From contig NC_026481.1 in assembly GCF_000328475.2 (NCBI RefSeq), positions 495,476 through 559,475 on the forward strand: a DNA stretch of 64,000 nt. The letters run 5' to 3'. This document shows positions 1 through 64,000 of this stretch, piece by piece. Numbering within the stretch: the first letter of the stretch is position 1; each line of letters opens with the position of its first letter. The translations under genes were made by a program, and so were the position numbers. The notes under the pieces are model-generated. The model ran no database searches. It saw only the letters and a program-made list of their open reading frames with translations, and was not told where the DNA came from. Origin of the DNA: Mycosarcoma maydis (Eukaryota > Basidiomycota > Ustilaginomycetes > Ustilaginales).

Positions 1-213
1 TGTCTGACTCACTCACTCGGTTGCTGCTGCGTCACTGCGCTCCCACGCTTATAACTTGTAGTAACGTACAGTCGTGAGTCACGAGTATTTATTAATATTA
101 TAAGTAGTATGATTATCTTATTGATATTGATTATTTACAATTTACTCCGCTCAAGATCCGAAACGCGCCTTGTTCGACCGGGGCGTGCGGCAATCAAATC
201 GTAAATCGTCAAC

Positions 214-238
214 CACGAATCACGAATCACGAATCACG
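214..238. repeat. CACGAAT heptamer array, about 3.6 copies
   Basis: Three perfect head-to-tail CACGAAT units followed by CACG. This is the TCACGAA version of the heptamer family scattered through the spacers of this window. Confidence 0.9.
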
Positions 239-862
239 CACAAATCACGGCCATCTACGGTGGTACCACAGGTTAAACTACAAACCCCGGAAAGCGTTTC
301 ATTCCGCATCCATTTCGTCTACCGTGCTATATTCTAATCACCCATATCATGTCATTCGTGACTGCGGTTTCCGCCCGCCGCCACAACCCACGACACACTA
401 TCATGTATGTCGCGGACTGTACGGTACAACCCTCGGCGCGCTGCGAGGCAACATGCGGGTGCTCGATGTGCGGCTTTCGACCTGATGTCGCGGGCCATTC
501 GCCTCAGTGCGCCAAGAACCAGACAATGGCGGTCCACGATCCACTGCGTCTAGTCGCGAGGGTGGCGTATTCACAATCGTGAATGCTCACAGACTGTACA
601 ATCCAGCACAGTTACAGTAGTATTGATAGGCAATAACTAGCAAAAGGTAGTTTTTCTTTAAAAAAAATTATTGGTTGTTTTTTCGCTTTGAATTTTGTTT
701 GGTTCGCTTTGATGGTTTCGAAACATTTAACAAAAATTCCAAGTCACGAGCTGGTGAGAGCGCATCCGGGTCAACGACGGTTTCTCATCCATCACGAGTA
801 ACTTAGCAACGTCAACGAGAACAAACACTTGCACCTTGCCACTCAGTCACGCAGCGGATCTG

Positions 863-925
863 AACCAATCGAACCGAGCTGAACCGAACCGAACCGAATC
901 GAAACCAAACCAAACCAAACTAAAC
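863..925. repeat. Pentanucleotide low-complexity tract (AACCG/AAACC)
   Basis: A run built from AACCG-like units turns into AAACC-like units. It is intergenic and of no assigned function. Confidence 0.7.
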
Positions 926-1444
926 GGAGCGGATCGGCGTCGAAACGGTGATTTGTGTTTCAACGTCGGCGAATTTTCTCAAACATGTGTGCGCTGGAAA
1001 ACGTCGATGGCTGTGGAATCGAGATGGCGCTTTCCAACTATGCCCGATTGTTCACAGGTGGCTTCACTTTGCTCTTTGTGAATCCCGCACTCTGTGATTG
1101 GCTGCACTTTGGCAAACGCTGCATTGACACGATTCTCTCTCTATCAGTCTGTGAGTCATGTCTTTGAGTGGATTTGTGATAGTCGACTGGAGCTAGATGG
1201 AGCACCAGCGCCAGTGTCTGTAAAGTGCATTGGCAATGGCGCTCTGATGTGCTTGCTCGCTCGTCCAGGCTGACGTCTCGCCGACGTTGCGCAAGCGATC
1301 AACTAGACAGCAGCTGATCCACGATGTGCATGCAGCAAGGACCCTGCAATCGTGAATCACCTACGCCATCGCTCGCTTCTCGTCAGTCACGCATCCACAC
1401 GCGTCGTGTGTCGTCGTTGGGTCATTTCGCGCTCCACATTCACA

Positions 1445-1465
1445 ATTCACGATTCACGATTCACC
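1445..1465. repeat. ATTCACG heptamer, about three copies
   Basis: Direct 7-bp units ATTCACG, the third ending in a C instead of CG. It lies about 430 bp before the large array of the same unit. Confidence 0.85.
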
Positions 1466-1532
1466 GACTGATTCTTCGCCGTTGGTGATTGACAATCGTG
1501 AATCCGTCACCGCACGGACCGTTCAACCGAAC

Positions 1533-1560
1533 CAACTCACCAACTCACCAACTCACCAAC
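1533..1560. repeat. CAACTCAC 8-bp tandem repeat, about 3.5 copies
   Basis: Three perfect CAACTCAC units and a partial fourth in the gene-free left arm. Confidence 0.85.
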
Positions 1561-1897
1561 TGTTCACCAGAACAGGCTCACCTGTGTTTCGTCGTGCGAA
1601 CCAAGCTCGACGTGCAACACTTGGGTGATTTTCTACAACTGTGCTGTTGTACTGCACTGTCCACTGTGACTGCATGTCAACGCGTGTAACGCGGCTAACT
1701 TACAGTCGTGAGTCACGAGTACTGTAAATCGTGAATTCCTCACGACTGCCAGCCAGAAACGACGCATCCGTTTCCGTGTTAAAGTCGAAACGAGTCAATC
1801 ACAGAATCACCCATCGTGAATCACAATCTGTGAATCGTGAATGTTGAGCCGCTCGAGCTGTGTCGAATGTGCTTCGGTGTGACTGTACATGTTCGTA

Positions 1898-2040
1898 ATT
1901 CACGATTCACGATTCACGATTCACGATTCACGATTCACGATTCACGATTCACGATTCACGATTCACGATTCACGATTCACGATTCACGATTCACGATTCA
2001 CGATTCACGATTCACGATTCACGATTCACGATTCACGATT
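1898..2040. repeat. ATTCACG heptamer satellite, about 20 perfect copies
   Basis: One 143-bp block of uninterrupted ATTCACG (20.4 units), ending about 215 bp before the start codon of the muskelin-like gene. It is the largest array of the intergenic heptamer family. The open frame running through it codes only for a 7-residue periodic peptide and is an artefact of the repeat, since 21 nt equals three repeat units. Confidence 0.97.
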
Positions 2041-2254
2041 GTAGCCAAGTTATAGTCACGAGTACCAACATTTCGGTCATTCGGCTTACCCCACTCGCTT
2101 TCGTCCTCACTGCCACCATCCTCCCCAGTCCAGCTGCTCTTGAGCTGTGCCGTGCTGTGCCGTGCCGAGGGGTGCCATTACCACCAACATTACCGCTCTT
2201 TTTCCACCCTGCTCCTGATCCCTTTCGACCATCGAATCATTGCAAGTGGCTACC

Positions 2255-5200
2255 ATGGCGTCCACCAGTGTCGCAATGGATACCAACCATGACACGGCTC
2301 CACTTCAGCAGCTGCTCAGCTTGACCAACGCTCCGCTCAAGTACACCATAGCTCAGGCATCCTCCTGGTCAGGCACCTATCATCCCACCAACATCCTTCA
2401 CAATCGTCCACACGAAATGTACTCGAGATGGTCCGGCTCTTCTCAGCACGCTGCCAACTCGGCCCTCTCCGTACCCACCGCCGCTACCACCTCCTCTTCC
2501 TCCACTGCCACCGCCATGGGCGTCAACCCTTCCAGCTACCTCGCCAACCCGTCCAACCCAGCGCTTGCATCCACGCCCAACCTCGTGCCTGCCTCCAACT
2601 CGAGCCATACTTCTTCTCCCTCTTCTACGGCTTCGGCTGCCACCCTCGGCGCCTCTCAATCCGCATCAAGTCGCAGGACAGCCACCGTCACAGTAGCGGC
2701 GGCTGGTACAATTCCAGCCCAATCCCACAAGCAGTACATTGTCCTCAAACTCGAAAAACTCAGCGTTGTGCGATCCATCACGTTTGGCAAGTATCACAAG
2801 CCGCATCCTTGCAATCTTCGTGACTTTAAAGTATACGGCGCCACCAGCATCGACAGCCTCCTCCCCTCGCTCTCGCTCAACGGTCGTCCACCAGCAAGCA
2901 AGCGTCTCCTCCGTGGTGGACTCAAGAATGACGCCATCCCCGAGACGTTCGAACTACGATGGCTCGAAGATGCCGCCACTGGCTCCGGTTCCGGCTCCTC
3001 GATCGAATCCTCCACCTTGCTCCCCGCAGACGGCGAACCGGATCGTCGCTCGGCCACAAACGCGCTCGTCAACACAGGCAATGCCGTCCCATTTGCCGTT
3101 CGATACATCAAGATTGTCCCCCTCGCCGCTCACACGCCCAACTACAACTTTTCCATCTGGCATGTCGCACTCGCCGGCGTCAGCGATCCTCTCCTCGTCT
3201 CCCGTGTCGCACAGAGCTACCAAAACCATCGACAATCCACCGCCACGCGTCTCATTCTCAAACACCTTCGAGAACACGGTCACCACACCGCATTTCAAGC
3301 TTTGCTACAGTCTTCCCGCCTTGCACCCCCAACGCACTCAGACGCTGCACCACAACAGCCCAAGTTGCTCCCCTACAGTCCACACCGCCCCTTTGAGCAT
3401 CCTCTCCTCACCACACTCTTTGATGCGCTCGTTCGACGCGGTAGCTGGGACCAAGTCGAGCTCTGTCTCAATCGCGCTGCCTACGGCGACCTCCTCGACA
3501 CTACTCACAGCGGCTCGTCTACACCCATCTCTCCAGGCGCAACTGGCGCTGGTCTAGCATCGCCTTTGATCGCAACCCTCTCCCGCAGCGGTGTATGGAC
3601 GCAGCCATGGCAAAAGTCCATGTTCTCTTCCTACATCTCCCGCCAGATTCCCAAAGCCAGCTGGTCCCAAATTCATCCTCTGGCGTCTATCTCGCTCCAT
3701 CATTCCCACTCCCACTCCCATTCCTCCGAGCCTGCTGCCAAATCCTCCGCAGCACCCTCAGGAAGGGGTGGCCATGCCATGGTCTTTGATGCAGACAAAG
3801 GCATCGCCTACCTCTTTGGCGGATGGGACGGTCAGCGAGACCTTTCCGACCTGTGGGCCTACCACGTCGGCGAGAATCGGTGGCGCCTGATTTCGTCCGA
3901 CACCCAATTGCAAGGCGGTCCCAGCCCGAGAAGCTGCCACAAGATGTGTCTCGACGAAAAGAGCGGATGCATCTACCTCCTCGGTCGCTACATTGATTAC
4001 GAAAGCGTCCACCAATCCGAGGCAATGCCAGCCGACTCGATCGCCCACACCACTCGCCCCGCTGTCAACTCTTCTTCCAACTCTTCCTCGGCGGCGGTGG
4101 CAGCACCGCCTCCTGTGACGCCTTCCTCTTCCACCGCACGCACCACACGCGCCAACTTTCTCGCGCGTTATCCAGAGTCGATCACTCGCGACATTCACAT
4201 GAACTTGGATGACTATTTGATACAACCCCAAGACTCGCCCATCGAGGCGTTCGGCCAAGTGGACCAGACGACTACATCACGCGGAGCATCAGCCGCGCGC
4301 GGGGCAGTCTCGGCTGGATCCACACCGGCGCCAGCGTCCAACTCGGAAGCCTCGCCCTTACTCACGAGCAGTAGCTTTGCGGACTCAACCGCAAGATCGT
4401 CAAGAGCTTCCTCGCGTCTTCACAACAGCGTACGATCCGACTCACAGCAGCGACCGCCTTCCCTCTCGTCTCCACCGGGTCGCGAAGCCGACTTTTTCCG
4501 CTTCTCGACTCGTTCAGAGAAGTGGGAAAGGCTCAGCACCGATACCTACGCTGACGGAGGCCCCAAACTCATCTTTGACCACGGTCTCGTCATTGATGCA
4601 CAGGACCAGATGATGTACGTCTTTGGTGGCCGCGTCACCGATCCCGACCCGGCCAAGTTTGAGTTCAGCGGCATGTGGCGCTACGATATCATTCAACGTA
4701 GCTGGACCTTTCTCTTTGACGATCGCACTTCCAATGGCGCCAAGATCCTCAGCCGATCCGGACACAGCATGCTGCTCGACAGCGGCCGTCCCGGTGCGTC
4801 TGGCATTTCGCCTTCGCACACGCGCCAGATCTGGATCCTCGGAGGTCAGCGCGGTGCCTCGGCGACGTTTTTGGCCGACATGTACACGTACAACTTGGCT
4901 ACCGGCGCTGTTCGAGAAGTGTCGCGCAACACGGCGCACAACGGTCCCGAGGCTGCTTTCACCCAACGAGCTACGATCGACGTTGCGGCTCGAGAGATCA
5001 GCGTCTTTATCGGACTCATTGGCAGTCGCAATGAACGAAAGAGAAGTGCATTTTGGATCTATAGCATCCCCAGATCATCATGGCGCAAGGTGTATCAGTA
5101 CGAAGGCGGCAAGCGCTCCGAGTTTGCCTCGGAAGCTATCACTGGCGCGCTGGCCAATACGCAAGCGCTAGGACTTTACGGTAGCGATGACGCGGCGCTT

Positions 5201-5763
5201 GGTTCTACGGCTGGCCTCGACGCCGACGGTGAGCTGGAGGGAGACCAAGTTCCCGAATCCGGTCCTCTGCAAGCACTGCCGAGTTACTCGGACGAGATTA
5301 ACACCGACGACGAGGAGATGCCCCTCGAGCCATCCACCAATAGCTGGACCGCGTATGCTGGGCAGAATACGTTGGAGCCTCTCGGCGGTGCCTCGGCGCA
5401 TCCGGCAGCAGCCACATCCAGCATCACCAGCCCATCTACGGCTAATTCTACCCGCGCAAGGCGCCAAAGTGGAACAGGTGCGGCCAATGCAGTGCAGGCG
5501 ACAGAACCGCAGCCGAGATACGCAGCACAGCTGGTGTTTGACGACCGTAAGAAGGTCTACTACCTGCATGGAGGCAACCCCGAGGACGCTTCCGATCGAT
5601 CGTATCGCCTCGATGATTTTTGGCGTCTGACTTTGCTCCGTCCCACTCCGGGCGAGATTCTGCGCAGAGCCAAGTTCCGCGTGAGAAGACAACGATTCCT
5701 CGAGATGACTCGCAACCTGGCACCGACGTTGAACGACTCGGACGAAGACGTGACTGCAGCCGT

Positions 5764-5824
<61 letters not shown>

Positions 5825-6529
5825 GCAGCAACAGCATCAGCATCAGCATCCTCATCATCACCATCACTTGCTGCGACTCAACCCGGCTTTGTTCTGGACG
5901 GTGGACCGCGTCTAGGTCTCGAAGCGCTGATGTACCTGCAGACCGAGGTGGGAGCGGTGGTGGACCATTCGGACGAATGGGAATCGCGCCTCTTCCGTCG
6001 ACTCATGTCGCATCTCTTGAACGCTGAGATGGGTAGCGTCAGCAATGACGGCGCATCAGCTGGACGCAAGCCTTCTTTGGCAGGCGACCTCATCTCAGCG
6101 GACGAAACGCTCGTTGCGGCCGATCGTGGCGTCAGCAGCGGGGGCATCGGATCATCGCCTCTCAACCCAAACGTTAACATGGGTAGCACAGACGTGTGGA
6201 GCGGCGCAGCAGGATCTAAACGCACACGCGAAGAGGCTGAGACAGACGAAGCCGAACTGGCCAGCTCCGTTTCGTCGCTCATGAGCGGAGATGACGCTGG
6301 TTCCGAAATGATGCTCTCCGCGTCGCAGGTGCTGCAACATCGCAACAGGAAGGTAGCTGCGGCGAGGACGCTACCTACGGTTCATGTGAGGGAGGATGAA
6401 GGTAGGCCAAGCTCGCTGTACGTGGAGCGCACGAAACTTTACAGGGAGCTCATTGAGTATTTCAATCCCGAGCTGGTCGAGCCAAGGGCTGAGTTAGGGG
6501 GATGTATCGAGGTTGCGCTTGGTGGCTAG
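2255..6529 (+). CDS. Muskelin-like kelch-repeat protein
   Basis: 1,424 aa, single exon. The open frame extends upstream only through non-ATG codons, so the ATG at 2255 (context ACCATGG) is the start. Order of parts: a discoidin-like muskelin N-terminal domain split by a Ser/Ala/Thr-rich insert (about residues 25-70 and 155-310; 'RWSGSSQ', 'KQYIVLKLEKL'), a LisH/CTLH-like helical stretch (about 325-415), then kelch repeats (about 500-1130; 'YLFGGWDGQRDLSDLW', 'MYVFGGR', 'IWILGGQRG', 'YYLHGGN') broken by long disordered inserts. An Ala/Thr run (about 1167-1202) comes from a CAG/CAA-type repeat. Muskelins are substrate-side subunits of the CTLH/GID ubiquitin ligase; that role here is inferred from family. 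The protein is nearly twice the animal length because of the inserts. Confidence 0.88.
5757..5850 (+). repeat. In-frame trinucleotide/hexanucleotide repeat (GCAACA) in the muskelin-like gene
   Basis: Repeated GCA/ACA codons give an alternating Ala-Thr then Ala/Ser tract near the C-terminal third of the protein. It is likely length-variable between strains. Confidence 0.85.
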
Positions 6530-7073
6530 TCTTGGTCTCGATAGCGGCGATACGAATGGTGCTTTGTAGCACGTAGTATCCAAAATTTCATTCGTGATTG
6601 AAATCGAGTGTTACCAACGACTCAGAGTAGAGATGTGAACAAAGTCGAAGAGAGGCACTCACAGACTAACTTGACTCAAGTTGGTCTATGTCGTGTGTGA
6701 TGCGAGCCGAACCCCGATCGATCGGGTGATTTGGAATGCCGATTCTGCGAGACGCGCTTGGAATTCAGGGCGCTGTTGTCCGTGCGTAGAGTGGCGGTGA
6801 AAGTCAAGAGTAGGTTCGTGTTTCGTGTTTGCGCGCATGGTGGTTGTATTCAGACTACCAACACGCCACAATATCCAACGCAACTGGTATTGGAAGTTGC
6901 AACGCGAAGCCAGGAGCCATCTCGTCTCGTATCTTCAGATACTCGTTCCAAGATATAGCTTCTCGACGCTTGGTTAGTAAGCGGCTCGTGCGTGACGCGG
7001 TAGCATCAAGTGGCGTTGAAAAGGATTCACACCGGGCTGTTCAGCTGGATCTCTTAAGCAAGGCGGTATCGGA
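6530..7073. other. Spacer between the muskelin-like and Tho1-like genes
   Basis: About 540 bp with the 3' end of the upstream gene and the promoter and leader of the downstream one. No further gene, RNA or strong repeat was seen. Confidence 0.6.
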
Positions 7074-7865
7074 ATGGAGACCAAACTTCAAGCGCTGAGA
7101 GTGACCGACCTGAAGGCGTTGCTCACCTCGGCTGGCTTGTTGGTCTCGGGTAACAAGCCGGATTTGATCCAGAGGTTGTTGGAGAACCCAAGTGCTACAG
7201 CTTCACTTGGTGGAGCAGAGCAAGAGACAGAGGCAGCAGCAACAGCGGCAGCAGCAGAAGCGGTTCCGACACCCGCTGCGACTTCGGTACAAGCACTAGC
7301 CCCGGCAGCGGTAGCGGTAGAAGCGTTGCCGGCAGCATCCGCGTCTGCACCCGCGCCCGCGCCCGTGGCCGCATTTGTCGCACCTGTCGCATCCGTTCCT
7401 GCACAAGTCAACAACGGATCACCAGTAGAAGCGCCTCCACAGCCCGAGGCGGAAGCGCACCGTCAAGCGCTTATCGTCGAACTGGAGAAACGCAAGCAGC
7501 GAGCGGCCAAGTTCGGCCAACCTCTCGGCGAGGCGGAACGCAAACTGGAACGCGCCATCAAGTTCGGCCTGGACGCCGAAGACCAAGCCAACGTGGCCAA
7601 GCTCATGCAACCGCTCGGATCCAGACCGGCAAAACCCGCCAAGCCGACCAAGCAGAGTTCAGACAAGACAACACCAGTGCATACCGAACAAGAGAACAAG
7701 GCTCGATTCGCGCAATTGCAAGTGGACAAGGAGAAGGCGAAAAAGCGCGCTGAGAGATTCGGCTTGGTCAACGAGGCGCGCGAGCTTGATGAGGAAAAGA
7801 AACGCAAGCGCAACGCGCGCGACGACGGCGCGTTGACGGATGCAGACAAGAAGATCAAGGCTTGA
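7074..7865 (+). CDS. THO1: SAP-domain RNA/DNA-binding protein, Tho1/CIP29 (SARNP) type
   Basis: 263 aa. The N-terminus carries a SAP motif (about residues 5-41: 'LRVTDLKALLTSAGLLVSG', 'LIQRLLENP'). An Ala/Pro/Thr-rich linker (about 45-125) follows. The C-terminal half holds two copies of the basic Tho1/MOS11 signature ('KRKQRAAKFGQPL' and 'KKRAERFGLVNEARELDEEK'). The family binds RNA and DNA and works with THO/TREX in packaging and export of mRNA in the nucleus. The ATG at 7074 directly precedes the SAP motif. The length is close to the family norm. Function is inferred from family membership. Confidence 0.85.
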   Translation: METKLQALRVTDLKALLTSAGLLVSGNKPDLIQRLLENPSATASLGGAEQETEAAATAAAAEAVPTPAATSVQALAPAAVAVEALPAASASAPAPAPVAAFVAPVASVPAQVNNGSPVEAPPQPEAEAHRQALIVELEKRKQRAAKFGQPLGEAERKLERAIKFGLDAEDQANVAKLMQPLGSRPAKPAKPTKQSSDKTTPVHTEQENKARFAQLQVDKEKAKKRAERFGLVNEARELDEEKKRKRNARDDGALTDADKKIKA

Positions 7866-8210
7866 GTTGGACGCTCGATCTTACGCCCTAGCTTGCAGCT
7901 GGCTGTCGCAGAAGGAAGCACAGCTACAGGTTATAGCCAACTGTATTGTACAAACATGACCAGCGCTTGCTCTTGTAATACAACCTACTCACATTTGGCA
8001 AGATGGAAAAGCAAGAGACGGGTAGTGCAGAACCTTTTCATTGACGCAGCGATCAGCGATCAGCGATCAGTGGTGCGAAACTACAAAAGTACAAGCGACT
8101 GAGCTATCGACAGCAAAGCTAACACTAGCCAAGCTCGAAGCTCGAAGCTCGAAGCTATAAGCTCGAGCCCGACGAGGATACAGTGATACATGCTCCGAGA
8201 TCAAGCTCGT
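7866..8210. other. Convergent 3' spacer with small direct repeats
   Basis: This lies between the ends of the Tho1-like and membrane protein genes. It contains GATCAGC units (about 8049-8070) and AAGCTCG units (about 8129-8165). No gene was seen. Confidence 0.6.
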
Positions 8211-8894
8211 CTATTTGGCCTTCTGTTGGCTGGCATATTGATTTTTGAACGGGAAACTACTGACGCTCTTGTCGTGTGCACTGGAGTCGCCCGCCTTTTT
8301 CTTGTTTCGCGTCAGGTCGTTGCCGAACATGAAGACGCCGAGTCCCCAAAACGCGAAGCCTGCATGCGCGAAGCCTACGAGTTTTCCAAACGTTCCGATG
8401 CCCAATGTGGCGGGATCGACGTGCTTGCTTGAAGCTGCCGAAGCTGCCGAGCCTGCCGAGCCTGCCGACGACCAAGCGGTGAAGGCGTTAGCGCCAAAAT
8501 AGACGGTGGTTACAAACACGCTGGGAATTCGAAACGGCGATTTTCCATCCGAGGTTGAATCGGGCATTGGAGCCGTGGTCACGGGGATCGCACCAGAGAG
8601 CACGAGTAGAAGAGCCGCGATGGCGAGCATCGAGATCGCGTTGGCGTACGAACCGTAGCGTTCGAGCGGGGTGAGCTGAGGTCCGATGGCCGACATCACA
8701 TCTTGATCAGACGACGTGTTAGGCTGTCCGACCGCGCCTCGTGGCGTGGAGAGCAGCAGAAGCAGTCGTGGGAACAGAAGCAACGGCAGCGAAAGTGAGA
8801 TCAGGAAAGCAGACGACGCATATGCGTACCAGTGCGCCGGATTGCTGCGAGACGAAATTGCGTCCACGCCATCTTGACGTTTCGAGGTCTCCAT
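8211..8894 (-). CDS. Four-helix membrane protein of unknown function
   Basis: 227 aa. The start is the ATG at 8894 (context ACAATGG); the frame extends upstream only from a TTG. Hydrophobic segments are seen near residues 22-50, 85-105, 125-140 and 170-190, with a Ser/Ala-rich loop and a Lys-rich C-terminal tail ('NKKKAGDSSAHDKS'), so four membrane passes are likely. I do not recognise the family. A perfect 45-bp tandem duplication lies 22 bp upstream of the start codon. Confidence 0.65.
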   Translation of the reverse strand: METSKRQDGVDAISSRSNPAHWYAYASSAFLISLSLPLLLFPRLLLLLSTPRGAVGQPNTSSDQDVMSAIGPQLTPLERYGSYANAISMLAIAALLLVLSGAIPVTTAPMPDSTSDGKSPFRIPSVFVTTVYFGANAFTAWSSAGSAGSAASAASSKHVDPATLGIGTFGKLVGFAHAGFAFWGLGVFMFGNDLTRNKKKAGDSSAHDKSVSSFPFKNQYASQQKAK

Positions 8895-8916
8895 TGTGAG
8901 CGAAGCTTTGACGCAC

Positions 8917-9006
8917 AAGCTGCGTCACACAGTACGAATGGATGGATGGTTGCGGATCAACAAGCTGCGTCACACAGTACGAATGGATGGATGGTTGCGG
9001 ATCAAC
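8917..9006. repeat. Perfect 45-bp tandem duplication (two copies)
   Basis: Copies at 8917-8961 and 8962-9006 are identical over 45 bp. Each contains GAATGGATGGATGG. They sit in the leader or promoter of the membrane protein gene on the minus strand. Confidence 0.97.
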
Positions 9007-9213
9007 AAGATGAATCTCTCGCTCTGCGATCTCTTTTGTCGATACGCAGTCGATTCTTGTGTTGAGCAAGCTCCACTCGCAGTGCTAGCTCATACGATCT
9101 TCGGCAACCGTCGCCCAGCAAGCACAGCGGGCTACACAGGCGGTGAAGCAGCCGAAAAGTAAATGTGTGAATGAGGCCACTAAGCCTGCGCCTTTGCATC
9201 AAGGATGAATCAC

Positions 9214-9236
9214 GAATCGTGAATCATTCACGATTC
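9214..9236. repeat. Inverted heptamer pair, 11-bp arms with 1-nt spacer
   Basis: GAATCGTGAAT at 9214-9224 is followed after one C by its exact reverse complement at 9226-9236. Confidence 0.95.
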
Positions 9237-10115
9237 CCGCTTCTTGCTGCCTTCATGGTTTTGGACAGTGTGAGAGCATGTGTGCTGCCAACAGCTCGTA
9301 CACTGGTTGCACCTCGACGAGACGCACCACAAGCGGCTGAGCCTGAGCGTTGCCTGTGCGGAAACAGTATCACGTGTGCTCTTCTGTCATATGACGAGGT
9401 TGGTCCAGCGTGCTGCATCGTGTGGAGGCAATCAGTGCGTGATCAGTCAACCACGTCCGTCCCACGCTCAGCTGGACAAACTGCGAGAGTCGTGAGCGTT
9501 GAGCGTCGACGAGGTTTCAGGCGTGAGTCGTATGTCGGCGTCTTGGAAAAGCTACGTCATGTTGCCCGCGATTTGAATCGTAATTGCGCAGCCCCGATTT
9601 TTCAATCACGAATCCGAAGCGACCCTCACGTGACTGACAACAGCAGCGTCGAACAGCTGGGGGTGTGAGATCGCACGTCCTTACAAAAACGGACAGCGCC
9701 ACGGATCACGCATTCGTGATTTCTCTCGGTGTCTCAACGTGGTTTATATATATCTTGATTATTATTAGCTCAGTGATACATACTCAAGACTGTACGTGAT
9801 CATTTTCCCAGCTTGAGCCTGGGCAAGTCAAAGATCGGCAAGTTCGAGCAAGCAAAGTGACTCACTCACTCACTCACTGTTTGCGTGGGAGTAGCAAATA
9901 CGGCGAAGCAGAGTCCAAGCAGAATGCATCAACATATATACCATATATGCAAAGACGCCGTCACCGCAGCGCTCGGGTCACTCGGAGTTGGATGCATACA
10001 AACGCCGAGCGGACGTTCAACGCCGGCGTGGTGCGTGGCACGAATCGTGAATAGCTTCATAACCGTGAATGGACCCTGAAGCCAACCAGCATCTGTCACG
10101 CGTCGACGACATTCT

Positions 10116-10148
10116 GTGATTCACGATTCACAAATCACGATTCACATT
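10116..10148. repeat. Heptamer cluster (TCACGAT/TCACAAA)
   Basis: Direct copies GATTCAC-GATTCAC, then AAATCAC-GATTCAC, in 7-bp phase. Confidence 0.85.
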
Positions 10149-11382
10149 CCTGAGCTACCTTCGTGCTGCATGGCGGAATGCGGCTGCCATCGTCAGACTC
10201 TGTAGTCTGAAGCCAGCCTTGATCGCCGCCACCACCGATGTGCATCTTGGTCATGCTCGGAAAATCACCGCTATCCATCACAAATGTCGCAAAGCAACCG
10301 CGCCTCGATCAAGGACAGAAGCCCACTTCCACCTAGTTTGCCCCCAAGACCATGTGCACCTTGCAATATGATCCGTATCAGCCTTTATGAAAGCGCAGCC
10401 ATGGCAAGTTTCTTTGAATGTAGAACAGAGGCACGCCAACCGCGAGTCCAACATTCGTGATTGGCTGCCTCTCATGTCTGCAAACTGCCCAACGCGAACA
10501 AAAATGGGAATTCCAAAGCAGGCAAGTTGCATACCCACGCTCGCCTTAAGTTAGCCTGCGGCCGTCTTGAACAGGACGCGTCGGTTTCGGCTGCTGCTGG
10601 TGAGGCACATATATACGCCACGCCACGTCAGGCCACGCTACGCTAAGTTATGCTAATCTCGAGCAGTTTTGCACATGACATCTGCTAGTCGCATTCCTCT
10701 GGCTTACTCGAGCAGAGCAGGCTCTGTTCGCATGGTCGAGGCAAGCGACCTCATAGATTGCATTTCACCCGTCGGTTCGCACTCCCGCCATCTGCAAACC
10801 AAGTTCAGACGACGCAGACCTCGCTGGCTACCACCGCCTTGCTAAAGAATGCTCGTCGCAGCACCTAATACACTGGTGGCTGTCCAAGCTGAGGACGCCA
10901 TCGCTGTGGTCGATTTTGCGGATTCCAGTTTGGCCACGCAATGTGAAGCGACGGCAGCGCATGAACTGGCCGGAGTGTCAATTGCTCCGCCCTTTTCTCG
11001 ACCTGTCCGGAGTCGGCGGCCTCGGCACGCACTCGCATCCTTCCCTTCCAGCTGCGCGTCTTGCATCTATGTGCAATCTGCAATGCATTGACGATCCGGA
11101 TTGCAGCTACAGTCCGAGCCCCGTATCCTTGTGTCTCTACTTGCTCTCTGACCGCCCCCTGAGCTTGAATGTACCGGCCGGTCTGCGCCACATGCTCTCG
11201 TATTCACTACATGGCTCGTCGTGTAGGCCTGTTCATCGGCGGATCGTCGACGACGACGCACCTAAGCGCCGTTGCTGCAGCCTGTGTTTTCTCGATGATC
11301 AATCTCGTTTCTAGTCTCCATACAGCAAAGCTCACCTCGCCTTCGCCGGCAACAACGTAAAGCAATACATATATCCCTGACA

Positions 11383-11475
11383 CTAGCCCTCTCTCTCTAT
11401 CTCGCGCTCTCTCTTTCTCTCTCTCTCCACCATCTCCCCGTCTTAATCTCTTGTCCCTTCCCCCTTAACCCCTAT
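11383..11475 (+). promoter_or_regulatory. Pyrimidine-rich (CT)n tract upstream of the secreted protein gene
   Basis: Long CT/CTT runs broken by short interruptions, about 520-610 bp before the start codon at 11996. Pyrimidine tracts of this type are common near fungal transcription start sites; the role here is inferred. Confidence 0.4.
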
Positions 11476-11995
11476 TCCACCAACATACAGTTGACCGCTT
11501 AGGCCCACTTACACTCTCTTTTGACTCCAACTCGGAACACTCTCTTGCCTCCCTCTATCTTGTCGATTCCCACCTCGGTGCTTCTGCAAATCCTCGTTTC
11601 GCATCTGCACCTTGATTCCCACACAAACTCCTGTTCCTTTTGATTCTTGCAGCACAAGCTCATCACACAAATACGCGCGCACACACACACAAGTCAACAC
11701 GCTAGGACTCTCGGTCACAACGTTCTTGGACAACACGTACCTTAGATTGCTCGAATCGTGCATTCTTCATAACCCTGCCGCCCGCATCTGGCCGTGAGAT
11801 TCACGTCTATAGATCAGAGTTACGCAACCTGGCTTTCTCCGGAAGCCCACATCGCACATCTACACCGTCTATATAACTTGACTTTGTTCGGAAACGTCCC
11901 TCTGATTCGGTTTCCGCATCCCCTCGCTTCTGCAACAACCCATCCGCACCGCCCAAAACTTGGCGCATCCGACACGGACACGGCTCATGGGAAAA

Positions 11996-12694
11996 ATGCG
12001 TTTCAGCACGGCGATTACCCTCACGGCTCTTGTTGCCACCGGCAGTGCCTCTGCCTCGGTCTTGCCTCGAGTGCTCGACAACTACGATCTTGCTCAGCCC
12101 GTCGCGTTCGAAGAGCGAGAGGTACCGGTGCTTCAATGCGACGCACAGCCGATCTTCATCGGTGACCTCAAGATGTTGTCTACCACAGGTCGCGAAGTGT
12201 ACGCCGCGTTTGAAGGTATTCGCAACCAGGACGGCTACCAGCAGCTCGACGTTCAAAAGGCGGGTCAACCGTCGCGTATCGAGAAGTTTGCCTTCACGCC
12301 TTGCACCAGTTCGTTCATGGGCTACCAGCCCGAGTCGAACAAGGCGGCCGAGGTCACGTTTGGACGTCTGCAACCCGCTCATCTTGTCGGCAAGCGTTGC
12401 GTTTCGGCTGACAAGCTCGCGCATTCGGACGCTCGTCTGATCGCCGCCAAGTGCGAACCCTCAGACGATTCCGGTCAGCTCGCGCAATTCTGGAGCTTGA
12501 CCAAGCAGCCAGCTGCTGAAGAGGACAAGTTTGTGTACTACGTCAACTTCCTCGGCTTGCCCGCGGGTGACCAGCCCGACTTCCCTGGAACCTACACGCT
12601 CGGCCAGACCACCGTCGGCGCCAACAAGCTCGTCCGCCTGCAGCACTCCAAGGAAGAAGGAAAGCGCAGCGCATACTTCCTCAAGCTCGCTTGA
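11996..12694 (+). CDS. Small secreted cysteine-containing protein of unknown function
   Basis: 232 aa from the ATG at 11996; an in-frame ATG at 11987 would add three residues. The N-terminus is a clear signal peptide ('MRFSTAITLTALVATGSASA', likely cleavage after about residue 20). The mature part has four cysteines (in 'LQCDAQ', 'FTPCTSS', 'GKRCVSA', 'AAKCEPS'), enough for two disulfides, and motifs such as 'AQFWSLTK' that recall a beta-trefoil, though this is weak. No transmembrane helix is seen beyond the signal. It is likely secreted. I do not recognise the family, and an effector role is possible but unsupported. Confidence 0.75.
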   Translation: MRFSTAITLTALVATGSASASVLPRVLDNYDLAQPVAFEEREVPVLQCDAQPIFIGDLKMLSTTGREVYAAFEGIRNQDGYQQLDVQKAGQPSRIEKFAFTPCTSSFMGYQPESNKAAEVTFGRLQPAHLVGKRCVSADKLAHSDARLIAAKCEPSDDSGQLAQFWSLTKQPAAEEDKFVYYVNFLGLPAGDQPDFPGTYTLGQTTVGANKLVRLQHSKEEGKRSAYFLKLA

Positions 12695-12910
12695 GCCGTC
12701 TCGGTGATTTGGACTAGTCCGACGCTGAATCTAGGTTGATGCTGGTCGTCGAGTTTAAGTCGTCCACCGGCTAGATCCGAGATCGGCGTGCTGCGATCTC
12801 GACGACATGCACGACGGCTTCAGCGCATCTCGTTTGTGTCAACGTGCCAAAGCTGCGGAACAGAGCTTGCTCGACAGCGCCAGCATTCGCGATTCCGTTT
12901 CCAACATGTT

Positions 12911-12970
12911 CCTTCCTGGTCCTTCCTGGTCCTTCCTGGTCCTCCCTGGTCCTCCCTGGTCCTCCCTGGT
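12911..12970. repeat. 10-bp tandem repeat, six copies
   Basis: Three units of CCTTCCTGGT followed by three units of CCTCCCTGGT. The two unit types are sorted into blocks, as expected from stepwise slippage after one T to C change. Confidence 0.95.
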
Positions 12971-13515
12971 CCGCCTTCCATCCATCCTCCGACTCGGTCC
13001 TGCGCTTGCCCCTCTGCTCAATGCCGCGACCCGTTTCGATCGTGGTAGACTCGTTTGCGCAAACTCCAAACTGTATCTATAGTAGCTATATATCTTCTCT
13101 CGTCTCACTTCTCTCGCTGCTTTTCGCAGAGGCCAAGCGGCACCGTCTCTGGAGCGTGCATCCAGTGCGTAGTGCACTCGAGCACTGTTCAGCACTCATC
13201 GCTCCTGGACGTTTGTGCCGCGGGCTGCAAAAGCATCTCGTTTCCCACTTGGTCCGTTTCCTTTCCCATCCCGGCTTGGTTCTCTAAGCTGCTTGTTCCG
13301 CTCTCACGCTTTTTCGCCCAGCAGCCTGCTCGCCCGACTCTTGCTCGGTCTTCTAAGCATTGCCCACGTTGGTTCACGCTCGTAGTGCCATCAAATTCAT
13401 CTCGATTCGTGATTGATTCGTAACTGGTTTGCGCTGCTGAATTGCGTTGCTTGATTGTCTGATTTGCCGAGTCATTCTGTTTATTACGGGTCGTCGTACA
13501 AGAGGAAACAAGAAG

Positions 13516-13581
13516 GATCACGTCGCTACCGCTGTCATGAGCGTATTCACGATTCACAGTTGCGATGGTAGCGACGTGATC
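13516..13581. repeat. Perfect 15-bp inverted repeat (stem-loop, 36-nt loop)
   Basis: GATCACGTCGCTACC at 13516-13530 pairs exactly with GGTAGCGACGTGATC at 13567-13581. The loop contains an ATTCACGATTCAC heptamer pair. It is too far from either flanking gene to be an obvious terminator. Confidence 0.9.
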
Positions 13582-13852
13582 GGTACGCGCTGGCGGGTGT
13601 GCGTATGCTAGCACCAAGATACACCAGTGCGCGTGTAGCCTTAACACCAGCGTGCAGTTCACGATTCACGATTTTCATGTTTCTCTCAGTCAGGAGTGTC
13701 TCTACTCTGAGCCTGTACTTGGGCAATCAAGTTTCGTGATGCGTGGTTCTTTTCATGTCTGGCTTTTGGTTTTGAATTCAGATTCGTGAGATTGATCGGG
13801 CGAATATTCATGATTAATACGAGACGACGATTATAATACAAGTTTCACAAAG

Positions 13853-13884
13853 AATTGTGAATTGTGAATTGTGAATTGTGAATG
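13853..13884. repeat. GAATTGT heptamer array, about four copies
   Basis: Seven-bp units GTGAATT in tandem. They equal the TCACGAT heptamer (other strand) with G to A at its CpG, so this looks like a CpG-decayed version of the common intergenic array. Confidence 0.85.
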
Positions 13885-14262
13885 CGAATATTGGCGACGC
13901 GTACCTTTTCTTCCTTTCTTTTTCTTGCTTCGATGCAACCTCCACTCACAACTCGCCACGCACGTCTCGAGCATTGGTGAGGTGCTTTGGGATTCAAAAC
14001 GCAAAGGCACAGGCACGAGGCGTCAGTCTGCGAGTCCACTGTCTGCTCACGTGCACGAACCGTGATTCGTGATTTTGATTCTAGCTGAGCGTTTGTATGG
14101 CAGGATCGGAAACCCGTCAACGTGAATCCAACTGCTCGCCACCACCACCATCATCGTGATCGATCGACGAGACACGCGTCCTAGAACGCTCGACCAGGTC
14201 ATACCCAGTCTCGCATCCATAGCCCGGCCAGACGCATCACAACACCGATCACGTTGACCACC

Positions 14263-14670
14263 ATGAAGATCCTCATCAAGTCGTTGGCCGGTGGCAATTT
14301 CCACCTGGATGCCGAGCTCACCGATACCATCGGCACGATCAAGTCCAAAATCCAAAACGAGCAGGGTCATGCGCCCGAACTTCAGAAGATCATTTTCTCG
14401 GGAAAGATCCTGACCGATGACAAGACAGTAGCCGATTGCAAAATCAAGGAGAAGGATTTCCTCGTCGTCATGGTGTCCAAGCCCAAGGCGCCTAAACCTG
14501 CAACTGCTGGTGCGTCCACTTCGGTTGCTGCTCCTGAAAAGCCTACCGAAGCTGCACTGGCACCTGCGCCTGACGCTGCGCGTGCTGCGGCAGAGGCTCC
14601 AAAGGGACAAGATGCTGCAGTTCCCACGTCGGATTCCTCGAGCCCCGCCACCACCGCCACCGCCGCCGCC

Positions 14671-14704
<34 letters not shown>

Positions 14705-15606
14705 ATGCACCGGCGAGCGCAGAGTCTGCCACGCCATCTTCCGCGCAAACTCAGCAGCCGTCTGGCACTTCGGGCAGCTTTTTGACGGGTGGTGCGCTCG
14801 AGTCGGCCATGCAGAGCATGGTCGAGATGGGGTTCGAGCGCGATCAGGTGCAACGCGCCATGCGAGCCGCTTTCAACAACCCAGATCGTGCCGTCGAGTA
14901 TCTCATGACGGGCATTCCTGAACACCTTGTCAATCCACCAGCGGCGGCGGCAGAAGCTGCAGCCCGGACGTCTTCGGAGGGACAACAGACGCCTGCGTCT
15001 GGTGCAACGCCTGGTACGCCTGCTGCGCCTGCACCTGCTGGTGCGGCGGGTGGTAGTCGCGTTGCAGCGACGCCAGCTACGCCAGCGACACCGACGCCTG
15101 CGGGCCGTGCAGGCAACCTGTTCGAGGCGGCTGCAGCTGCACAGGCGGGGCGAGGTGGAGGTGCTGCACGTGCTGGCACGGGCGACAGCAGTGGCAGTGG
15201 CGGTGGAGCCGGTGTGTTGGGAGAAGACGACGGAAGCGGCGAACAGGTGATCGACCTCGGCAACCCGGCGATGCTTGCGCAACTGCAGCAACTTGTCCAG
15301 CAGAATCCAGCCGCACTGCAACCGCTCGTGCACGCCATCGCCCAGTCGAATCCGCAACTCGCCGAAGCCATGAACCATGACCCACAGGGCGTGCTCGCGC
15401 TGCTCGCAGGCGGGGCTGCAGCAGCCGACGATATCGACCTTCCTACACTTGCAGAGCTCGACGAGCCCGATCGTGCTAGTGTGCAGCAGATCGTCGCTAT
15501 GGGCATCCCAGAGGCCAAGGCTATCGAGTGTTACTTTATGTGTGGCAAAAACGTCGAAATGGCCGTACAGTACTACTTTGAGAACCCGCAGGATTTCGAC
15601 GATTGA
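14263..15606 (+). CDS. RAD23: UV excision repair / proteasome shuttle factor Rad23
   Basis: 447 aa. The ATG at 14263 (context ACCATGA) begins the ubiquitin-like domain (residues 1 to about 78, 'MKILIKSLAGGNFHLD'). Then come an Ala/Pro/Thr-rich linker, UBA1 (about 177-222, 'MVEMGFERDQVQRAMRAAF'), a second linker, an STI1/XPC-binding domain (about 334-385, 'LQQLVQQNPAALQPLVHAI') and UBA2 (about 399-442, 'QQIVAMGIPEAKAIECYF'). This is the complete Rad23 plan. Rad23 carries ubiquitinated proteins to the 26S proteasome and stabilises Rad4/XPC in nucleotide excision repair. Triplet repeats in the first linker encode an Ala run. Function is by strong family match. Confidence 0.96.
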
Positions 15607-16542
15607 TCTTCTCGGACTCGCGCAGATTCTGGATTTGGCGCCAGTTTGCAATCATCTCTCATTGGCTTGTTTGCTGAGCGTCGAGTGCGCGTCGTGTGTG
15701 CGTTTCGGCTATGGGCCACCTGTTTGTTGACCAGAGTGTGTGCAGCGACTACAGCAGTGAGCTCCAAGTGCAGGGTCGCTTGTCGATCTGCAATCGCGCA
15801 TGTGCATGCGACCAGTCGCTACATCCAGCTATCATGCTTGATCATGTCGATCGCGCCTGTGATGGCTTGGCTCTTGTTTTTGCGGCGATGACGTACTAGT
15901 TGCAAGTGCGCCGGCCGCACAGCCGACACACAGGAAGTTTGGGTGACTGCAAGATCGCTGGCTAGACCAGGTCACGTACTTGGTGGATCTGGCATCACCG
16001 TGCAATACTCAGCACACGTTGACGCACCCAGGCGCATTCAACTTGATACCTCCTAGTTGAGGGATGCACGGCTGCGCTAACGCTGCTCACTAGCCTGATA
16101 CAAGCGAAGCTCGACAGCAGAGCACGTGCAATCTTTGTCCATGTCTGTACGCTCCAGCTCATCTACAAACCGTGCACAGTCGCTGCCAAAGCCAGCCACT
16201 CCGAGATCAACTTGAGCTGCGACACGATCATGCACCCTTCTACGCTTGTGATCAAAATGTCTGGTCATTGTCCCTACATCATCCACCGAACCATCGCTCG
16301 AATCATCCACCGAAACATACATCAGAACTGAAAAGCGAGATGCTGGCACTCGAGCTGGATGCTTAGGCACACACACACGCTTCTACGCTTTTGATCAAAA
16401 TGTCCGTGTCATTGTCCTACAGCAGCAAACATAATCATCCATCGAATCATCGCTCGAGCCGGAATGCGAGACGCGAGATGCAAGATAGACATCTGAAAAA
16501 GTAGTGTTCAAGGCGTAACTCGAGATTGTCATTAGAAAGACC
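15607..16542. other. Convergent spacer with an imperfect 143-bp duplication
   Basis: Between the 3' ends of RAD23 and the beta-mannosidase gene. The right half contains two diverged copies of a roughly 120-140 bp segment (16237-16375 and 16380-16500). No gene was seen. Confidence 0.65.
16237..16500. repeat. Imperfect tandem duplication, period about 143 bp
   Basis: Both copies open with CTTCTACGCTTxTGATCAAAATGT, continue with GTCATTGTCC-TAC and ATCGCTCGA, and end around GCGAGATGC. They have diverged by substitutions and small indels. Confidence 0.8.
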
Positions 16543-19500
16543 CTAGATGCGCATACTTGCGTCGTCACCAAGCTTCGTTCGAGTGTTTTGCATTGTCTTG
16601 CGGCTGCTAGCCTTGCCTCCAAGATTGTCAAACAGCGACCAAGCGCTGAGCGAATCGAACCATTTCTTCCTTTGCTCCTCTGTGTCCTCCCATTCGACTC
16701 TCGCATCCTCGGAAGGGATCAGACGAACAAAGCTCAACGTCCTCGATTCGCCAGGGTTAAGCCAGAATACGTTGTGTGGTCGGCATTCACCATCACCTTG
16801 ACAAGTGGCAAAATAGCCTAGGTAGTGTGCTCCATGATCGACAAACACAAAAGGCGCGGTTGCGTTGCCAGTGTTGCGCACCTCAACCGTCCAGTGGCCA
16901 CCCTCGGCCGTGCTCTTCTGCGAGGTCGAGACCAGGGAGAGTCTGAGCTGCGGACGGACGTTTTCTTCCTCAAGGTGGCGGAGCGTGGCTGTAAGGTTGC
17001 GCAGTGGCGTCCAGTACCATGTCCAGTCCGAACCGGATCTTCCAGAGCTGAGACGCAGGTAGCATCCGTTGCTGCTCGTGCATACGCTTCGGGCGGGATT
17101 GCGAATAGTTGAAATCGTCATTGATCCAGGAGTCGTGACATCCAAAGTAACGTTCTCTCGGCGCTGGTAGAGCGGCTTGCCGACGAAATCAAACCAGTCC
17201 ATTCGCACGCTGACCTCACCCTCCCCAGCCCCAATCTTGGCACCAGTGTACACGACGTCTAGCTCCAACGTATCATCCGACACATTGTACACGGCCACAG
17301 CTACCAACGGAGCCTGCACGTTCGCATACACATAGTGCGCCATCTTCCATCGACCAGTGTATTCGATACTACTCCAACTCGTACCTTCCCAAATATCGTT
17401 GAGCTGCCAGACCACCAAACCGCGGTTTTGCTCGCGTCTTCCCGCTTGGCGACGATACACGGAAATCTGGTTGGCCATGAAGATGGCTTGGTATAGCTGA
17501 CTCGAGAGCGAATACTGGTGCAGCTCTTCGCGGGCATCCAAGCTAGCCAGAGGTTGCGGGAAATATGTGTTGACGGCGGAAAGCAGTTCGCGCTGGCCCA
17601 CATCGGCGCTAAAAGGGTAAGTCAAGTTTGCAGCAGGTGGATGCTTGAGATGCGCACGTAAGACAGTAGAGTTGACCGAATAGATTTCGTCGTTGATGCC
17701 CAAAGGAGCGAGAATGCGATCAAGAGTGTAAATCGAAGGGAGCGAAAACATACCAAACTCGACCATAAACCGGCTGCGCGGATACGTATTGATGTCAAAT
17801 GCCCTCTGCGCATCATAGCCGTAATGCTCACCGGTTCCATGTATCTCGACACCCCTGGTATAGTTATCATAACGACCTTGGTACGGGTCGAGCTGAAGGT
17901 AGCCTGTTGTGGTCGAGGAAGGAAGATACGACAAGCCTCTGCTGAACTCCTTGACGCGATCACGAATGACAAGGTCGAACAAGAGTTGATATCCACGCAG
18001 CCACTCTGGATCCTGTGGCCTTGTGCCATAGGCTCCTAAAAAGTACAGCTCGCCTTCATTGTTACCCACTACAGCAACCAGACTAGGGTGCGAGACAACT
18101 TCGACCATTACCTGTGCAATTTCGCCGCTAACCTCGCGGAGGAACTCTTGGTGGTAGGGATAGAGAGAGGCAGCAAAGATGGCGTCCATCCAAACCATGA
18201 TGCCCAGCTCGTCACACAGATCGAGCAGCTCTTGCGCAGGGTACGCGCCTCCGCCCCAGATGCGGATCAGATTGGTGTTTGCTTGAAGCGCTGATTCGAG
18301 CAGCCATCGGAGATAGTTTGGATTGATGCGTGGGGTGAGGGTATCGAGCGGGATCGTGTTGGTTCCCATGACGTAGACTTCACGTTGATTGACGAAGAGA
18401 CGAAAGTGCGAGCCAGGCTGGACGCCCTGGTTGACCTCTTGACGCGAGATATCGGAAAGATCCAGCACAGCGGTGCGAAAGCCAACACGCTTTCGGACCT
18501 CAATTCTCAGCTGATCACTTCGAATAACAACGTGATAAAGATTCTGTTCGCCGTAGCCGCGCGGCCACCAGAGCTTGGGACCGTACTTCCCGCCACTCGG
18601 AATTTCAAAGGCGGCATGCACGGGTTGATTGACTCCAGCTTGTACAGTCGGAGAGGAGAGAAGCGCATCAAAGGTGTACAAGCCCAGCGAGGGGATTGCG
18701 AGGCGAATCGATGGCCAGTGCACAACGTCGGACGAGAGCAATGTGAGAGTGACATTGATGATCCAGTTGGCGTCAGGATCGGGAGGCGGCAGATTGTTGG
18801 TTTGACCTTTGCGATAAATGTCAATGGCTGACGCAATGACCAGGACGGCCGGACTTTGCTGGGTGTAGGAAGAAGCTCGGCTTGTAGCGGCCTTGTGTGT
18901 GTTAATTGGAGCTGCTACAGCGTCAGAAGACTGGACAGAGGCGGGCAGTGCAATCAAGTAGGCAGGCCGGTACGGTCCTCGAGGCACCAAAGCAGGACCC
19001 CAATCCCAGCCGAAATCCGACTGCTGCTTGCGCACAAAGATTCGGTTGGGATACTCGTAGTCAGAGGTACGAGGTTCACGAGGGCTTTCTACCTGGTTCA
19101 GATAGCCTGGATCGTGCTCTGCGGCTTGCTGCGCAGCATACTCGTTGACATTTTCAAAGACGAGGGTGATGTTGGTATTGCGTGCGTGGCGCGTGGTCGT
19201 ATCGTCGGGGTCGAGTAGATGCGATGGAACTCGGAAGGCATGCCACTTGAACTGATTGTGTGTGGCACCGACCAGATGTCCTCCAACAAAGACTTTGGCG
19301 ATGGTGTCGAGGCCTTCAAAGTAGATCCAGTACTGTTGCTGGGGATTGGCGGTGATAGCAAGATTGCGAGTAGCTCGAATCTGTTGGACAACAGGCTCGA
19401 GGTCGGCGGTATAGGTCCAAGATGGCTCGTCGGCGACCCAGCGGTAGAGACCCTCGTTGAAGCCAATCGAGGGATCCTGAATGATGCCTGCACGGAGCAG

Positions 19501-19917
19501 ATCGAGATGAGCGAGCGACGGGAAGAGAGCATTGACTCGGATCGAACCGTTGGCGTTGGACAGCGACCATTCCAGGTCGGCGGAATTGGCGTTGGCGGCC
19601 AAGGGCGCTGGCGCTGGATCGTTGATGAAACCAGCCTGTGCACGTTGATCGCTGACGACGGTCTCGGTAGCTTGACTCGAACTGGGGGGACGCAGGGGGA
19701 AAGGGCGCTGGTGCGAAAGCTTTGAGGATAGCGACCAGACGTGCGTGTTGCTACTCGTGACGAGCTTGTGATGGGGATGGTGCTCCTGAATGGGAAGCGC
19801 CGCTCGGGCGTCGGATGGAAGCTGCCATTGCTGCTGGTGATGTTGAGGAGCGAACTCACCAACAGCGATAGTAGCAAGCGCAGCACATATAGCAATTACA
19901 AAAAGATGTTTGGTCAT
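16543..19917 (-). CDS. Secreted beta-mannosidase, glycoside hydrolase family 2
   Basis: 1,124 aa from the ATG at 19917; the frame extends upstream only from a GTG. A signal peptide covers about residues 1-22 ('MTKHLFVIAICAALATIAVG'). The GH2 sugar-binding, immunoglobulin-like and TIM-barrel parts follow. The acid/base glutamate is Glu621 in 'VVGNNEGELYF' and the likely nucleophile is Glu720 in 'RFMVEFGMFSLPS'; 'IRIWGGGAYP', 'CDELGIMVWMD' and 'VWQLNDIWEG' are typical of family GH2 mannosidases. It should remove terminal beta-1,4-mannose from mannan or N-glycan fragments outside the cell or in the vacuole. It is longer than many family members, partly from a low-complexity N-terminus. Confidence 0.93.
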   Translation of the reverse strand: MTKHLFVIAICAALATIAVGEFAPQHHQQQWQLPSDARAALPIQEHHPHHKLVTSSNTHVWSLSSKLSHQRPFPLRPPSSSQATETVVSDQRAQAGFINDPAPAPLAANANSADLEWSLSNANGSIRVNALFPSLAHLDLLRAGIIQDPSIGFNEGLYRWVADEPSWTYTADLEPVVQQIRATRNLAITANPQQQYWIYFEGLDTIAKVFVGGHLVGATHNQFKWHAFRVPSHLLDPDDTTTRHARNTNITLVFENVNEYAAQQAAEHDPGYLNQVESPREPRTSDYEYPNRIFVRKQQSDFGWDWGPALVPRGPYRPAYLIALPASVQSSDAVAAPINTHKAATSRASSYTQQSPAVLVIASAIDIYRKGQTNNLPPPDPDANWIINVTLTLLSSDVVHWPSIRLAIPSLGLYTFDALLSSPTVQAGVNQPVHAAFEIPSGGKYGPKLWWPRGYGEQNLYHVVIRSDQLRIEVRKRVGFRTAVLDLSDISRQEVNQGVQPGSHFRLFVNQREVYVMGTNTIPLDTLTPRINPNYLRWLLESALQANTNLIRIWGGGAYPAQELLDLCDELGIMVWMDAIFAASLYPYHQEFLREVSGEIAQVMVEVVSHPSLVAVVGNNEGELYFLGAYGTRPQDPEWLRGYQLLFDLVIRDRVKEFSRGLSYLPSSTTTGYLQLDPYQGRYDNYTRGVEIHGTGEHYGYDAQRAFDINTYPRSRFMVEFGMFSLPSIYTLDRILAPLGINDEIYSVNSTVLRAHLKHPPAANLTYPFSADVGQRELLSAVNTYFPQPLASLDAREELHQYSLSSQLYQAIFMANQISVYRRQAGRREQNRGLVVWQLNDIWEGTSWSSIEYTGRWKMAHYVYANVQAPLVAVAVYNVSDDTLELDVVYTGAKIGAGEGEVSVRMDWFDFVGKPLYQRRENVTLDVTTPGSMTISTIRNPARSVCTSSNGCYLRLSSGRSGSDWTWYWTPLRNLTATLRHLEEENVRPQLRLSLVSTSQKSTAEGGHWTVEVRNTGNATAPFVFVDHGAHYLGYFATCQGDGECRPHNVFWLNPGESRTLSFVRLIPSEDARVEWEDTEEQRKKWFDSLSAWSLFDNLGGKASSRKTMQNTRTKLGDDASMRI

Positions 19918-20193
19918 GCTGGCGAGATAGCACGCGGAGCGCGAATCCACGAATCAGTTCCGGCGCTCGGATCAGTGCCGGTGCTGTCCAGTGTGCATTG
20001 AGGAGTAGCAATAGCTGCTGATGGCACAGCAGATAGAGCGACGAGGGAGCAGATTGAGTTTATAGATCATGAGTCGTGAGTCTGAGGCGCAGCAAGACCG
20101 TCTGTGGGGGAGAGAATTCAGCCAGGGTCCAACATCACTCACAACTGACGACTCCGACTCGCTTAGCCAACCGTGGATAGGTCAGCCAAAAGC

Positions 20194-20236
20194 ATTCACG
20201 ATTCACGATTCACGGTTCACGATTCACGGTTCACGA
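20194..20236. repeat. Heptamer array ATTCACG/GTTCACG, about six copies
   Basis: Successive 7-bp units ATTCACG, ATTCACG, GTTCACG, ATTCACG, GTTCACG, keeping GNNTCAC while the two middle bases vary. Confidence 0.9.
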
Positions 20237-20275
20237 TACACATAGCGATTCGTGGTCATGGTAAATGGCGCCAAC

Positions 20276-20314
20276 AATCGTGAATCACGAATCGTGAATC
20301 ACATAACCGTGAAT
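20276..20314. repeat. Heptamer cluster in mixed orientation
   Basis: AATCGTGAATCACGAATCGTGAATCAC-type sequence: TCGTGA and TCACGA alternate, making overlapping palindromes. Confidence 0.85.
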
Positions 20315-21248
20315 TAGGGACAAGCGAATCTTGACAGGTGTGTGCTTCGTAATGTGCAAGCCAGCCAGGTTGGTCCATGCACTCGTGATTCGTGATTTGG
20401 CCAACGACTAGCCCAAGACGACGCAGCACAGCAGCAGTCACTGAGTAGTAGCCGTGATGGTAGTATCTGCTACTATAAATCAACTAAACCAATCGATTTT
20501 GTACGTAGCAGCAGCAGCGAGTTGTATGGCCAAGAAAACGAAAGCGTCTGAAATTGTGAATCCCCGCGATTTCCTGTGTGGCATTTCACTCACGACTGAG
20601 AATTGCATTGGCGATTCATATTCGTAATTTGTTTTGTGACTATATTCTGCGACCGGACCCTGTCCGCGCACACTCACATGACAGGATTCGTGTTCGTGAT
20701 TGATTACGAATTGGCACTTTGTGTAACGTCGTTGCACGTTGCCCACACCCACTCACCTGAGTTGGGAGTCACAAGCCTTTTTGCAGATTGTCAGCAAGAC
20801 GAGACGACGCCGAGAGCGCTTTCATTGTGGAGCATGCATGAATGTGGTCATGGCAATGGCAGACAGCCGGTCAAATGAGACGATCCGTGATTCGTGTCCC
20901 GCAGCACGGCGTTGGTTGCGAGTGAGAAGATGTTGCTCAATGAATGCACGCCAAGCGCTATTGCGTTTGTCCGTAGGTATCGCAGATGGCCGAATCGCCT
21001 GTTGACTCACTTTTGGTTCCAGCGTGTCGCTCCCATCAAAACCTCAAGTGAACCAGGCATTGTGGTCGACGTCGAGAGGCACCACACCATCCTATCGTGT
21101 ATATATCCCCGCATTTTTTTATCCGCTTCCATTTGCTGCCCCCTCAGATTCCCCTATTCACCTCTCACCTCATCCCTTCTGACCTTTGCACCTTGCGTCA
21201 CCCACCACCATTTTACACGCCTGACCCTCGCTGCGAGCTTCACAGAGA

Positions 21249-22577
21249 ATGAGCTCCACTTCCACCTCCACCTCCACTGGCACGAAAGCTACCAAGGACT
21301 TTTCCGTCGCCATCATTGGCGGTGGCATCGGCGGTCTCACCCTCGCCATCGGCCTTCACGAGCGTGGTGTTCCCATCCATGTATATGAGAGCGCTTCCAA
21401 GTTCTCCGAGATCGGTGCAGGAATAGCAATAGGTCCCAACTCGCAAGCAGCGTTGGAGCGTTTGGGCTTGTACGAAAGTTTTGTTCAGTTCGCCGACTTT
21501 CCTTCTCGCAACCTGTTCTTCCAATGGCGACTGGCCGAGCCCGAGGAGCAGACGTTGCTGTCCGAGACCATCTGCAAAAAATACGGTATGGCCAGTATTC
21601 ATCGAGCCGAACTGCTGGATACTTTCATCAAGAGAGTACCGTCGCACGTTTGCAGTTTCGGCAAACGGCTGCAGAGCTTGCAACAGCCTACCACGGCAGA
21701 TGGCAAGGTCAAGATGACGTTCCACGACGGATCTACGCACGAAGCCGATTTGGTGATCGGATGCGATGGGATTCATAGCCGTGTTCGAGGCGCGCTCGAT
21801 CCCAACACGGCTGGTCCATCGGCAGTTGCTGGATCCGACGCACTCGTGTGGAGCGGCACCTGGGCCTATCGAGGTCTCATCCCACGACAAGAGTTTGTCG
21901 CAGCTCTGGGCAAAGACAAGGGCGAATTCTACGCCGACACTGCTCAAATGATGCTTGCCAAAGACTCGCATATCCTCATCTTCCCTATCCAAGGCGGCAA
22001 AACGGTCAACATTGTCGCTTTTAAAACCGACCGTACACGATGGCCAGAACGTACGCCGTTCCGCAAGGGAGAGCCATGGATCCAGGAAACCAGCCAGGAG
22101 GCGCTACTCGATGACTTTGCTACCTACAGTTCCGACCTGATCAAGATGCTCAAGTGCATCGAGAAGCCCAACAAGTGGGCACTCCACCAAGTAGTGCCCT
22201 CGTTGAGCTCGTACGTCAACGGTCGTGTGATTGTCTCGGGCGATGCCGCACACGGCGGAGTTCCTCATCAGGGAGCCATGGCAGGTCAGGCGATCGAAGA
22301 CGCTCTGTTTCTCTCCAAGCTCCTGTCGCATCCCAAAGTGAACAACGCCAACTTGACACGTGCGCTTCAGGTGTACGACAAGATCCGCATGCCCAGAGGT
22401 AACAAGGTGGTCGAAACCAGTCTCGAGGCTGGCGACACGTATGAGTTCCGCGGTGTCGCCGCCGACGACCCGCACAAGTTGGGCCAGCACCTGGTCGAAA
22501 GATTCGACCACATCTGGGATTACGATTTGGACGCCGAGAACGACCAGATGAACCAGTGGATCCAACAGAATCTCTAG
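21249..22577 (+). CDS. shy1: FAD-dependent monooxygenase, salicylate hydroxylase type
   Basis: 442 aa, single exon. N-terminal dinucleotide-binding motif 'AIIGGGIGGLTLAIGL' (about residues 17-34), the second FAD/NADPH motif 'VIGCDGIHSRVR' in the middle, and 'SGDAAHGGVPHQGAMAGQA' with the conserved GD that contacts FAD ribityl. This is the class A flavin monooxygenase plan. Salicylate hydroxylases convert salicylate, NADH and O2 to catechol and CO2. From memory, U. maydis Shy1 lies beside uac1 as here, and shy1 mutants lost growth on salicylate with little effect on virulence. The symbol rests on that synteny and on family. No signal peptide is seen, so it is probably cytosolic. Confidence 0.82.
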   Translation: MSSTSTSTSTGTKATKDFSVAIIGGGIGGLTLAIGLHERGVPIHVYESASKFSEIGAGIAIGPNSQAALERLGLYESFVQFADFPSRNLFFQWRLAEPEEQTLLSETICKKYGMASIHRAELLDTFIKRVPSHVCSFGKRLQSLQQPTTADGKVKMTFHDGSTHEADLVIGCDGIHSRVRGALDPNTAGPSAVAGSDALVWSGTWAYRGLIPRQEFVAALGKDKGEFYADTAQMMLAKDSHILIFPIQGGKTVNIVAFKTDRTRWPERTPFRKGEPWIQETSQEALLDDFATYSSDLIKMLKCIEKPNKWALHQVVPSLSSYVNGRVIVSGDAAHGGVPHQGAMAGQAIEDALFLSKLLSHPKVNNANLTRALQVYDKIRMPRGNKVVETSLEAGDTYEFRGVAADDPHKLGQHLVERFDHIWDYDLDAENDQMNQWIQQNL

Positions 22578-23007
22578 AGTCACGAGTGCGCTTACGCCCC
22601 AGTCAAGATGGTTTGTTTCTCTCCGCAAATTCACGAGTCAACTCTGCACGCTGGTTGAGTCGGAGCGTGAGTCACGAGTGTGTGTCGGAGTGGGTTCTGC
22701 ACTCACGACTGTGTGCCGACTGATCGTGTGAGAGCGAGGTGCCGTGTTGTGAATGTTCAAGCCGTGGCTCGATCAGAAGGCCTGAGCGCGGCACTCACCA
22801 CTTTTCGGATGGCTGGACACGTGACATTGTTTTCTACCGGATCTACGCGCGCATTTGGGTGAGTATGTACACAGGAAAGATGACAGCCAGTGCTCGTGGG
22901 TGCACACAGGGTGCGCTGCGTCTGAACACGACGAGCACCGGAATGTGGCCTGGTCTTTGCTGGGTGGGAGGGAAGAGGGGGCAAGTTTTGAGTTTGTCGT
23001 GATCGTC
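22578..23007. other. Convergent spacer between monooxygenase and PRA1 genes
   Basis: 430 bp holding both 3' ends. Variants of the GTGAGTCACGAGTG word recur at about 22579-22590 and 22667-22682. No gene was seen. Confidence 0.6.
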
Positions 23008-23700
23008 TTAGACAGTCTGTAGATGTAGGCAGCAAACGCGGTGGCGAACAAAAAGTGAAAGGTCAGCAAGATTTTGTTGCACGAAAGCGCGAGTGTGTGG
23101 ATGCAGCAAAGCGCTACTCACCTCGACACCGGTGTACTCGCTGCTAACGGGAGGCTCGATGAAAGCCGCATGACCCAAGATCAAGAACGCCGAGCTCCCC
23201 ACCAACCAGAACATGAATCCAAACGGACTCGCGAACCACAACAACGGGATACCGATCACAAACAGTCCCGTATACAGACTCTTCTGCGTGATCACGTGCT
23301 CTCCAACTTGCATAGGCTCCGGTGCGAACCGATTGATCGCCCAGAAGCCGAGCACGAGGAAGAGGATGGCGAACAAGAGCAGAGTGTCGTTGATCATTCC
23401 ATAAACAGTGAGCAGCGCTACGATGACGGCGTAGTTGCCCGAAAAGTGGCGTGTGTTGTAAGTGATACGTTGGAACGCTTCGTTGGTATCTTGTGGACGA
23501 GAGATGCGTTGATGGTCAAAGAATTCGCCGAGTGGGCGCAGCGATGATAGTCGCTCTTGACGCATCGAGCGGATCCGCTCCGGGACTGTAGCGGCGAACA
23601 AGAAGCAAATCCATGCTCCCATCAGAACAGGCACAGCAATCATCCGCAAAAGCTGAGCGCATCACTTACTCTTCATAGCCATCTCTAGTACTTGCGCCAT
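23008..23700 (-). CDS. PRA1 family protein (prenylated Rab acceptor), three exons
   Basis: Exons on the minus strand: 23700-23670, 23585-23122 and 23016-23008, giving 167 aa. Intron 1 (84 bp) has GTAAGT...CTACAG. Intron 2 (105 bp) has GTGAGT, a TGCTGAC branch site and CTACAG. The last exon is only 9 nt (Thr-Val-stop). The core 'LSSLRPLGEFFDHQRISRP', 'RITYNTRHFSGNY' and 'GHAAFIEPP' identify PRA1/Yip3. Two paired hydrophobic hairpins span the middle. The family binds prenylated Rab GTPases in ER/Golgi membranes. Intron 2 is a multiple of three without stop, so retention would add 35 residues before the same stop. Splice sites are read from sequence, not from cDNA. Confidence 0.88.
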
Positions 23701-24702
23701 GGCTGCCGTGTGTGTTTGACTTGATGATCAAACTTGGTCCAGCTAGGATGTTGCGAGGTGGATTCAGCTTCCAGCCTGTCTCGTTTACGCTTTTACGCTG
23801 CGCAAAACCACGTTGGCTCGATGTGCTGAAAGAGAAAAACGACCGTCTGCGTTGCGAAGGCGCGGATCTTGACGTTGATGGTGATTGTGAATGGTCAACG
23901 CTTGCAAATCATCCAACCGCCATCTGTGCACATTGGCAACAAAACCAGACGTGCCTCGGAATTCGGCTGTTGAGTGTGTATAAACCACGAACGCGCGGCG
24001 TGTTTGAGCACACCGAGAGAGTAGATAGAATTTGATTATCACGTAGTTTATCTTGTGACTATATGTGCGACTTTGAGTGTGACTCGTGACTGTAACTGTG
24101 GTGCGTTGTGCGTTTTGCGCGTTGATGTTGGATTCGGTTCGAGCTGGCCTGTTCAGGGTGCAAGAGCAACACAGCATAGCAACACCGCAACCGCACTCCA
24201 CGCGCTCCACTCACCGACTGCCAGCACGCTGACTTTCGTGTTTGTTTCTATTCTGTTTTCTTTCGTTTTTTATTAAATATAACTAACTGTTCTTCGCGCT
24301 TGAGAAGAAAAGCGTTGGTGAATTCACAATCGTGAATTCCAGCTCAGCCTATCTTAACATGAAGAATTCAAACCATTTCCAGTGCCGCCTCGGCGAGCTA
24401 TGCAGCCCCAGTCCCGCTCTTGCGTTGTATCGTGCGGAACACTGACCTGCCTTCTTCTCGGCATGCCCTCGTTCCTCATTCCACTCATGTGACTGTTTCA
24501 GAACACTCTGTGACTGCTTCAGAATAGCGGCAGACCACTGCAAGGACTTTCAGACCAAACGGACTGTGGCAAAGTTCTAAGGTGCTAACCGTGAATGCAT
24601 TTGCTAAAACATAAGAAGTACAAAATTCGGTGACTATCGTGAATCGTGAATATCATTCGTGATTCGTGATTACTATTTCGAAACAACCACCAGGCGCCGC
24701 GC
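23701..24702. other. Spacer upstream of PRA1, downstream of adenylate cyclase
   Basis: 1 kb with no supportable gene. It contains a two-copy 21-bp direct repeat near 24490-24530 (TGTGACTGYTTCAGAAYA core) and a heptamer cluster at 24636-24671. AT content rises around 24240-24290. Confidence 0.6.
24636..24671. repeat. Heptamer cluster just past the adenylate cyclase stop codon
   Basis: TATCGTGAATCGTGAATATCATTCGTGATTCGTGAT: both TCGTGAA and TCGTGAT units, within 70 bp of the cyclase stop codon. Confidence 0.85.
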
Positions 24703-27700
24703 CTAGGGAACCAGCTCCAACAGCCTGTTGCGAGGGCTCGTCCGTGGGCTGGGCAAACTCAACGCCGACGTTGACGCTCGCGGAGGCGGCTGTGAAAGCA
24801 AGCCCATCAACAACTCGAGCACCCCAGGATCCACGCCAAGTTCCTTGGTACCGTTGGCCGTCTTGTCCCGCAACATATTCAGCATGAGCGAAGACACGGC
24901 GTTCTGGATCCGCGTCGTCAGCTGATCCAAGATGCCCGCCAACTCTTCATCCGTCGCATCGTCTCGGATGCTGTAGATGAGCAGCTCGGGATGCATCGTC
25001 AACATCGCCTCAACCCCTTTGCGTCGCGCCTGGTGTGACAGCAGGGGCACCGCCGTTCCGTGGCCGTCGATCGGATTCCGTCCGTTATCGTCCAGAGGCG
25101 TCGAAGGTTGCGATCGATCCGCTTCATCCTTGGCAGCAAAGATGCCAGGACAGACCGTAGAGTTGGACAGATACTCGAGTCGCAAGCAGAGCATGCCCAC
25201 TTGCTTTACATCCTCGATATCTAGCAGCTGCACTGTCGGCTCATACACTTGCGCCGTGGGTGCGTCAGGTGCATCGTCGGTCTTGGCCTGCTCCAGACGT
25301 CCTGCTAACTGCTTCGGATAGACAAGCCACAGCATCTCGGGCGTCTCCAAACCCTTGAGTCTGCGCTCTCCCAGCTGCGATAGACCAAAACCCATCCTAC
25401 GTAGCAGCACCACATCGCGGCTGACGTTCGGGTTGAGCAGTCGGAACGCATCCTCGTCTAGCTCCTCCTCGGTCTTCTCTAGATTTTCACCTTCTCCGCC
25501 CGCACCTCCGGCTGTCGACGACTCGTCAAACGTACCCAATAGGCCCTGCAGCTCCTTGATTACGTCCTTGCTCGCCAAGATCTGACCGCCATCGGCTGCA
25601 CCGCTGATTCGAGCAGCACGGTTCACCATCGGTCCAAAGTAGTCCATTCGTCTCGTGATCGGATCCGCCTCACACACTGGCCGTCCCCAGTGAATGCCCA
25701 TGCGCACCGACAGACCTCGATGAATGAGTTCGCCCGACTGATCGTACACCTCCTTGCCGTCCTCGCTGTCCAAGATCTCGCGCGGCCAGTCCTCTTGCAG
25801 CAGCTGTTGCTGTACTGTAAAACACCACAGCAGAGCTGCACTGACCGAGGGGAATGAAACCATAAATGCATCGCCTTCCGTCTTGACCTCATAACCCCCA
25901 ATAGTGCGCAACTGTCGTCGCAACAGGTAGTTGTGCAATCGCATCGCCGTCTGCATGCCATTGTTGGTCTCCCACAGCGACGTCGAGTTCTTGATATCCG
26001 TAAACACCAGCGCCACCTGTCCGATGGGAGGTGCCACTTCACGGTCCAGTCTCGCCAGCGTGCGATCGCCAGGCAGCTCCTCGCGGAATCGACGTCCTGC
26101 CTTTTGGATGGCGTCGCTGTTCTTGTACGACGCAAAGTTGAGTCCACCGCCGTTACGCTGATCTGAACGATAGAACAAATCACCCACCGAGATCACCATG
26201 ACCATGATGCTCTCCTCGGCACCGTAGCTGATGGCAAAATCTCGCAGCTTCTGCGCTGCAATCATAGGATCGTTTCGCTGTGTACGTGCAATGTCGACCG
26301 CGGTCTGGTACGACACATACTGCCACAGCGTGCGGTTGGCGATAATCACAAATTCATCCGAGTCAGTCAACTGCACCGTCGTCACCGCAGGTGCAGCATT
26401 GACAATCGGGAACAGATGGAAGTAGCCAAACGAACGCGAGACATCGAGCATGTCGTTGACATAGCCACGCAGCGAGACCCATCCTTCCGCCGATCGAATC
26501 CTCTCGATCTCGGCACGGTCAAACGGCTCGTGCTTGTTACTGATCAGATGTGCTGTGCCACCGTTGCGCGACATGACCGCCAGAGCATCACCCGCATTAG
26601 CAATGTAGAGCGTGTGGTCGACCACGTACGCTAAAATCGCGGAAGCGCCGGCGCGCCAGTCATGCTTGTTGGAGGCGGCCGCAATCGCAGGCGCAGAGCT
26701 TCGCGTCACATCCGCAGCCGCCTCTGCGTGTGCTTCAGAGAGCTTGCGGCTGCCATCGTTGATGAGCGCGTCGGCGTAGTCCTTCTGCAGGCGTAGGAAG
26801 GCGCGGCGCAGCGCATCCGGAACCGAAACAGGTTCGGCGGTCATTTCATTCTGGTGCTTCTGGAACTCCCACGATAGACGATGTCCACTCCATTCGGCCA
26901 GGTGATGCGCGATACGGCTGCCAACATGTGCACCGTGGCCCCTACCGTCAAATAGACCAAAAATGCACTCTCCTTCGTCCTTACGGAATGTTGGAATCAC
27001 AAGATCGATGACGCTCAAGTTGTCGTGCTTGCCGAGTGCGTCGGCGATTCCGTAAGCCATTCCGTTGACCTGCGAGAGCGAGGTTCGCACACGGCGGTTG
27101 TCCGACTCATCCGGCGTGGCATTTGAATGCAATGGCATTGTGACATCCATGAGACCCAGCATGCGCAAGCTGGTTAAGCGGCTGAAGTCCGAGATGTTGG
27201 ACTTGCGCGTGAAGCCCATATCGCTCAGCTTGGTCTTGATCTCGAGACGCGTGTTGCCGGAAAGGTTGAGGTAGCGTAGCTCCGGGTTCATGTTCCAGTT
27301 CCAGTCGTAATGCCAATTGGCAATGTTGTACTTGAGCACGTTATTACCGACATCCAGGTTGGCGAGCTTCTTGAGCTTGCCAAGTTCGGTGGGGAGAGTA
27401 GTGAGCTTGTTGCAGTTGAGGTGGAGGATGCGCAGCTCTTGTAGCACCACAAGATCGTCGGAAGGAATCGTGCTAAGCTGATTACCACTGATGTATAGCT
27501 CACGCAGCTTGGTGAGCGTCTGGAGACTAAAATCGGGAATCTCAAAGATCTCGTTGAAGCTGAGGTTGAGCACCTCGAGCGAGGTGAGCTCGGACAGGAC
27601 ACTGAAAACGTCATCGCCTAGACGATTGTCTCCCAGACGCAGCTTCTGCAGGCTGAGCGAGAGCGGCGCCACAAAGACCTCGGAGGGCGTAGAGAGATTG

Positions 27701-30700
27701 ATGTTCCCATTGGCGCCACCAGTGTTAGACCTGTGCGTCAGCGACGAGCTTGTAGATCCCTTTCGTGCAGCGATAACGGCCGAAGTGCCGGCAGCTGCAG
27801 CCGCATCTCCAACGGAAGCATCGGTGCGAATGTCAGGCACTGCTGGGAACGATTCGAGCAAGTTGGAGCTGAGATTGATGTGTGCGAGGCTCTCGCAGAG
27901 CCACAAGGTCTGTGGAAGCGTTTTGAGGTTGTTGTTGTGCACAAGCAGCTCCTTGAGCGCCTTGAGATCACCGATCGACTCGGGGAGGGTAGCAAGCAGA
28001 TTGTTGCTGCATGATAGCATCTCGAGTCGCTTCAAGTCTCCGAGCGTGTCGGGCAGCACAACGAGCTGATTGCCATCGAGCGTCAGCTTGACGAGCGCAG
28101 GCAGCTGCGGGAAGAGACCTTCCTCGAGCCGCGTCATGTTGGTCGACGACAGGTCGAGCGAGGTGAGATCGCACGTGGTGAGAGCAGCGATGCGCACCTT
28201 GCTGAGTGGGTTGCGACCGAGCTCGACCTGAGTGAGTTGCGGACCCAGTGTAGCTTCAAACGACTTGATGTTGTTGCTCTCGGCCTGGATGTTTTGAAGG
28301 CGTGGAAGACCAAGCAGCGACGAAACGTCCTGCACCTTGTTACGACGCAGGTCGATGGTGCGCAAGCTGACGAGCTCGCTCATGCTGTCCGGCAGCTTTT
28401 CCAGCTCGTTGCCGGCTAGGATGAAGCGCTCTAAGTTGATGAGGTTGGCGATTTCGGCGGGCAATTCAGTGATCGAATTGAATGACACATCAAGATCGAC
28501 CAGCGAAGGGACGTCGCAGATGACCTTGGGGAATTCTTCAAAGCGGTTGTTAGAGATGTTGAGGTTCCTCAGCGTGCTGATGCTGGAAAAGTATGAGGGC
28601 AAGTCAAAGAGACGATTGTTTTGCACCTTGAGCGACATGAGCTCCGGAATAAGATCGAGACTGACATGCGCGAGCTCGACAATTCGATTGTTGGATACGT
28701 CGAGGTGCGTCAAGGTTTCGCTGTGCCGGACACTTTGCGGGATGCGCTTGAGCGCCAAGTTTGAGAGTCGCAGAGTTCGCAGGCTTGAACAGAGCTGTAC
28801 AAAGTCGAGCGGAAGATCAGACATGGGATTGCCTGACAGATCGAGGCTAACAATCCAGTCGGCATGCTTATACAGAAAGATGGGCACCATTTCGAGATTG
28901 CGGCTGTGCAGATCGAGATGCTGGAATGTGTGCTCGCTGTGGCCGATGGATTCCGAGTCGAAGGTGGGAACACTGTCGGGGCGAAAGACGAAGCGAAGCA
29001 GGTATGACAAATCGTCTCTGCCCATATCTTCCAAGCCATCGTTCTCGGTGTAGCCTGCCTGAATGAGACGACGACGCTGGAGCTGAGAAGGCTTGTCCGA
29101 GATCCCCAGCGGTCTCTCGGAGCCCTTGTCCCGCACAAAAAGCCTGTATGCGGCCGATTCGGTGGTGAGGCTCTTGCGCGCGAGGATTGTCTGTACTTCG
29201 TTTGCCGTCGAGACGAGTGAGCACGAGAGCGTTGCAAAGGTGCCGTCCGTCTTGTAGACGCGGATGAAGTGGTTGCGAGGCAAAGTTCCCGTGGCGTTGT
29301 TCGTGTTGGCAGTTGCGGAGCGCTTGAGCGGATGGCCGTCGCGTCGGATGGAGCCGTTGATGCTTGTGTCGTCCTCTGCCGAGAGGGTCGAGCCGAGCGT
29401 GGTGGTGGAAGGTCGGGTCGCACCAACGGAGCCTGCGGTATTGGGTCGCGCGTTCATACGATGTTTAGATGGACGATGTAAACCAAGCTTGCCCGCAGCA
29501 GCTGCTGCAGCGGAAGCGCCGGCGGAGGCAAACATGTGGGCACCAGCACCGCCTCTCGAGGTGGGACGGACGTTGGGGCTGGGCTGGTGGTGGTTCTGGG
29601 ATTGAGACTGCTGTTGCACCAGAGCCGATTGAGCGAGATTATTGGTCTGCTGGAGTACATCGACCTTGTTGGCTGCTGCCTCGTCCACCGACTTGGAGCC
29701 TGGCAATGGAGGCAAAGCGGTGAGCGGATCGACCGAGTCGTCCGTGCCGCGACGTGAGCCAGCAAGCGAGGCAGTCTTCTTGAAAGGGTCGGTGGATGAG
29801 GTGCGGAACATGCTCGATGCATGCGTCGAGCTGATACCGGAGCTGGAACCGCGCCTCTTGCCATCGGTGGCCAAAGCGGCTCTGGCTTGGTGCTGGTCGT
29901 CGTCGTCGTCTTCCTCCTCGCCGACATTATCGTCGCGAAGATAGTCGCGCATCTTGTCCGGTTGTACGGCCCAACTGTCGGGAGCCATCCAGCTGGAGCT
30001 AGGCTCCTGCCCCGAGCTGGCACTCGACTTGCGCACGCTGAGCAGCAAGTTGGACTGATACTCAGTTGCGGGCGGAAATTGGTAGGCGTGGTCAGCATGT
30101 CCATTGGCCGTTTTGTCTCTGGTGATGGATGATGTCCAATTCGCGGCGGAGGGAAGTGCAGTAGCCGGCTTCTGACGCTCCTGAATGACACTGGGCAGGT
30201 TGGCGTATGAGGTCTTGGGCGAGATGCCGCTATGGTTGGAGCGCATGCTGTGGGTAGAGACTACGCTGTCCTTGCGATCGGAGAGCTCAGAGTCAGTACG
30301 AGGAGCGACACCTAGCTGAGGCGCGTCGACAGGTGCTTGGGCGGCTGCGATGGATCCGCGGCGGTAGGATGCGCCCATAGCGGAAGGGTTTTGCGTCTGG
30401 GACATGTCGATGAGGTTGTTCGAGAGTTTACGGAGCGACTGGTAGTTTTGCATCTCGGCTAGGCTGAGCCTGGGGACGCTATTGCGAGGAAGCATGTTGA
30501 CCTGCGAAGGAAGACGGTCGCTGAGTACGGTGGAAGCGGACGAGGTAGAGGTAGACGCAGTAGTGCGACTCGGGGTTCGCAGAGAGCCCGAGGGTGCGAG
30601 CGAGGCTTCCGAGGCGTGCGAGGGAGATTCGACGGTAGAAGTGACCGAAGTCTGGCGTTCGGCAATGGGAGTCTGGGAAGGGGATGGCGAGCGATACACG

Positions 30701-32184
30701 CCGGCTTCGCTTCCGTTTGGTGAGCGATGCTCGGAAGGACTGGCAGACTCAGTGATCGAGCCCTGGAGCCGCTGGCGCGCTGCGTTGGTGTCGACAAAGT
30801 CATCGAGCTGGTCAAAGTTCATGTCCAACGAGAGTTCGACCTCTTGTTCGATGGACTGGCTCTGGGCTGCAAAGGCAGGGTCGCGTGCCGAGTCGGCGTC
30901 CTCGCCGGGCTTGGTGGTCTTTGCAAGGTGATGGCGAACGCCTTTGATGCGCTTGCGAGGGTCCTTCTTGAGATGATGCTCAGCCTCGACCTCATCTTCG
31001 AGACTCATGGCGGAAGGAGTCGAGTCTGCACGAGACACGAGGGGGTTCTGCCAAGGAGGGGGATTCGAAGAGGCAGGAGGCTGGTGGTAGTGAGAGCGCA
31101 GCGAAGCCGAAGAAGGCGAGTTGGAGTTGGCAAGTGTGCAGTGATTATCGAGCCAGGCAGGTGGGCGCATCGGATTGACGTTGGCCGCCGCGTTGGGACC
31201 GTAGCGCGACGAGAGCGAAGAGACCGAGCCGATGTCGTGGCGCGTGGGGTGATTCGAGGAAGCATTTGAGTGGGCCGAGGACTTCTTTTTGAGAAAGCCG
31301 AACGGATTGCGCGTCTTCTTGACGGCAGAAGCGTGCGTGTCCTTGGAGCCGTTGAGAGTGCTAGTGGAAGTGGACGCCGAGGGTGGGGTCTGTGGGCGCA
31401 ATGAATACTGAGAGCGGGAAGAAGAAAGGCCAGGCCGATCGATGCTACCGAAGCTAGTGTCTAGGGTGTTGTACTGCGAGGCGTTGGTGCCCCCGCGCGG
31501 ACGTGTCCTGGTTGCCGCCGAAGTCGACGGGCTGGCGGTCGAGGCTGCGGATGGATTGACACTGGTACGGTTGGAGTGGGAGGAGGAAAAGGGAGCTGCG
31601 TTCTCGCTCTGGAAGAGGAACGGACTGATGTCCTGATGGTTGGCAGACTGGACGGCCTTGCCTACATCGCCATCCGAGCTGGACGTGGCTTGGTTAGCTG
31701 GAATGTGCGACATGATCTGACGGAGTTCGTCCTCGTCAAAGGAAGGGCTGATGCTATGAGTGCTGGGACCGGGCAAAGAGTCGGAATGCGAGTTGGCGGG
31801 AAAGTAGGAGCGAGAGCCGGAGCCGGAGCCGGAGCCGGAGCTGGAGCGGTCTTGGTCGGGTGTGGGTGGTTGAGTGTGCGCATGCTCGAACCGAGGACGG
31901 GAGTAGTTGGCGCTCACGAGGCGAGACGACAAAGTTGAAGAAGAGGCTGTGATGTCTGGCTGCGATGAATGAAAGGAGTTGGTGGATGTGTCGTCATATT
32001 GCTGAGATAGCGGTGGAGGATAGGCTCTGTGCGTAAAGTTGGAGCTGCCATTGCTGTCGCGAGAGCTGATGCGCTCAAGACCAAGTTCGATATCCGAGTA
32101 CGAGATACTGCGCTGTTGGTGTTGGTGCTGCTGCTCGGGCGAGGCCACGGTGGATCGAGTGGTGAATTGCATGGTAAAGAGCAT
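24703..32184 (-). CDS. uac1: Adenylate cyclase (cAMP signalling)
   Basis: 2,493 aa, single exon. Order: a long Ser/Thr-rich disordered N-terminus (1 to about 960); a Ras-association domain (about 965-1060, 'RNHFIRVYKTDGTFATLSC'); about 20 leucine-rich repeats (about 1085-1650); a PP2C-like domain (about 1700-1995, 'CIFGLFDGRGHGAHVG'); and a class III cyclase core (about 2045-2250, 'LVFTDIKNSTSLWE' and 'YEVKTEGDAFMVSF' with the two metal-binding aspartates). This is the fungal Cyr1 plan. From memory the length equals that of U. maydis Uac1, which makes cAMP from ATP under Galpha control, feeds PKA, and sets the switch between budding and filamentous growth. SGSGSG-type repeats near residues 113-122 come from a GAGCCG repeat on the plus strand. 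Confidence 0.97.
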   Translation of the reverse strand: MLFTMQFTTRSTVASPEQQHQHQQRSISYSDIELGLERISSRDSNGSSNFTHRAYPPPLSQQYDDTSTNSFHSSQPDITASSSTLSSRLVSANYSRPRFEHAHTQPPTPDQDRSSSGSGSGSGSRSYFPANSHSDSLPGPSTHSISPSFDEDELRQIMSHIPANQATSSSDGDVGKAVQSANHQDISPFLFQSENAAPFSSSHSNRTSVNPSAASTASPSTSAATRTRPRGGTNASQYNTLDTSFGSIDRPGLSSSRSQYSLRPQTPPSASTSTSTLNGSKDTHASAVKKTRNPFGFLKKKSSAHSNASSNHPTRHDIGSVSSLSSRYGPNAAANVNPMRPPAWLDNHCTLANSNSPSSASLRSHYHQPPASSNPPPWQNPLVSRADSTPSAMSLEDEVEAEHHLKKDPRKRIKGVRHHLAKTTKPGEDADSARDPAFAAQSQSIEQEVELSLDMNFDQLDDFVDTNAARQRLQGSITESASPSEHRSPNGSEAGVYRSPSPSQTPIAERQTSVTSTVESPSHASEASLAPSGSLRTPSRTTASTSTSSASTVLSDRLPSQVNMLPRNSVPRLSLAEMQNYQSLRKLSNNLIDMSQTQNPSAMGASYRRGSIAAAQAPVDAPQLGVAPRTDSELSDRKDSVVSTHSMRSNHSGISPKTSYANLPSVIQERQKPATALPSAANWTSSITRDKTANGHADHAYQFPPATEYQSNLLLSVRKSSASSGQEPSSSWMAPDSWAVQPDKMRDYLRDDNVGEEEDDDDDQHQARAALATDGKRRGSSSGISSTHASSMFRTSSTDPFKKTASLAGSRRGTDDSVDPLTALPPLPGSKSVDEAAANKVDVLQQTNNLAQSALVQQQSQSQNHHQPSPNVRPTSRGGAGAHMFASAGASAAAAAAGKLGLHRPSKHRMNARPNTAGSVGATRPSTTTLGSTLSAEDDTSINGSIRRDGHPLKRSATANTNNATGTLPRNHFIRVYKTDGTFATLSCSLVSTANEVQTILARKSLTTESAAYRLFVRDKGSERPLGISDKPSQLQRRRLIQAGYTENDGLEDMGRDDLSYLLRFVFRPDSVPTFDSESIGHSEHTFQHLDLHSRNLEMVPIFLYKHADWIVSLDLSGNPMSDLPLDFVQLCSSLRTLRLSNLALKRIPQSVRHSETLTHLDVSNNRIVELAHVSLDLIPELMSLKVQNNRLFDLPSYFSSISTLRNLNISNNRFEEFPKVICDVPSLVDLDVSFNSITELPAEIANLINLERFILAGNELEKLPDSMSELVSLRTIDLRRNKVQDVSSLLGLPRLQNIQAESNNIKSFEATLGPQLTQVELGRNPLSKVRIAALTTCDLTSLDLSSTNMTRLEEGLFPQLPALVKLTLDGNQLVVLPDTLGDLKRLEMLSCSNNLLATLPESIGDLKALKELLVHNNNLKTLPQTLWLCESLAHINLSSNLLESFPAVPDIRTDASVGDAAAAAGTSAVIAARKGSTSSSLTHRSNTGGANGNINLSTPSEVFVAPLSLSLQKLRLGDNRLGDDVFSVLSELTSLEVLNLSFNEIFEIPDFSLQTLTKLRELYISGNQLSTIPSDDLVVLQELRILHLNCNKLTTLPTELGKLKKLANLDVGNNVLKYNIANWHYDWNWNMNPELRYLNLSGNTRLEIKTKLSDMGFTRKSNISDFSRLTSLRMLGLMDVTMPLHSNATPDESDNRRVRTSLSQVNGMAYGIADALGKHDNLSVIDLVIPTFRKDEGECIFGLFDGRGHGAHVGSRIAHHLAEWSGHRLSWEFQKHQNEMTAEPVSVPDALRRAFLRLQKDYADALINDGSRKLSEAHAEAAADVTRSSAPAIAAASNKHDWRAGASAILAYVVDHTLYIANAGDALAVMSRNGGTAHLISNKHEPFDRAEIERIRSAEGWVSLRGYVNDMLDVSRSFGYFHLFPIVNAAPAVTTVQLTDSDEFVIIANRTLWQYVSYQTAVDIARTQRNDPMIAAQKLRDFAISYGAEESIMVMVISVGDLFYRSDQRNGGGLNFASYKNSDAIQKAGRRFREELPGDRTLARLDREVAPPIGQVALVFTDIKNSTSLWETNNGMQTAMRLHNYLLRRQLRTIGGYEVKTEGDAFMVSFPSVSAALLWCFTVQQQLLQEDWPREILDSEDGKEVYDQSGELIHRGLSVRMGIHWGRPVCEADPITRRMDYFGPMVNRAARISGAADGGQILASKDVIKELQGLLGTFDESSTAGGAGGEGENLEKTEEELDEDAFRLLNPNVSRDVVLLRRMGFGLSQLGERRLKGLETPEMLWLVYPKQLAGRLEQAKTDDAPDAPTAQVYEPTVQLLDIEDVKQVGMLCLRLEYLSNSTVCPGIFAAKDEADRSQPSTPLDDNGRNPIDGHGTAVPLLSHQARRKGVEAMLTMHPELLIYSIRDDATDEELAGILDQLTTRIQNAVSSLMLNMLRDKTANGTKELGVDPGVLELLMGLLSQPPPRASTSALSLPSPRTSPRNRLLELVP

Positions 32185-32550
32185 GTACGAGGATTGAACG
32201 AAACCTCGCTTGCTCTTGCTTTAGTAGATGGTTGCTGGCTGCGAGTGCTCACAAAGCGAGGGGAAAACCCCCATGTGATTGTACGATGGTACGATTGTAT
32301 GAGCGGTTGTGCGGTAACGTGCGTGCGAGCCACCAATAGAGCGGCGGACCTACGGCTGCGATGAAGGGCTGAGGCATGCCATTGCGGTGATGATCAAGGG
32401 CGAAGGACGATGAGGGGCATGGAGCTTTGTTGATGATGGTCAAGATGCAAACGACTGCGACGTTCGAGACAAATGTGAAAGTTGTCTGTTTATGTGACAC
32501 TCACGACTCGTGACTTGATTTGCTCCAACCACCAACCACCAACCGTCAAC

Positions 32551-32586
32551 GTGACCCGTGACCCGTGAACCGTGAATCGTGAACTG
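32551..32586. repeat. Five-copy GTGANNC heptamer array with varied middle bases
   Basis: Units GTGACCC, GTGACCC, GTGAACC, GTGAATC, GTGAACT in perfect 7-bp phase. GTGA is invariant while positions 5-6 change. Confidence 0.9.
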
Positions 32587-32702
32587 TATTCGGTCAACTG
32601 TGAGACTCAACAACGCCTGTCAATTCGTGATTCGTGATTGAATCTGCGAGTCGTTAGTCTCTGTGAGTCGGTGCGTGATGCGGAGAAAAAGGGAGATACT
32701 CA

Positions 32703-32784
32703 GCATTCGTGATTCACGATTCGTGATTCTATAGCCCAACAGCCACGGCGCCTCCGATTCGTGATTCGTGATTTGTGATTCACG
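32703..32784. repeat. Two heptamer clusters in mixed orientation
   Basis: ATTCGTGATTCACGATTCGTGATT at about 32705-32728 and ATTCGTGATTCGTGATTTGTGATTCACG at about 32757-32784. Confidence 0.85.
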
Positions 32785-33365
32785 TCTAATCGTGTGGCAT
32801 CCAGGCAAAATCGCAGTCTTGTTAGTCATGAATCTTTTCTCTCGCAGACACGTCCAAATCGTGAATCGTAAGTCGTGGTCACGGGTAGAAAATCGTGAGT
32901 CGTGAATCGTAAATCACGAATCATACGTGATACGATATGTGCCCGTTGCCGCGTGCCGCGTGCAATTCTCCGTTAGATCGTCACTTGCTCATCCATAATC
33001 AACTTGGGCACGTCCGTCATGAACCGTGAATGCCTGGACAAGATCTTGACGGGTGCTAACTCGTCACTGCTAGACTCCACATAGCTGAACACCATTCACA
33101 TATTCACGATTCTCAACCCAATTCATTTTCGATTCGCAATCATTGTACTGTATCCCATCTCCATCACAGGCTCTTGCCGAGAACAGCAAATGCACAAACA
33201 CGCATCGAGGAAAGACATCTATCCAAATTCGGTACGAGGTGAGCGTCTCCCTTGTCCATTGCCCCAATCAGAACTTGTCACCATCTCATCTGCAAGCACG
33301 CAATCTTGCATCCAAGAATAGCAAGTTGGCGTCCAAAACAGACCTTTCGTCGAGCCATCGCGCGT

Positions 33366-36300
33366 CTACTGCAAAGGCATGGCGCTTTCCTCGCACTTTA
33401 GAATGTAAAACCTCTTGGCAGCCTCCACTGCATCCTCGAGGGCTTGACCGCCCATCTCACCAATACCCTGAGCCGAATCGGTCTTTCCACCACCCTTACC
33501 ACCGACGTGCTGAGCACTGGTTTCGATCCACTCTTTTGCATTCAAACCTTTGGCCTGATCGTGCTTGCTCACGTACGCCACGTGGACCACCTTGGCCTTG
33601 ATCGCGTTTCCATCGGCCACTTTGACACCATTGACATCGAGTTCCTGCGAAAAAAGGTAGGCGGTCTTGTCCATCTTTTTCACCGTGTTCAAGGCCGATT
33701 GCAGAGCTTTCATGTTGGATCCTACGTCAAACTTGTGGATGAAACAAGTCGAATTGGGCTTCGTCTTGAAATGCTCTTCGACAGCGGAAACGACCAACTT
33801 TGTGTCGGCTTTGTCTTTGGCCTTCAGTCCGCTGTCCAGTTTCTTTCGGATGGCAGCAAAAGTTTCGTTGAGCGACGCTTTGCGCACAACGCTCATGTCG
33901 AGCTGCGCAAGCTGCGTTCCGAAAGCTTTGAGCGCTGCATCCTTGGCAGATTGCTCTTGAATCGCATCGATCTCGGCAAGTCGAACTTCGGCGTCGTCCG
34001 CCACCTTGGTCACAGCAGCAGCTTCGTTACCGGTAACTGCAATGATACGTCGAATGCCTTTGGCAATACCAGACTCTTCCGTGATCACAAACTCGCCAAT
34101 CTCGCCCGTCTTGGCAACGTGAGTACCGCCGCAGAACTCGACCGACGTGCCGCGCCACTTGGTGTTCTCAATGTCATCCGCGATCGTGTCAAGGTCGTAC
34201 TCGAGCGTAACAACGCGGACAGGGTTCGGGTAGGCTTCGCCAAACACGGCGCGCAGACCGGGGATCTTTTGAGCAGTGTCGAGAGGCATTTCTTTCGAGT
34301 AGACGCCCACGTCACGCTTGATCCAGTCGATCGAGATATCTTCGATCTTCTTGAGCTCTTGCACGTTGACGCCCTGCTTGTGCGAAAAGTCAAAACGAAG
34401 CTTGGTAGGTGCAACCAACGAACCCTTCTGGTCAATATGGTCGCCAAGCACCTCGCGCAACCCAAAATTGAGAATGTGCGTAGCTGTATGGTTCGACTGC
34501 AATGGTCCACGTCGGCTCTGGTCGTACGAAACGACAACCTCGTCGTTCAGGCCAAGCTCGCCATGCTTCAGGTGACCAATGTGCAGCACGTAGCCAGAGA
34601 ACACTTGGGCGTCTTCGACCACAAATTCCGTCTTGCCGTCGATGACGATCGAGCCCGTGTCGGCCTGTTGACCACCGCTCTCGGCGTAGAGGCAGGTGCG
34701 GTCGAGCAAAATACCAAAGTTCTTGGCGCGGTCGCCAATCTTGCTGGTATTGTCGACAAACGCATGATCTTGGTAGATGGCCTTGACGCTCGCCTTGACC
34801 GTGTTGACGCCGTACTTGAAGTCGTCCTGCGTCTTGGGCACAGACGAGTCTTTCTCGAGATGGCCGAGATCGTGGACGTCGAACTTGACGGCTTCGGTCT
34901 CGCCCTTTTTACCACCAGCCTTGGAGATCTCCTTGGACTCGGCCTGGGCAGCCTCAAACTCCTTTTCGTTGACACCGAGACCTTGCTCCTCGGCCATGAT
35001 GAGCGTCAAGTCGACGGGGAAACCGAAAGTGTCGTACAGCTTCCAGACGTCATTGCCGCTGAGCTGCTTGTTGCCAGCGGCCTTAGCCTTGGCGGCGTAT
35101 TCCTCAAAGAGCCTCTCACCGCGGTCGAGGGTGCGGGCGAAGGAGGCCTCCTCCTCGTCGAGGATCGCCTTGACGTCGTCCACCTTCTTGGTGATCTCGG
35201 GGAAGAAGTGGCCCATCTGTTCGACGAGCGTTGGCACGAGCTGCGAGAAGAAGGAGCCAATGGGCACCTGGAAGTACTTGCGCACGTAGCGCGTGCCTCG
35301 ACGCAAGATACGACGCAGAACGTAGCCACGGCCGTCACGGTCGGGCACACCTCCATCCGAGATGGCGAAGGTCAAGGTTCGGACGTGGTCGGCAACCACA
35401 CGGTAGGCAGTGTCGATACCGTCCTTGTCCTCTGCGCCCAGCTTACCCGTGTAAGCACGGGCGCCGGTGAGCTGCTGGATCTTGTTAAAGATGGGGGTGA
35501 AGACGTCGGTGTCGTAGTTGGAGGGCTTGTCCTGCAGGATCGAGACAAGACGCTCGAAGCCCATTCCCGTGTCGATGTGCTTGGCAGGCAAGGGCCGCAA
35601 CGAGCCGTCATCCTCTCGGTTGAACTGCATGAAAACGTTGTTCCAGATTTCGATGACGTTGGGGTCGTCCTTGTTGACCAAGTCGGCGGCGTTGCGACCG
35701 CCGATCCTGTCATAGTGAATCTCGGAGCATGGTCCGCACGGACCAGTAGCGCCCATCTCCCAAAAGTTGTCCTTGGCATCACCGGTGAGGATGTGGTCCT
35801 CATCGACGCCAACTTTGAGCCAAAGGTCGCGCGCTTCCAGGTCGGGTTCGAGGCCCTGCTTGGCATCACCCTCAAAGTAGGTGACGTAGAGGCGGTCCTT
35901 GGGCAGGCCGTAGACCTTGGTGAGCAGCTCCCAAGCCATCTCAATAGCCTCCTTCTTGAAGTAATCGCCAAACGACCAGTTGCCCAGCATTTCGAAAAAG
36001 GTATGGTGGTAGGTGTCCTTGCCAACGTCGTCGAGGTCGTTATGCTTACCACCTGCACGGATGCACTTTTGCGAATTGACAGCTCGTTTCATGGAGCCGA
36101 ACGACGAGTTGGGGTCTGCAATGCCAAGGAAGATGGGTTTGTACTGGTTCATACCGGCGTTGGCGAAGAGAAGCGTTGGGTCATCGTAGGGAATAGTAGA
36201 AGAGGAAGGGACAAAGGTGTGTTTGCGCTCCTGGAAGTAGCCGGTGAAGGTGTCTCGCACTTTGGTAGCGGGCCAGTCGCCAAAGCGCGAGGTAGTGGCA

Positions 36301-36578
36301 GCGTCGAGCGCGCCAGCGGTAGGCTGCGAGTCAGTCATGGTGGATGTTGGAAGCTTATGACGAGGTCCCAAGAGATGGTGTGACGATCGAACCGAGATAA
36401 GAGACGGAGCTGCTGAAGCAATCGAGCACCGCAAATGTCTAGAAAGGGCAAAAGTCGATTCTGTAGAGTGGATCAAGGCTGTATATACTGGTCGATGGGG
36501 GGCCAATCGAGTTGAAGACGCGATCGAAAACGTGCGTGCGATGCCAGAAGCCAGAAGAGTGACACGAGCTGTTGGCAT
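33366..36578 (-). CDS. ALA1: Alanyl-tRNA synthetase, probably made as mitochondrial and cytosolic forms
   Basis: From the ATG at 36578 the product is 1,070 aa; from the second in-frame ATG at 36338 it is 990 aa. The 80-residue difference is rich in Arg/Ser/Ala/Leu and nearly without acidic residues ('MPTARVTLLASGIARTFSIA'), as in mitochondrial presequences. The 36338 ATG has a strong context (TCCACCATGA), the upstream one a weak context (T at -3), which fits leaky scanning. The class II catalytic domain, editing domain with 'NHTATHILNF' and 'CGGTH' zinc ligands, and C-terminal 'GGKGGGKTDSAQG' are intact. It charges tRNA-Ala and clears mischarged Ser/Gly. No second alanyl-tRNA synthetase gene is visible in the window. 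Dual use is inferred. Confidence 0.93.
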   Translation of the reverse strand: MPTARVTLLASGIARTFSIASSTRLAPHRPVYTALIHSTESTFALSRHLRCSIASAAPSLISVRSSHHLLGPRHKLPTSTMTDSQPTAGALDAATTSRFGDWPATKVRDTFTGYFQERKHTFVPSSSTIPYDDPTLLFANAGMNQYKPIFLGIADPNSSFGSMKRAVNSQKCIRAGGKHNDLDDVGKDTYHHTFFEMLGNWSFGDYFKKEAIEMAWELLTKVYGLPKDRLYVTYFEGDAKQGLEPDLEARDLWLKVGVDEDHILTGDAKDNFWEMGATGPCGPCSEIHYDRIGGRNAADLVNKDDPNVIEIWNNVFMQFNREDDGSLRPLPAKHIDTGMGFERLVSILQDKPSNYDTDVFTPIFNKIQQLTGARAYTGKLGAEDKDGIDTAYRVVADHVRTLTFAISDGGVPDRDGRGYVLRRILRRGTRYVRKYFQVPIGSFFSQLVPTLVEQMGHFFPEITKKVDDVKAILDEEEASFARTLDRGERLFEEYAAKAKAAGNKQLSGNDVWKLYDTFGFPVDLTLIMAEEQGLGVNEKEFEAAQAESKEISKAGGKKGETEAVKFDVHDLGHLEKDSSVPKTQDDFKYGVNTVKASVKAIYQDHAFVDNTSKIGDRAKNFGILLDRTCLYAESGGQQADTGSIVIDGKTEFVVEDAQVFSGYVLHIGHLKHGELGLNDEVVVSYDQSRRGPLQSNHTATHILNFGLREVLGDHIDQKGSLVAPTKLRFDFSHKQGVNVQELKKIEDISIDWIKRDVGVYSKEMPLDTAQKIPGLRAVFGEAYPNPVRVVTLEYDLDTIADDIENTKWRGTSVEFCGGTHVAKTGEIGEFVITEESGIAKGIRRIIAVTGNEAAAVTKVADDAEVRLAEIDAIQEQSAKDAALKAFGTQLAQLDMSVVRKASLNETFAAIRKKLDSGLKAKDKADTKLVVSAVEEHFKTKPNSTCFIHKFDVGSNMKALQSALNTVKKMDKTAYLFSQELDVNGVKVADGNAIKAKVVHVAYVSKHDQAKGLNAKEWIETSAQHVGGKGGGKTDSAQGIGEMGGQALEDAVEAAKRFYILKCEESAMPLQ

Positions 36579-37219
36579 CAACCAGCTGAAACCGTTGTTC
36601 GATTCGTATGCGAAAGTGAAAGTGCTGCCTGCTGTCGTCGATGCGAGAAGCAAGAAGTAAGGAGGACAAGATGATGGCGAGAGCACGAGATAGCAATCTG
36701 AGCGAGATAAGTAGTTAACTTATGGCAAATCTTTTTGTGTGCACAACTTTGCTGCGCACGTCCGCGAACCAGAGAGCTCGGTTCTAAGCACACACACACA
36801 CACACACACACGAGGGCTTTTCTTCCACTCACGACTCGCGGCGTCACAAAAAATTCGTGAGTCGTCATTTCACTGTTCGTGTTTGGCTGGCTCGCTATTC
36901 GTGATTCTTCTCCGGAATGCGTTGGTTGGTTGGCCCATTCTGTAAATTGGCACGCATCATTTGTGACTCGGTCCTGCAATTACATACGCATGACTAATAC
37001 TCACCTCCAATTCTCATATTTCAGGGTCCACTGCAAAATACGATTCACGATTGTCAAATGTCGCCAGACCGCATCAAGGGGCTGAACGGTGGACATGACT
37101 CGGAATTCAAAGGTGCAGACAACATCGCATTGTGGTTCTTGGCTGATGCCAGTGTTATATTCCAAGTTGTCCGATGGGTTGGAGAAGAATCTGTTCGCTT
37201 GGATGGTCAAGCGCTCACC
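36579..37219. other. Spacer between alanyl-tRNA synthetase and RMI1
   Basis: 640 bp with a (CA)n microsatellite at about 36789-36811 and heptamer words at about 36855-36910. It holds the synthetase promoter and the RMI1 3' end. No gene was seen. Confidence 0.6.
36789..36811. repeat. (CA)n microsatellite, about 11 units
   Basis: Uninterrupted dinucleotide run about 210 bp upstream of the synthetase start. Confidence 0.9.
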
Positions 37220-38678
37220 CTACGGCTCAGGCGAAGACTCGATGACAATCGGCTCCTCGCGAGAGCTGTGGAGAGCCTTTGGTGGCATGCTGCTGCTCTG
37301 TCTGCCATCTCCTTGCTGAGACCTTTCAAACCCTCCCATTCCCGCTGAGCCTGTGCCGCCGAGAATACTGTCTGGAATTGAAGCAAACAAGTCATCATCG
37401 TCGCTGTCAATCAGAGAGATTGGATCTTCCTGTGTCGCATGCGTTTTAGGTGGCGCATCAGCCGCACGTTGGCTCCGAACCTTGCCACCCGAGCTTTGCG
37501 TCATGCCCTCGGGCACGATCAGTGTTGCTGGCCGCCGCCCTGTTGGAGGCGGCAGTGCTGAATCCGATATGATGATGGATTGGGCGTTGCCAGTGTCTTT
37601 GTTTGTCGAGCTGGACGCCGTATTTGTCGATACAGTCGGTCGTTTTGAAGAGGAAGCGGCGGTCATGATCTCTTCTTCAGCTTCGAGCGCTGCCAGAAGC
37701 TCACACTCGTCTTCGTCCGGACTGGAACCGCGTCTGAAATCTTCGACTTTCTCGCTTCTTGGTGCAGCGCCATGTGTCGGTGTGATAGCAACTCTTTCGC
37801 CATCGGCCGGTGTATCGCTCTGCGGGGGTTTTCCAAGCTGAGATCGTAGCTTGTCGATAAATCTGTCTTCCGCCACTTGGTCTTTCTCCCGCACACATCC
37901 GCCTTCCACGACGACCGTTTGAGGCGTCAACAACAAGCAACCATCCTTGACAGCTACTCCTTTGAGCAGCAGCTTGGTCCCAATTTTCGTCGTGTTCATA
38001 TCAAGCCCAATGATGCGCTGCCATTCGATCGCGCACACGCTGGTACCGTTGCCGCCATCCGCGAGCTCGAGCTTGAGCATTCTCCTGGGGTACACGGTGG
38101 TGGCTTGGATCTTGTCATCTTGTTGCGCTTGGAAGTCGGCCATGTGGTCTGCTTCCGTCGCAGTGTTTGACTCTGCTGGTACCTGATTCGGATCCATGTT
38201 GGCACACCGAGCGTCTCTTCGCGCATGGGCAATTTCGAGCTGGTAGGAAGCAGAGTAGCCAATATCGATCATGCTTTCGATCTGTACCAAGATGGCTCCA
38301 CGACCGGATTCTCCGATTTTGCCAGAGCTAGAGGTGAGAGCAGCAGCATTGATACGGCTGTATGAAGCGGGCACTACTTTGGCTAGATCCGAGTCAAGCA
38401 GCTCTTGCCTCACTGCTTCCGCCAGCTGATCGGACGATGCAGCGTACGACCCCAAGCCACGCTGGCGGACGTTTCTGACACAATTTGACCTGTGCGGGTG
38501 ATCAAGAGCGATTCAGAATGCAAGCATGGGTCAGTGACAGCTGTCAAAGAAAGACAAGGCCAGATATTCAAAGATGCGAAGTCTCGACTTACAACCAGGA
38601 GGGGTCAACATCCAAAGTGGGGTACCTCGCTGCCAAGAGGCGTGACACTGCGAGGGGTACCTGTTCGTTATCCACCAT
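37220..38678 (-). CDS. RMI1: RecQ-mediated genome instability protein 1 (Rmi1), two exons
   Basis: Exons 38678-38593 and 38489-37220 (intron 103 bp, GTAAGT...CACAG) give 451 aa. The single long open frame lacks an ATG near its start; the short upstream exon supplies one ('MVDNEQVPLAVSRLLAARYP') and joins in phase through a Leu codon at the conserved Trp-Leu of the RMI1 N-terminal helical domain. The OB fold is at about residues 145-205 ('PRRMLKLELADG', 'IIGLDMNTTKIGTKLLLKG', 'CLLLTPQTVVVEGG'). The rest is acidic, Ser-rich and disordered. Rmi1 partners Top3 and the RecQ helicase Sgs1/BLM to dissolve double Holliday junctions in the nucleus. The gene model is from sequence alone. Confidence 0.87.
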
Positions 38679-39105
38679 CCTGAGGATACAGTGTGAGTTG
38701 CTGCTCGAACTACATCGTTGAACCGGACAAGGCGCGTTTCTTGCAGGAACAAACGTGTTGGGTCCAGATTCAAGATCGAAAGCAACTGAGCTGAAAAAGT
38801 CGTGGGGGTGCGAATTGCCGGCATCCGAGCATTTCGCCGAAATCACGAATCACGAATCGTGAATGTCACAGAGTGACACAATTTGAACGCGACTCGCTTC
38901 TCTCGTGTCTGTTGCTCACACTTGACGCGCAGAGGCCTGGATCATATGGCGACGCACTAAATGACACTCGTGACTGACAACTTTCACGTACAGTATGTCT
39001 GCTTGTGTAATTCTGTGATTGCCGTAGAGTCGCTGTTTCGTGAATACTGTATACCATGTCGTACAGAAACTAGTAAGCTCTTTGCAGCTGCACTCACGAC
39101 TGGCG
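38679..39105. other. Spacer upstream of RMI1
   Basis: 427 bp with a TCACGAA/TCGTGAA cluster at about 38840-38864. No gene was seen. Confidence 0.6.
38840..38864. repeat. Heptamer cluster AATCACGAATCACGAATCGTGAAT
   Basis: Two direct TCACGAA units run into an inverted TCGTGAA unit, forming a short palindrome. Confidence 0.88.
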
Positions 39106-40641
39106 CTAGGAGAGTACATCTGCCATGGCTTGTGCCTCGTCTTCTGGCAACTCGACGGTCGACGGATCTTGAACTTGGTCAGGTGGCTTGGTTTTTGACG
39201 CCTGGAGGTGGCTCGGACGGAAGGCAGGACAGCGATCAATGCAGCTATCGGGCAGCCACAACTCGAGCAATTTCAGAAAGAGCATGTCTACGACCACGAT
39301 AATGACAAAGATCTTGCCTGCAATGACGCCTCCTGCACTGTATCTAGCCAAGCGTTCAGAAGGGCGTGGCAATTCGTTCTGCATCGCTTGGTGGTATACG
39401 CTGTCGACGCGTTTGGCGACGTCTGACCAGGAATACATGTGCTTGACCGCTTGGTGGTATGCCAAAGGATCGTGCTTTCCCGCTCGAACGTATGCAATGG
39501 CATCGTCCATCGCTCGCACAATGTCGTCCTCCTCCGGTTTGGCAAGCCGCACCATCGACGGTGGTAGCACTTCCGGAATGCCGCCCACCCGCGTCGAAAC
39601 GATGAAAAGGCCTGCACATGCGGCTTCGATGATGCCAGTGCCGAATGCCTCGGTCAACGATGTGTTGAGAAAGATCGCCCCGCGTGTCAAATGGTCTCTC
39701 ACGTCGCCTTGACGTACAGCTCCGCAAAGCTCGACGCGATCTTGCAGCAGGAATCGCTCCCGCATCTGCTCTAGTTCCACTCTTTTCGGTCCATCACCGC
39801 CTGGAGTGACACATGGACGAGTAAACATGGGTTAGCTCAACTTTTTCTGGTGCCTAAACCTCATAGCTAGCGGCTCGACTTACCAATGAGAAAGTGAAGA
39901 TCTGAGTGAGCTGTACAAAGCCTTGGAATCGCTGCAATCAACAGATCGATCCCCTTACGATACATTAGTCGGCTCAAAACGACCACAGTCAGCTTGTCTG
40001 TCTGTGTGCGCGAAGGATCAGGCAAAAACTGCTCAGCGACTACCGCGTTGGGAATCACTGAGACCTTGCTAGGATCCAGATTAGCACGCAGGGTCGTATT
40101 CTCCTTGCCAGTATGTGAGACGCAAATCACAGCGTCGACATCGCTCAGCGCAAATCGAAGCAGCTTGTTGGTCAAAATCGAAGCCGTGTCCGCAAAGCCA
40201 AACAGACTGTGATCGGTAAACACCGCGCGCAATCCCAACGTACGCGCGTGAAGGATGCCTTCGTGAGCCATGGACGACAGCGCTTGATGTCCGTGGACAA
40301 TCTGAATTTGCTCGCGGATGAGAATCGATCGTAGAGCAGGGAAGAGCGCGAAAAAGTTGGGAAGCGTGTCTTGACGAGCGATCACCTGGTACGGAACGTG
40401 ATATACTTTGAGCCCGTTGGACAGATAGCGTACGCCGACGCGATCCGGCACGTAGGCATGCGTGATCACGATGACCTGTCCAAAGAGCAAAGAGAGCTCA
40501 ACGTCAATAACCGGGAAACTATTCAGGTGCACATGTCAAGGACAAACCCACCTTGTGGCCTAGAGACAATAGTCGACCCCCAACAAAGTAGATGTGTCCT
40601 TCCACGCCGCCGACGTTTGGATAGAAGAAGTCTGAGACCAT
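39106..40641 (-). CDS. GPI3: GPI-anchor GlcNAc transferase catalytic subunit (PIG-A / Gpi3), three exons
   Basis: Exons 40641-40552, 40475-39884 and 39800-39106 (introns 76 and 83 bp, both GT...AG) give 458 aa. Exon 1 starts '[19 protein letters not shown]', the family N-terminus; exon 2 continues '[10 protein letters not shown]'-like sequence and '[18 protein letters not shown]'; exon 3 has the GT4 EX7E-type motif in '[17 protein letters not shown]' and a C-terminal membrane helix ('[23 protein letters not shown]'). The enzyme transfers GlcNAc from UDP-GlcNAc to phosphatidylinositol at the cytosolic ER face, the first step of GPI anchors. A slightly longer N-terminus from an upstream exon cannot be ruled out. 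Confidence 0.92.
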
Positions 40642-40841
40642 CCTGAGCAGGCAGTTCAAGCAAGAGAGATACCATCATAAAGCCAGAAAAGAATCGCACG
40701 TTTCAGAGCCAGAGTCCAGACACGAGCAAATTTTCAAGAGGTTGCGAGCTTGTCAGTTCTAATTGCCCATTTCCATTTTCTAGTGACATGTCCGCGACAG
40801 TTCAGTGCGGAACTGCACAAGGGAAGGGCATGGATCAATGC

Positions 40842-43800
40842 TCACGCAATCTTGTAGCGAGGCTGAGTGCTCGCATTCGAGTTTTCAATCGTCTCCATCG
40901 TTTCCGCCTTCGAGTCCGTCGGCACGTGTAATCCCAACGAGGAGAGGTCAATTCCCAGGCTTGTGGCAATCGATTCTGCCGCTCGATCGGCCCCAGAAGC
41001 AGTTTCGTTGGCTTGGCCAAGCATCTTTCGTGTAAGCAACAAGCGCATGGCGAGCATGTGTGTGGCCACTCGGTCAAATTTCGTTCCGCTCGAGAGCGCA
41101 TTGTCAAGGCGAACAAGGCTCTTGCCCGTTTGTTTCTGAATCTCTGCACGCTCTGACGAATTAAGTGAGCCGAGATTGATAAATCTGGCGGCACGTCGAA
41201 GGCTGGCCTCGGGATCACGGAACTGATTCGGCTTTTCCTCGGCGAACAACATCGTATTGGTCGACAGGGCTTGATCGAACGACTGGTCCATCGCAACTGT
41301 CGAGCAGAACAACTGGTCTCGAACGTACTTGTCCCAGGCATTGGCAGGATCGGCCACTTGCCTTGAGGCATGGAAAGCAGCCATCCAGCTCCACGCTCGG
41401 TCGGTAGATACGTCCGGACTAGCTCCCCCACGTCGTGCCAGTTGCTGCATCGCTTCGCATCGTGTCACTGTAGCACCGCTCGAGTATTCCGATGGCGCCG
41501 AGACCGTCTCGCCAATCATGGCGGCAGCCTCAGCGCGAACCTCCTCATCGTCGTCGGTGAGCAGGTCGATAGCCGCAATTCGAGCTTTGAACAGCGCAGA
41601 TTCAGTTGCGTCGTGCAACCGCGACGACTTTGCAGACTTCGCGGGGAAGAGAATGGACCTTAGCACACTCAACGCCTCGACGGCCGCTTCTCGCGATTGC
41701 ACCGATGCGTAGTCATCTGCGCACCTGGTCACGGCCCAAGACCATTGCTGCAAAATGTCTTGTACGCCTTTACCGTGAGTTTCCCGAACCGTCAACAACT
41801 TGCACAGGTCAGAGAGGTAAGGGAGAAGCGCTTCCCGTAAGGGCACGCAGACGGTGCTGCGTACACTGTGGGCGACCGAGGTGGTTTCTGAAATGAGTGT
41901 ATCTTGAGTGAAGACGCTCTTGAGCCAAGAAGCACCTTGGTTATCTGATTGAACGGCGATTTGGTGCAGAACTGTGGCTGAATGGACACGATGCCAAATG
42001 CCTTCCTCCTCATCTTGTGTTGTAGCATGAAGCTTGCGAACGAAGCAAGGTACGAGCTCAGGCTGTCGGAGCGATGATTGTTGGAGAGCGCTAAAGCCGT
42101 CGTCTCCATTGAGTGCCTCGAGACAAGCGATCCGCACATCTGGTGACGCAAAAGCCATGTGCTTGCCGCAAACCTCCAGGAAAGAGTCGGAGCTCGAACC
42201 TTTCGCTGCTAGCTGCAATTGCAGCCGGGTGCAGACGCCGAGCAAGGCGGGCCCTCCGGGCGAACAAGTCATTTTGGCCAAGACGTCGGGTCTCTCTGCA
42301 TCCGCAAGCAGCATCGATGTCCAGATCATCACTTCTCGTAAGAGGTGCTGGGCAGCGTCGAGGAAAGCAGCCTCGCGAATCCCGACCAGGTCTTGGACCA
42401 CTTCCAGGAATGCCGCCTGCGTGATGGCACACCGGTTCCTTTCGAGCAACTTGCTTGCATTCACGGTCATGGTTTCGGTAAGGAGCGCCACATCATTCGC
42501 TAGGGCGGCCGTGGGCGCTACTGCATCTTCAACGCTTTTCAACAGCCTCTGAAGCAACAAGAGCTTTCCATGCACCTCGTTTTGCGAATGAAGTCCGATA
42601 GTTTCGAGGATAACGCTTGCGTGATGTGCCGCGGATATCAGAGGCACGAAAGCAGCGTACGCCTTTGCTGCTACCTCTCGCACCTTCCAGACCTTATTGG
42701 TCAGGCACTTGGACAACGACGTACGATAAACTTGCATTCTCCTTGCTTCGTCTTGCCTTACCGGCTCGTTCTCGGGTGCCTGCATCCTGCTGAAGAGCAT
42801 GACCACAGCGAAGAGGCTGGATTCTGAGCCGTCATCGCCATCTACATCCTCCGTGCTAGTGTCGCTGAGGACGCGTCGGAGAAAAGCGTCGAGGTTGGGA
42901 TAGGCGGCAAAAAATTCGTCCACGGGCATACGCGCGTCCTTGGTGTCTTTGTTGGTGTTCCTGCTTCCGAAAATCTTGATGCTCAACGACGAAAAGAGCA
43001 TCATGCTGACGTTGCGCAAGCCCCAGAATCGCGAGCGGAACCTACTGATGGTCAGTTCAAGAAGTGAGCCAAGATAAGGAGACATGTGGTCCGTCAGTCC
43101 CCCATCCATGACGAGGACTCTCAAGATGTTTAGCGCATGAATCGATGCGACCGGCATCACATCCAGCTGGGACGAATCTTGCGATGCGATCTGCATAAGG
43201 CGGCTGACCGTCGACCGGAGAACTGAAGCATCCGACTTGTTTGGCTGAGCGCTAACGAGGGCAAGCACGGCATATCCAATACCAGCACTGCGGCGTGTGA
43301 TGCTGAGCTGCGAGCCAGACTGCGCCACTGTATCCAGAAAGGCGGAAATCCACTGCTGTGGCAAGCCGGCAATATCGGAGGCATTGCTTCGAACGATGGC
43401 CGAGGCAGCATTGCAATAGGCAGGGTAAATGGTGCTGAAAGCGCCTCGATGGCGAACCTGAGTAAGCCACATGTTGAAGCGTTGACCTACTGCCTCGATG
43501 GCTTGAATGCTGTAAATCTCTCGCCAGATATCAGTTGCGTGGTTTGGAGAAGCGGCTTCGGGCCCCTTTTTGCCACGCACAGAAGGAGGCAATGCGAGAA
43601 CAATGGCAACAAGGACGCCTAGTAGAGCGCTTGCCTCTTTCATGCCTCTCCACGAGTATGACAGGATGACTTGGTGCATCGGTCCTGCATTCGACTCCTC
43701 TTGCGGATGCATGAAAGCTGCTTTTGCATCGCCATCAGCTGCCTGCATCGCGAGAGCAGTCTCATGAGAGGCGGGCTGGTCGAGACCAACATTGGCGTCT

Positions 43801-46109
43801 TTTGCATCGTTCGCCTCGGTGCTGCCTTCGGGTGCCGAGTTGCAAAGCACTGCCTTGGTGACCTGCCACACTCGGTCGATGAGTTCATGTGCCCTGTACA
43901 CTGCGTCTCGGAACGACTGAAGATCCGACTGGTCCAGCGAGTGCACAGAGATGGTCGCAAAAAGCTCCTGCAAAGTGACAAGGGTTCCATGCAGAGGATG
44001 AGAAGTGGCCGCTTCGAGAATCTTTGCTTGCTCTGCGACTCGAATCTGGTGGTCGAGAAAGTCGAAGAGGTCAAAGATCAGCGAGAGGGTGGCATTGGCG
44101 CAAACCCGCGACGGGCTATCTTGAGCTGAACCGACAAATGACAACAAGGAGGCGGGTCGATGTCCGAGCTGTTGCATGTAGATTTGTCGATACAGCTGAA
44201 TCAACTTGGATGCAGCCGCCGACTCAAAGTCCCTCGTGCTGGTCAGCAGCTCAGCAGCACGGCCAAGGATGCGTGTGGCTGCTGCCTCGACCGTCTCGAG
44301 ACCTGCCAATGGAGCCGGGAAGCGTGACAGCATGCTCAACGCTCGTGCTTGAATATCGTCGTACGAAATCTCCGAGCAAGACAGGAGCAGCCTGACGAGC
44401 GAGGGTGTGATCAGATCGATGCTGAACGGAAACTTTTGCGAAAACACTTGCTTTGATTTGTTGAGCGACATGCCCGCATTCTTGCTAAGAGCCGCATCAA
44501 GCTGCTTTGCCAGCGCATTGTTGGAAAATGTTGGGTCTACACCACTCTCCAAGATGAGATCCAGAAAGGTGAGTGAGGTGATGCTGGCTTGGTACGATGC
44601 GCCTGCATGAAGCGTCGCGCGGACGAGCTGAACCATCCATTCCAAAAAGTCTTGGCTTGCGTCCAGGGACGACTGCATCGCAGCTAGCTTTTCGCTTTCC
44701 TCAGGATATCTTTCTGCCTCGGCGATTCGAGTAATCTTGGTCAGGTCTCGAGCGAGAGCATAGGTGCTTGCGCGCAGTCGTGTGAGCAGCTTGACAAAGA
44801 AGCCGCGCAGCTCGCCTCTCGCTGCTGGATTGGTAATGGTCAAGCTGTAGGGGAAGAAGGTGCGGAGGATGTCGAACTCGGCAGAGGTGAGCGGCGCAGC
44901 TGGTGTTTTGGACTCGATGACCAACGAGAGTGCAGCGATTTGGAGCTCACTTGCAGCTGCCAGGATGCAATCCTTGAGCAACGACGCAGGAACGATCACT
45001 TGAGAAGGCTGACCATCGATCCGCTCTTCTGTAGCAAAGTCGGAAGCAATGTCGATGCGGCAAAGCCCCTGCACCTTTGCGATACGAAGCACCAGGAAGA
45101 CGCTCTCGATTTTGATCTCGTCTTGCGGCACAGAACTGGAGAGGAGGCTGTCGAGAAGCGTTGGAAAGATGCGCTGGTCCAGATCGAAAAGTGCAGCGAG
45201 ATGATATGATGCTAGTCCGGATCTCAATCGTTCTCCTCCGTGCTGCAAGGCCAGATTCAAAGGCTGAGCCCAAATGCCAATCCATGACTGCCAAGCTTGT
45301 CCTTTCGAAGCGTCTGCGAGATTGTCCTTGGCTGAGGAAGCGAGATGGCAGCGCAAATCCTGTGCCCTGGCCGCGAGAAAGCTGAGCGCCAATCTGGACC
45401 TCCTATTTGCGCCGCCATCAACAGTCCCGAGGCCGCGAATCATGCGATCGTAGATGTCAGAATCGGCTAGAGGGGCGCCTCCAGGAGTTGCGGTTAGGAA
45501 GGGCTCTGAGCCGTATTTGGCCATGATGATCTCGAGAACGATGGGCGACTGCTTGCGTTGCAACTGTGACAGGGAGCGCTCAACCAAAGTAGTGAGGAAG
45601 ACGCTCTCGCAAGGATACGCCAAGGGCGACTTTGCGGATTTTTTGTCATCGGAGCTAGGCGAAGATGATTGGTATATAGAATCGAGCAAGGCAATCACAG
45701 CCTCAAAAACGGCTTTGGAACGGGATGACACTTGTGTGCGTTCGGAATGACAGGCGGACCAGATCACATCGGCAAGGCTGAGCTGATGCTCTGCGGGCAA
45801 GAGTTGCTGCTTTGTGCTGACCTGGAGACTAAGCGCAGATGGGTGGGAAAGAAGGCTGACCAGATGTGATGCCCAGAGACGAAGCGCATCGAGACCATAT
45901 TTGAACGAAGGAGAAAGCTCGTCAGGAGATTCCAAGGTGAGGTCGAGACATTGTTGGAGCAACGAGAGGGGCTTTTCGAGGTAAAGCCGAGTGACCTCGT
46001 TGCTGCCCGAAGCAGCGCTCTCCTGCGCAACCAGCTGGATACTCTCTACGTGGGTCAGCAGCTGGAGCACCGCTTCGGGTGCGCCTGGATCCGTCTTTGC
46101 CTTGACCAT
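40842..46109 (-). CDS. THADA/Trm732-like HEAT-repeat protein (tRNA 2'-O-methylation partner)
   Basis: 1,755 aa from the ATG at 46109; the frame extends upstream only from a GTG. It is almost entirely helical, with repeats that resemble HEAT/ARM. The DUF2428 core is at about residues 810-1050: 'SYSWRGMKEASALLGVLV', 'VRHRGAFSTIYPAYCNAA', and 'FWGLRNVSMMLFSSLSIKIFG'. Trm732 pairs with the methyltransferase Trm7 to 2'-O-methylate position 32 of several tRNAs in the cytoplasm; animal THADA belongs to the same family. Family assignment comes from the DUF2428 motifs; the function in this fungus is inferred. It ends about 200 bp from the GPI3 start. Confidence 0.8.
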   Translation of the reverse strand: MVKAKTDPGAPEAVLQLLTHVESIQLVAQESAASGSNEVTRLYLEKPLSLLQQCLDLTLESPDELSPSFKYGLDALRLWASHLVSLLSHPSALSLQVSTKQQLLPAEHQLSLADVIWSACHSERTQVSSRSKAVFEAVIALLDSIYQSSSPSSDDKKSAKSPLAYPCESVFLTTLVERSLSQLQRKQSPIVLEIIMAKYGSEPFLTATPGGAPLADSDIYDRMIRGLGTVDGGANRRSRLALSFLAARAQDLRCHLASSAKDNLADASKGQAWQSWIGIWAQPLNLALQHGGERLRSGLASYHLAALFDLDQRIFPTLLDSLLSSSVPQDEIKIESVFLVLRIAKVQGLCRIDIASDFATEERIDGQPSQVIVPASLLKDCILAAASELQIAALSLVIESKTPAAPLTSAEFDILRTFFPYSLTITNPAARGELRGFFVKLLTRLRASTYALARDLTKITRIAEAERYPEESEKLAAMQSSLDASQDFLEWMVQLVRATLHAGASYQASITSLTFLDLILESGVDPTFSNNALAKQLDAALSKNAGMSLNKSKQVFSQKFPFSIDLITPSLVRLLLSCSEISYDDIQARALSMLSRFPAPLAGLETVEAAATRILGRAAELLTSTRDFESAAASKLIQLYRQIYMQQLGHRPASLLSFVGSAQDSPSRVCANATLSLIFDLFDFLDHQIRVAEQAKILEAATSHPLHGTLVTLQELFATISVHSLDQSDLQSFRDAVYRAHELIDRVWQVTKAVLCNSAPEGSTEANDAKDANVGLDQPASHETALAMQAADGDAKAAFMHPQEESNAGPMHQVILSYSWRGMKEASALLGVLVAIVLALPPSVRGKKGPEAASPNHATDIWREIYSIQAIEAVGQRFNMWLTQVRHRGAFSTIYPAYCNAASAIVRSNASDIAGLPQQWISAFLDTVAQSGSQLSITRRSAGIGYAVLALVSAQPNKSDASVLRSTVSRLMQIASQDSSQLDVMPVASIHALNILRVLVMDGGLTDHMSPYLGSLLELTISRFRSRFWGLRNVSMMLFSSLSIKIFGSRNTNKDTKDARMPVDEFFAAYPNLDAFLRRVLSDTSTEDVDGDDGSESSLFAVVMLFSRMQAPENEPVRQDEARRMQVYRTSLSKCLTNKVWKVREVAAKAYAAFVPLISAAHHASVILETIGLHSQNEVHGKLLLLQRLLKSVEDAVAPTAALANDVALLTETMTVNASKLLERNRCAITQAAFLEVVQDLVGIREAAFLDAAQHLLREVMIWTSMLLADAERPDVLAKMTCSPGGPALLGVCTRLQLQLAAKGSSSDSFLEVCGKHMAFASPDVRIACLEALNGDDGFSALQQSSLRQPELVPCFVRKLHATTQDEEEGIWHRVHSATVLHQIAVQSDNQGASWLKSVFTQDTLISETTSVAHSVRSTVCVPLREALLPYLSDLCKLLTVRETHGKGVQDILQQWSWAVTRCADDYASVQSREAAVEALSVLRSILFPAKSAKSSRLHDATESALFKARIAAIDLLTDDDEEVRAEAAAMIGETVSAPSEYSSGATVTRCEAMQQLARRGGASPDVSTDRAWSWMAAFHASRQVADPANAWDKYVRDQLFCSTVAMDQSFDQALSTNTMLFAEEKPNQFRDPEASLRRAARFINLGSLNSSERAEIQKQTGKSLVRLDNALSSGTKFDRVATHMLAMRLLLTRKMLGQANETASGADRAAESIATSLGIDLSSLGLHVPTDSKAETMETIENSNASTQPRYKIA

Positions 46110-46554
46110 CGTGAGTGGTCGGCAAGAGCCACGAAATTCTGAGTTTGAAGGCGACACAGGATGAAGATGAAGATGGAGGACGAGGAGGCCAGGAAAGGTA
46201 ATGAGACCCTCTCAGCCCTTTTTTTTTGCTTTTTCTTGAGTTCTTCTCGCTGCAGAATTTAATCACGAATCACGAATTCGTCGTGATTCACTCACTCACG
46301 GACTATTCACAGATTTCGGTTTTTTGGAAAATCCTCTTATGGCCTGCACTGTACAGTCACGGTTGTGAGTAACAGCTCGTCATGTGTGTCAATCAGTGAA
46401 TGCTCAATCCAGTCTCGATCGGGTCAATGGCTAGGGCTGCGGCCTCGCTGTCGAGGCGCTGACAATGCTGGAAACGTGTGGACAATGCATGGCCATGCGG
46501 TGCAGATTTTGCGACAGGCAGGAACGTGGGGCTGAATTCGCTATGGTGCTGACC
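46110..46554. other. Spacer between THADA-like and YIP1 genes
   Basis: 445 bp on the minus strand between a start and an upstream stop. Heptamer words TCACGAATCACGAATTCGTCGTGATTCAC lie at about 46262-46290. A poly-T/AAAA stretch at about 46219-46228 lies close to the start of the downstream gene. No gene was seen. Confidence 0.6.
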
Positions 46555-47524
46555 TCACTGACCAACATCGAAGACGCTCAACAGAGCAAAACACGCATAG
46601 AAGAGTCCTACCGGATAGGCCACAAGCAGGCGCTGCTCTGATAGCCGCAAGATCGAGACAAAGATGCCCGACGCCGAAGTGGAACACCAGAGGATGAAGA
46701 GAGGCGAGACGATGTAGCCTATGAAGGAACTGTGCGATCAGAACGGCAAGCGAAATGAGAAATGAGCGAAGAACAGAGAATCAGCAAGAAGATCATAGCC
46801 GGCAGATAAAATCGCAGGGGGGGGGGGAGGATACCTACTCTAAGCGGACGACGATGCTGGCGGTGCTGAGAATGCAAAGCGGTAGGAGACAGTAGCCAAG
46901 GACCGAAGCGACTCGATACGCATCGATGCCTCCTTCACTCATAAGGTTGAGCAGCGTGTAGATGCTAATAGCGCCGAAAAGAGCGACACCATAGACATAG
47001 CCAAACTGACTCTTGCCTGCCAAGAGGAGCGTCATGCCGAACAGGAAGCAAAACAAGAGGGGCCCGGCGAGATCGGCATCGTCCATCATGTGCGCGTCCT
47101 TGGCATGCGATGCCGAGTAGCTATGCAGAGGGTTGAGCACGGTTAAGGTCTTGTCCACAATATGGCCAATGTTGATGCCAAGCTCCTCCATGAGCGGAGG
47201 CTCGTCGGGGAATCCACCCGTGCCGAATGCAGACCAGAAGCCCATCTGCGAGCTCATCATGGCGTGTGCGGCTGATCCTGGCGCATAGCCCGCCGACGAT
47301 GACATGTTGCCTTCTAGAGATGGACGCGCATTGCTCCCTGTAGCGAAGCCATCGTGCCCAGTGCCGGACGAGTAGTACGAAGAGAATGGATGGTTAGAGG
47401 AAGGATTGCTGTAGAAATCCAGCGGGTTGCCAGCTTGACCAGATGAAGTAGCCTGCGAAGCTTTTGAGCCCGAGGCCTGAGCACCGTAGCCATAAGGTGA
47501 GGATGAATCAAAGATGGCCGACAT
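46555..47524 (-). CDS. YIP1: YIP1 family Golgi membrane protein, two exons
   Basis: Exons 47524-46839 and 46729-46555 (intron 109 bp, GTAGGT...CACAG) give 286 aa. The first open frame extends upstream only from a GTG; the ATG at 47524 begins 'MSAIFDSSSPYGYGAQ'. A Ser/Gly/Tyr-rich cytosolic half is followed by 'PPLMEELGINIGHIVDKTLTVLNP', the Yip1 signature, and about five membrane helices ('LLFCFLFGMTLLLAGKSQFG', 'VLGYCLLPLCILSTASI', and in exon 2 'GYIVSPLFILWCS' and 'VAYPVGLFYACFALL'). Yip1 binds Rab GTPases with Yif1 and supports ER-Golgi vesicle traffic. An 11-C tract lies just inside the intron. Confidence 0.9.
46817..46827. repeat. Poly-G tract (11 G) in the YIP1 intron
   Basis: Eleven G on the plus strand, hence C11 in the transcript, about 11 nt after the 5' splice site. 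Confidence 0.95.
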
Positions 47525-47679
47525 ATTAGCAATCGATATCGATATCGGTATCGGTATCCGGAGATGCTGCTGCTGAATGAGAGTAACCGATGAACAAGGT
47601 GTTGGTTTTAGCTCCTGTCTGTGTCGTGGTGACCCAAGCGTCGTCGCTGCCAACACAGCTCTGTGCGTCGCTGCGCCAA

Positions 47680-47724
47680 ATCACGAATCACGAATCAATC
47701 GTGAATAACCGTGAATCGTGAATA
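47680..47724. repeat. Heptamer cluster in mixed orientation
   Basis: AATCACGAATCACGAATCAATCGTGAATAACCGTGAATCGTGAAT: two TCACGAA units then several GTGAAT units on the other strand. Confidence 0.88.
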
Positions 47725-47956
47725 GTTTACAGCAATCACGAGTGTGAATTAAGTTAATTGTGCGTTTCGCTTTCTTCTGATTTCTGAACAAGGATGCGTG
47801 GAGGTACTCTTCCGTACGAGAAAGCTCTAGCCCCACACGGCTCAGCTCGCTGAAATTTCAAGAAATTCTGCACGTTCAGCCAACTCGAAAATTTCTAACA
47901 ACGTACACCGAATCGGCTCGACTTTTTCTTCCTCGCTGCATTTGGCGTAGCTAACA

Positions 47957-47976
47957 AGAGAGAGAGAGAGAGAGAG
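47957..47976. repeat. (GA)n microsatellite upstream of NSA2
   Basis: About ten uninterrupted AG units in the probable NSA2 leader or promoter. Confidence 0.85.
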
Positions 47977-48077
47977 GCAGTGGAGTGGCACAGCAAGCAC
48001 ATCCTGAGGAATCCTGATCACCTTGGCTCTTCACCTTCACCCACCCCTCCTCTGATCTCAACGGTAGTGCTGTCAAC

Positions 48078-48992
48078 ATGCCTCAGGTTAGTATCCGAGT
48101 GTCCTACTGCTATTTGGACGCTGTAATGTTGACGCCGCTCTGAACCAAGCGTTGGATGCAAGTTGCTGATATGTCCATCTCACCCTTCCGTTACCAAATT
48201 CTCACCAAACAGAACGATTACATTGAAGAGCACATTCGTCGACACGGTCGCAGGCTCGATCATGAGGAGCGTCAGAGGAAGCGCGCCGCCCGAGAGGTAC
48301 ACAAAGCCTCGGCCGTGGCGCAAAAGGTGACGGGTCTCAAGGCCAAGATGCTCAACAAGAAGCGTCGCAACGAAAAGATCCAGATGAAAAAGACGCTGAA
48401 AGCACACGAGGAGCGAGACGTCAAGCAGGCATCCACCTCTTCTGATCCCAACCAGGCGCTTCCCACGTATTTGCTGGATCGTGAAGGTCAGAAGGACGCA
48501 AAGGCGCTCTCATCTGCAGTCAAGGAGAGGAGAAAGGACAAGGCGGCAAGATACTCGGTGCCTTTGCCACAGGTGCGTGGTATCGCCGAGGACGAGGCAT
48601 TCAAGGTCATCAAGACAGGAAAGCGCAAGCAGAAGGGATGGAAGCGAATGGTTACCAAGCCTACCTTTGTCGGTGAGAGTTTCACCCGAAAGCCACCCAA
48701 GCTTGAGCGTTTTATTCGACCTATGGGTTTGCGATACAACAAGGCGCACGTCACACATCCCGAGCTCAAAGCTTCCTTCAACCTGCCCATCGTCGGTGTC
48801 AAGAAAAACCCGCAGAGTCCCCTCTACACTCAACTCGGCGTATTGACAAAGGGTACCATCATCGAAGTCAATGTTTCCGAGCTCGGAATGACGACTACCA
48901 CTGGCAAAGTCGTCTGGGGTAAATACGCTCAGGTGACCAACAATCCAGAGAACGACGGCTGCGTCAACGCGGTCCTCCTTCTCTCGTCCTGA
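48078..48992 (+). CDS. NSA2: Ribosome biogenesis factor Nsa2, two exons
   Basis: The first exon is only 9 nt (ATGCCTCAG, 48078-48086); the intron is 126 bp (GTTAGT...AACAG, 48087-48212); exon 2 runs 48213-48992. Product 262 aa, almost the yeast length. It begins [19 protein letters not shown], the invariant Nsa2 N-terminus, followed by Lys/Arg-rich helices ('[20 protein letters not shown]') and a C-terminal S8e-like beta-barrel ('[17 protein letters not shown]', '[18 protein letters not shown]'). Nsa2 is a pre-60S assembly factor needed for 27S pre-rRNA processing in the nucleolus. The open frame alone would suggest a different N-terminus inside the intron; the spliced start matches the family much better. 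Confidence 0.95.
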
Positions 48993-49221
48993 TTCAATCT
49001 CTGTCGCTCCTTGTCGTTTGTTCTGTATCTATGTACACTAGCATCTATCCCATTATGTCTCTGGCACTCGATTCTTATTGCATCTCATTGTCACCATTGT
49101 TGTTCAGCCGCGTCTTGGCCAGTGACTTTGATGATTGCATTGAAACGTAACGAAATCGGCGGCAAACGATTGGAATGAGGCACGCGAAAGCAGGCTGTTG
49201 AGAGTGTCATCTCCTACCTCT

Positions 49222-51168
49222 TTAGTTGTCCAGGTCCATTTCTTCGGCAGGACCGAAGCATCCAGATAGATCGATCGGCTGTGCTCCGGCAGTGTGAACA
49301 CGGTGAGACGATGGCTGTGCTGCTTGAGCGTGCGACTGGAATGCTGCCGAGAAGTCGTGCGAATACGTGCTATAGTGATGCCCATAATGGTGTGGCGCCA
49401 GCTGCTGTTGGAAAGGATGCCCGTGTGTATGGTTGATTACGTCGTTGGTGGTTGATCCTGGCGCATGCCGAGCCTGCACAAATGCTGTCGTGTCATGATG
49501 TGGACGCGGTTTCGTACTTTCATGTGCAGCCGCTGACCCGAATGCCTCGGGAATCTGTTGCGATGCATGCTTGGCCGAGCGAGTCTCGAGTGGTGACGCC
49601 TCGGGAAAGTAGGAGCTTGATAAGGATGACTGCTGTGCATACAGTGGGCTTTCCGAAGCGTGCCAAGACGACCGCACCGAAGCCATGCCAGGGGTCGAGA
49701 ACGAAGCGGACTGGTTTTCGCCTAAGGGACTCGGGCCAGTGTCTAGACGCTGCGAGAGGCTTGAACCCGACTGGAACGCAACAGGTGACTGGTTCATGAA
49801 GCTTGTGGCAGTAGCACCATTCTCGGGTACCGAGGCCAGACCGCTCGGCTTGAGCGTTGACGAGGAAGAGGAAGAGGTAGAAGTAGTTTTGAGCACCTCT
49901 TCGGGATCTTTCCACAAGATAAGCGCACCTCGAACCTCCTCAGCATTGATGGGTGAAGCATAACCCGATGAACCGGGACTCGATTGTGCCGATCGTCGCC
50001 GGCTGTTAAGCAAGGAACCCAGACTCGAGACTGCGGTGCCTCCTGACCTTCTTCCAGAGCGTCGAGATCGGCTTGTCGGATTTGATCCTCCACCGGACCG
50101 AGAAGCAGACGCAGCGTTGTCTCTATCCGACGTGCCTGTGAGCACCGCCCTGCTGTGTGCTTCGAGCTTGGCCATGAGCTCGTTGTTGATGACAAAATCG
50201 TTGGAGCTGTCCTTGCTCTCAGTCGACGTGTCGGCGTCAGGCGTCTTTTGTCCTTCGGTCTCGCTCGATGCATCGCCTTCGGACGACGAAGTGTCGTCTA
50301 GGCTGGTGACGATGATACGATCTGGCTCCACCTCGTAGCTCGATGGGTCGCCTCGACGCTGTCGCATATCGCTGTCCTCCAAATCGGCCGAGGTAGCTCT
50401 CACTGTCGACATTGCGGTTGAATCGAAGTGGTACGAATGCAAAGGCGAGCTTGGTGGAGCGGTGAATCTTTCAATGGCGTTCGGCGAGGTGGGTGGTACT
50501 GGTGCTACTGCCTGCTGATAGGTCCTGTCAGCTAAGCTGCCAAAAGAAGAGGAGATTGCGTCTGACTTTGTTGGACTTGATGGCGGTACACGCGGTGCGT
50601 GCGCAAACCCATCGACGTTGGTGCCGAGCGTGGAGGCCAGGGAAGTACTGAGTCCAAAGGCCCCAGCAACACCGCTGTTGGACCGCGAGTTGCAGGAGCT
50701 TGCGAAGAAAGCCTCGTTGGGCGCAGATGCTGCTTGTGCACTAGGGTCAATGCGGAGTCCAGCTAGCTGGCCATATGTGTGCTGATCTTCTGGCGTTTCA
50801 AGCCGAACGCGCTTAGATGTCCTCGCAAACCTGGCCAGCTCGTCTCGATCTAAGTTTGAATTCGTGTTGGGCAGCATGCTGGCAGCAGCCGCAGATGTGG
50901 ACGAAAGAGTAGGTGTGGGCCAATCGTAGTCTCCGTCCGAGTCGGAGAGGTCTTCGATGCCCCAGCTGCTCGCGCTGGAGGAATGCCTCGGCACAAGCTC
51001 GGGTGAGGGCGGATTTACGATGGAAGGGATCGAGCTAGCTGCATTCTGGCTGTTGTCTCCAGAGAAGCGGCCCCTTTTCTTTTTGGTGTTAGTGGGTACG
51101 GGAATTGCGGCGAAGCTCGAGGGTGTAGGCCTTGACGGCCCAGCAGCAGCCCAGAAAGGCTCGGCCAT
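49222..51168 (-). CDS. Ser-rich disordered protein of unknown function
   Basis: 648 aa from the ATG at 51168 (GCCATGG); the frame extends upstream only from a GTG. I do not recognise it. Composition is dominated by Ser, Ala, Pro, Thr and Gln. A short N-terminal motif 'AEPFWAAAGPSRP', a basic patch 'NTKKKRGRF', an acidic stretch 'DLSDSDGDYDWP', a basic block 'RSRRSGRRSGG', and 'RGALILWKDPEEVLKTT' are the parts that look most constrained. Patches of charge and the 'KKKRGR' signal suggest a nuclear regulator, but this is a guess. It ends 230 bp from NSA2 in a convergent arrangement. Confidence 0.65.
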   Translation of the reverse strand: MAEPFWAAAGPSRPTPSSFAAIPVPTNTKKKRGRFSGDNSQNAASSIPSIVNPPSPELVPRHSSSASSWGIEDLSDSDGDYDWPTPTLSSTSAAAASMLPNTNSNLDRDELARFARTSKRVRLETPEDQHTYGQLAGLRIDPSAQAASAPNEAFFASSCNSRSNSGVAGAFGLSTSLASTLGTNVDGFAHAPRVPPSSPTKSDAISSSFGSLADRTYQQAVAPVPPTSPNAIERFTAPPSSPLHSYHFDSTAMSTVRATSADLEDSDMRQRRGDPSSYEVEPDRIIVTSLDDTSSSEGDASSETEGQKTPDADTSTESKDSSNDFVINNELMAKLEAHSRAVLTGTSDRDNAASASRSGGGSNPTSRSRRSGRRSGGTAVSSLGSLLNSRRRSAQSSPGSSGYASPINAEEVRGALILWKDPEEVLKTTSTSSSSSSTLKPSGLASVPENGATATSFMNQSPVAFQSGSSLSQRLDTGPSPLGENQSASFSTPGMASVRSSWHASESPLYAQQSSLSSSYFPEASPLETRSAKHASQQIPEAFGSAAAHESTKPRPHHDTTAFVQARHAPGSTTNDVINHTHGHPFQQQLAPHHYGHHYSTYSHDFSAAFQSHAQAAQPSSHRVHTAGAQPIDLSGCFGPAEEMDLDN

Positions 51169-52024
51169 GGTATGTTGATCTGAAACGTCCCTGTCTCGAC
51201 GCGCTACAGCAGGATCAAGTCTCACTACAGCAAAAGTGGGATGAAAACCACAAGAGGACGGCGTAGCATCATACGAGTGCAGTCATTGGAGCGGAAATGG
51301 TTTTGCTCCAACGCCGAGCGTGTCTATGAAGCTTTCGCCCAGCCGAATGGTCGTTGTTGATTGACGTAGATTGGTGTTTTTGGGTTTGATTATGATGGCA
51401 GTGAGTGCAAGGAGAATGGCGATGATGGTGATGGTGATGATGGTAAAGCTTGTTGCTGTAGATGCGGAAGCACAAAACGTTGAGTCAAGGGTGGAATGTA
51501 AACCAGGCCAGGCAGGCCCGTGAATTCAGTTGATCAGACCAAGACAGTGGATCGGGTGCGTTCGAGATGTCGAGGGATTATCGGATTATCGGATTGGAAA
51601 GTTTCGAGCGCTGCTTGAAATTTCTGGAAGATTTTGACTGGGTTGACAGATCGAAACCCCACGTTCGTCAGTCACACCACACAGAGAGTCACAAGTCGGC
51701 AACAAATCAATCACGAAATCACGAATCCTGAAAATCTCACCTCAAATTCACCCCGATCCCGCCTCCACTTGCAATCGTGAATCATGCACGCCGATTCATG
51801 ATTCACGACAGCCGAGATGCAGCTAACGTTGACTACAGCTGCAGTCATGAGGGGTGAGTTACACAAGAGGCGTGCAGCAAACCAAAAGATCAACATCACA
51901 CGTTAATCACGAATCACGAATATTACAGTCGTGAGTATCACGAAATCATGAATTTGGAAATCGCGAATCGTGTTGCACTCGTGACTCAAGCATGCTCATT
52001 CACGATTCGTGATTCGTGATTGCG
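51169..52024. other. Heptamer-rich divergent spacer
   Basis: About 850 bp between the disordered protein gene and the exchanger gene. Heptamer words are dense at 51710-51812, 51904-51925 and 51998-52022. A GATGATGGTGATG-type microsatellite occurs at about 51419-51442. No gene was seen. Confidence 0.6.
51998..52022. repeat. Heptamer cluster abutting the first ATG of the exchanger frame
   Basis: ATTCACGATTCGTGATTCGTGATT ends 2 nt before the ATG at 52025. Confidence 0.85.
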
Positions 52025-53557
52025 ATGCACCAACACGCCACCAGTCAAGAGTGTGACCACGGACGATTTGGCATCGGATCGCTCCCGTCCCTCCGAAACG
52101 TCACGATGGTAGCCATCGGATGGCCAGGAAGCTCAGCGAATCATGCTCAGCCCCTTCCCACGCCGACAGAGCAGCAACGGACTCAGTTTGACCGACGTAC
52201 TAGCAATTTGGTCTATCATACGAGTGTGTTTGTCGCCGGGCTTGTTTTGCTGGAAAAGGCCGCCGATGGCTTTGTTCGTCACGTATCGCAGCTCTCTGCT
52301 CAGCTCGGCATCGGTCCAGCCCTCATCGCCGTGCTCACCGCCGGAGCAGAATGGGAAGAGCTCGTGGTCGTTATCGCATCCATCGGTCACGGCGCATACA
52401 ACCTCGCCATAGCAAACATTATCGGCTCCGCCATCTCCAACATTCTTGGCGCATTCTCGCTTGGAATCCTCTTTGCGCCCGCCGCAGTCAAGTTTGACGA
52501 TAGCTCCAAAAAATTTGCCATTATCCAGGCGGGCGTTACCAGTCTTGTGCTCCTGCTCATCGCAGCTGTACAGATTCAGCACGCAGACAATGACGCCAAA
52601 TCGGCCAGCAGACGTCTCTTTGAGAATGTCGTTGGCGTCAGCCTTATCCTCATCTTTGTTCTGTACCTTGTTGGTCTTTCTTGGGCCATCAGTCGTGGCA
52701 TGCTAGTCGCTCCACGCACTTCCGACACTGAATCAAGCTACAGCACTGGTTCGGACGATGCTACAACCGAAGGCGAGACATCCACCATAAACAGCGATGC
52801 CAACGATAGTGCAGCTTCTTCCTACATCGCTCCACAACCTACTCGTGTGGCTGCTGGACGCAGAGGCCAGAACCGCACCGCTACCTCGGCCGCCCTCGAG
52901 CGCACTCCCTTGTTACTGGGCACTGCCACCTCGTCCAATTTGGCGTCTCGGTTGTTCCAACGGCGCCGACGCGCCATCTTTCGCAGCTTGCAGAAACTTC
53001 TCGTAACCTTCCTCCTCCTCTCACTGGCCGGCTACCTCCTATCGCATTCCATCCTCGAGATCGCATCGCTGGTCCACCTTTCAGATACCGTTCTCGGCCT
53101 TACTGTCTTGTCGTTCGCCACCACCCTTCCTGAAAAGTTCCTCAGCATCATGGTCGGTCTCCGCGCGGCTCCGCCTCCGACGAGACCTCCGCTACCTGTT
53201 CGCAGTCCTAGTCTCGCCCGTCGTGCTTCCGTGCACGACCAAGCCGAAGACGACGTGGCCCGGAGCGCAAGCAGTATTCTCATGGCTGGGGCTGCTGGCA
53301 GCAACATCTTCTTGCTCACTTTGTGTCTCGGCGTTTCGCTCATCTTTGACCGCGGCCATGTATCTCGGTCGACACTGCAGAATCCGCATCGATTTGCGGC
53401 CAGCACCGTTCAGTGGCAGGAGCTGGCCCTACTCGAGACAGCGTCGCTTGCTTTGGTCCTCGTTGCGTTTACCGACGGCCAGCGGTGGCAAGGCGTCGTC
53501 CTACTCGGTGGCTACATAGCTTTTTTAGTCGCAGAATTCACAATTCTGAAACGCTGA
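52025..53557 (+). CDS. Cation/Ca2+ exchanger family membrane protein
   Basis: 510 aa if started at the ATG at 52025, 483 aa from the ATG at 52106 (context ACGATGG), which I favour because the first ATG sits at the end of a heptamer array. Two Na_Ca_ex modules are seen: alpha-1 at about residues 100-150 ('GAEWEELVVVIASIGHG', 'NIIGSAISNILGAFSLGILF') and alpha-2 at about 355-440 ('TVLSFATTLPEKFLSIMVG', 'AGAAGSNIFLLTLCLGVSL'), with paired acidic residues and GS(A/N)xxN motifs typical of CaCA antiporters. A Ser/Thr/acidic cytosolic loop (about 225-310) separates them. About ten membrane helices. Substrate and membrane are unknown; Ca2+/H+ or Ca2+/Na+ exchange at vacuole or ER is inferred. Confidence 0.85.
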   Translation: MHQHATSQECDHGRFGIGSLPSLRNVTMVAIGWPGSSANHAQPLPTPTEQQRTQFDRRTSNLVYHTSVFVAGLVLLEKAADGFVRHVSQLSAQLGIGPALIAVLTAGAEWEELVVVIASIGHGAYNLAIANIIGSAISNILGAFSLGILFAPAAVKFDDSSKKFAIIQAGVTSLVLLLIAAVQIQHADNDAKSASRRLFENVVGVSLILIFVLYLVGLSWAISRGMLVAPRTSDTESSYSTGSDDATTEGETSTINSDANDSAASSYIAPQPTRVAAGRRGQNRTATSAALERTPLLLGTATSSNLASRLFQRRRRAIFRSLQKLLVTFLLLSLAGYLLSHSILEIASLVHLSDTVLGLTVLSFATTLPEKFLSIMVGLRAAPPPTRPPLPVRSPSLARRASVHDQAEDDVARSASSILMAGAAGSNIFLLTLCLGVSLIFDRGHVSRSTLQNPHRFAASTVQWQELALLETASLALVLVAFTDGQRWQGVVLLGGYIAFLVAEFTILKR

Positions 53558-53719
53558 TCTCAGAAGCACTCGCGACTCACGACCGTATTTCATAGTTAAT
53601 TTGGCACTTTCAGGGAACATGTATCATCTCAAACGCCTTGATTGTACGCATAGCTTTGCTATCACTGCCATCACGTGTGTTCGCGTGGTTTCATCCTCTA
53701 TGACCGACTTTGGACGCCT

Positions 53720-54922
53720 TCAACTGCTGATCACGCCGCTTGCTTCGTTTGGCCGAATCGTGACTCCAGAAGTGAGCAAACTCTGCAAGACAACATCCTT
53801 GTGTTGGCGGCCGTTTGACAGCAAGTGTGCTACTTTCGACAAGACTTCAGACGAACCTAACTCGATCTTTGCCGATTCGGGTAGGATGCCGTCAGCTCTG
53901 GTTGGCCCACGATTCAGGACCATGACGGGCTTGTTCTGTTCCACTGCTTGCTTGACCAGCCGAAACGCCGAGTAAGTGGCAAGACTCGTGCCGATCAACA
54001 GCATAGCGTTGGCGTTCTCGACCATCTCGTACGAATGATCTCGCAGCTTGTCCGGCACAGATTCTCCAAAGAAGATGACCGCCGGTTTCAACACTCCGCC
54101 GCAGTTGGGGCAAGCTGGGTAGTTGAACGTGCTGTAATCGACGTTGTGCAGTTCCACGTCGCCGTCGGGATTGGTTTTCGGAGACTTGCCCGTCTCGGCC
54201 ATCTCGCGCTGTAGTTGAGCCCATGCTGGATTGAGTCGCGTCAATTCGTCTTGGAACACTGCGCGCGATCCTCGAAACGAGCACCCTGCTGGGTATGCTG
54301 ACCCGGATGGTGTGTTTTCCTCGCGAAGTGTCACGGCTCTTGGTCCTCTCAGATACCAAGTTGACGTGAGCGCATCGTAGAACTCGGGATTGATTGGGCC
54401 TTTGTGCTCGTCTTTACGGTAGCCTTCTGGACTCGATACGCATACTACATGCTTGAGCGTCCCGTGCAATTCCAATATTGTACTTGCCGCAAGCGATGCT
54501 GAAGGTGTTGCTGCATGGTGAAGATTGTCGACGTTCTGTGTGATGTATTCGGGAACGTACCCTAAACGCTGTATTGCTGCAATACTGTAATGCCCTTTGT
54601 TGGCTTGAGCAACACGCACTGTGGGGAAGCCAAGGAACGACCTTGAGAAGTATCGTTGCCGCGCCAGATGTCCTTTGTCGGAAGCGTCGACAAACTCGTG
54701 GTAGAAGATCGGCCTATAATGTTTATGAATCGTATAATGGCCATTCTCCCCTCGATACGGTGCTATACCAGAGTCGACAGAGATACCTGCTCCCGTCATG
54801 ATCAGCGCCTTGCCTTTGGCGGCCGACACAAATTCGGCTACAAGGTTTGATGCATGGTCAACGCTATGTTGAACCAGCTTCCTAGCCGCCTGTTCCGGGA
54901 TAGACGGTATTGATATCCTCAT
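53720..54922 (-). CDS. Class II (SIRT4-like) sirtuin with altered zinc site
   Basis: 400 aa from the ATG at 54922; the frame extends upstream only from a GTG. NAD-binding 'IMTGAGISVDSGIAPYRGENG', 'TQNVDNLHH', catalytic His in 'LELHGTLKH', 'IFFGESVP', 'LLIGTSLATYSAF' and 'VMVLNRGPTR' are present. The second zinc pair ('CPNCGG') is intact, but the first is C-V-S-S and the next Cys comes 53 residues later ('GCSFRGSRAVFQ'), after a roughly 50-residue insert. The usual Asp of the GI(x)D(F/Y)R motif is Pro here. SIRT4-type enzymes are NAD-dependent deacylases, mostly mitochondrial; the N-terminus 'MRISIPSIPEQAARKLVQ' could be a weak presequence. An unspliced intron is an alternative explanation of the insert. 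Confidence 0.87.
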   Translation of the reverse strand: MRISIPSIPEQAARKLVQHSVDHASNLVAEFVSAAKGKALIMTGAGISVDSGIAPYRGENGHYTIHKHYRPIFYHEFVDASDKGHLARQRYFSRSFLGFPTVRVAQANKGHYSIAAIQRLGYVPEYITQNVDNLHHAATPSASLAASTILELHGTLKHVVCVSSPEGYRKDEHKGPINPEFYDALTSTWYLRGPRAVTLREENTPSGSAYPAGCSFRGSRAVFQDELTRLNPAWAQLQREMAETGKSPKTNPDGDVELHNVDYSTFNYPACPNCGGVLKPAVIFFGESVPDKLRDHSYEMVENANAMLLIGTSLATYSAFRLVKQAVEQNKPVMVLNRGPTRADGILPESAKIELGSSEVLSKVAHLLSNGRQHKDVVLQSLLTSGVTIRPNEASGVISS

Positions 54923-55443
54923 ACTGAACGCCCCAAGCGCACAGCTAGCCAAGTGCACTCTTGCTGCAGGTCAAGCCGTAGTCTGACAGGAGGATCCGCT
55001 ATCCTCTGGCAGATAGCACCAAGCCTCGAATAAGTTGGGAGTGGAGCATGCGACGCCGCCGAGATCACAAACCAAAGTCACAAATATGAAACACGAATGA
55101 AACTTGTCAATTACGTTACGTACCGCTGCACGTGGCAGGATCCTGGCTTGCGCCTCCACTTCAGGGCAGTTTTTTTTGTCGTGCAGGGCCAAGAGGAACG
55201 ACATCACTCATTATTCGTGATTATCTCAACGGATGTGCGGACAGCACCAAAGTGAGCGAGGACGGTGGTATTACAATAACTAAAAGTACATAAAAACGAG
55301 GCCAACACCAGGGGACCAGACATCGGAACAAGGAGCCGCTCTGTGCGATCTTGGCAGAAGATGGAGAGCAGAACGGAAAGCCTCAGACTAGAAATGTCTG
55401 TTTGCACCAACCTGAAGTCGCATACCCACCCGAACACACACAT
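54923..55443. other. Spacer between sirtuin and ESA1
   Basis: 520 bp containing the sirtuin promoter and ESA1 3' end. Apart from one ATTCGTGATT word at about 55208, little structure and no gene. Confidence 0.6.
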
Positions 55444-57141
55444 CTACCAGCCGAAATTGAGCTGGGAGCGATGCCAATTCTTGGCGGTCCAGTGCAGCTT
55501 CTGTGGATTGATGCGTTTTCTAGGACGCTTGGCCGTATATTTTGAGATAATCAAGTCACTCAAGACAATCATGTGCTTGCCTTGGTACTGCTTAAGCATG
55601 TTGAGTGCCATGCAGGTATGTAGGATGTCGGCGTGGGTGAAAGCCGTCTTTTGGGCAATTTCCTCAATGCTGATCTCGTCTTCGGTCTTGAGCAACAATT
55701 CGACAATGATCTCGGCCCAGTAGGCACGGTAGCTGAGTAGACCCAGATCGGAGAGCGGTTTTTCGGGACTGCCGAGCTTGCCTTCGATCTTAGTGAGCTC
55801 GTACGAGAATTCAATGAGCAGCTTACCGTAGCCGGCTCGCTGGTGCTGAGGCAATGTCAAGATACAGGCAACGTTGTAGTTTTCGGCCGAATCCTTCTCT
55901 TTGGAAAAGTAGCCGAGCAGGTGGCAACCGAGGTCATCGCGCTTGACCATGCAGTAGTACAGGAAAGGATCGACGTCGTAGTAGAGCGTCTTGTGGTCGA
56001 GAAAGCACTTGCTCAGCAAGCACAAATTTCGACACCACGTCCTTTGAAGTCGGCCGTCGATCTCGAAGAAGGAAATGTCTTCGTGGCGGTAGATCTCGTT
56101 GCCCGGCGGATGCAAGAGCGTACACTTGCTTCGATGACGTTTGAGAGTAAAGGGCGAAGGAAAATACGATAAACACATCTCGCAGATGTACAAGGTATCA
56201 ATGTGGGCGTATTCGAGCGGATAAGGACTAAAGTACCACGTCTCTACCTCGGATTTGCCCATCTGGATCTTGTTGAGATTCTTGACTCTTGCCACTTCGG
56301 AGACCGATTGCGTCATTGAGCCCGACGTTCGCAATTTTTCGATCTCTTGCTTCTTGCTAAACGTCTCTTGACCTTGATTGGCGTTGAGCGATGCAGTGAG
56401 GCCGCCATTGCTCTCGGTAGCAACATCGTCCTTCTCCTGCTGGTCATTGCCGCCAAGCATCTCCATGGCAACCACGGCGCCATTTTCATCGTCTTCGCCA
56501 TCCGCATCCGCATCAATAGAGTCGGCGCGAATGCTTTGCGCTGTGGAGGTGTCCCCAGAATCGGCTTTGCGCTTCTGTGGTGTTTCGAGACCACTTTCCC
56601 CCTGAACGTTCTTGGCAGCCTGTGCGGCGGCCTTCTTGAGCAGGTTGCTCGCACCAGCGCCGCGATAGCCCTTGCCAGTGGGTGTGAGCGGTGTCGAGGG
56701 AGTTGTCGCACCGCTGCCTGCACGAATCACCTTTCGCTTGGTCTTATCACTAGTGACTTCCTTCTTTGGCCACTCGAGCTCGCGTGAGGTGATGAGACGT
56801 GTACCACTGACCCATTCGTCGAGACGCTTATTGAATTCGCAGTAGTGAACATAGTACTCGAGCGTTTCTTCCAGAGTGGGCGCTGGCTTGTCTGCCAGCT
56901 CCGCCTGCTGCTTCTTAGTAAGGCGAGGCTTGGGTTTTTCGCGAATCGACAGAATCTCGGCCTTCCTCTCCTCCATCTCGCCTGTGACCACGTCGGGCTT
57001 CTGCACGAATGCCTTGCATCCTACAACGACGTCTTCCAATCCGTACGTACCTCCGGGACTGATTTGGGGGCCTTCGTCCGGGCCAGGCGTTCCTGAGCCG
57101 CCCGGCGTGCCGCTTGTCGACTTCTGTGTTCGAGGTGCCAT
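55444..57141 (-). CDS. ESA1: MYST histone acetyltransferase Esa1 (Tip60/KAT5 type)
   Basis: 565 aa from the ATG at 57141 (ATCATGG); the frame extends upstream only from a GTG. An N-terminal chromo-barrel/tudor-knot (about residues 30-125; 'VVVGCKAFVQKPD', 'YYVHYCEFNKRLDEWV') is followed by a variable linker with a basic NLS-like patch ('DKTKRKVIR') and the MYST catalytic domain (about 284-500): C2HC zinc finger 'CEMCLSYFPSPFTLKRHRSKC', autoacetylated Lys in 'LCLLSKCFLDHKT', catalytic Cys in 'NVACILTLP', acetyl-CoA loop 'QHQRAGYGKLLIEFSYEL' and catalytic Glu in 'GSPEKPLSDLG'. It is the NuA4 subunit that acetylates histone H4. All key residues are present. Confidence 0.96.
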   Translation of the reverse strand: MAPRTQKSTSGTPGGSGTPGPDEGPQISPGGTYGLEDVVVGCKAFVQKPDVVTGEMEERKAEILSIREKPKPRLTKKQQAELADKPAPTLEETLEYYVHYCEFNKRLDEWVSGTRLITSRELEWPKKEVTSDKTKRKVIRAGSGATTPSTPLTPTGKGYRGAGASNLLKKAAAQAAKNVQGESGLETPQKRKADSGDTSTAQSIRADSIDADADGEDDENGAVVAMEMLGGNDQQEKDDVATESNGGLTASLNANQGQETFSKKQEIEKLRTSGSMTQSVSEVARVKNLNKIQMGKSEVETWYFSPYPLEYAHIDTLYICEMCLSYFPSPFTLKRHRSKCTLLHPPGNEIYRHEDISFFEIDGRLQRTWCRNLCLLSKCFLDHKTLYYDVDPFLYYCMVKRDDLGCHLLGYFSKEKDSAENYNVACILTLPQHQRAGYGKLLIEFSYELTKIEGKLGSPEKPLSDLGLLSYRAYWAEIIVELLLKTEDEISIEEIAQKTAFTHADILHTCMALNMLKQYQGKHMIVLSDLIISKYTAKRPRKRINPQKLHWTAKNWHRSQLNFGW

Positions 57142-57783
57142 GATGGCGCGCACTTTTCAACGTGTGCGGCGCGTGGTAGAACTAAAGCTGCAAGTCGTGC
57201 GAAATGCGAGTGAATTTGTCGATAGCCGGTTGCGGCCCACCAACGGGGCAGCCAGACTATATGAGCACGGTCTGAGCTGCAGTGCGGCGCGTTCGTCTCG
57301 ATGGATGCGTTGATGTTGCGATGCCGTTGCTGGATGGATGGAAGTAGCGGCGGGTGCTTGCTGCGCCTTTTCGTCTCTGAACGCTCAGTCACGATTCACA
57401 GGTTCTTTTGCCTCTCGCGCGTAAAATTCGAAATCAAGTGTGACGATCGGGAATATCGGGATCACAGGAAGAAAGAAATCGGATCAGTTCAAAAGCTGAG
57501 CTTGAAAATGCACCTTCCCTCGTGCCTGTTCTACTTGCCTCAACACCATCAGCTACCATCGATCAGCTTTCCCTTGTCTACCTGAATTTGCCCACCTCGT
57601 TCTTTCCGACTCGAATCTGCTACACCACTCTGCAGAACACGGTAGAGCTCGACAACAGCATTCTTCAGCCGTCGGCCGTCTCTAACTTTCGCGACAGGCA
57701 GGTGCTCGTCGTGGTGTAATCTCTCCTCTGCAGAGCCTTCGACTGCTCAGCACGCTCTCCGTTAATCAGGATATTGAGGCAGA
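57142..57783. promoter_or_regulatory. Divergent promoter region ESA1 / SF3B1
   Basis: 642 bp between two divergent start codons of essential nuclear genes. One TCACGATTCAC heptamer pair occurs at about 57390-57400. The right part is pyrimidine-rich. The promoter role follows from orientation only. Confidence 0.55.
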
Positions 57784-60700
57784 ATGACGGAAGAGGTGGA
57801 CGAAATCCGTAGGCTGCAAGAGGCTCGCAGCGCCAGTGCGCTCAAGAACACGCTTGCAGTGGGCAAGCTCGGCATCTACGACCAGGACATTTACGGATCA
57901 GGCAAGCGCAGCAGCGACTATGTTCGGGAGCTACCGATGGACATGGGCAATACCGATAGCGGATCTGACAATGACGATGACACATCCAGTGGAAGAAGGT
58001 CCAATCCACTCGATGTATACTCAGCCCCACACCATCTCTTGCACGAATTTGTAGACGAGGATCACGATCCACTGAAAGCCCGAGCTGAGTCAAGGCAGAT
58101 CGCTGCACGTCAGAGCGACTATCACCTCCGAAGATTCAACCGAGAGCTTGGCGATGGAAAGGCGGTAGATGCCTTTGCTGAAGATGACCAAGCCAACGGA
58201 GGCGATGATCAAGAGAGTTACAAGGACCGCATGAGGAGGGCAGCACTAGAACGAGAGACGAGGCAAGTAACGCGCCTGATCGAAATCAAGGAGAAGGAGG
58301 CGAAGGAAAAGGAAGCAGAAAGGTCACAGGAGACGGATGAATGGGATGTAAAGCCTTCTCCTTCGACAGCCAAGCCGGAAGGTGACCGCACACCTAAACA
58401 GAAACGAAAAAGAAGATGGGATGTTGCAGCTCCTGCAGAGACTTCGGAAGCTGACACAGAGACCAAAGGACAAACTTCACAAGCGTCTTCCTCCGAGCAA
58501 GCGCCGCGCAAAAGACGATCACGATGGGACGAGGCTCCCGTCGAGGCCAATGACACTGCCAGCATCTTAACACCAGAGGCAGCCAACCCTATAGCTAAGC
58601 GATCTCGCTGGGATCAGGCGCCCATCGAGGAAGATGGGAGCAATGGCATCGGTAAAGTACAGTCGTCGTCGTCCAGCATAAGTCATGCAGTCTCGATCGC
58701 TGTCGATCCTCGCAACCGATACATGTCTGACGAGGAGCTAGACTCCATCCTCCCCTCTGAGGGCTATAAGGTGGTTCAACCACCGCCCGACTACGCCCCT
58801 ACACGCACGCCAGCTGCCAATCTCATCACGGTTCCGTCGCTGGAGACCGGTGGGTTCATGATGCAGGACGAGGGTGCTACTCGTGCTGTGCTTGAAGAGA
58901 TGATTCCCGAGCTTCCCACCGACATTCCCGGCGTCGGTCAGCTGGCCTTCTTCAAGACTGAGGATCAAGCCTTCTTCAAGAAGATCCTCAATGAACAAGA
59001 TGAGACGAAGCTCAGCCTGGACGAGCAAAAGGAGCGCAAGATCATGCGCTTATTGCTCAAGATCAAGAACGGCACGCCTGCAACTCGAAAGACAGCGCTT
59101 CGTCAAATCACCGATCGTGCTCGCGACTTTGGACCCGGACCTCTTTTTGACAAGATCCTTCCGCTGTTGATGGAGCGCACTCTTGAGGATCAAGAGCGTC
59201 ACTTGCTGGTCAAAGTCATCGATCGTATTTTGTACAAACTCGACGACCTGGTGCGCCCATATGTAGGACGCATCCTTGTCGTCATCGAGCCGCTTCTTAT
59301 CGACGAAGACTACTATGCAAGAGTCGAAGGTCGCGAAATCATCAGCAACCTCTCAAAGGCAGCCGGACTGGCTCACATGATCAGCACCATGCGTCCTGAC
59401 ATCGATCATGTCGACGAGTACGTGCGCAACACCACAGCACGAGCCTTCTCAGTCGTTGCATCCGCACTTGGTATTCCTGCTCTGCTGCCCTTCCTCAAAG
59501 CCGTATGTCGATCAAAGAAGAGTTGGCAAGCTCGACACACAGGCATTCGCATCGTGCAGCAGATCGCCATCATGATGGGATGCGCCATCCTGCCGCACCT
59601 CAAGAGCCTCGTCGATTGCGTCGAGAAGGGACTTGAGGACGAGCAACAAAAGGTTAAGACAATGACCGCTCTTTCATTGGCCGCGCTTGCCGAGGCAGCT
59701 GCACCGTACGGCATCGAAAGCTTCGAAAACGTTCTCAAGCCGCTTTGGATTGGAATTCGACAGCACCGTGGCAAGGGTCTTGCCGCATTCCTCAAGGCCA
59801 TCGGCTTCATCATCCCGCTTATGGACTCGGATAGCACGCTCTACTTTGTCAAGGAAGTGACGCCTACCCTCATCCGAGAGTTCCAGAGTGCAGACGAAGA
59901 GATGAAAAAGATCGTTCTTAAGGTGGTCAAGCAGTGCGCGGCTACAGACGGCGTCACCGGAGCATTCTTGCGCGATGAAATGCTTCCGGAGTACTTTAAG
60001 AATTTCTGGGTGCGCAGATTGGCGCTCGACCGCCGAAACTACAAGCAGGTAGTAGAGACCACTGTTGAACTAGCCAACAAGGTTGGTGTCGCCGAGGTTG
60101 TATCTCGCATCGTTAACGAGCTCAAGGACGAGAGCGAGCCGTTCCGCAAGATGGTAATGGAGACGATTCAACAAGTTGTTTCCAATTTGGGCGCCGCCGA
60201 TATTGACGAACGTCTCGAGGTTCAGCTCATCGACGGCCTCATCTACGCTTTCCAGGAACAGACCGTCGAAGATCATGTGATGCTTGAAGGCGTAGGCACC
60301 GTCGTCAACGCACTCGGCATGCGGGTCAAGCCATATCTCACGCAAATCGTCTCGACCATCCTTTGGCGTCTCAACAATAAGAACGCTAAAACGCGCCAGC
60401 AAGCGGCAGACCTGACTACAAAGCTGGCGCTCGTCATAAAACAGTGCGGCGAAGAAGCTCTCCTCGCAAAACTCGGTGTCGTCCTGTTTGAGCAGCTTGG
60501 CGAAGAGTTTCCCGAGGCCCTCGCGTCAATCATCAGTGCCGAGACAGCTATTGCCAACGTAGTTGGCATGGCGCAGATGAATCCGCCAATCAAGGACTTG
60601 CTGCCTCGCATGACTCCCATCTTACGCAACCGACATGAAAAGGTGCAGGAGGCCAGCATCAACCTCATTGGCAGGATCGCAGACAAAGGTGCCGACTCGG

Positions 60701-61473
60701 TCAATCCACGCGAGTGGATGCGCATCTGTTTTGAGCTGCTAGACCTGCTCAAGGCACACAAGAAAGCCATCCGTAGAGCGGCAGTCAACAGCTTTGGATA
60801 TATTGCGCGGGCCATCGGGCCTTCAGATGTTCTGCAAGTGCTCTTGACTAATCTGCGAGTCCAGGAGCGACAATCGCGTGTATGCTCGACCGTCGCAATC
60901 GCCATCGTGGCCGAGACATGCGGTCCATTCACCACGATCCCCGCCATCCTCAACGAATACCGCACTCCAGAACTCAACGTTCGTAACGGGTGCCTCAAGG
61001 CGCTCAGCTGGGTGTTCGAGTACATTGGTGAAATGAGCAAGGACTACGTATACTCGGTGATTAGCTGCCTCGATGACGCACTGACGGATCGTGATCACGT
61101 TCATCGACAGACAGCAGCCAGCATCGTCCATCATCTGGCGCTCGGTACGTTTGGACTCGGTCATGAAGAAAGCATGCAGCATCTGCTCAACCTCATATGG
61201 CCCAATATTTTTGAGACGAGCCCACACGTGCTTGGCTCGGTGATGGCGGCGATCGAGAGTCTCGAAGTAGCCCTAGGACCTGGCGTGCTCCTCAATCACA
61301 CACTGCAAGGACTCTTTCATCCAGCGCGGAAGGTGCGAGAGATCTATGTTCGCTTGTACAACTCGACCTATCTCCGCTCTCAGGACGCCATGGTGGCATA
61401 TTATCCCGACTTTTCAGAGTTCTCGGATGAGCGAAACGATTTTCGAAGACACGAACTCTATACTTTGTTGTGA
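57784..61473 (+). CDS. HSH155: U2 snRNP splicing factor SF3B1 (Hsh155/Prp10)
   Basis: 1,229 aa, single exon. A disordered N-terminus carries three RWD-type U2AF ligand motifs with Trp212, Trp248 and Trp276 ('KRRWDVAAP', 'RSRWDEAP', 'RSRWDQAP'), fewer than in the longer human protein. A p14-contact region ('[11 protein letters not shown]') and about 20 HEAT repeats (about residues 400-1229) follow, highly similar to the human sequence as I recall it. It clamps the branch-point/U2 duplex in the spliceosome. The residue matching human Lys700 is kept (Lys623 in 'DEQQKVKT'), but that matching human Lys666 is Arg589 ('[10 protein letters not shown]'). Introns in this window have clear branch sites (for example TGCTGAC). 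Confidence 0.97.
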
Positions 61474-62319
61474 GCTCTATCTCGCTGCTTCGCCAGCAAG
61501 ATTGTAGGCTCGCTGATCCCGAGGTTGCAGTGGATTTGTGTCTACAATTTTCATTGCCAACGAAATACCACTGTAACCCTGTCGTCAGACGTGTTCGCCT
61601 GTTCTTCGATACGGTGTTCGATGGAATAATAGACGACTGGAGCCAAGATTGGCTGAATGTGGGACTGGCCACAGACTGCCAAACAAAAGGATTCGACATT
61701 CAAAGCTGGACATGACTTACTTATGAGATTAGGAAAGCTTTCAATACCCTAGATATGCGACGCAAAGCCACGGTCAAAAGGGTGTTTGATCGCGATTGCA
61801 GTGACTCAGAGTGATCAAGGCTTGACTCCCACGATTTCAGAGGCCTTTGCGAGCTGATTACCAGCAGGTGCGAAAGGTAGCAGGAAACAGGGAACGATTG
61901 TGAGCCTTGAATCTCTAGAATTGCACCCTCACATTCTTGACTGTCCATTTGACAGAGGACGTCTCGAGGAACTACTACTAGATCCTCCTTGCTTGCGTCT
62001 TTGGTGATGATGTTTCAATTGGGACTCTTCGCCTCAGTGTCGTCATTGCTCACTTCGAGCGCGGTTCCAGACGGCCTCTGGCTTTCCCAAGCCCAGGCAG
62101 CGTCAAAATGAGGCTCCAAAAGTCGGAGCGCACGGCGCCCGATCCACCGCGACATCAACTCGACCTCTTCTCGCTTCGACTACTCCTCACACGCATACAG
62201 TCAGGTTCTGGCTCAGACATTTATCTTCATTGCCGTCACTGTTTAACAAACTTCACTTACATAGTCGTAATTGCTATCCGTTCCCTCGCTCAGCCAGTTT
62301 CCTCAACAGACTAAGAGTA
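61474..62319. other. Spacer between SF3B1 and a degenerate retrotransposon
   Basis: About 850 bp without a gene. Its right part may include an LTR or primer-binding region of the element that starts near 62320, but no LTR pair can be seen inside the window. Confidence 0.5.
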
Positions 62320-63260
62320 TGAGTGCTCTAGCTGCTACGAAAACACCTCGCTTTAAGCTGCCCTCGGAGCAGTCTGACTTCCACGAGAATTTCAGGACAT
62401 TTGAGACGCATTCATGAATCTCGACAAGCTCAACATCAAGAACTGGTACATCTGGAATCCCAGGTTCCTCAGAATCATGAAAACCTGGCCCGAAGCCGCC
62501 GCTCACCTCAATGCCGAGTACAAAAACGATACCAATAAATACGATGCCATACTGGACAATCGCCTAGTTGTCGTTGTCGATGGCGCTTGTCAGACCACGG
62601 GTATAAACAGCATCAACTTCGTCATCACTCGCCCCATGGATAGCCCCAGCTGGACACTCAACTCGCTGTATTCGCACCTCAAACAGACTTTGCTTGAGAT
62701 CGATAGACTCAGCAAGCCCGAGCTTCTTCCCCAAACTAGTGACACCTGCATGATGAAATCCGAGCTTCTTTGCCAAGTTAGAGCCATCCGCATGGTGAAC
62801 TCCGATGTTCGTAAATTGGTGATCTCCATTGCATTGGGCCAAGACAGACTCCATGAGCTGCGCACTCGCGGAGGATCAAGTCAACAAAGGCAAGTATGGT
62901 GCAGGCCTAGAGTTGGTCCACATTACCCATTTTCCAGACCAGACCGAGTACTCTGTGATACTGGTGGCTGTCAACGACACCACTAGCTGTACACATATCA
63001 TGCCACTTAGCCGAGAACCCGAACCACTGCAAGTTCTCAAAGATTGGATCAAATACGTCAGGATTCAGACTGGCCACCGTCTGAAGACACTTCGCTCTGA
63101 TAACGGTGGTGAGTGGTGCTCTGACGTCACTATCCTTTGGCGAAACGAAAGCGGTTTCAGGTGGCAGAAAACATCCGTCAATACCAGCCAGCAAAATGGC
63201 AAGGGTGAACGTACGATTCGCACCATCACGACTTCGCTCACATCGTCTACCTCAAACGTA
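62320..63260 (+). mobile_element. Ty1/copia retrotransposon remnant, gag and integrase part
   Basis: A gag-like frame opens at the ATG at 62320 and breaks by frameshift near 62415, continuing in the frame from 62414 ('NIKNWYIWNPRFLRIMKTWP'). Further on, near 62830-63240, the integrase core appears in another frame: 'TLRSDNGGEW' (second catalytic Asp) and 'QQNGKGERTIRT' (catalytic Glu). The position of the first catalytic Asp ('ELVHITH') has lost it. The protease and zinc-knuckle region between gag and integrase is mostly missing. This is a dead element. Ustilago carries Ty1/copia elements (HobS type); membership in that group is likely but untested. Confidence 0.85.
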
Positions 63261-63264
63261 ATGG

Positions 63265-64000
63265 AGTTCAGGTACGCTTGTAGGACGTCGATGCCATCCA
63301 CCTCCCAATCGAAAACAGTAGCAACGGCCAGAATGCCTCTGATCGCCTCGAGCGGCGCCACTGGAGCAAAAGTGTCGTCGAAATCGACCCCTCGCGTTGA
63401 GAGAATCCTCTTGCAACTATTCAACCCTTGTAGCGAGTCGGTACCCGGTTTACGTCTGTCTTGATCTTGAGGACCCATTTCGAGTCGACAAGGTTTTGCC
63501 CTCATGCGGCTCCATTCGTCTTTCGAATTCTGAATAGCCGCGTACTTCTCGCTGAGAATTGCCTCGTTGTCTCTGAACGGGATATCAACCGATTGTCCGG
63601 CCGGCTGCAATACGTCTCGAGAGTCGGGGCCGTCAGTCGCGCCAATGGAGGACACCGGCGTTGCCTCCCGGGACGCGGTTGCGTTATCGTAAGACACCGA
63701 CGCTGCCTCCTGAGTCGTTCGCGGAGGAGGCGACATGCCTTCCGCATCGTCATGAATGGCATCGATGTCAAAAAATTCTTCGATAGGCGCGTTGGCCGTC
63801 TCATCGAATCTGTTAAGTTCAGTGTATCCAAAGTTGGGCACGTTTTCCTCGTGGGTGGGCGCATGGGGTGGACTTATATCGATCGGTCGCCATTCTGTGC
63901 GGTCGGCCCAAGACTGGTCTTCCATGAATTTTACCGAGTTGCTCCAAAAGATGTTCGGTGAATAGTTCGGGCTGTAGAGTAGCCAACCCTTGCGTTCCAA
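63265..64000 (-). mobile_element. Ty1/copia retrotransposon remnant, integrase tail to reverse transcriptase, inverted
   Basis: On the minus strand, from the window edge leftward: the post-integrase motif 'KGWLLYSPNYSPNIFWSNSV', an acidic linker, then reverse transcriptase ('GVDFDDTFAPVAPLEAIRG', 'DWEVDGIDVLQAYLN'). Near 63395-63425 a stop codon and a frameshift break the frame, so it is not functional. Homology stops at about 63265, where it meets the plus-strand integrase fragment tail to tail. The order fits one element with an internal inversion. It runs beyond the right edge of the window. Confidence 0.85.

Follow-up and report, generated by a model that had tools for sequence, protein, structure and literature searches.

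The short words that recur between genes in the window (the whole stretch of 64,000 nucleotides analyzed) are most likely thousands of scars left by insertion and excision of a mobile DNA element, and not protein-binding sites. Each unit is an insertion of 7 bp that duplicated a 3-bp target; units occur in both orientations, and empty sites are present too. A probability of roughly 0.8 was given to the reading that these are scars of a cut-and-paste transposon with CACG...CGTG ends, including repeated hits at occupied sites and slippage of some arrays. The original prediction, of an intergenic family of 7-bp words with the core GTGANNC/GNNTCAC, rested on a real observation, and its interpretation was partly supported.

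Unit anatomy and abundance

The unit is ANT-[CACG or CGTG]-ANT, in which identical triplets flank a 4-bp core of either orientation, and all four triplets (AAT, ATT, AGT and ACT) take part as flanks. The two middle bases of GTGANNC had been thought to vary freely; the second was T in 100 of the 145 non-coding words of the window, because the unit reads GTGA-N-T-C with one free base, itself a copy from the neighboring triplet. TCACGAT/TCACGAA-type words were present in all eight stretches for which they had been predicted. The stretch 32551-32586 is a 7-bp array as described, degenerate, with spacers ACC, AAC and AAT and no exact ANT unit, and was excluded from unit counts. Words had been placed up to about 57 kb and do occur in the window, where the last exact unit lies at 55213-55222 and none lies beyond 57,000. 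Features are listed below (strand "." throughout).

70..86, AGT-CGTG-AGT-CACG-AGT, two opposite units with common AGT
218..234, two AAT units flanked by degenerate units (originally predicted as 214-238)
575..584, single AAT-CGTG-AAT
1348..1357, single AAT-CGTG-AAT
1445..1461, two ATT units
1494..1503, single AAT-CGTG-AAT
1696..1702, TA-ACT-TA, second footprint class
1704..1720, AGT-CGTG-AGT-CACG-AGT
1727..1736, single AAT-CGTG-AAT
1833..1842, single AAT-CGTG-AAT
1898..2040, 20 perfect ATT-CACG units in one orientation, probably slippage-expanded
2054..2063, single AGT-CACG-AGT
6590..6599, single ATT-CGTG-ATT
9208..9224, AAT-CACG-AAT-CGTG-AAT, in an ORF of 166 aa that has no Pfam match and is probably not a gene
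9226..9235, single ATT-CACG-ATT, in the same 166-aa ORF
9604..9613, single AAT-CACG-AAT, in the same 166-aa ORF
9712..9721, single ATT-CGTG-ATT
10043..10052, single AAT-CGTG-AAT
10119..10128, single ATT-CACG-ATT, adjoins ATT-CTGTG-ATT at 10111
10453..10462, single ATT-CGTG-ATT
13405..13414, single ATT-CGTG-ATT
13545..13554, single ATT-CACG-ATT
13664..13673, ATT-CACG-ATT plus degenerate second unit
14065..14074, single ATT-CGTG-ATT
20072..20081, single AGT-CGTG-AGT
20194..20210, two exact ATT units, then degenerate ones (originally predicted as 20194-20236)
20276..20299, AAT-CGTG-AAT-CACG-AAT-CGTG-AAT, in-phase orientation flips
20388..20397, single ATT-CGTG-ATT
20588..20597, single ACT-CACG-ACT
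22578..22587, single AGT-CACG-AGT
22670..22679, single AGT-CACG-AGT
22701..22710, single ACT-CACG-ACT
24082..24091, single ACT-CGTG-ACT
24328..24337, single AAT-CGTG-AAT
24642..24651, AAT-CGTG-AAT, adjoins degenerate unit
24655..24671, two ATT-CGTG units
32499..32515, ACT-CACG-ACT-CGTG-ACT, two opposite units
32551..32586, degenerate 7-bp array, spacers ACC/AAC/AAT, without exact ANT unit
32623..32639, two ATT-CGTG units
32705..32728, ATT-CGTG-ATT-CACG-ATT-CGTG-ATT
32757..32773, two ATT-CGTG units
32857..32866, single AAT-CGTG-AAT
32912..32921, single AAT-CACG-AAT
33102..33111, single ATT-CACG-ATT
36827..36836, single ACT-CACG-ACT
36897..36906, single ATT-CGTG-ATT
37043..37052, single ATT-CACG-ATT
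38841..38864, AAT-CACG-AAT-CACG-AAT-CGTG-AAT
38966..38975, single ACT-CGTG-ACT
39092..39101, single ACT-CACG-ACT
46261..46277, two AAT-CACG units
47679..47695, two AAT-CACG units
47697..47706, single AAT-CGTG-AAT
47714..47723, single AAT-CGTG-AAT
51717..51726, single AAT-CACG-AAT
51773..51782, single AAT-CGTG-AAT
51905..51921, two AAT-CACG units
51927..51936, single AGT-CGTG-AGT
51977..51986, single ACT-CGTG-ACT
51998..52021, ATT-CACG-ATT-CGTG-ATT-CGTG-ATT
55213..55222, single ATT-CGTG-ATT, last exact unit of the window

Non-coding DNA of the window was defined as everything not covered by an ORF of 150 aa or more, and 200 dinucleotide shuffles served as the control. GTGANNC/GNNTCAC words were enriched over the shuffles as anticipated (145 vs. 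56.7 ± 7.1 expected), as were TCACGA/TCGTGA (126 vs. 18.1 ± 4.2) and the full unit ANT-[CACG|CGTG]-ANT (95 vs. 0.3 ± 0.6; 20 of the 95 form the 1898-2040 array). No clusters had been noticed in coding sequence, and GTGANNC was rarer in ORFs (1.26 per kb vs. 7.45 outside), although the bare 7-mer was not absent; CGTGAWT fell from 5.36 per kb outside to 0.11 in ORFs, and complete units were rare there. The main sample comprised 264 kb (the window plus L009-L028), and L031-L048 formed a later, separately fetched set. The proposed 7-bp phase was recovered in the 264 kb, with 84 same-strand TCACGA pairs at distance 7 vs. 0-3 at every other distance up to 13. The predicted inverted pairs exist; opposite-strand pairs also peak at distance 7 (15 and 14), and other distances occur.

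Target duplication, empty sites and possible source

Isolated xTCACGAy words in the 264 kb had x = y in 139 of 181 cases (47.6 expected from the table margins) and x complementary to y in 15. Equality held in 23/33 words of the window, 116/148 of L009-L028 and 64/79 of L031-L048. Flanking 3-mers of non-coding CACG on both strands were equal in 436 of 1367 (66.6 expected), and those of CACG in ORFs in 32 of 1369 (22.5 expected); CACG showed the greatest excess among 4-bp cores. The target-site duplication of an excision footprint is retained on both sides in those 139 words and genome-wide for AAT, where AATCACGAAT occurs 8759 times vs. 866 for the three mismatched forms AATCACGABT together. 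With ATTCACGATT (9389) and AGTCACGAGT (3282), three of the four matched words sum to 21,430 occurrences in the 19.7-Mb genome, which we take to be that of Ustilago maydis 521.

Empty sites were found among related copies, as for excision footprints, in a dispersed ~70-bp repeat family. Exact 7-bp insertions at an ANT were present in 8 of its 39 copies; 7 retain both triplets and a core at most one base from CACG/CGTG, and that in L057 is degraded. Two further copies (L051, L058) carry irregular insertions. AGT is duplicated in L048 and single in the unoccupied L035, L036 and L044; AAT is duplicated in L043 and L065 and single there in most copies. Because flanks match, orientations mix and some copies keep a bare ANT, each unit was read as a separate 7-bp insertion. 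In this one aligned family, scars per ANT (8-10 per 234 consensus sites, or 0.034-0.043, if separate events) compare in order of magnitude with base substitutions (0.094 per base relative to the majority sequence). Searches for a tRNA or Rfam RNA in the family gave nothing credible from ARAGORN (8 copies) or Rfam (4 copies).

Under the transposon reading, an element with inverted ends CACG...CGTG would enter at an ANT triplet, duplicating 3 bp, and be excised by staggered cutting 4 nt in from each end; the overhang of one end or the other would then serve as repair template, giving ANT-CACG-ANT or ANT-CGTG-ANT. Such a scar would present two ANT targets. Repeated cycles there would yield short arrays that share one N but vary in orientation, and replication slippage would enlarge some of these into long arrays of one orientation. 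Scars between genes would mostly be tolerated, and those in genes would shift the frame and be removed by selection. That the 4 bp derive from the termini of an excised transposon is our inference, as are the cutting chemistry and the slippage and selection steps.

DDE transposases are encoded in the genome (PF13358, 4 matches; PF03184, 13; PF13359, 3), and the CACTA-type profiles PF02992 and PF18759 had 0 matches in it and likewise in control genomes. Transposase loci L069, L070 and L071 were examined, with two DDE_3, two DDE_Tnp_4 and 13 DDE_1 left out. The DDE_3 loci L069 and L070 had no CACG ends flanked by ANT, and the 13-bp inverted ends of the Harbinger-like element at C2 (L071), AGAGGTTTTGGTC, differ; none of the three suits the role of source. 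The candidate element end CACGACTGTAAGTTA was rejected, as TAACTTACAG/CTGTAAGTTA occurred only twice in 264 kb, and one mixed 17-mer had 0 matches against viral contigs. A scan of ~350 kb (1.8% of the genome) turned up no element that combines CACG...CGTG ends with ANT duplications, and the 4-bp core is therefore a putative transposon end.

This search result would fit 7-bp insertions with 3-bp target duplications that arose other than by transposon excision, for example from 3-nt staggered nuclease breaks filled and joined via a fixed 4-nt piece, or from aborted integration of an element end; so would a 3-bp ANT target with a 4-bp core, which fits no transposon superfamily in the literature excerpts consulted. 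Such an origin is unlikely, as a constant core in both orientations would presumably need a template, which element ends provide, and as several classes of core and target are found side by side, among them TA-CAG-TA and TA-ACT-TA, of the kind that mariner-like elements leave according to those excerpts. Within the transposon reading, it is a tentative and rather doubtful suggestion that the scars belong to an undescribed cut-and-paste system with a 3-bp ANT target and a 4-nt end remnant, scarring intergenic ANT triplets at a rate of about the order of point mutation and with almost no element copies left. Its transposase may be of very low copy or host-adopted, and perhaps still active.

Gene proximity and array structure

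Occupancy was higher where the nearest ORF edge was a 5' end (179/3130 ANT vs. 75/2314 otherwise, p = 1.6e-5), with a peak 200-300 bp from that edge (45 sites per 403 ANT), which could also signal regulatory use. Unrelated TA-NNN-TA words lean toward 5' edges too (79/1709 vs. 44/1366, p = 0.05), and no significant 5'-edge bias was seen for the small TA and CACAG classes. Both this bias and the enrichment outside ORFs would suit a transcription factor or other protein that binds TCACGA, with selection retaining the word in promoters. That account is very improbable: it predicts neither the identical flanking triplets nor the empty sites in the dispersed repeat, and any 7-bp insertion would be depleted in coding DNA. 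The originally proposed protein-binding or structural DNA element fails to predict the same two features. Secondary use of units by a protein is possible.

Single units made up 208 of 254 sites, with four different triplets. Two-unit arrays in the main sample were in the same orientation in 15 cases vs. opposite in 17 (-+ 9, ++ 8, +- 8, -- 7); L031-L048 held 8 same and 1 opposite (n = 9), and slippage therefore contributes to doubles in that set. Re-hit fractions of occupied sites, with expectations computed from two independent targets per occupied site, were (seen/expected) 0.029/0.056 for ACT, 0.062/0.053 for AGT, 0.228/0.156 for AAT and 0.230/0.125 for ATT; doubles at AAT and ATT are in excess of independent hits. 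Exact arrays with four or more units had one orientation in 6/6 cases of the main sample, and orientation was mixed in 2/3 of those in L031-L048. Long one-orientation arrays are probably slippage products.

An ordinary heptanucleotide microsatellite, born and spread by slippage, would account for the perfect 20-unit array at 1898-2040, the six one-orientation arrays and the 8/9 doubles of L031-L048, yet is scarcely credible against the prevalence of single sites with four triplets, the 17/32 opposite doubles, which slippage does not make, and the mixed long arrays. Identical head-to-tail units characterize those six arrays and not the units overall; slippage probably holds for long arrays, and for the bulk of the units the singles and opposite doubles speak against it. 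The earlier idea of a spreading, constrained microsatellite was broadly correct in that the word spreads and long one-orientation arrays look slippage-like, but the main process is repeated 7-bp insertion with duplication of a 3-bp target.

Known systems and minor scar-like classes

Target duplications are 8 bp in hAT elements and 3 bp in CACTA elements, whose ends start with CAC; the bacterial IS5-family ISL2 group has a 3-bp ANT target in common with the units here. Like hAT elements, the units show a small change at the putative excision site, but they have a 3-bp duplication and a constant core where hAT has 8 bp and a palindromic footprint. According to the available excerpts of PMC4561436, hAT (Ac/Ds) footprints are palindromes of flanking DNA and not element ends, Tc1/mariner and Stowaway footprints keep the target duplication plus a few bases of element ends, and PIF/Harbinger (Tourist) elements duplicate 3 bp and generally excise precisely, leaving no footprint; for the Tc1/mariner and Stowaway kind, an excerpt of PMC7913693 gives footprints of 2-4 bp. 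Tc1/mariner and Stowaway duplicate the 2-bp TA whereas the units duplicate 3-bp ANT, and TA occurs in the TA-ACT-TA and TA-CAG-TA classes only, not in the main class. The 3-bp duplication of PIF/Harbinger is shared, though at ANT, and excision would not be precise, a 4-bp core staying at each counted unit. A 3-bp duplication joined to an element-end footprint matches no superfamily in these excerpts.

Repeats of 10 bp in the U. maydis genome have been suggested to be TE footprints (excerpt of PMC4081816, citing Laurie et al. 2012 and Schirawski et al. 2010). The main idea was therefore already in print. In the form ANTCACGANT, the units resemble those repeats, as far as the excerpt goes, in length (10 bp), presumed species, scattered positions and interpretation, and the published repeats are likely identical to them. 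Sequence, duplication and orientation are not given in the excerpt, nor is an empty-site test; as far as consulted, the published account does not extend to the unit anatomy, the tests or the minor classes described here. No printing of the array words was found in the literature searched, and no description of the units among the titles and abstract openings of the matches listed. Transposons make up 2.1% of the genome, which is counted as that of a transposon-poor model fungus (excerpt of PMC9603552). If the transposon reading is true, the more than 21,000 transposition scars are an archive that far exceeds the elements seen to date, scar formation is a major source of indels and short-repeat seeds between genes, and motif searches in this genome would keep turning up TCACGA as a false regulatory site.

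C, CA and CAC were rejected as nested shorter end remnants (unclear equal-N excess; CAC 33/89, z 1.9), and CATG and CGCG were not accepted as clear evidence of mixed mismatch-repair products (counts within the range of other one-base variants). Other scar-like classes were TA-ACT/AGT-TA (31) and TA-CAG/CTG-TA (20), both counted in the non-coding part of the 264 kb, and ANT-CACAG/CTGTG-ANT, in which N was equal in 21/26.

Word enrichment in non-coding DNA

The genome comprises 19.66 Mb in 27 contigs, and the window was located at C4:495476-559475. The main sample (264 kb) consisted of the window and 20 stretches of contig C1 (L009-L028; 10 kb each, one per 100 kb); a second sample of 18 loci on many contigs (L031-L048; ~3 kb each) was picked up via an unrelated repeat. 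Coding sequence was masked mechanically as ORFs of ≥150 aa, with introns and short genes falling in the non-coding part and some spurious ORFs in the coding part. Pfam domains were found in six of the seven window ORFs scanned:

24706-32184, minus strand: adenylate-cyclase-like, 2493 aa, with RA, LRR, PP2C and cyclase domains (Pfam)
Alanyl-tRNA synthetase (Pfam)
MYST acetyltransferase (Pfam)
SF3b1 (Pfam)
Muskelin/kelch protein (Pfam)
Rad23-like protein (Pfam)

TCACGA/TCGTGA was the most over-represented non-coding 6-mer of the main sample (478 vs. 103 expected, second-order model), with 80 occurrences in coding segments, and window word counts were far above those of 200 dinucleotide shuffles. 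The GTGANNC/GNNTCAC family of the original prediction is thus real and intergenic. Genome-wide, TCGTGAATCGTGA gave 2571 matches (reversed control, 0). Among 6399 ANT triplets inside ORFs, 11 were occupied vs. 297 predicted from the intergenic rate. Ten of these units sit in three ORFs without a Pfam match, which are probably not genes; the remaining one is found close to where a biotin/lipoyl-domain ORF begins. Selection against frameshifts caused by 7-bp scars would explain the depletion.

The repeat unit and its arrays

The three bases between successive cores are mostly constant along an array (AAT, ATT, AGT or ACT), and the core flips between CACG and CGTG with the phase kept; the unit was therefore defined as ANT-core-ANT. 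Where three consecutive ANT flanked two cores, 95 of the 102 triples kept a single N (TTT 60, AAA 32, GGG 2, CCC 1), many of them coming from inside long arrays. Isolated words (no further CACG/CGTG within 16 bp) carried the same N on both sides at 139 of 181 sites in the main sample (47.6 expected from the table margins) and complementary N at 15; by set, equal N was found at 23/33 (window), 116/148 (L009-L028) and 64/79 (L031-L048). At isolated sites, C before the triplet and G after it were weakly favoured. Equal 3-mers flanked 436 of 1367 CACG outside ORFs (66.6 expected) and 32 of 1369 within ORFs (22.5 expected). The rarer CTT (10 vs. 0.5 expected) and AAG (7 vs. 0.2 expected) were also duplicated whole, and the duplication length is therefore fixed at 3 bp. 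A genome-wide tally, which leaves out ACTCACGACT, gave 8759 matches for AATCACGAAT, 9389 for ATTCACGATT and 3282 for AGTCACGAGT (reversed controls 7, 4 and 56, respectively); the mismatched AATCACGABT gave 866 as the sum of three words (control 25).

Of the 254 non-coding sites in the main sample, 208 were single units; 32 were doubles, 8 triples and 6 longer arrays. Orientations of its doubles were even (-+ 9, ++ 8, +- 8, -- 7), and all six longer arrays had one orientation. The nine doubles of L031-L048 were less even (8 same, 1 opposite), and two of three arrays of ≥4 units there were mixed; pooled doubles from both samples gave 23 same vs. 18 opposite (P = 0.53 against 1:1). Occupied fractions per ANT site were 0.078 (AAT), 0.063 (ATT), 0.028 (ACT) and 0.027 (AGT). 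For AGT and ACT, the re-hit fraction of occupied sites was about or below twice the occupancy rate; for AAT and ATT it exceeded that doubled rate by a factor of 1.5 to 1.8, an excess that some slippage would cause. Close to a contig end, a ~1-kb tandem duplication (C1:7127-10314; L029, L030) bears copies of the same scar arrays.

Empty sites and minor scar-like classes

When one locus was used as query, a dispersed ~70-bp family emerged, with 54 candidates at first look and 40 copies that were scored and listed; it is exemplified by L001:1219-1292 (ACTTGAAGC...CTTCAACT) and present in at least 39 other places. Eight copies submitted to ARAGORN and four to Rfam were not recognised. Short direct repeats of ~5 bp seem, by eye, to flank some copies. 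Alignment of 39 of the 40 listed copies (mean 0.094 differences per base from the majority sequence) showed an exact 7-bp insertion at ANT in eight:

First position: L043, L065, L067 (AAT), L048 (AGT)
Second position: L049 (ATT)
Third position: L050, L057 (ATT)
Fourth position: L068 (ACT); irregular insertions in L051, L058

Inserted cores were CATG in L067 and CGCG in L068, and the left triplet was damaged in L057. AGT was duplicated in L048, with plain AGT at the same position in the unoccupied L035, L036 and L044. A single insertion could have been inherited by L043, L065 and L067 alike, and independent events therefore number fewer than ten; we count at least about six. Scars occupied 8-10 of 234 consensus ANT sites. 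TA became TA-ACT-TA in L044, L046 (one base changed) and L065, possibly shared by descent; the tally held just five further insertions, a 6-bp one in L036 and four measuring 1-3 bp. The 7-bp insertion with 3-bp duplication is as well shown as sequence alone allows.

In the non-coding part of the main sample, TA-ACT/AGT-TA (n = 31) and TA-CAG/CTG-TA (n = 20, with 7 in ORFs) exceeded the next-commonest TA-NNN-TA word (9). The former heptamers look like mariner-type footprints. In a 337-kb set, equal N was found in 496/544 for CACG/CGTG, 21/26 for the 5-bp core CACAG/CTGTG and 57/73 for CACA; one-base variants such as the last look mostly like decay. The first and last bases of the core are complementary in every class, which would help two overhangs pair.

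TA-ACT-TA / TA-AGT-TA: window 799, 1696, 10547, 10644, 36716, 47750, and other sampled loci
ANT-CACAG-ANT / ANT-CTGTG-ANT: window 1146, 1797, 1825, 6657, 10111, 24505, 39010, 46305

Source element and position relative to genes

Excision of a predicted cut-and-paste transposon with CACG...CGTG ends is considered the best reading, with a probability of roughly four in five for the whole statement. Repeats of the U. maydis genome have been suggested to be TE footprints, with 26 between effector genes of cluster 19A (PMC4081816, citing Laurie 2012, Schirawski 2010); these are likely the ANT-core-ANT unit. PMC4561436 describes mariner-like excision as leaving the duplication and element-end bases, Harbinger-like elements as making 3-bp duplications with generally precise excision, and Ac/Ds excision as leaving palindromes of the flank; Tc1/mariner footprints are put at 2-4 bp in PMC7913693, and TEs at 2.1% in U. 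maydis in PMC9603552. The present scar shares its duplication length with Harbinger-like and its footprint type with mariner-like elements; this combination appears to be new, the footprint idea itself being already in print.

DDE domain matches in the genome numbered four (PF13358), three (PF13359) and thirteen (PF03184); PF02992 and PF18759 gave 0, with no working control for either profile. Three transposase loci were read. L069 (C10) and L070 (C17) each hold one divergent Tc1-like DDE_3 ORF (open frames 362 and 324 aa, respectively), with a 33-bp inverted repeat in L070 (273-305 / 1585-1615, 88% alike), and were rejected as source for want of CACG ends flanked by ANT. In L071 (C2:1201500-1203500), a Harbinger-like DDE_Tnp_4 ORF with an open frame of 311 aa is bounded by 13-bp inverted repeats (AGAGGTTTTGGTC); these ends differ from CACG...CGTG, and the locus was likewise rejected. 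A CACG-ended element was not found in ~350 kb (1.8% of the genome), a search that 100-200 copies, or more if too long or diverged, could escape; listed inverted-repeat candidates starting CAC after ANT appear to be built of scars themselves.

ANT occupancy was higher where the nearest ORF edge was a 5' end (179/3130 vs. 75/2314 otherwise, P = 1.6e-5). In the first 100 bp from such an edge it was low (9/403). Open promoter chromatin would be a simple cause, and units near 5' ends could have a regulatory use. No such bias was seen in the two TA classes (18/1709 vs. 13/1366; 11/1709 vs. 9/1366) or the CACAG class (8/3130 vs. 4/2314); unrelated TA-NNN-TA words also leaned 5' (79/1709 vs. 44/1366, P = 0.05).
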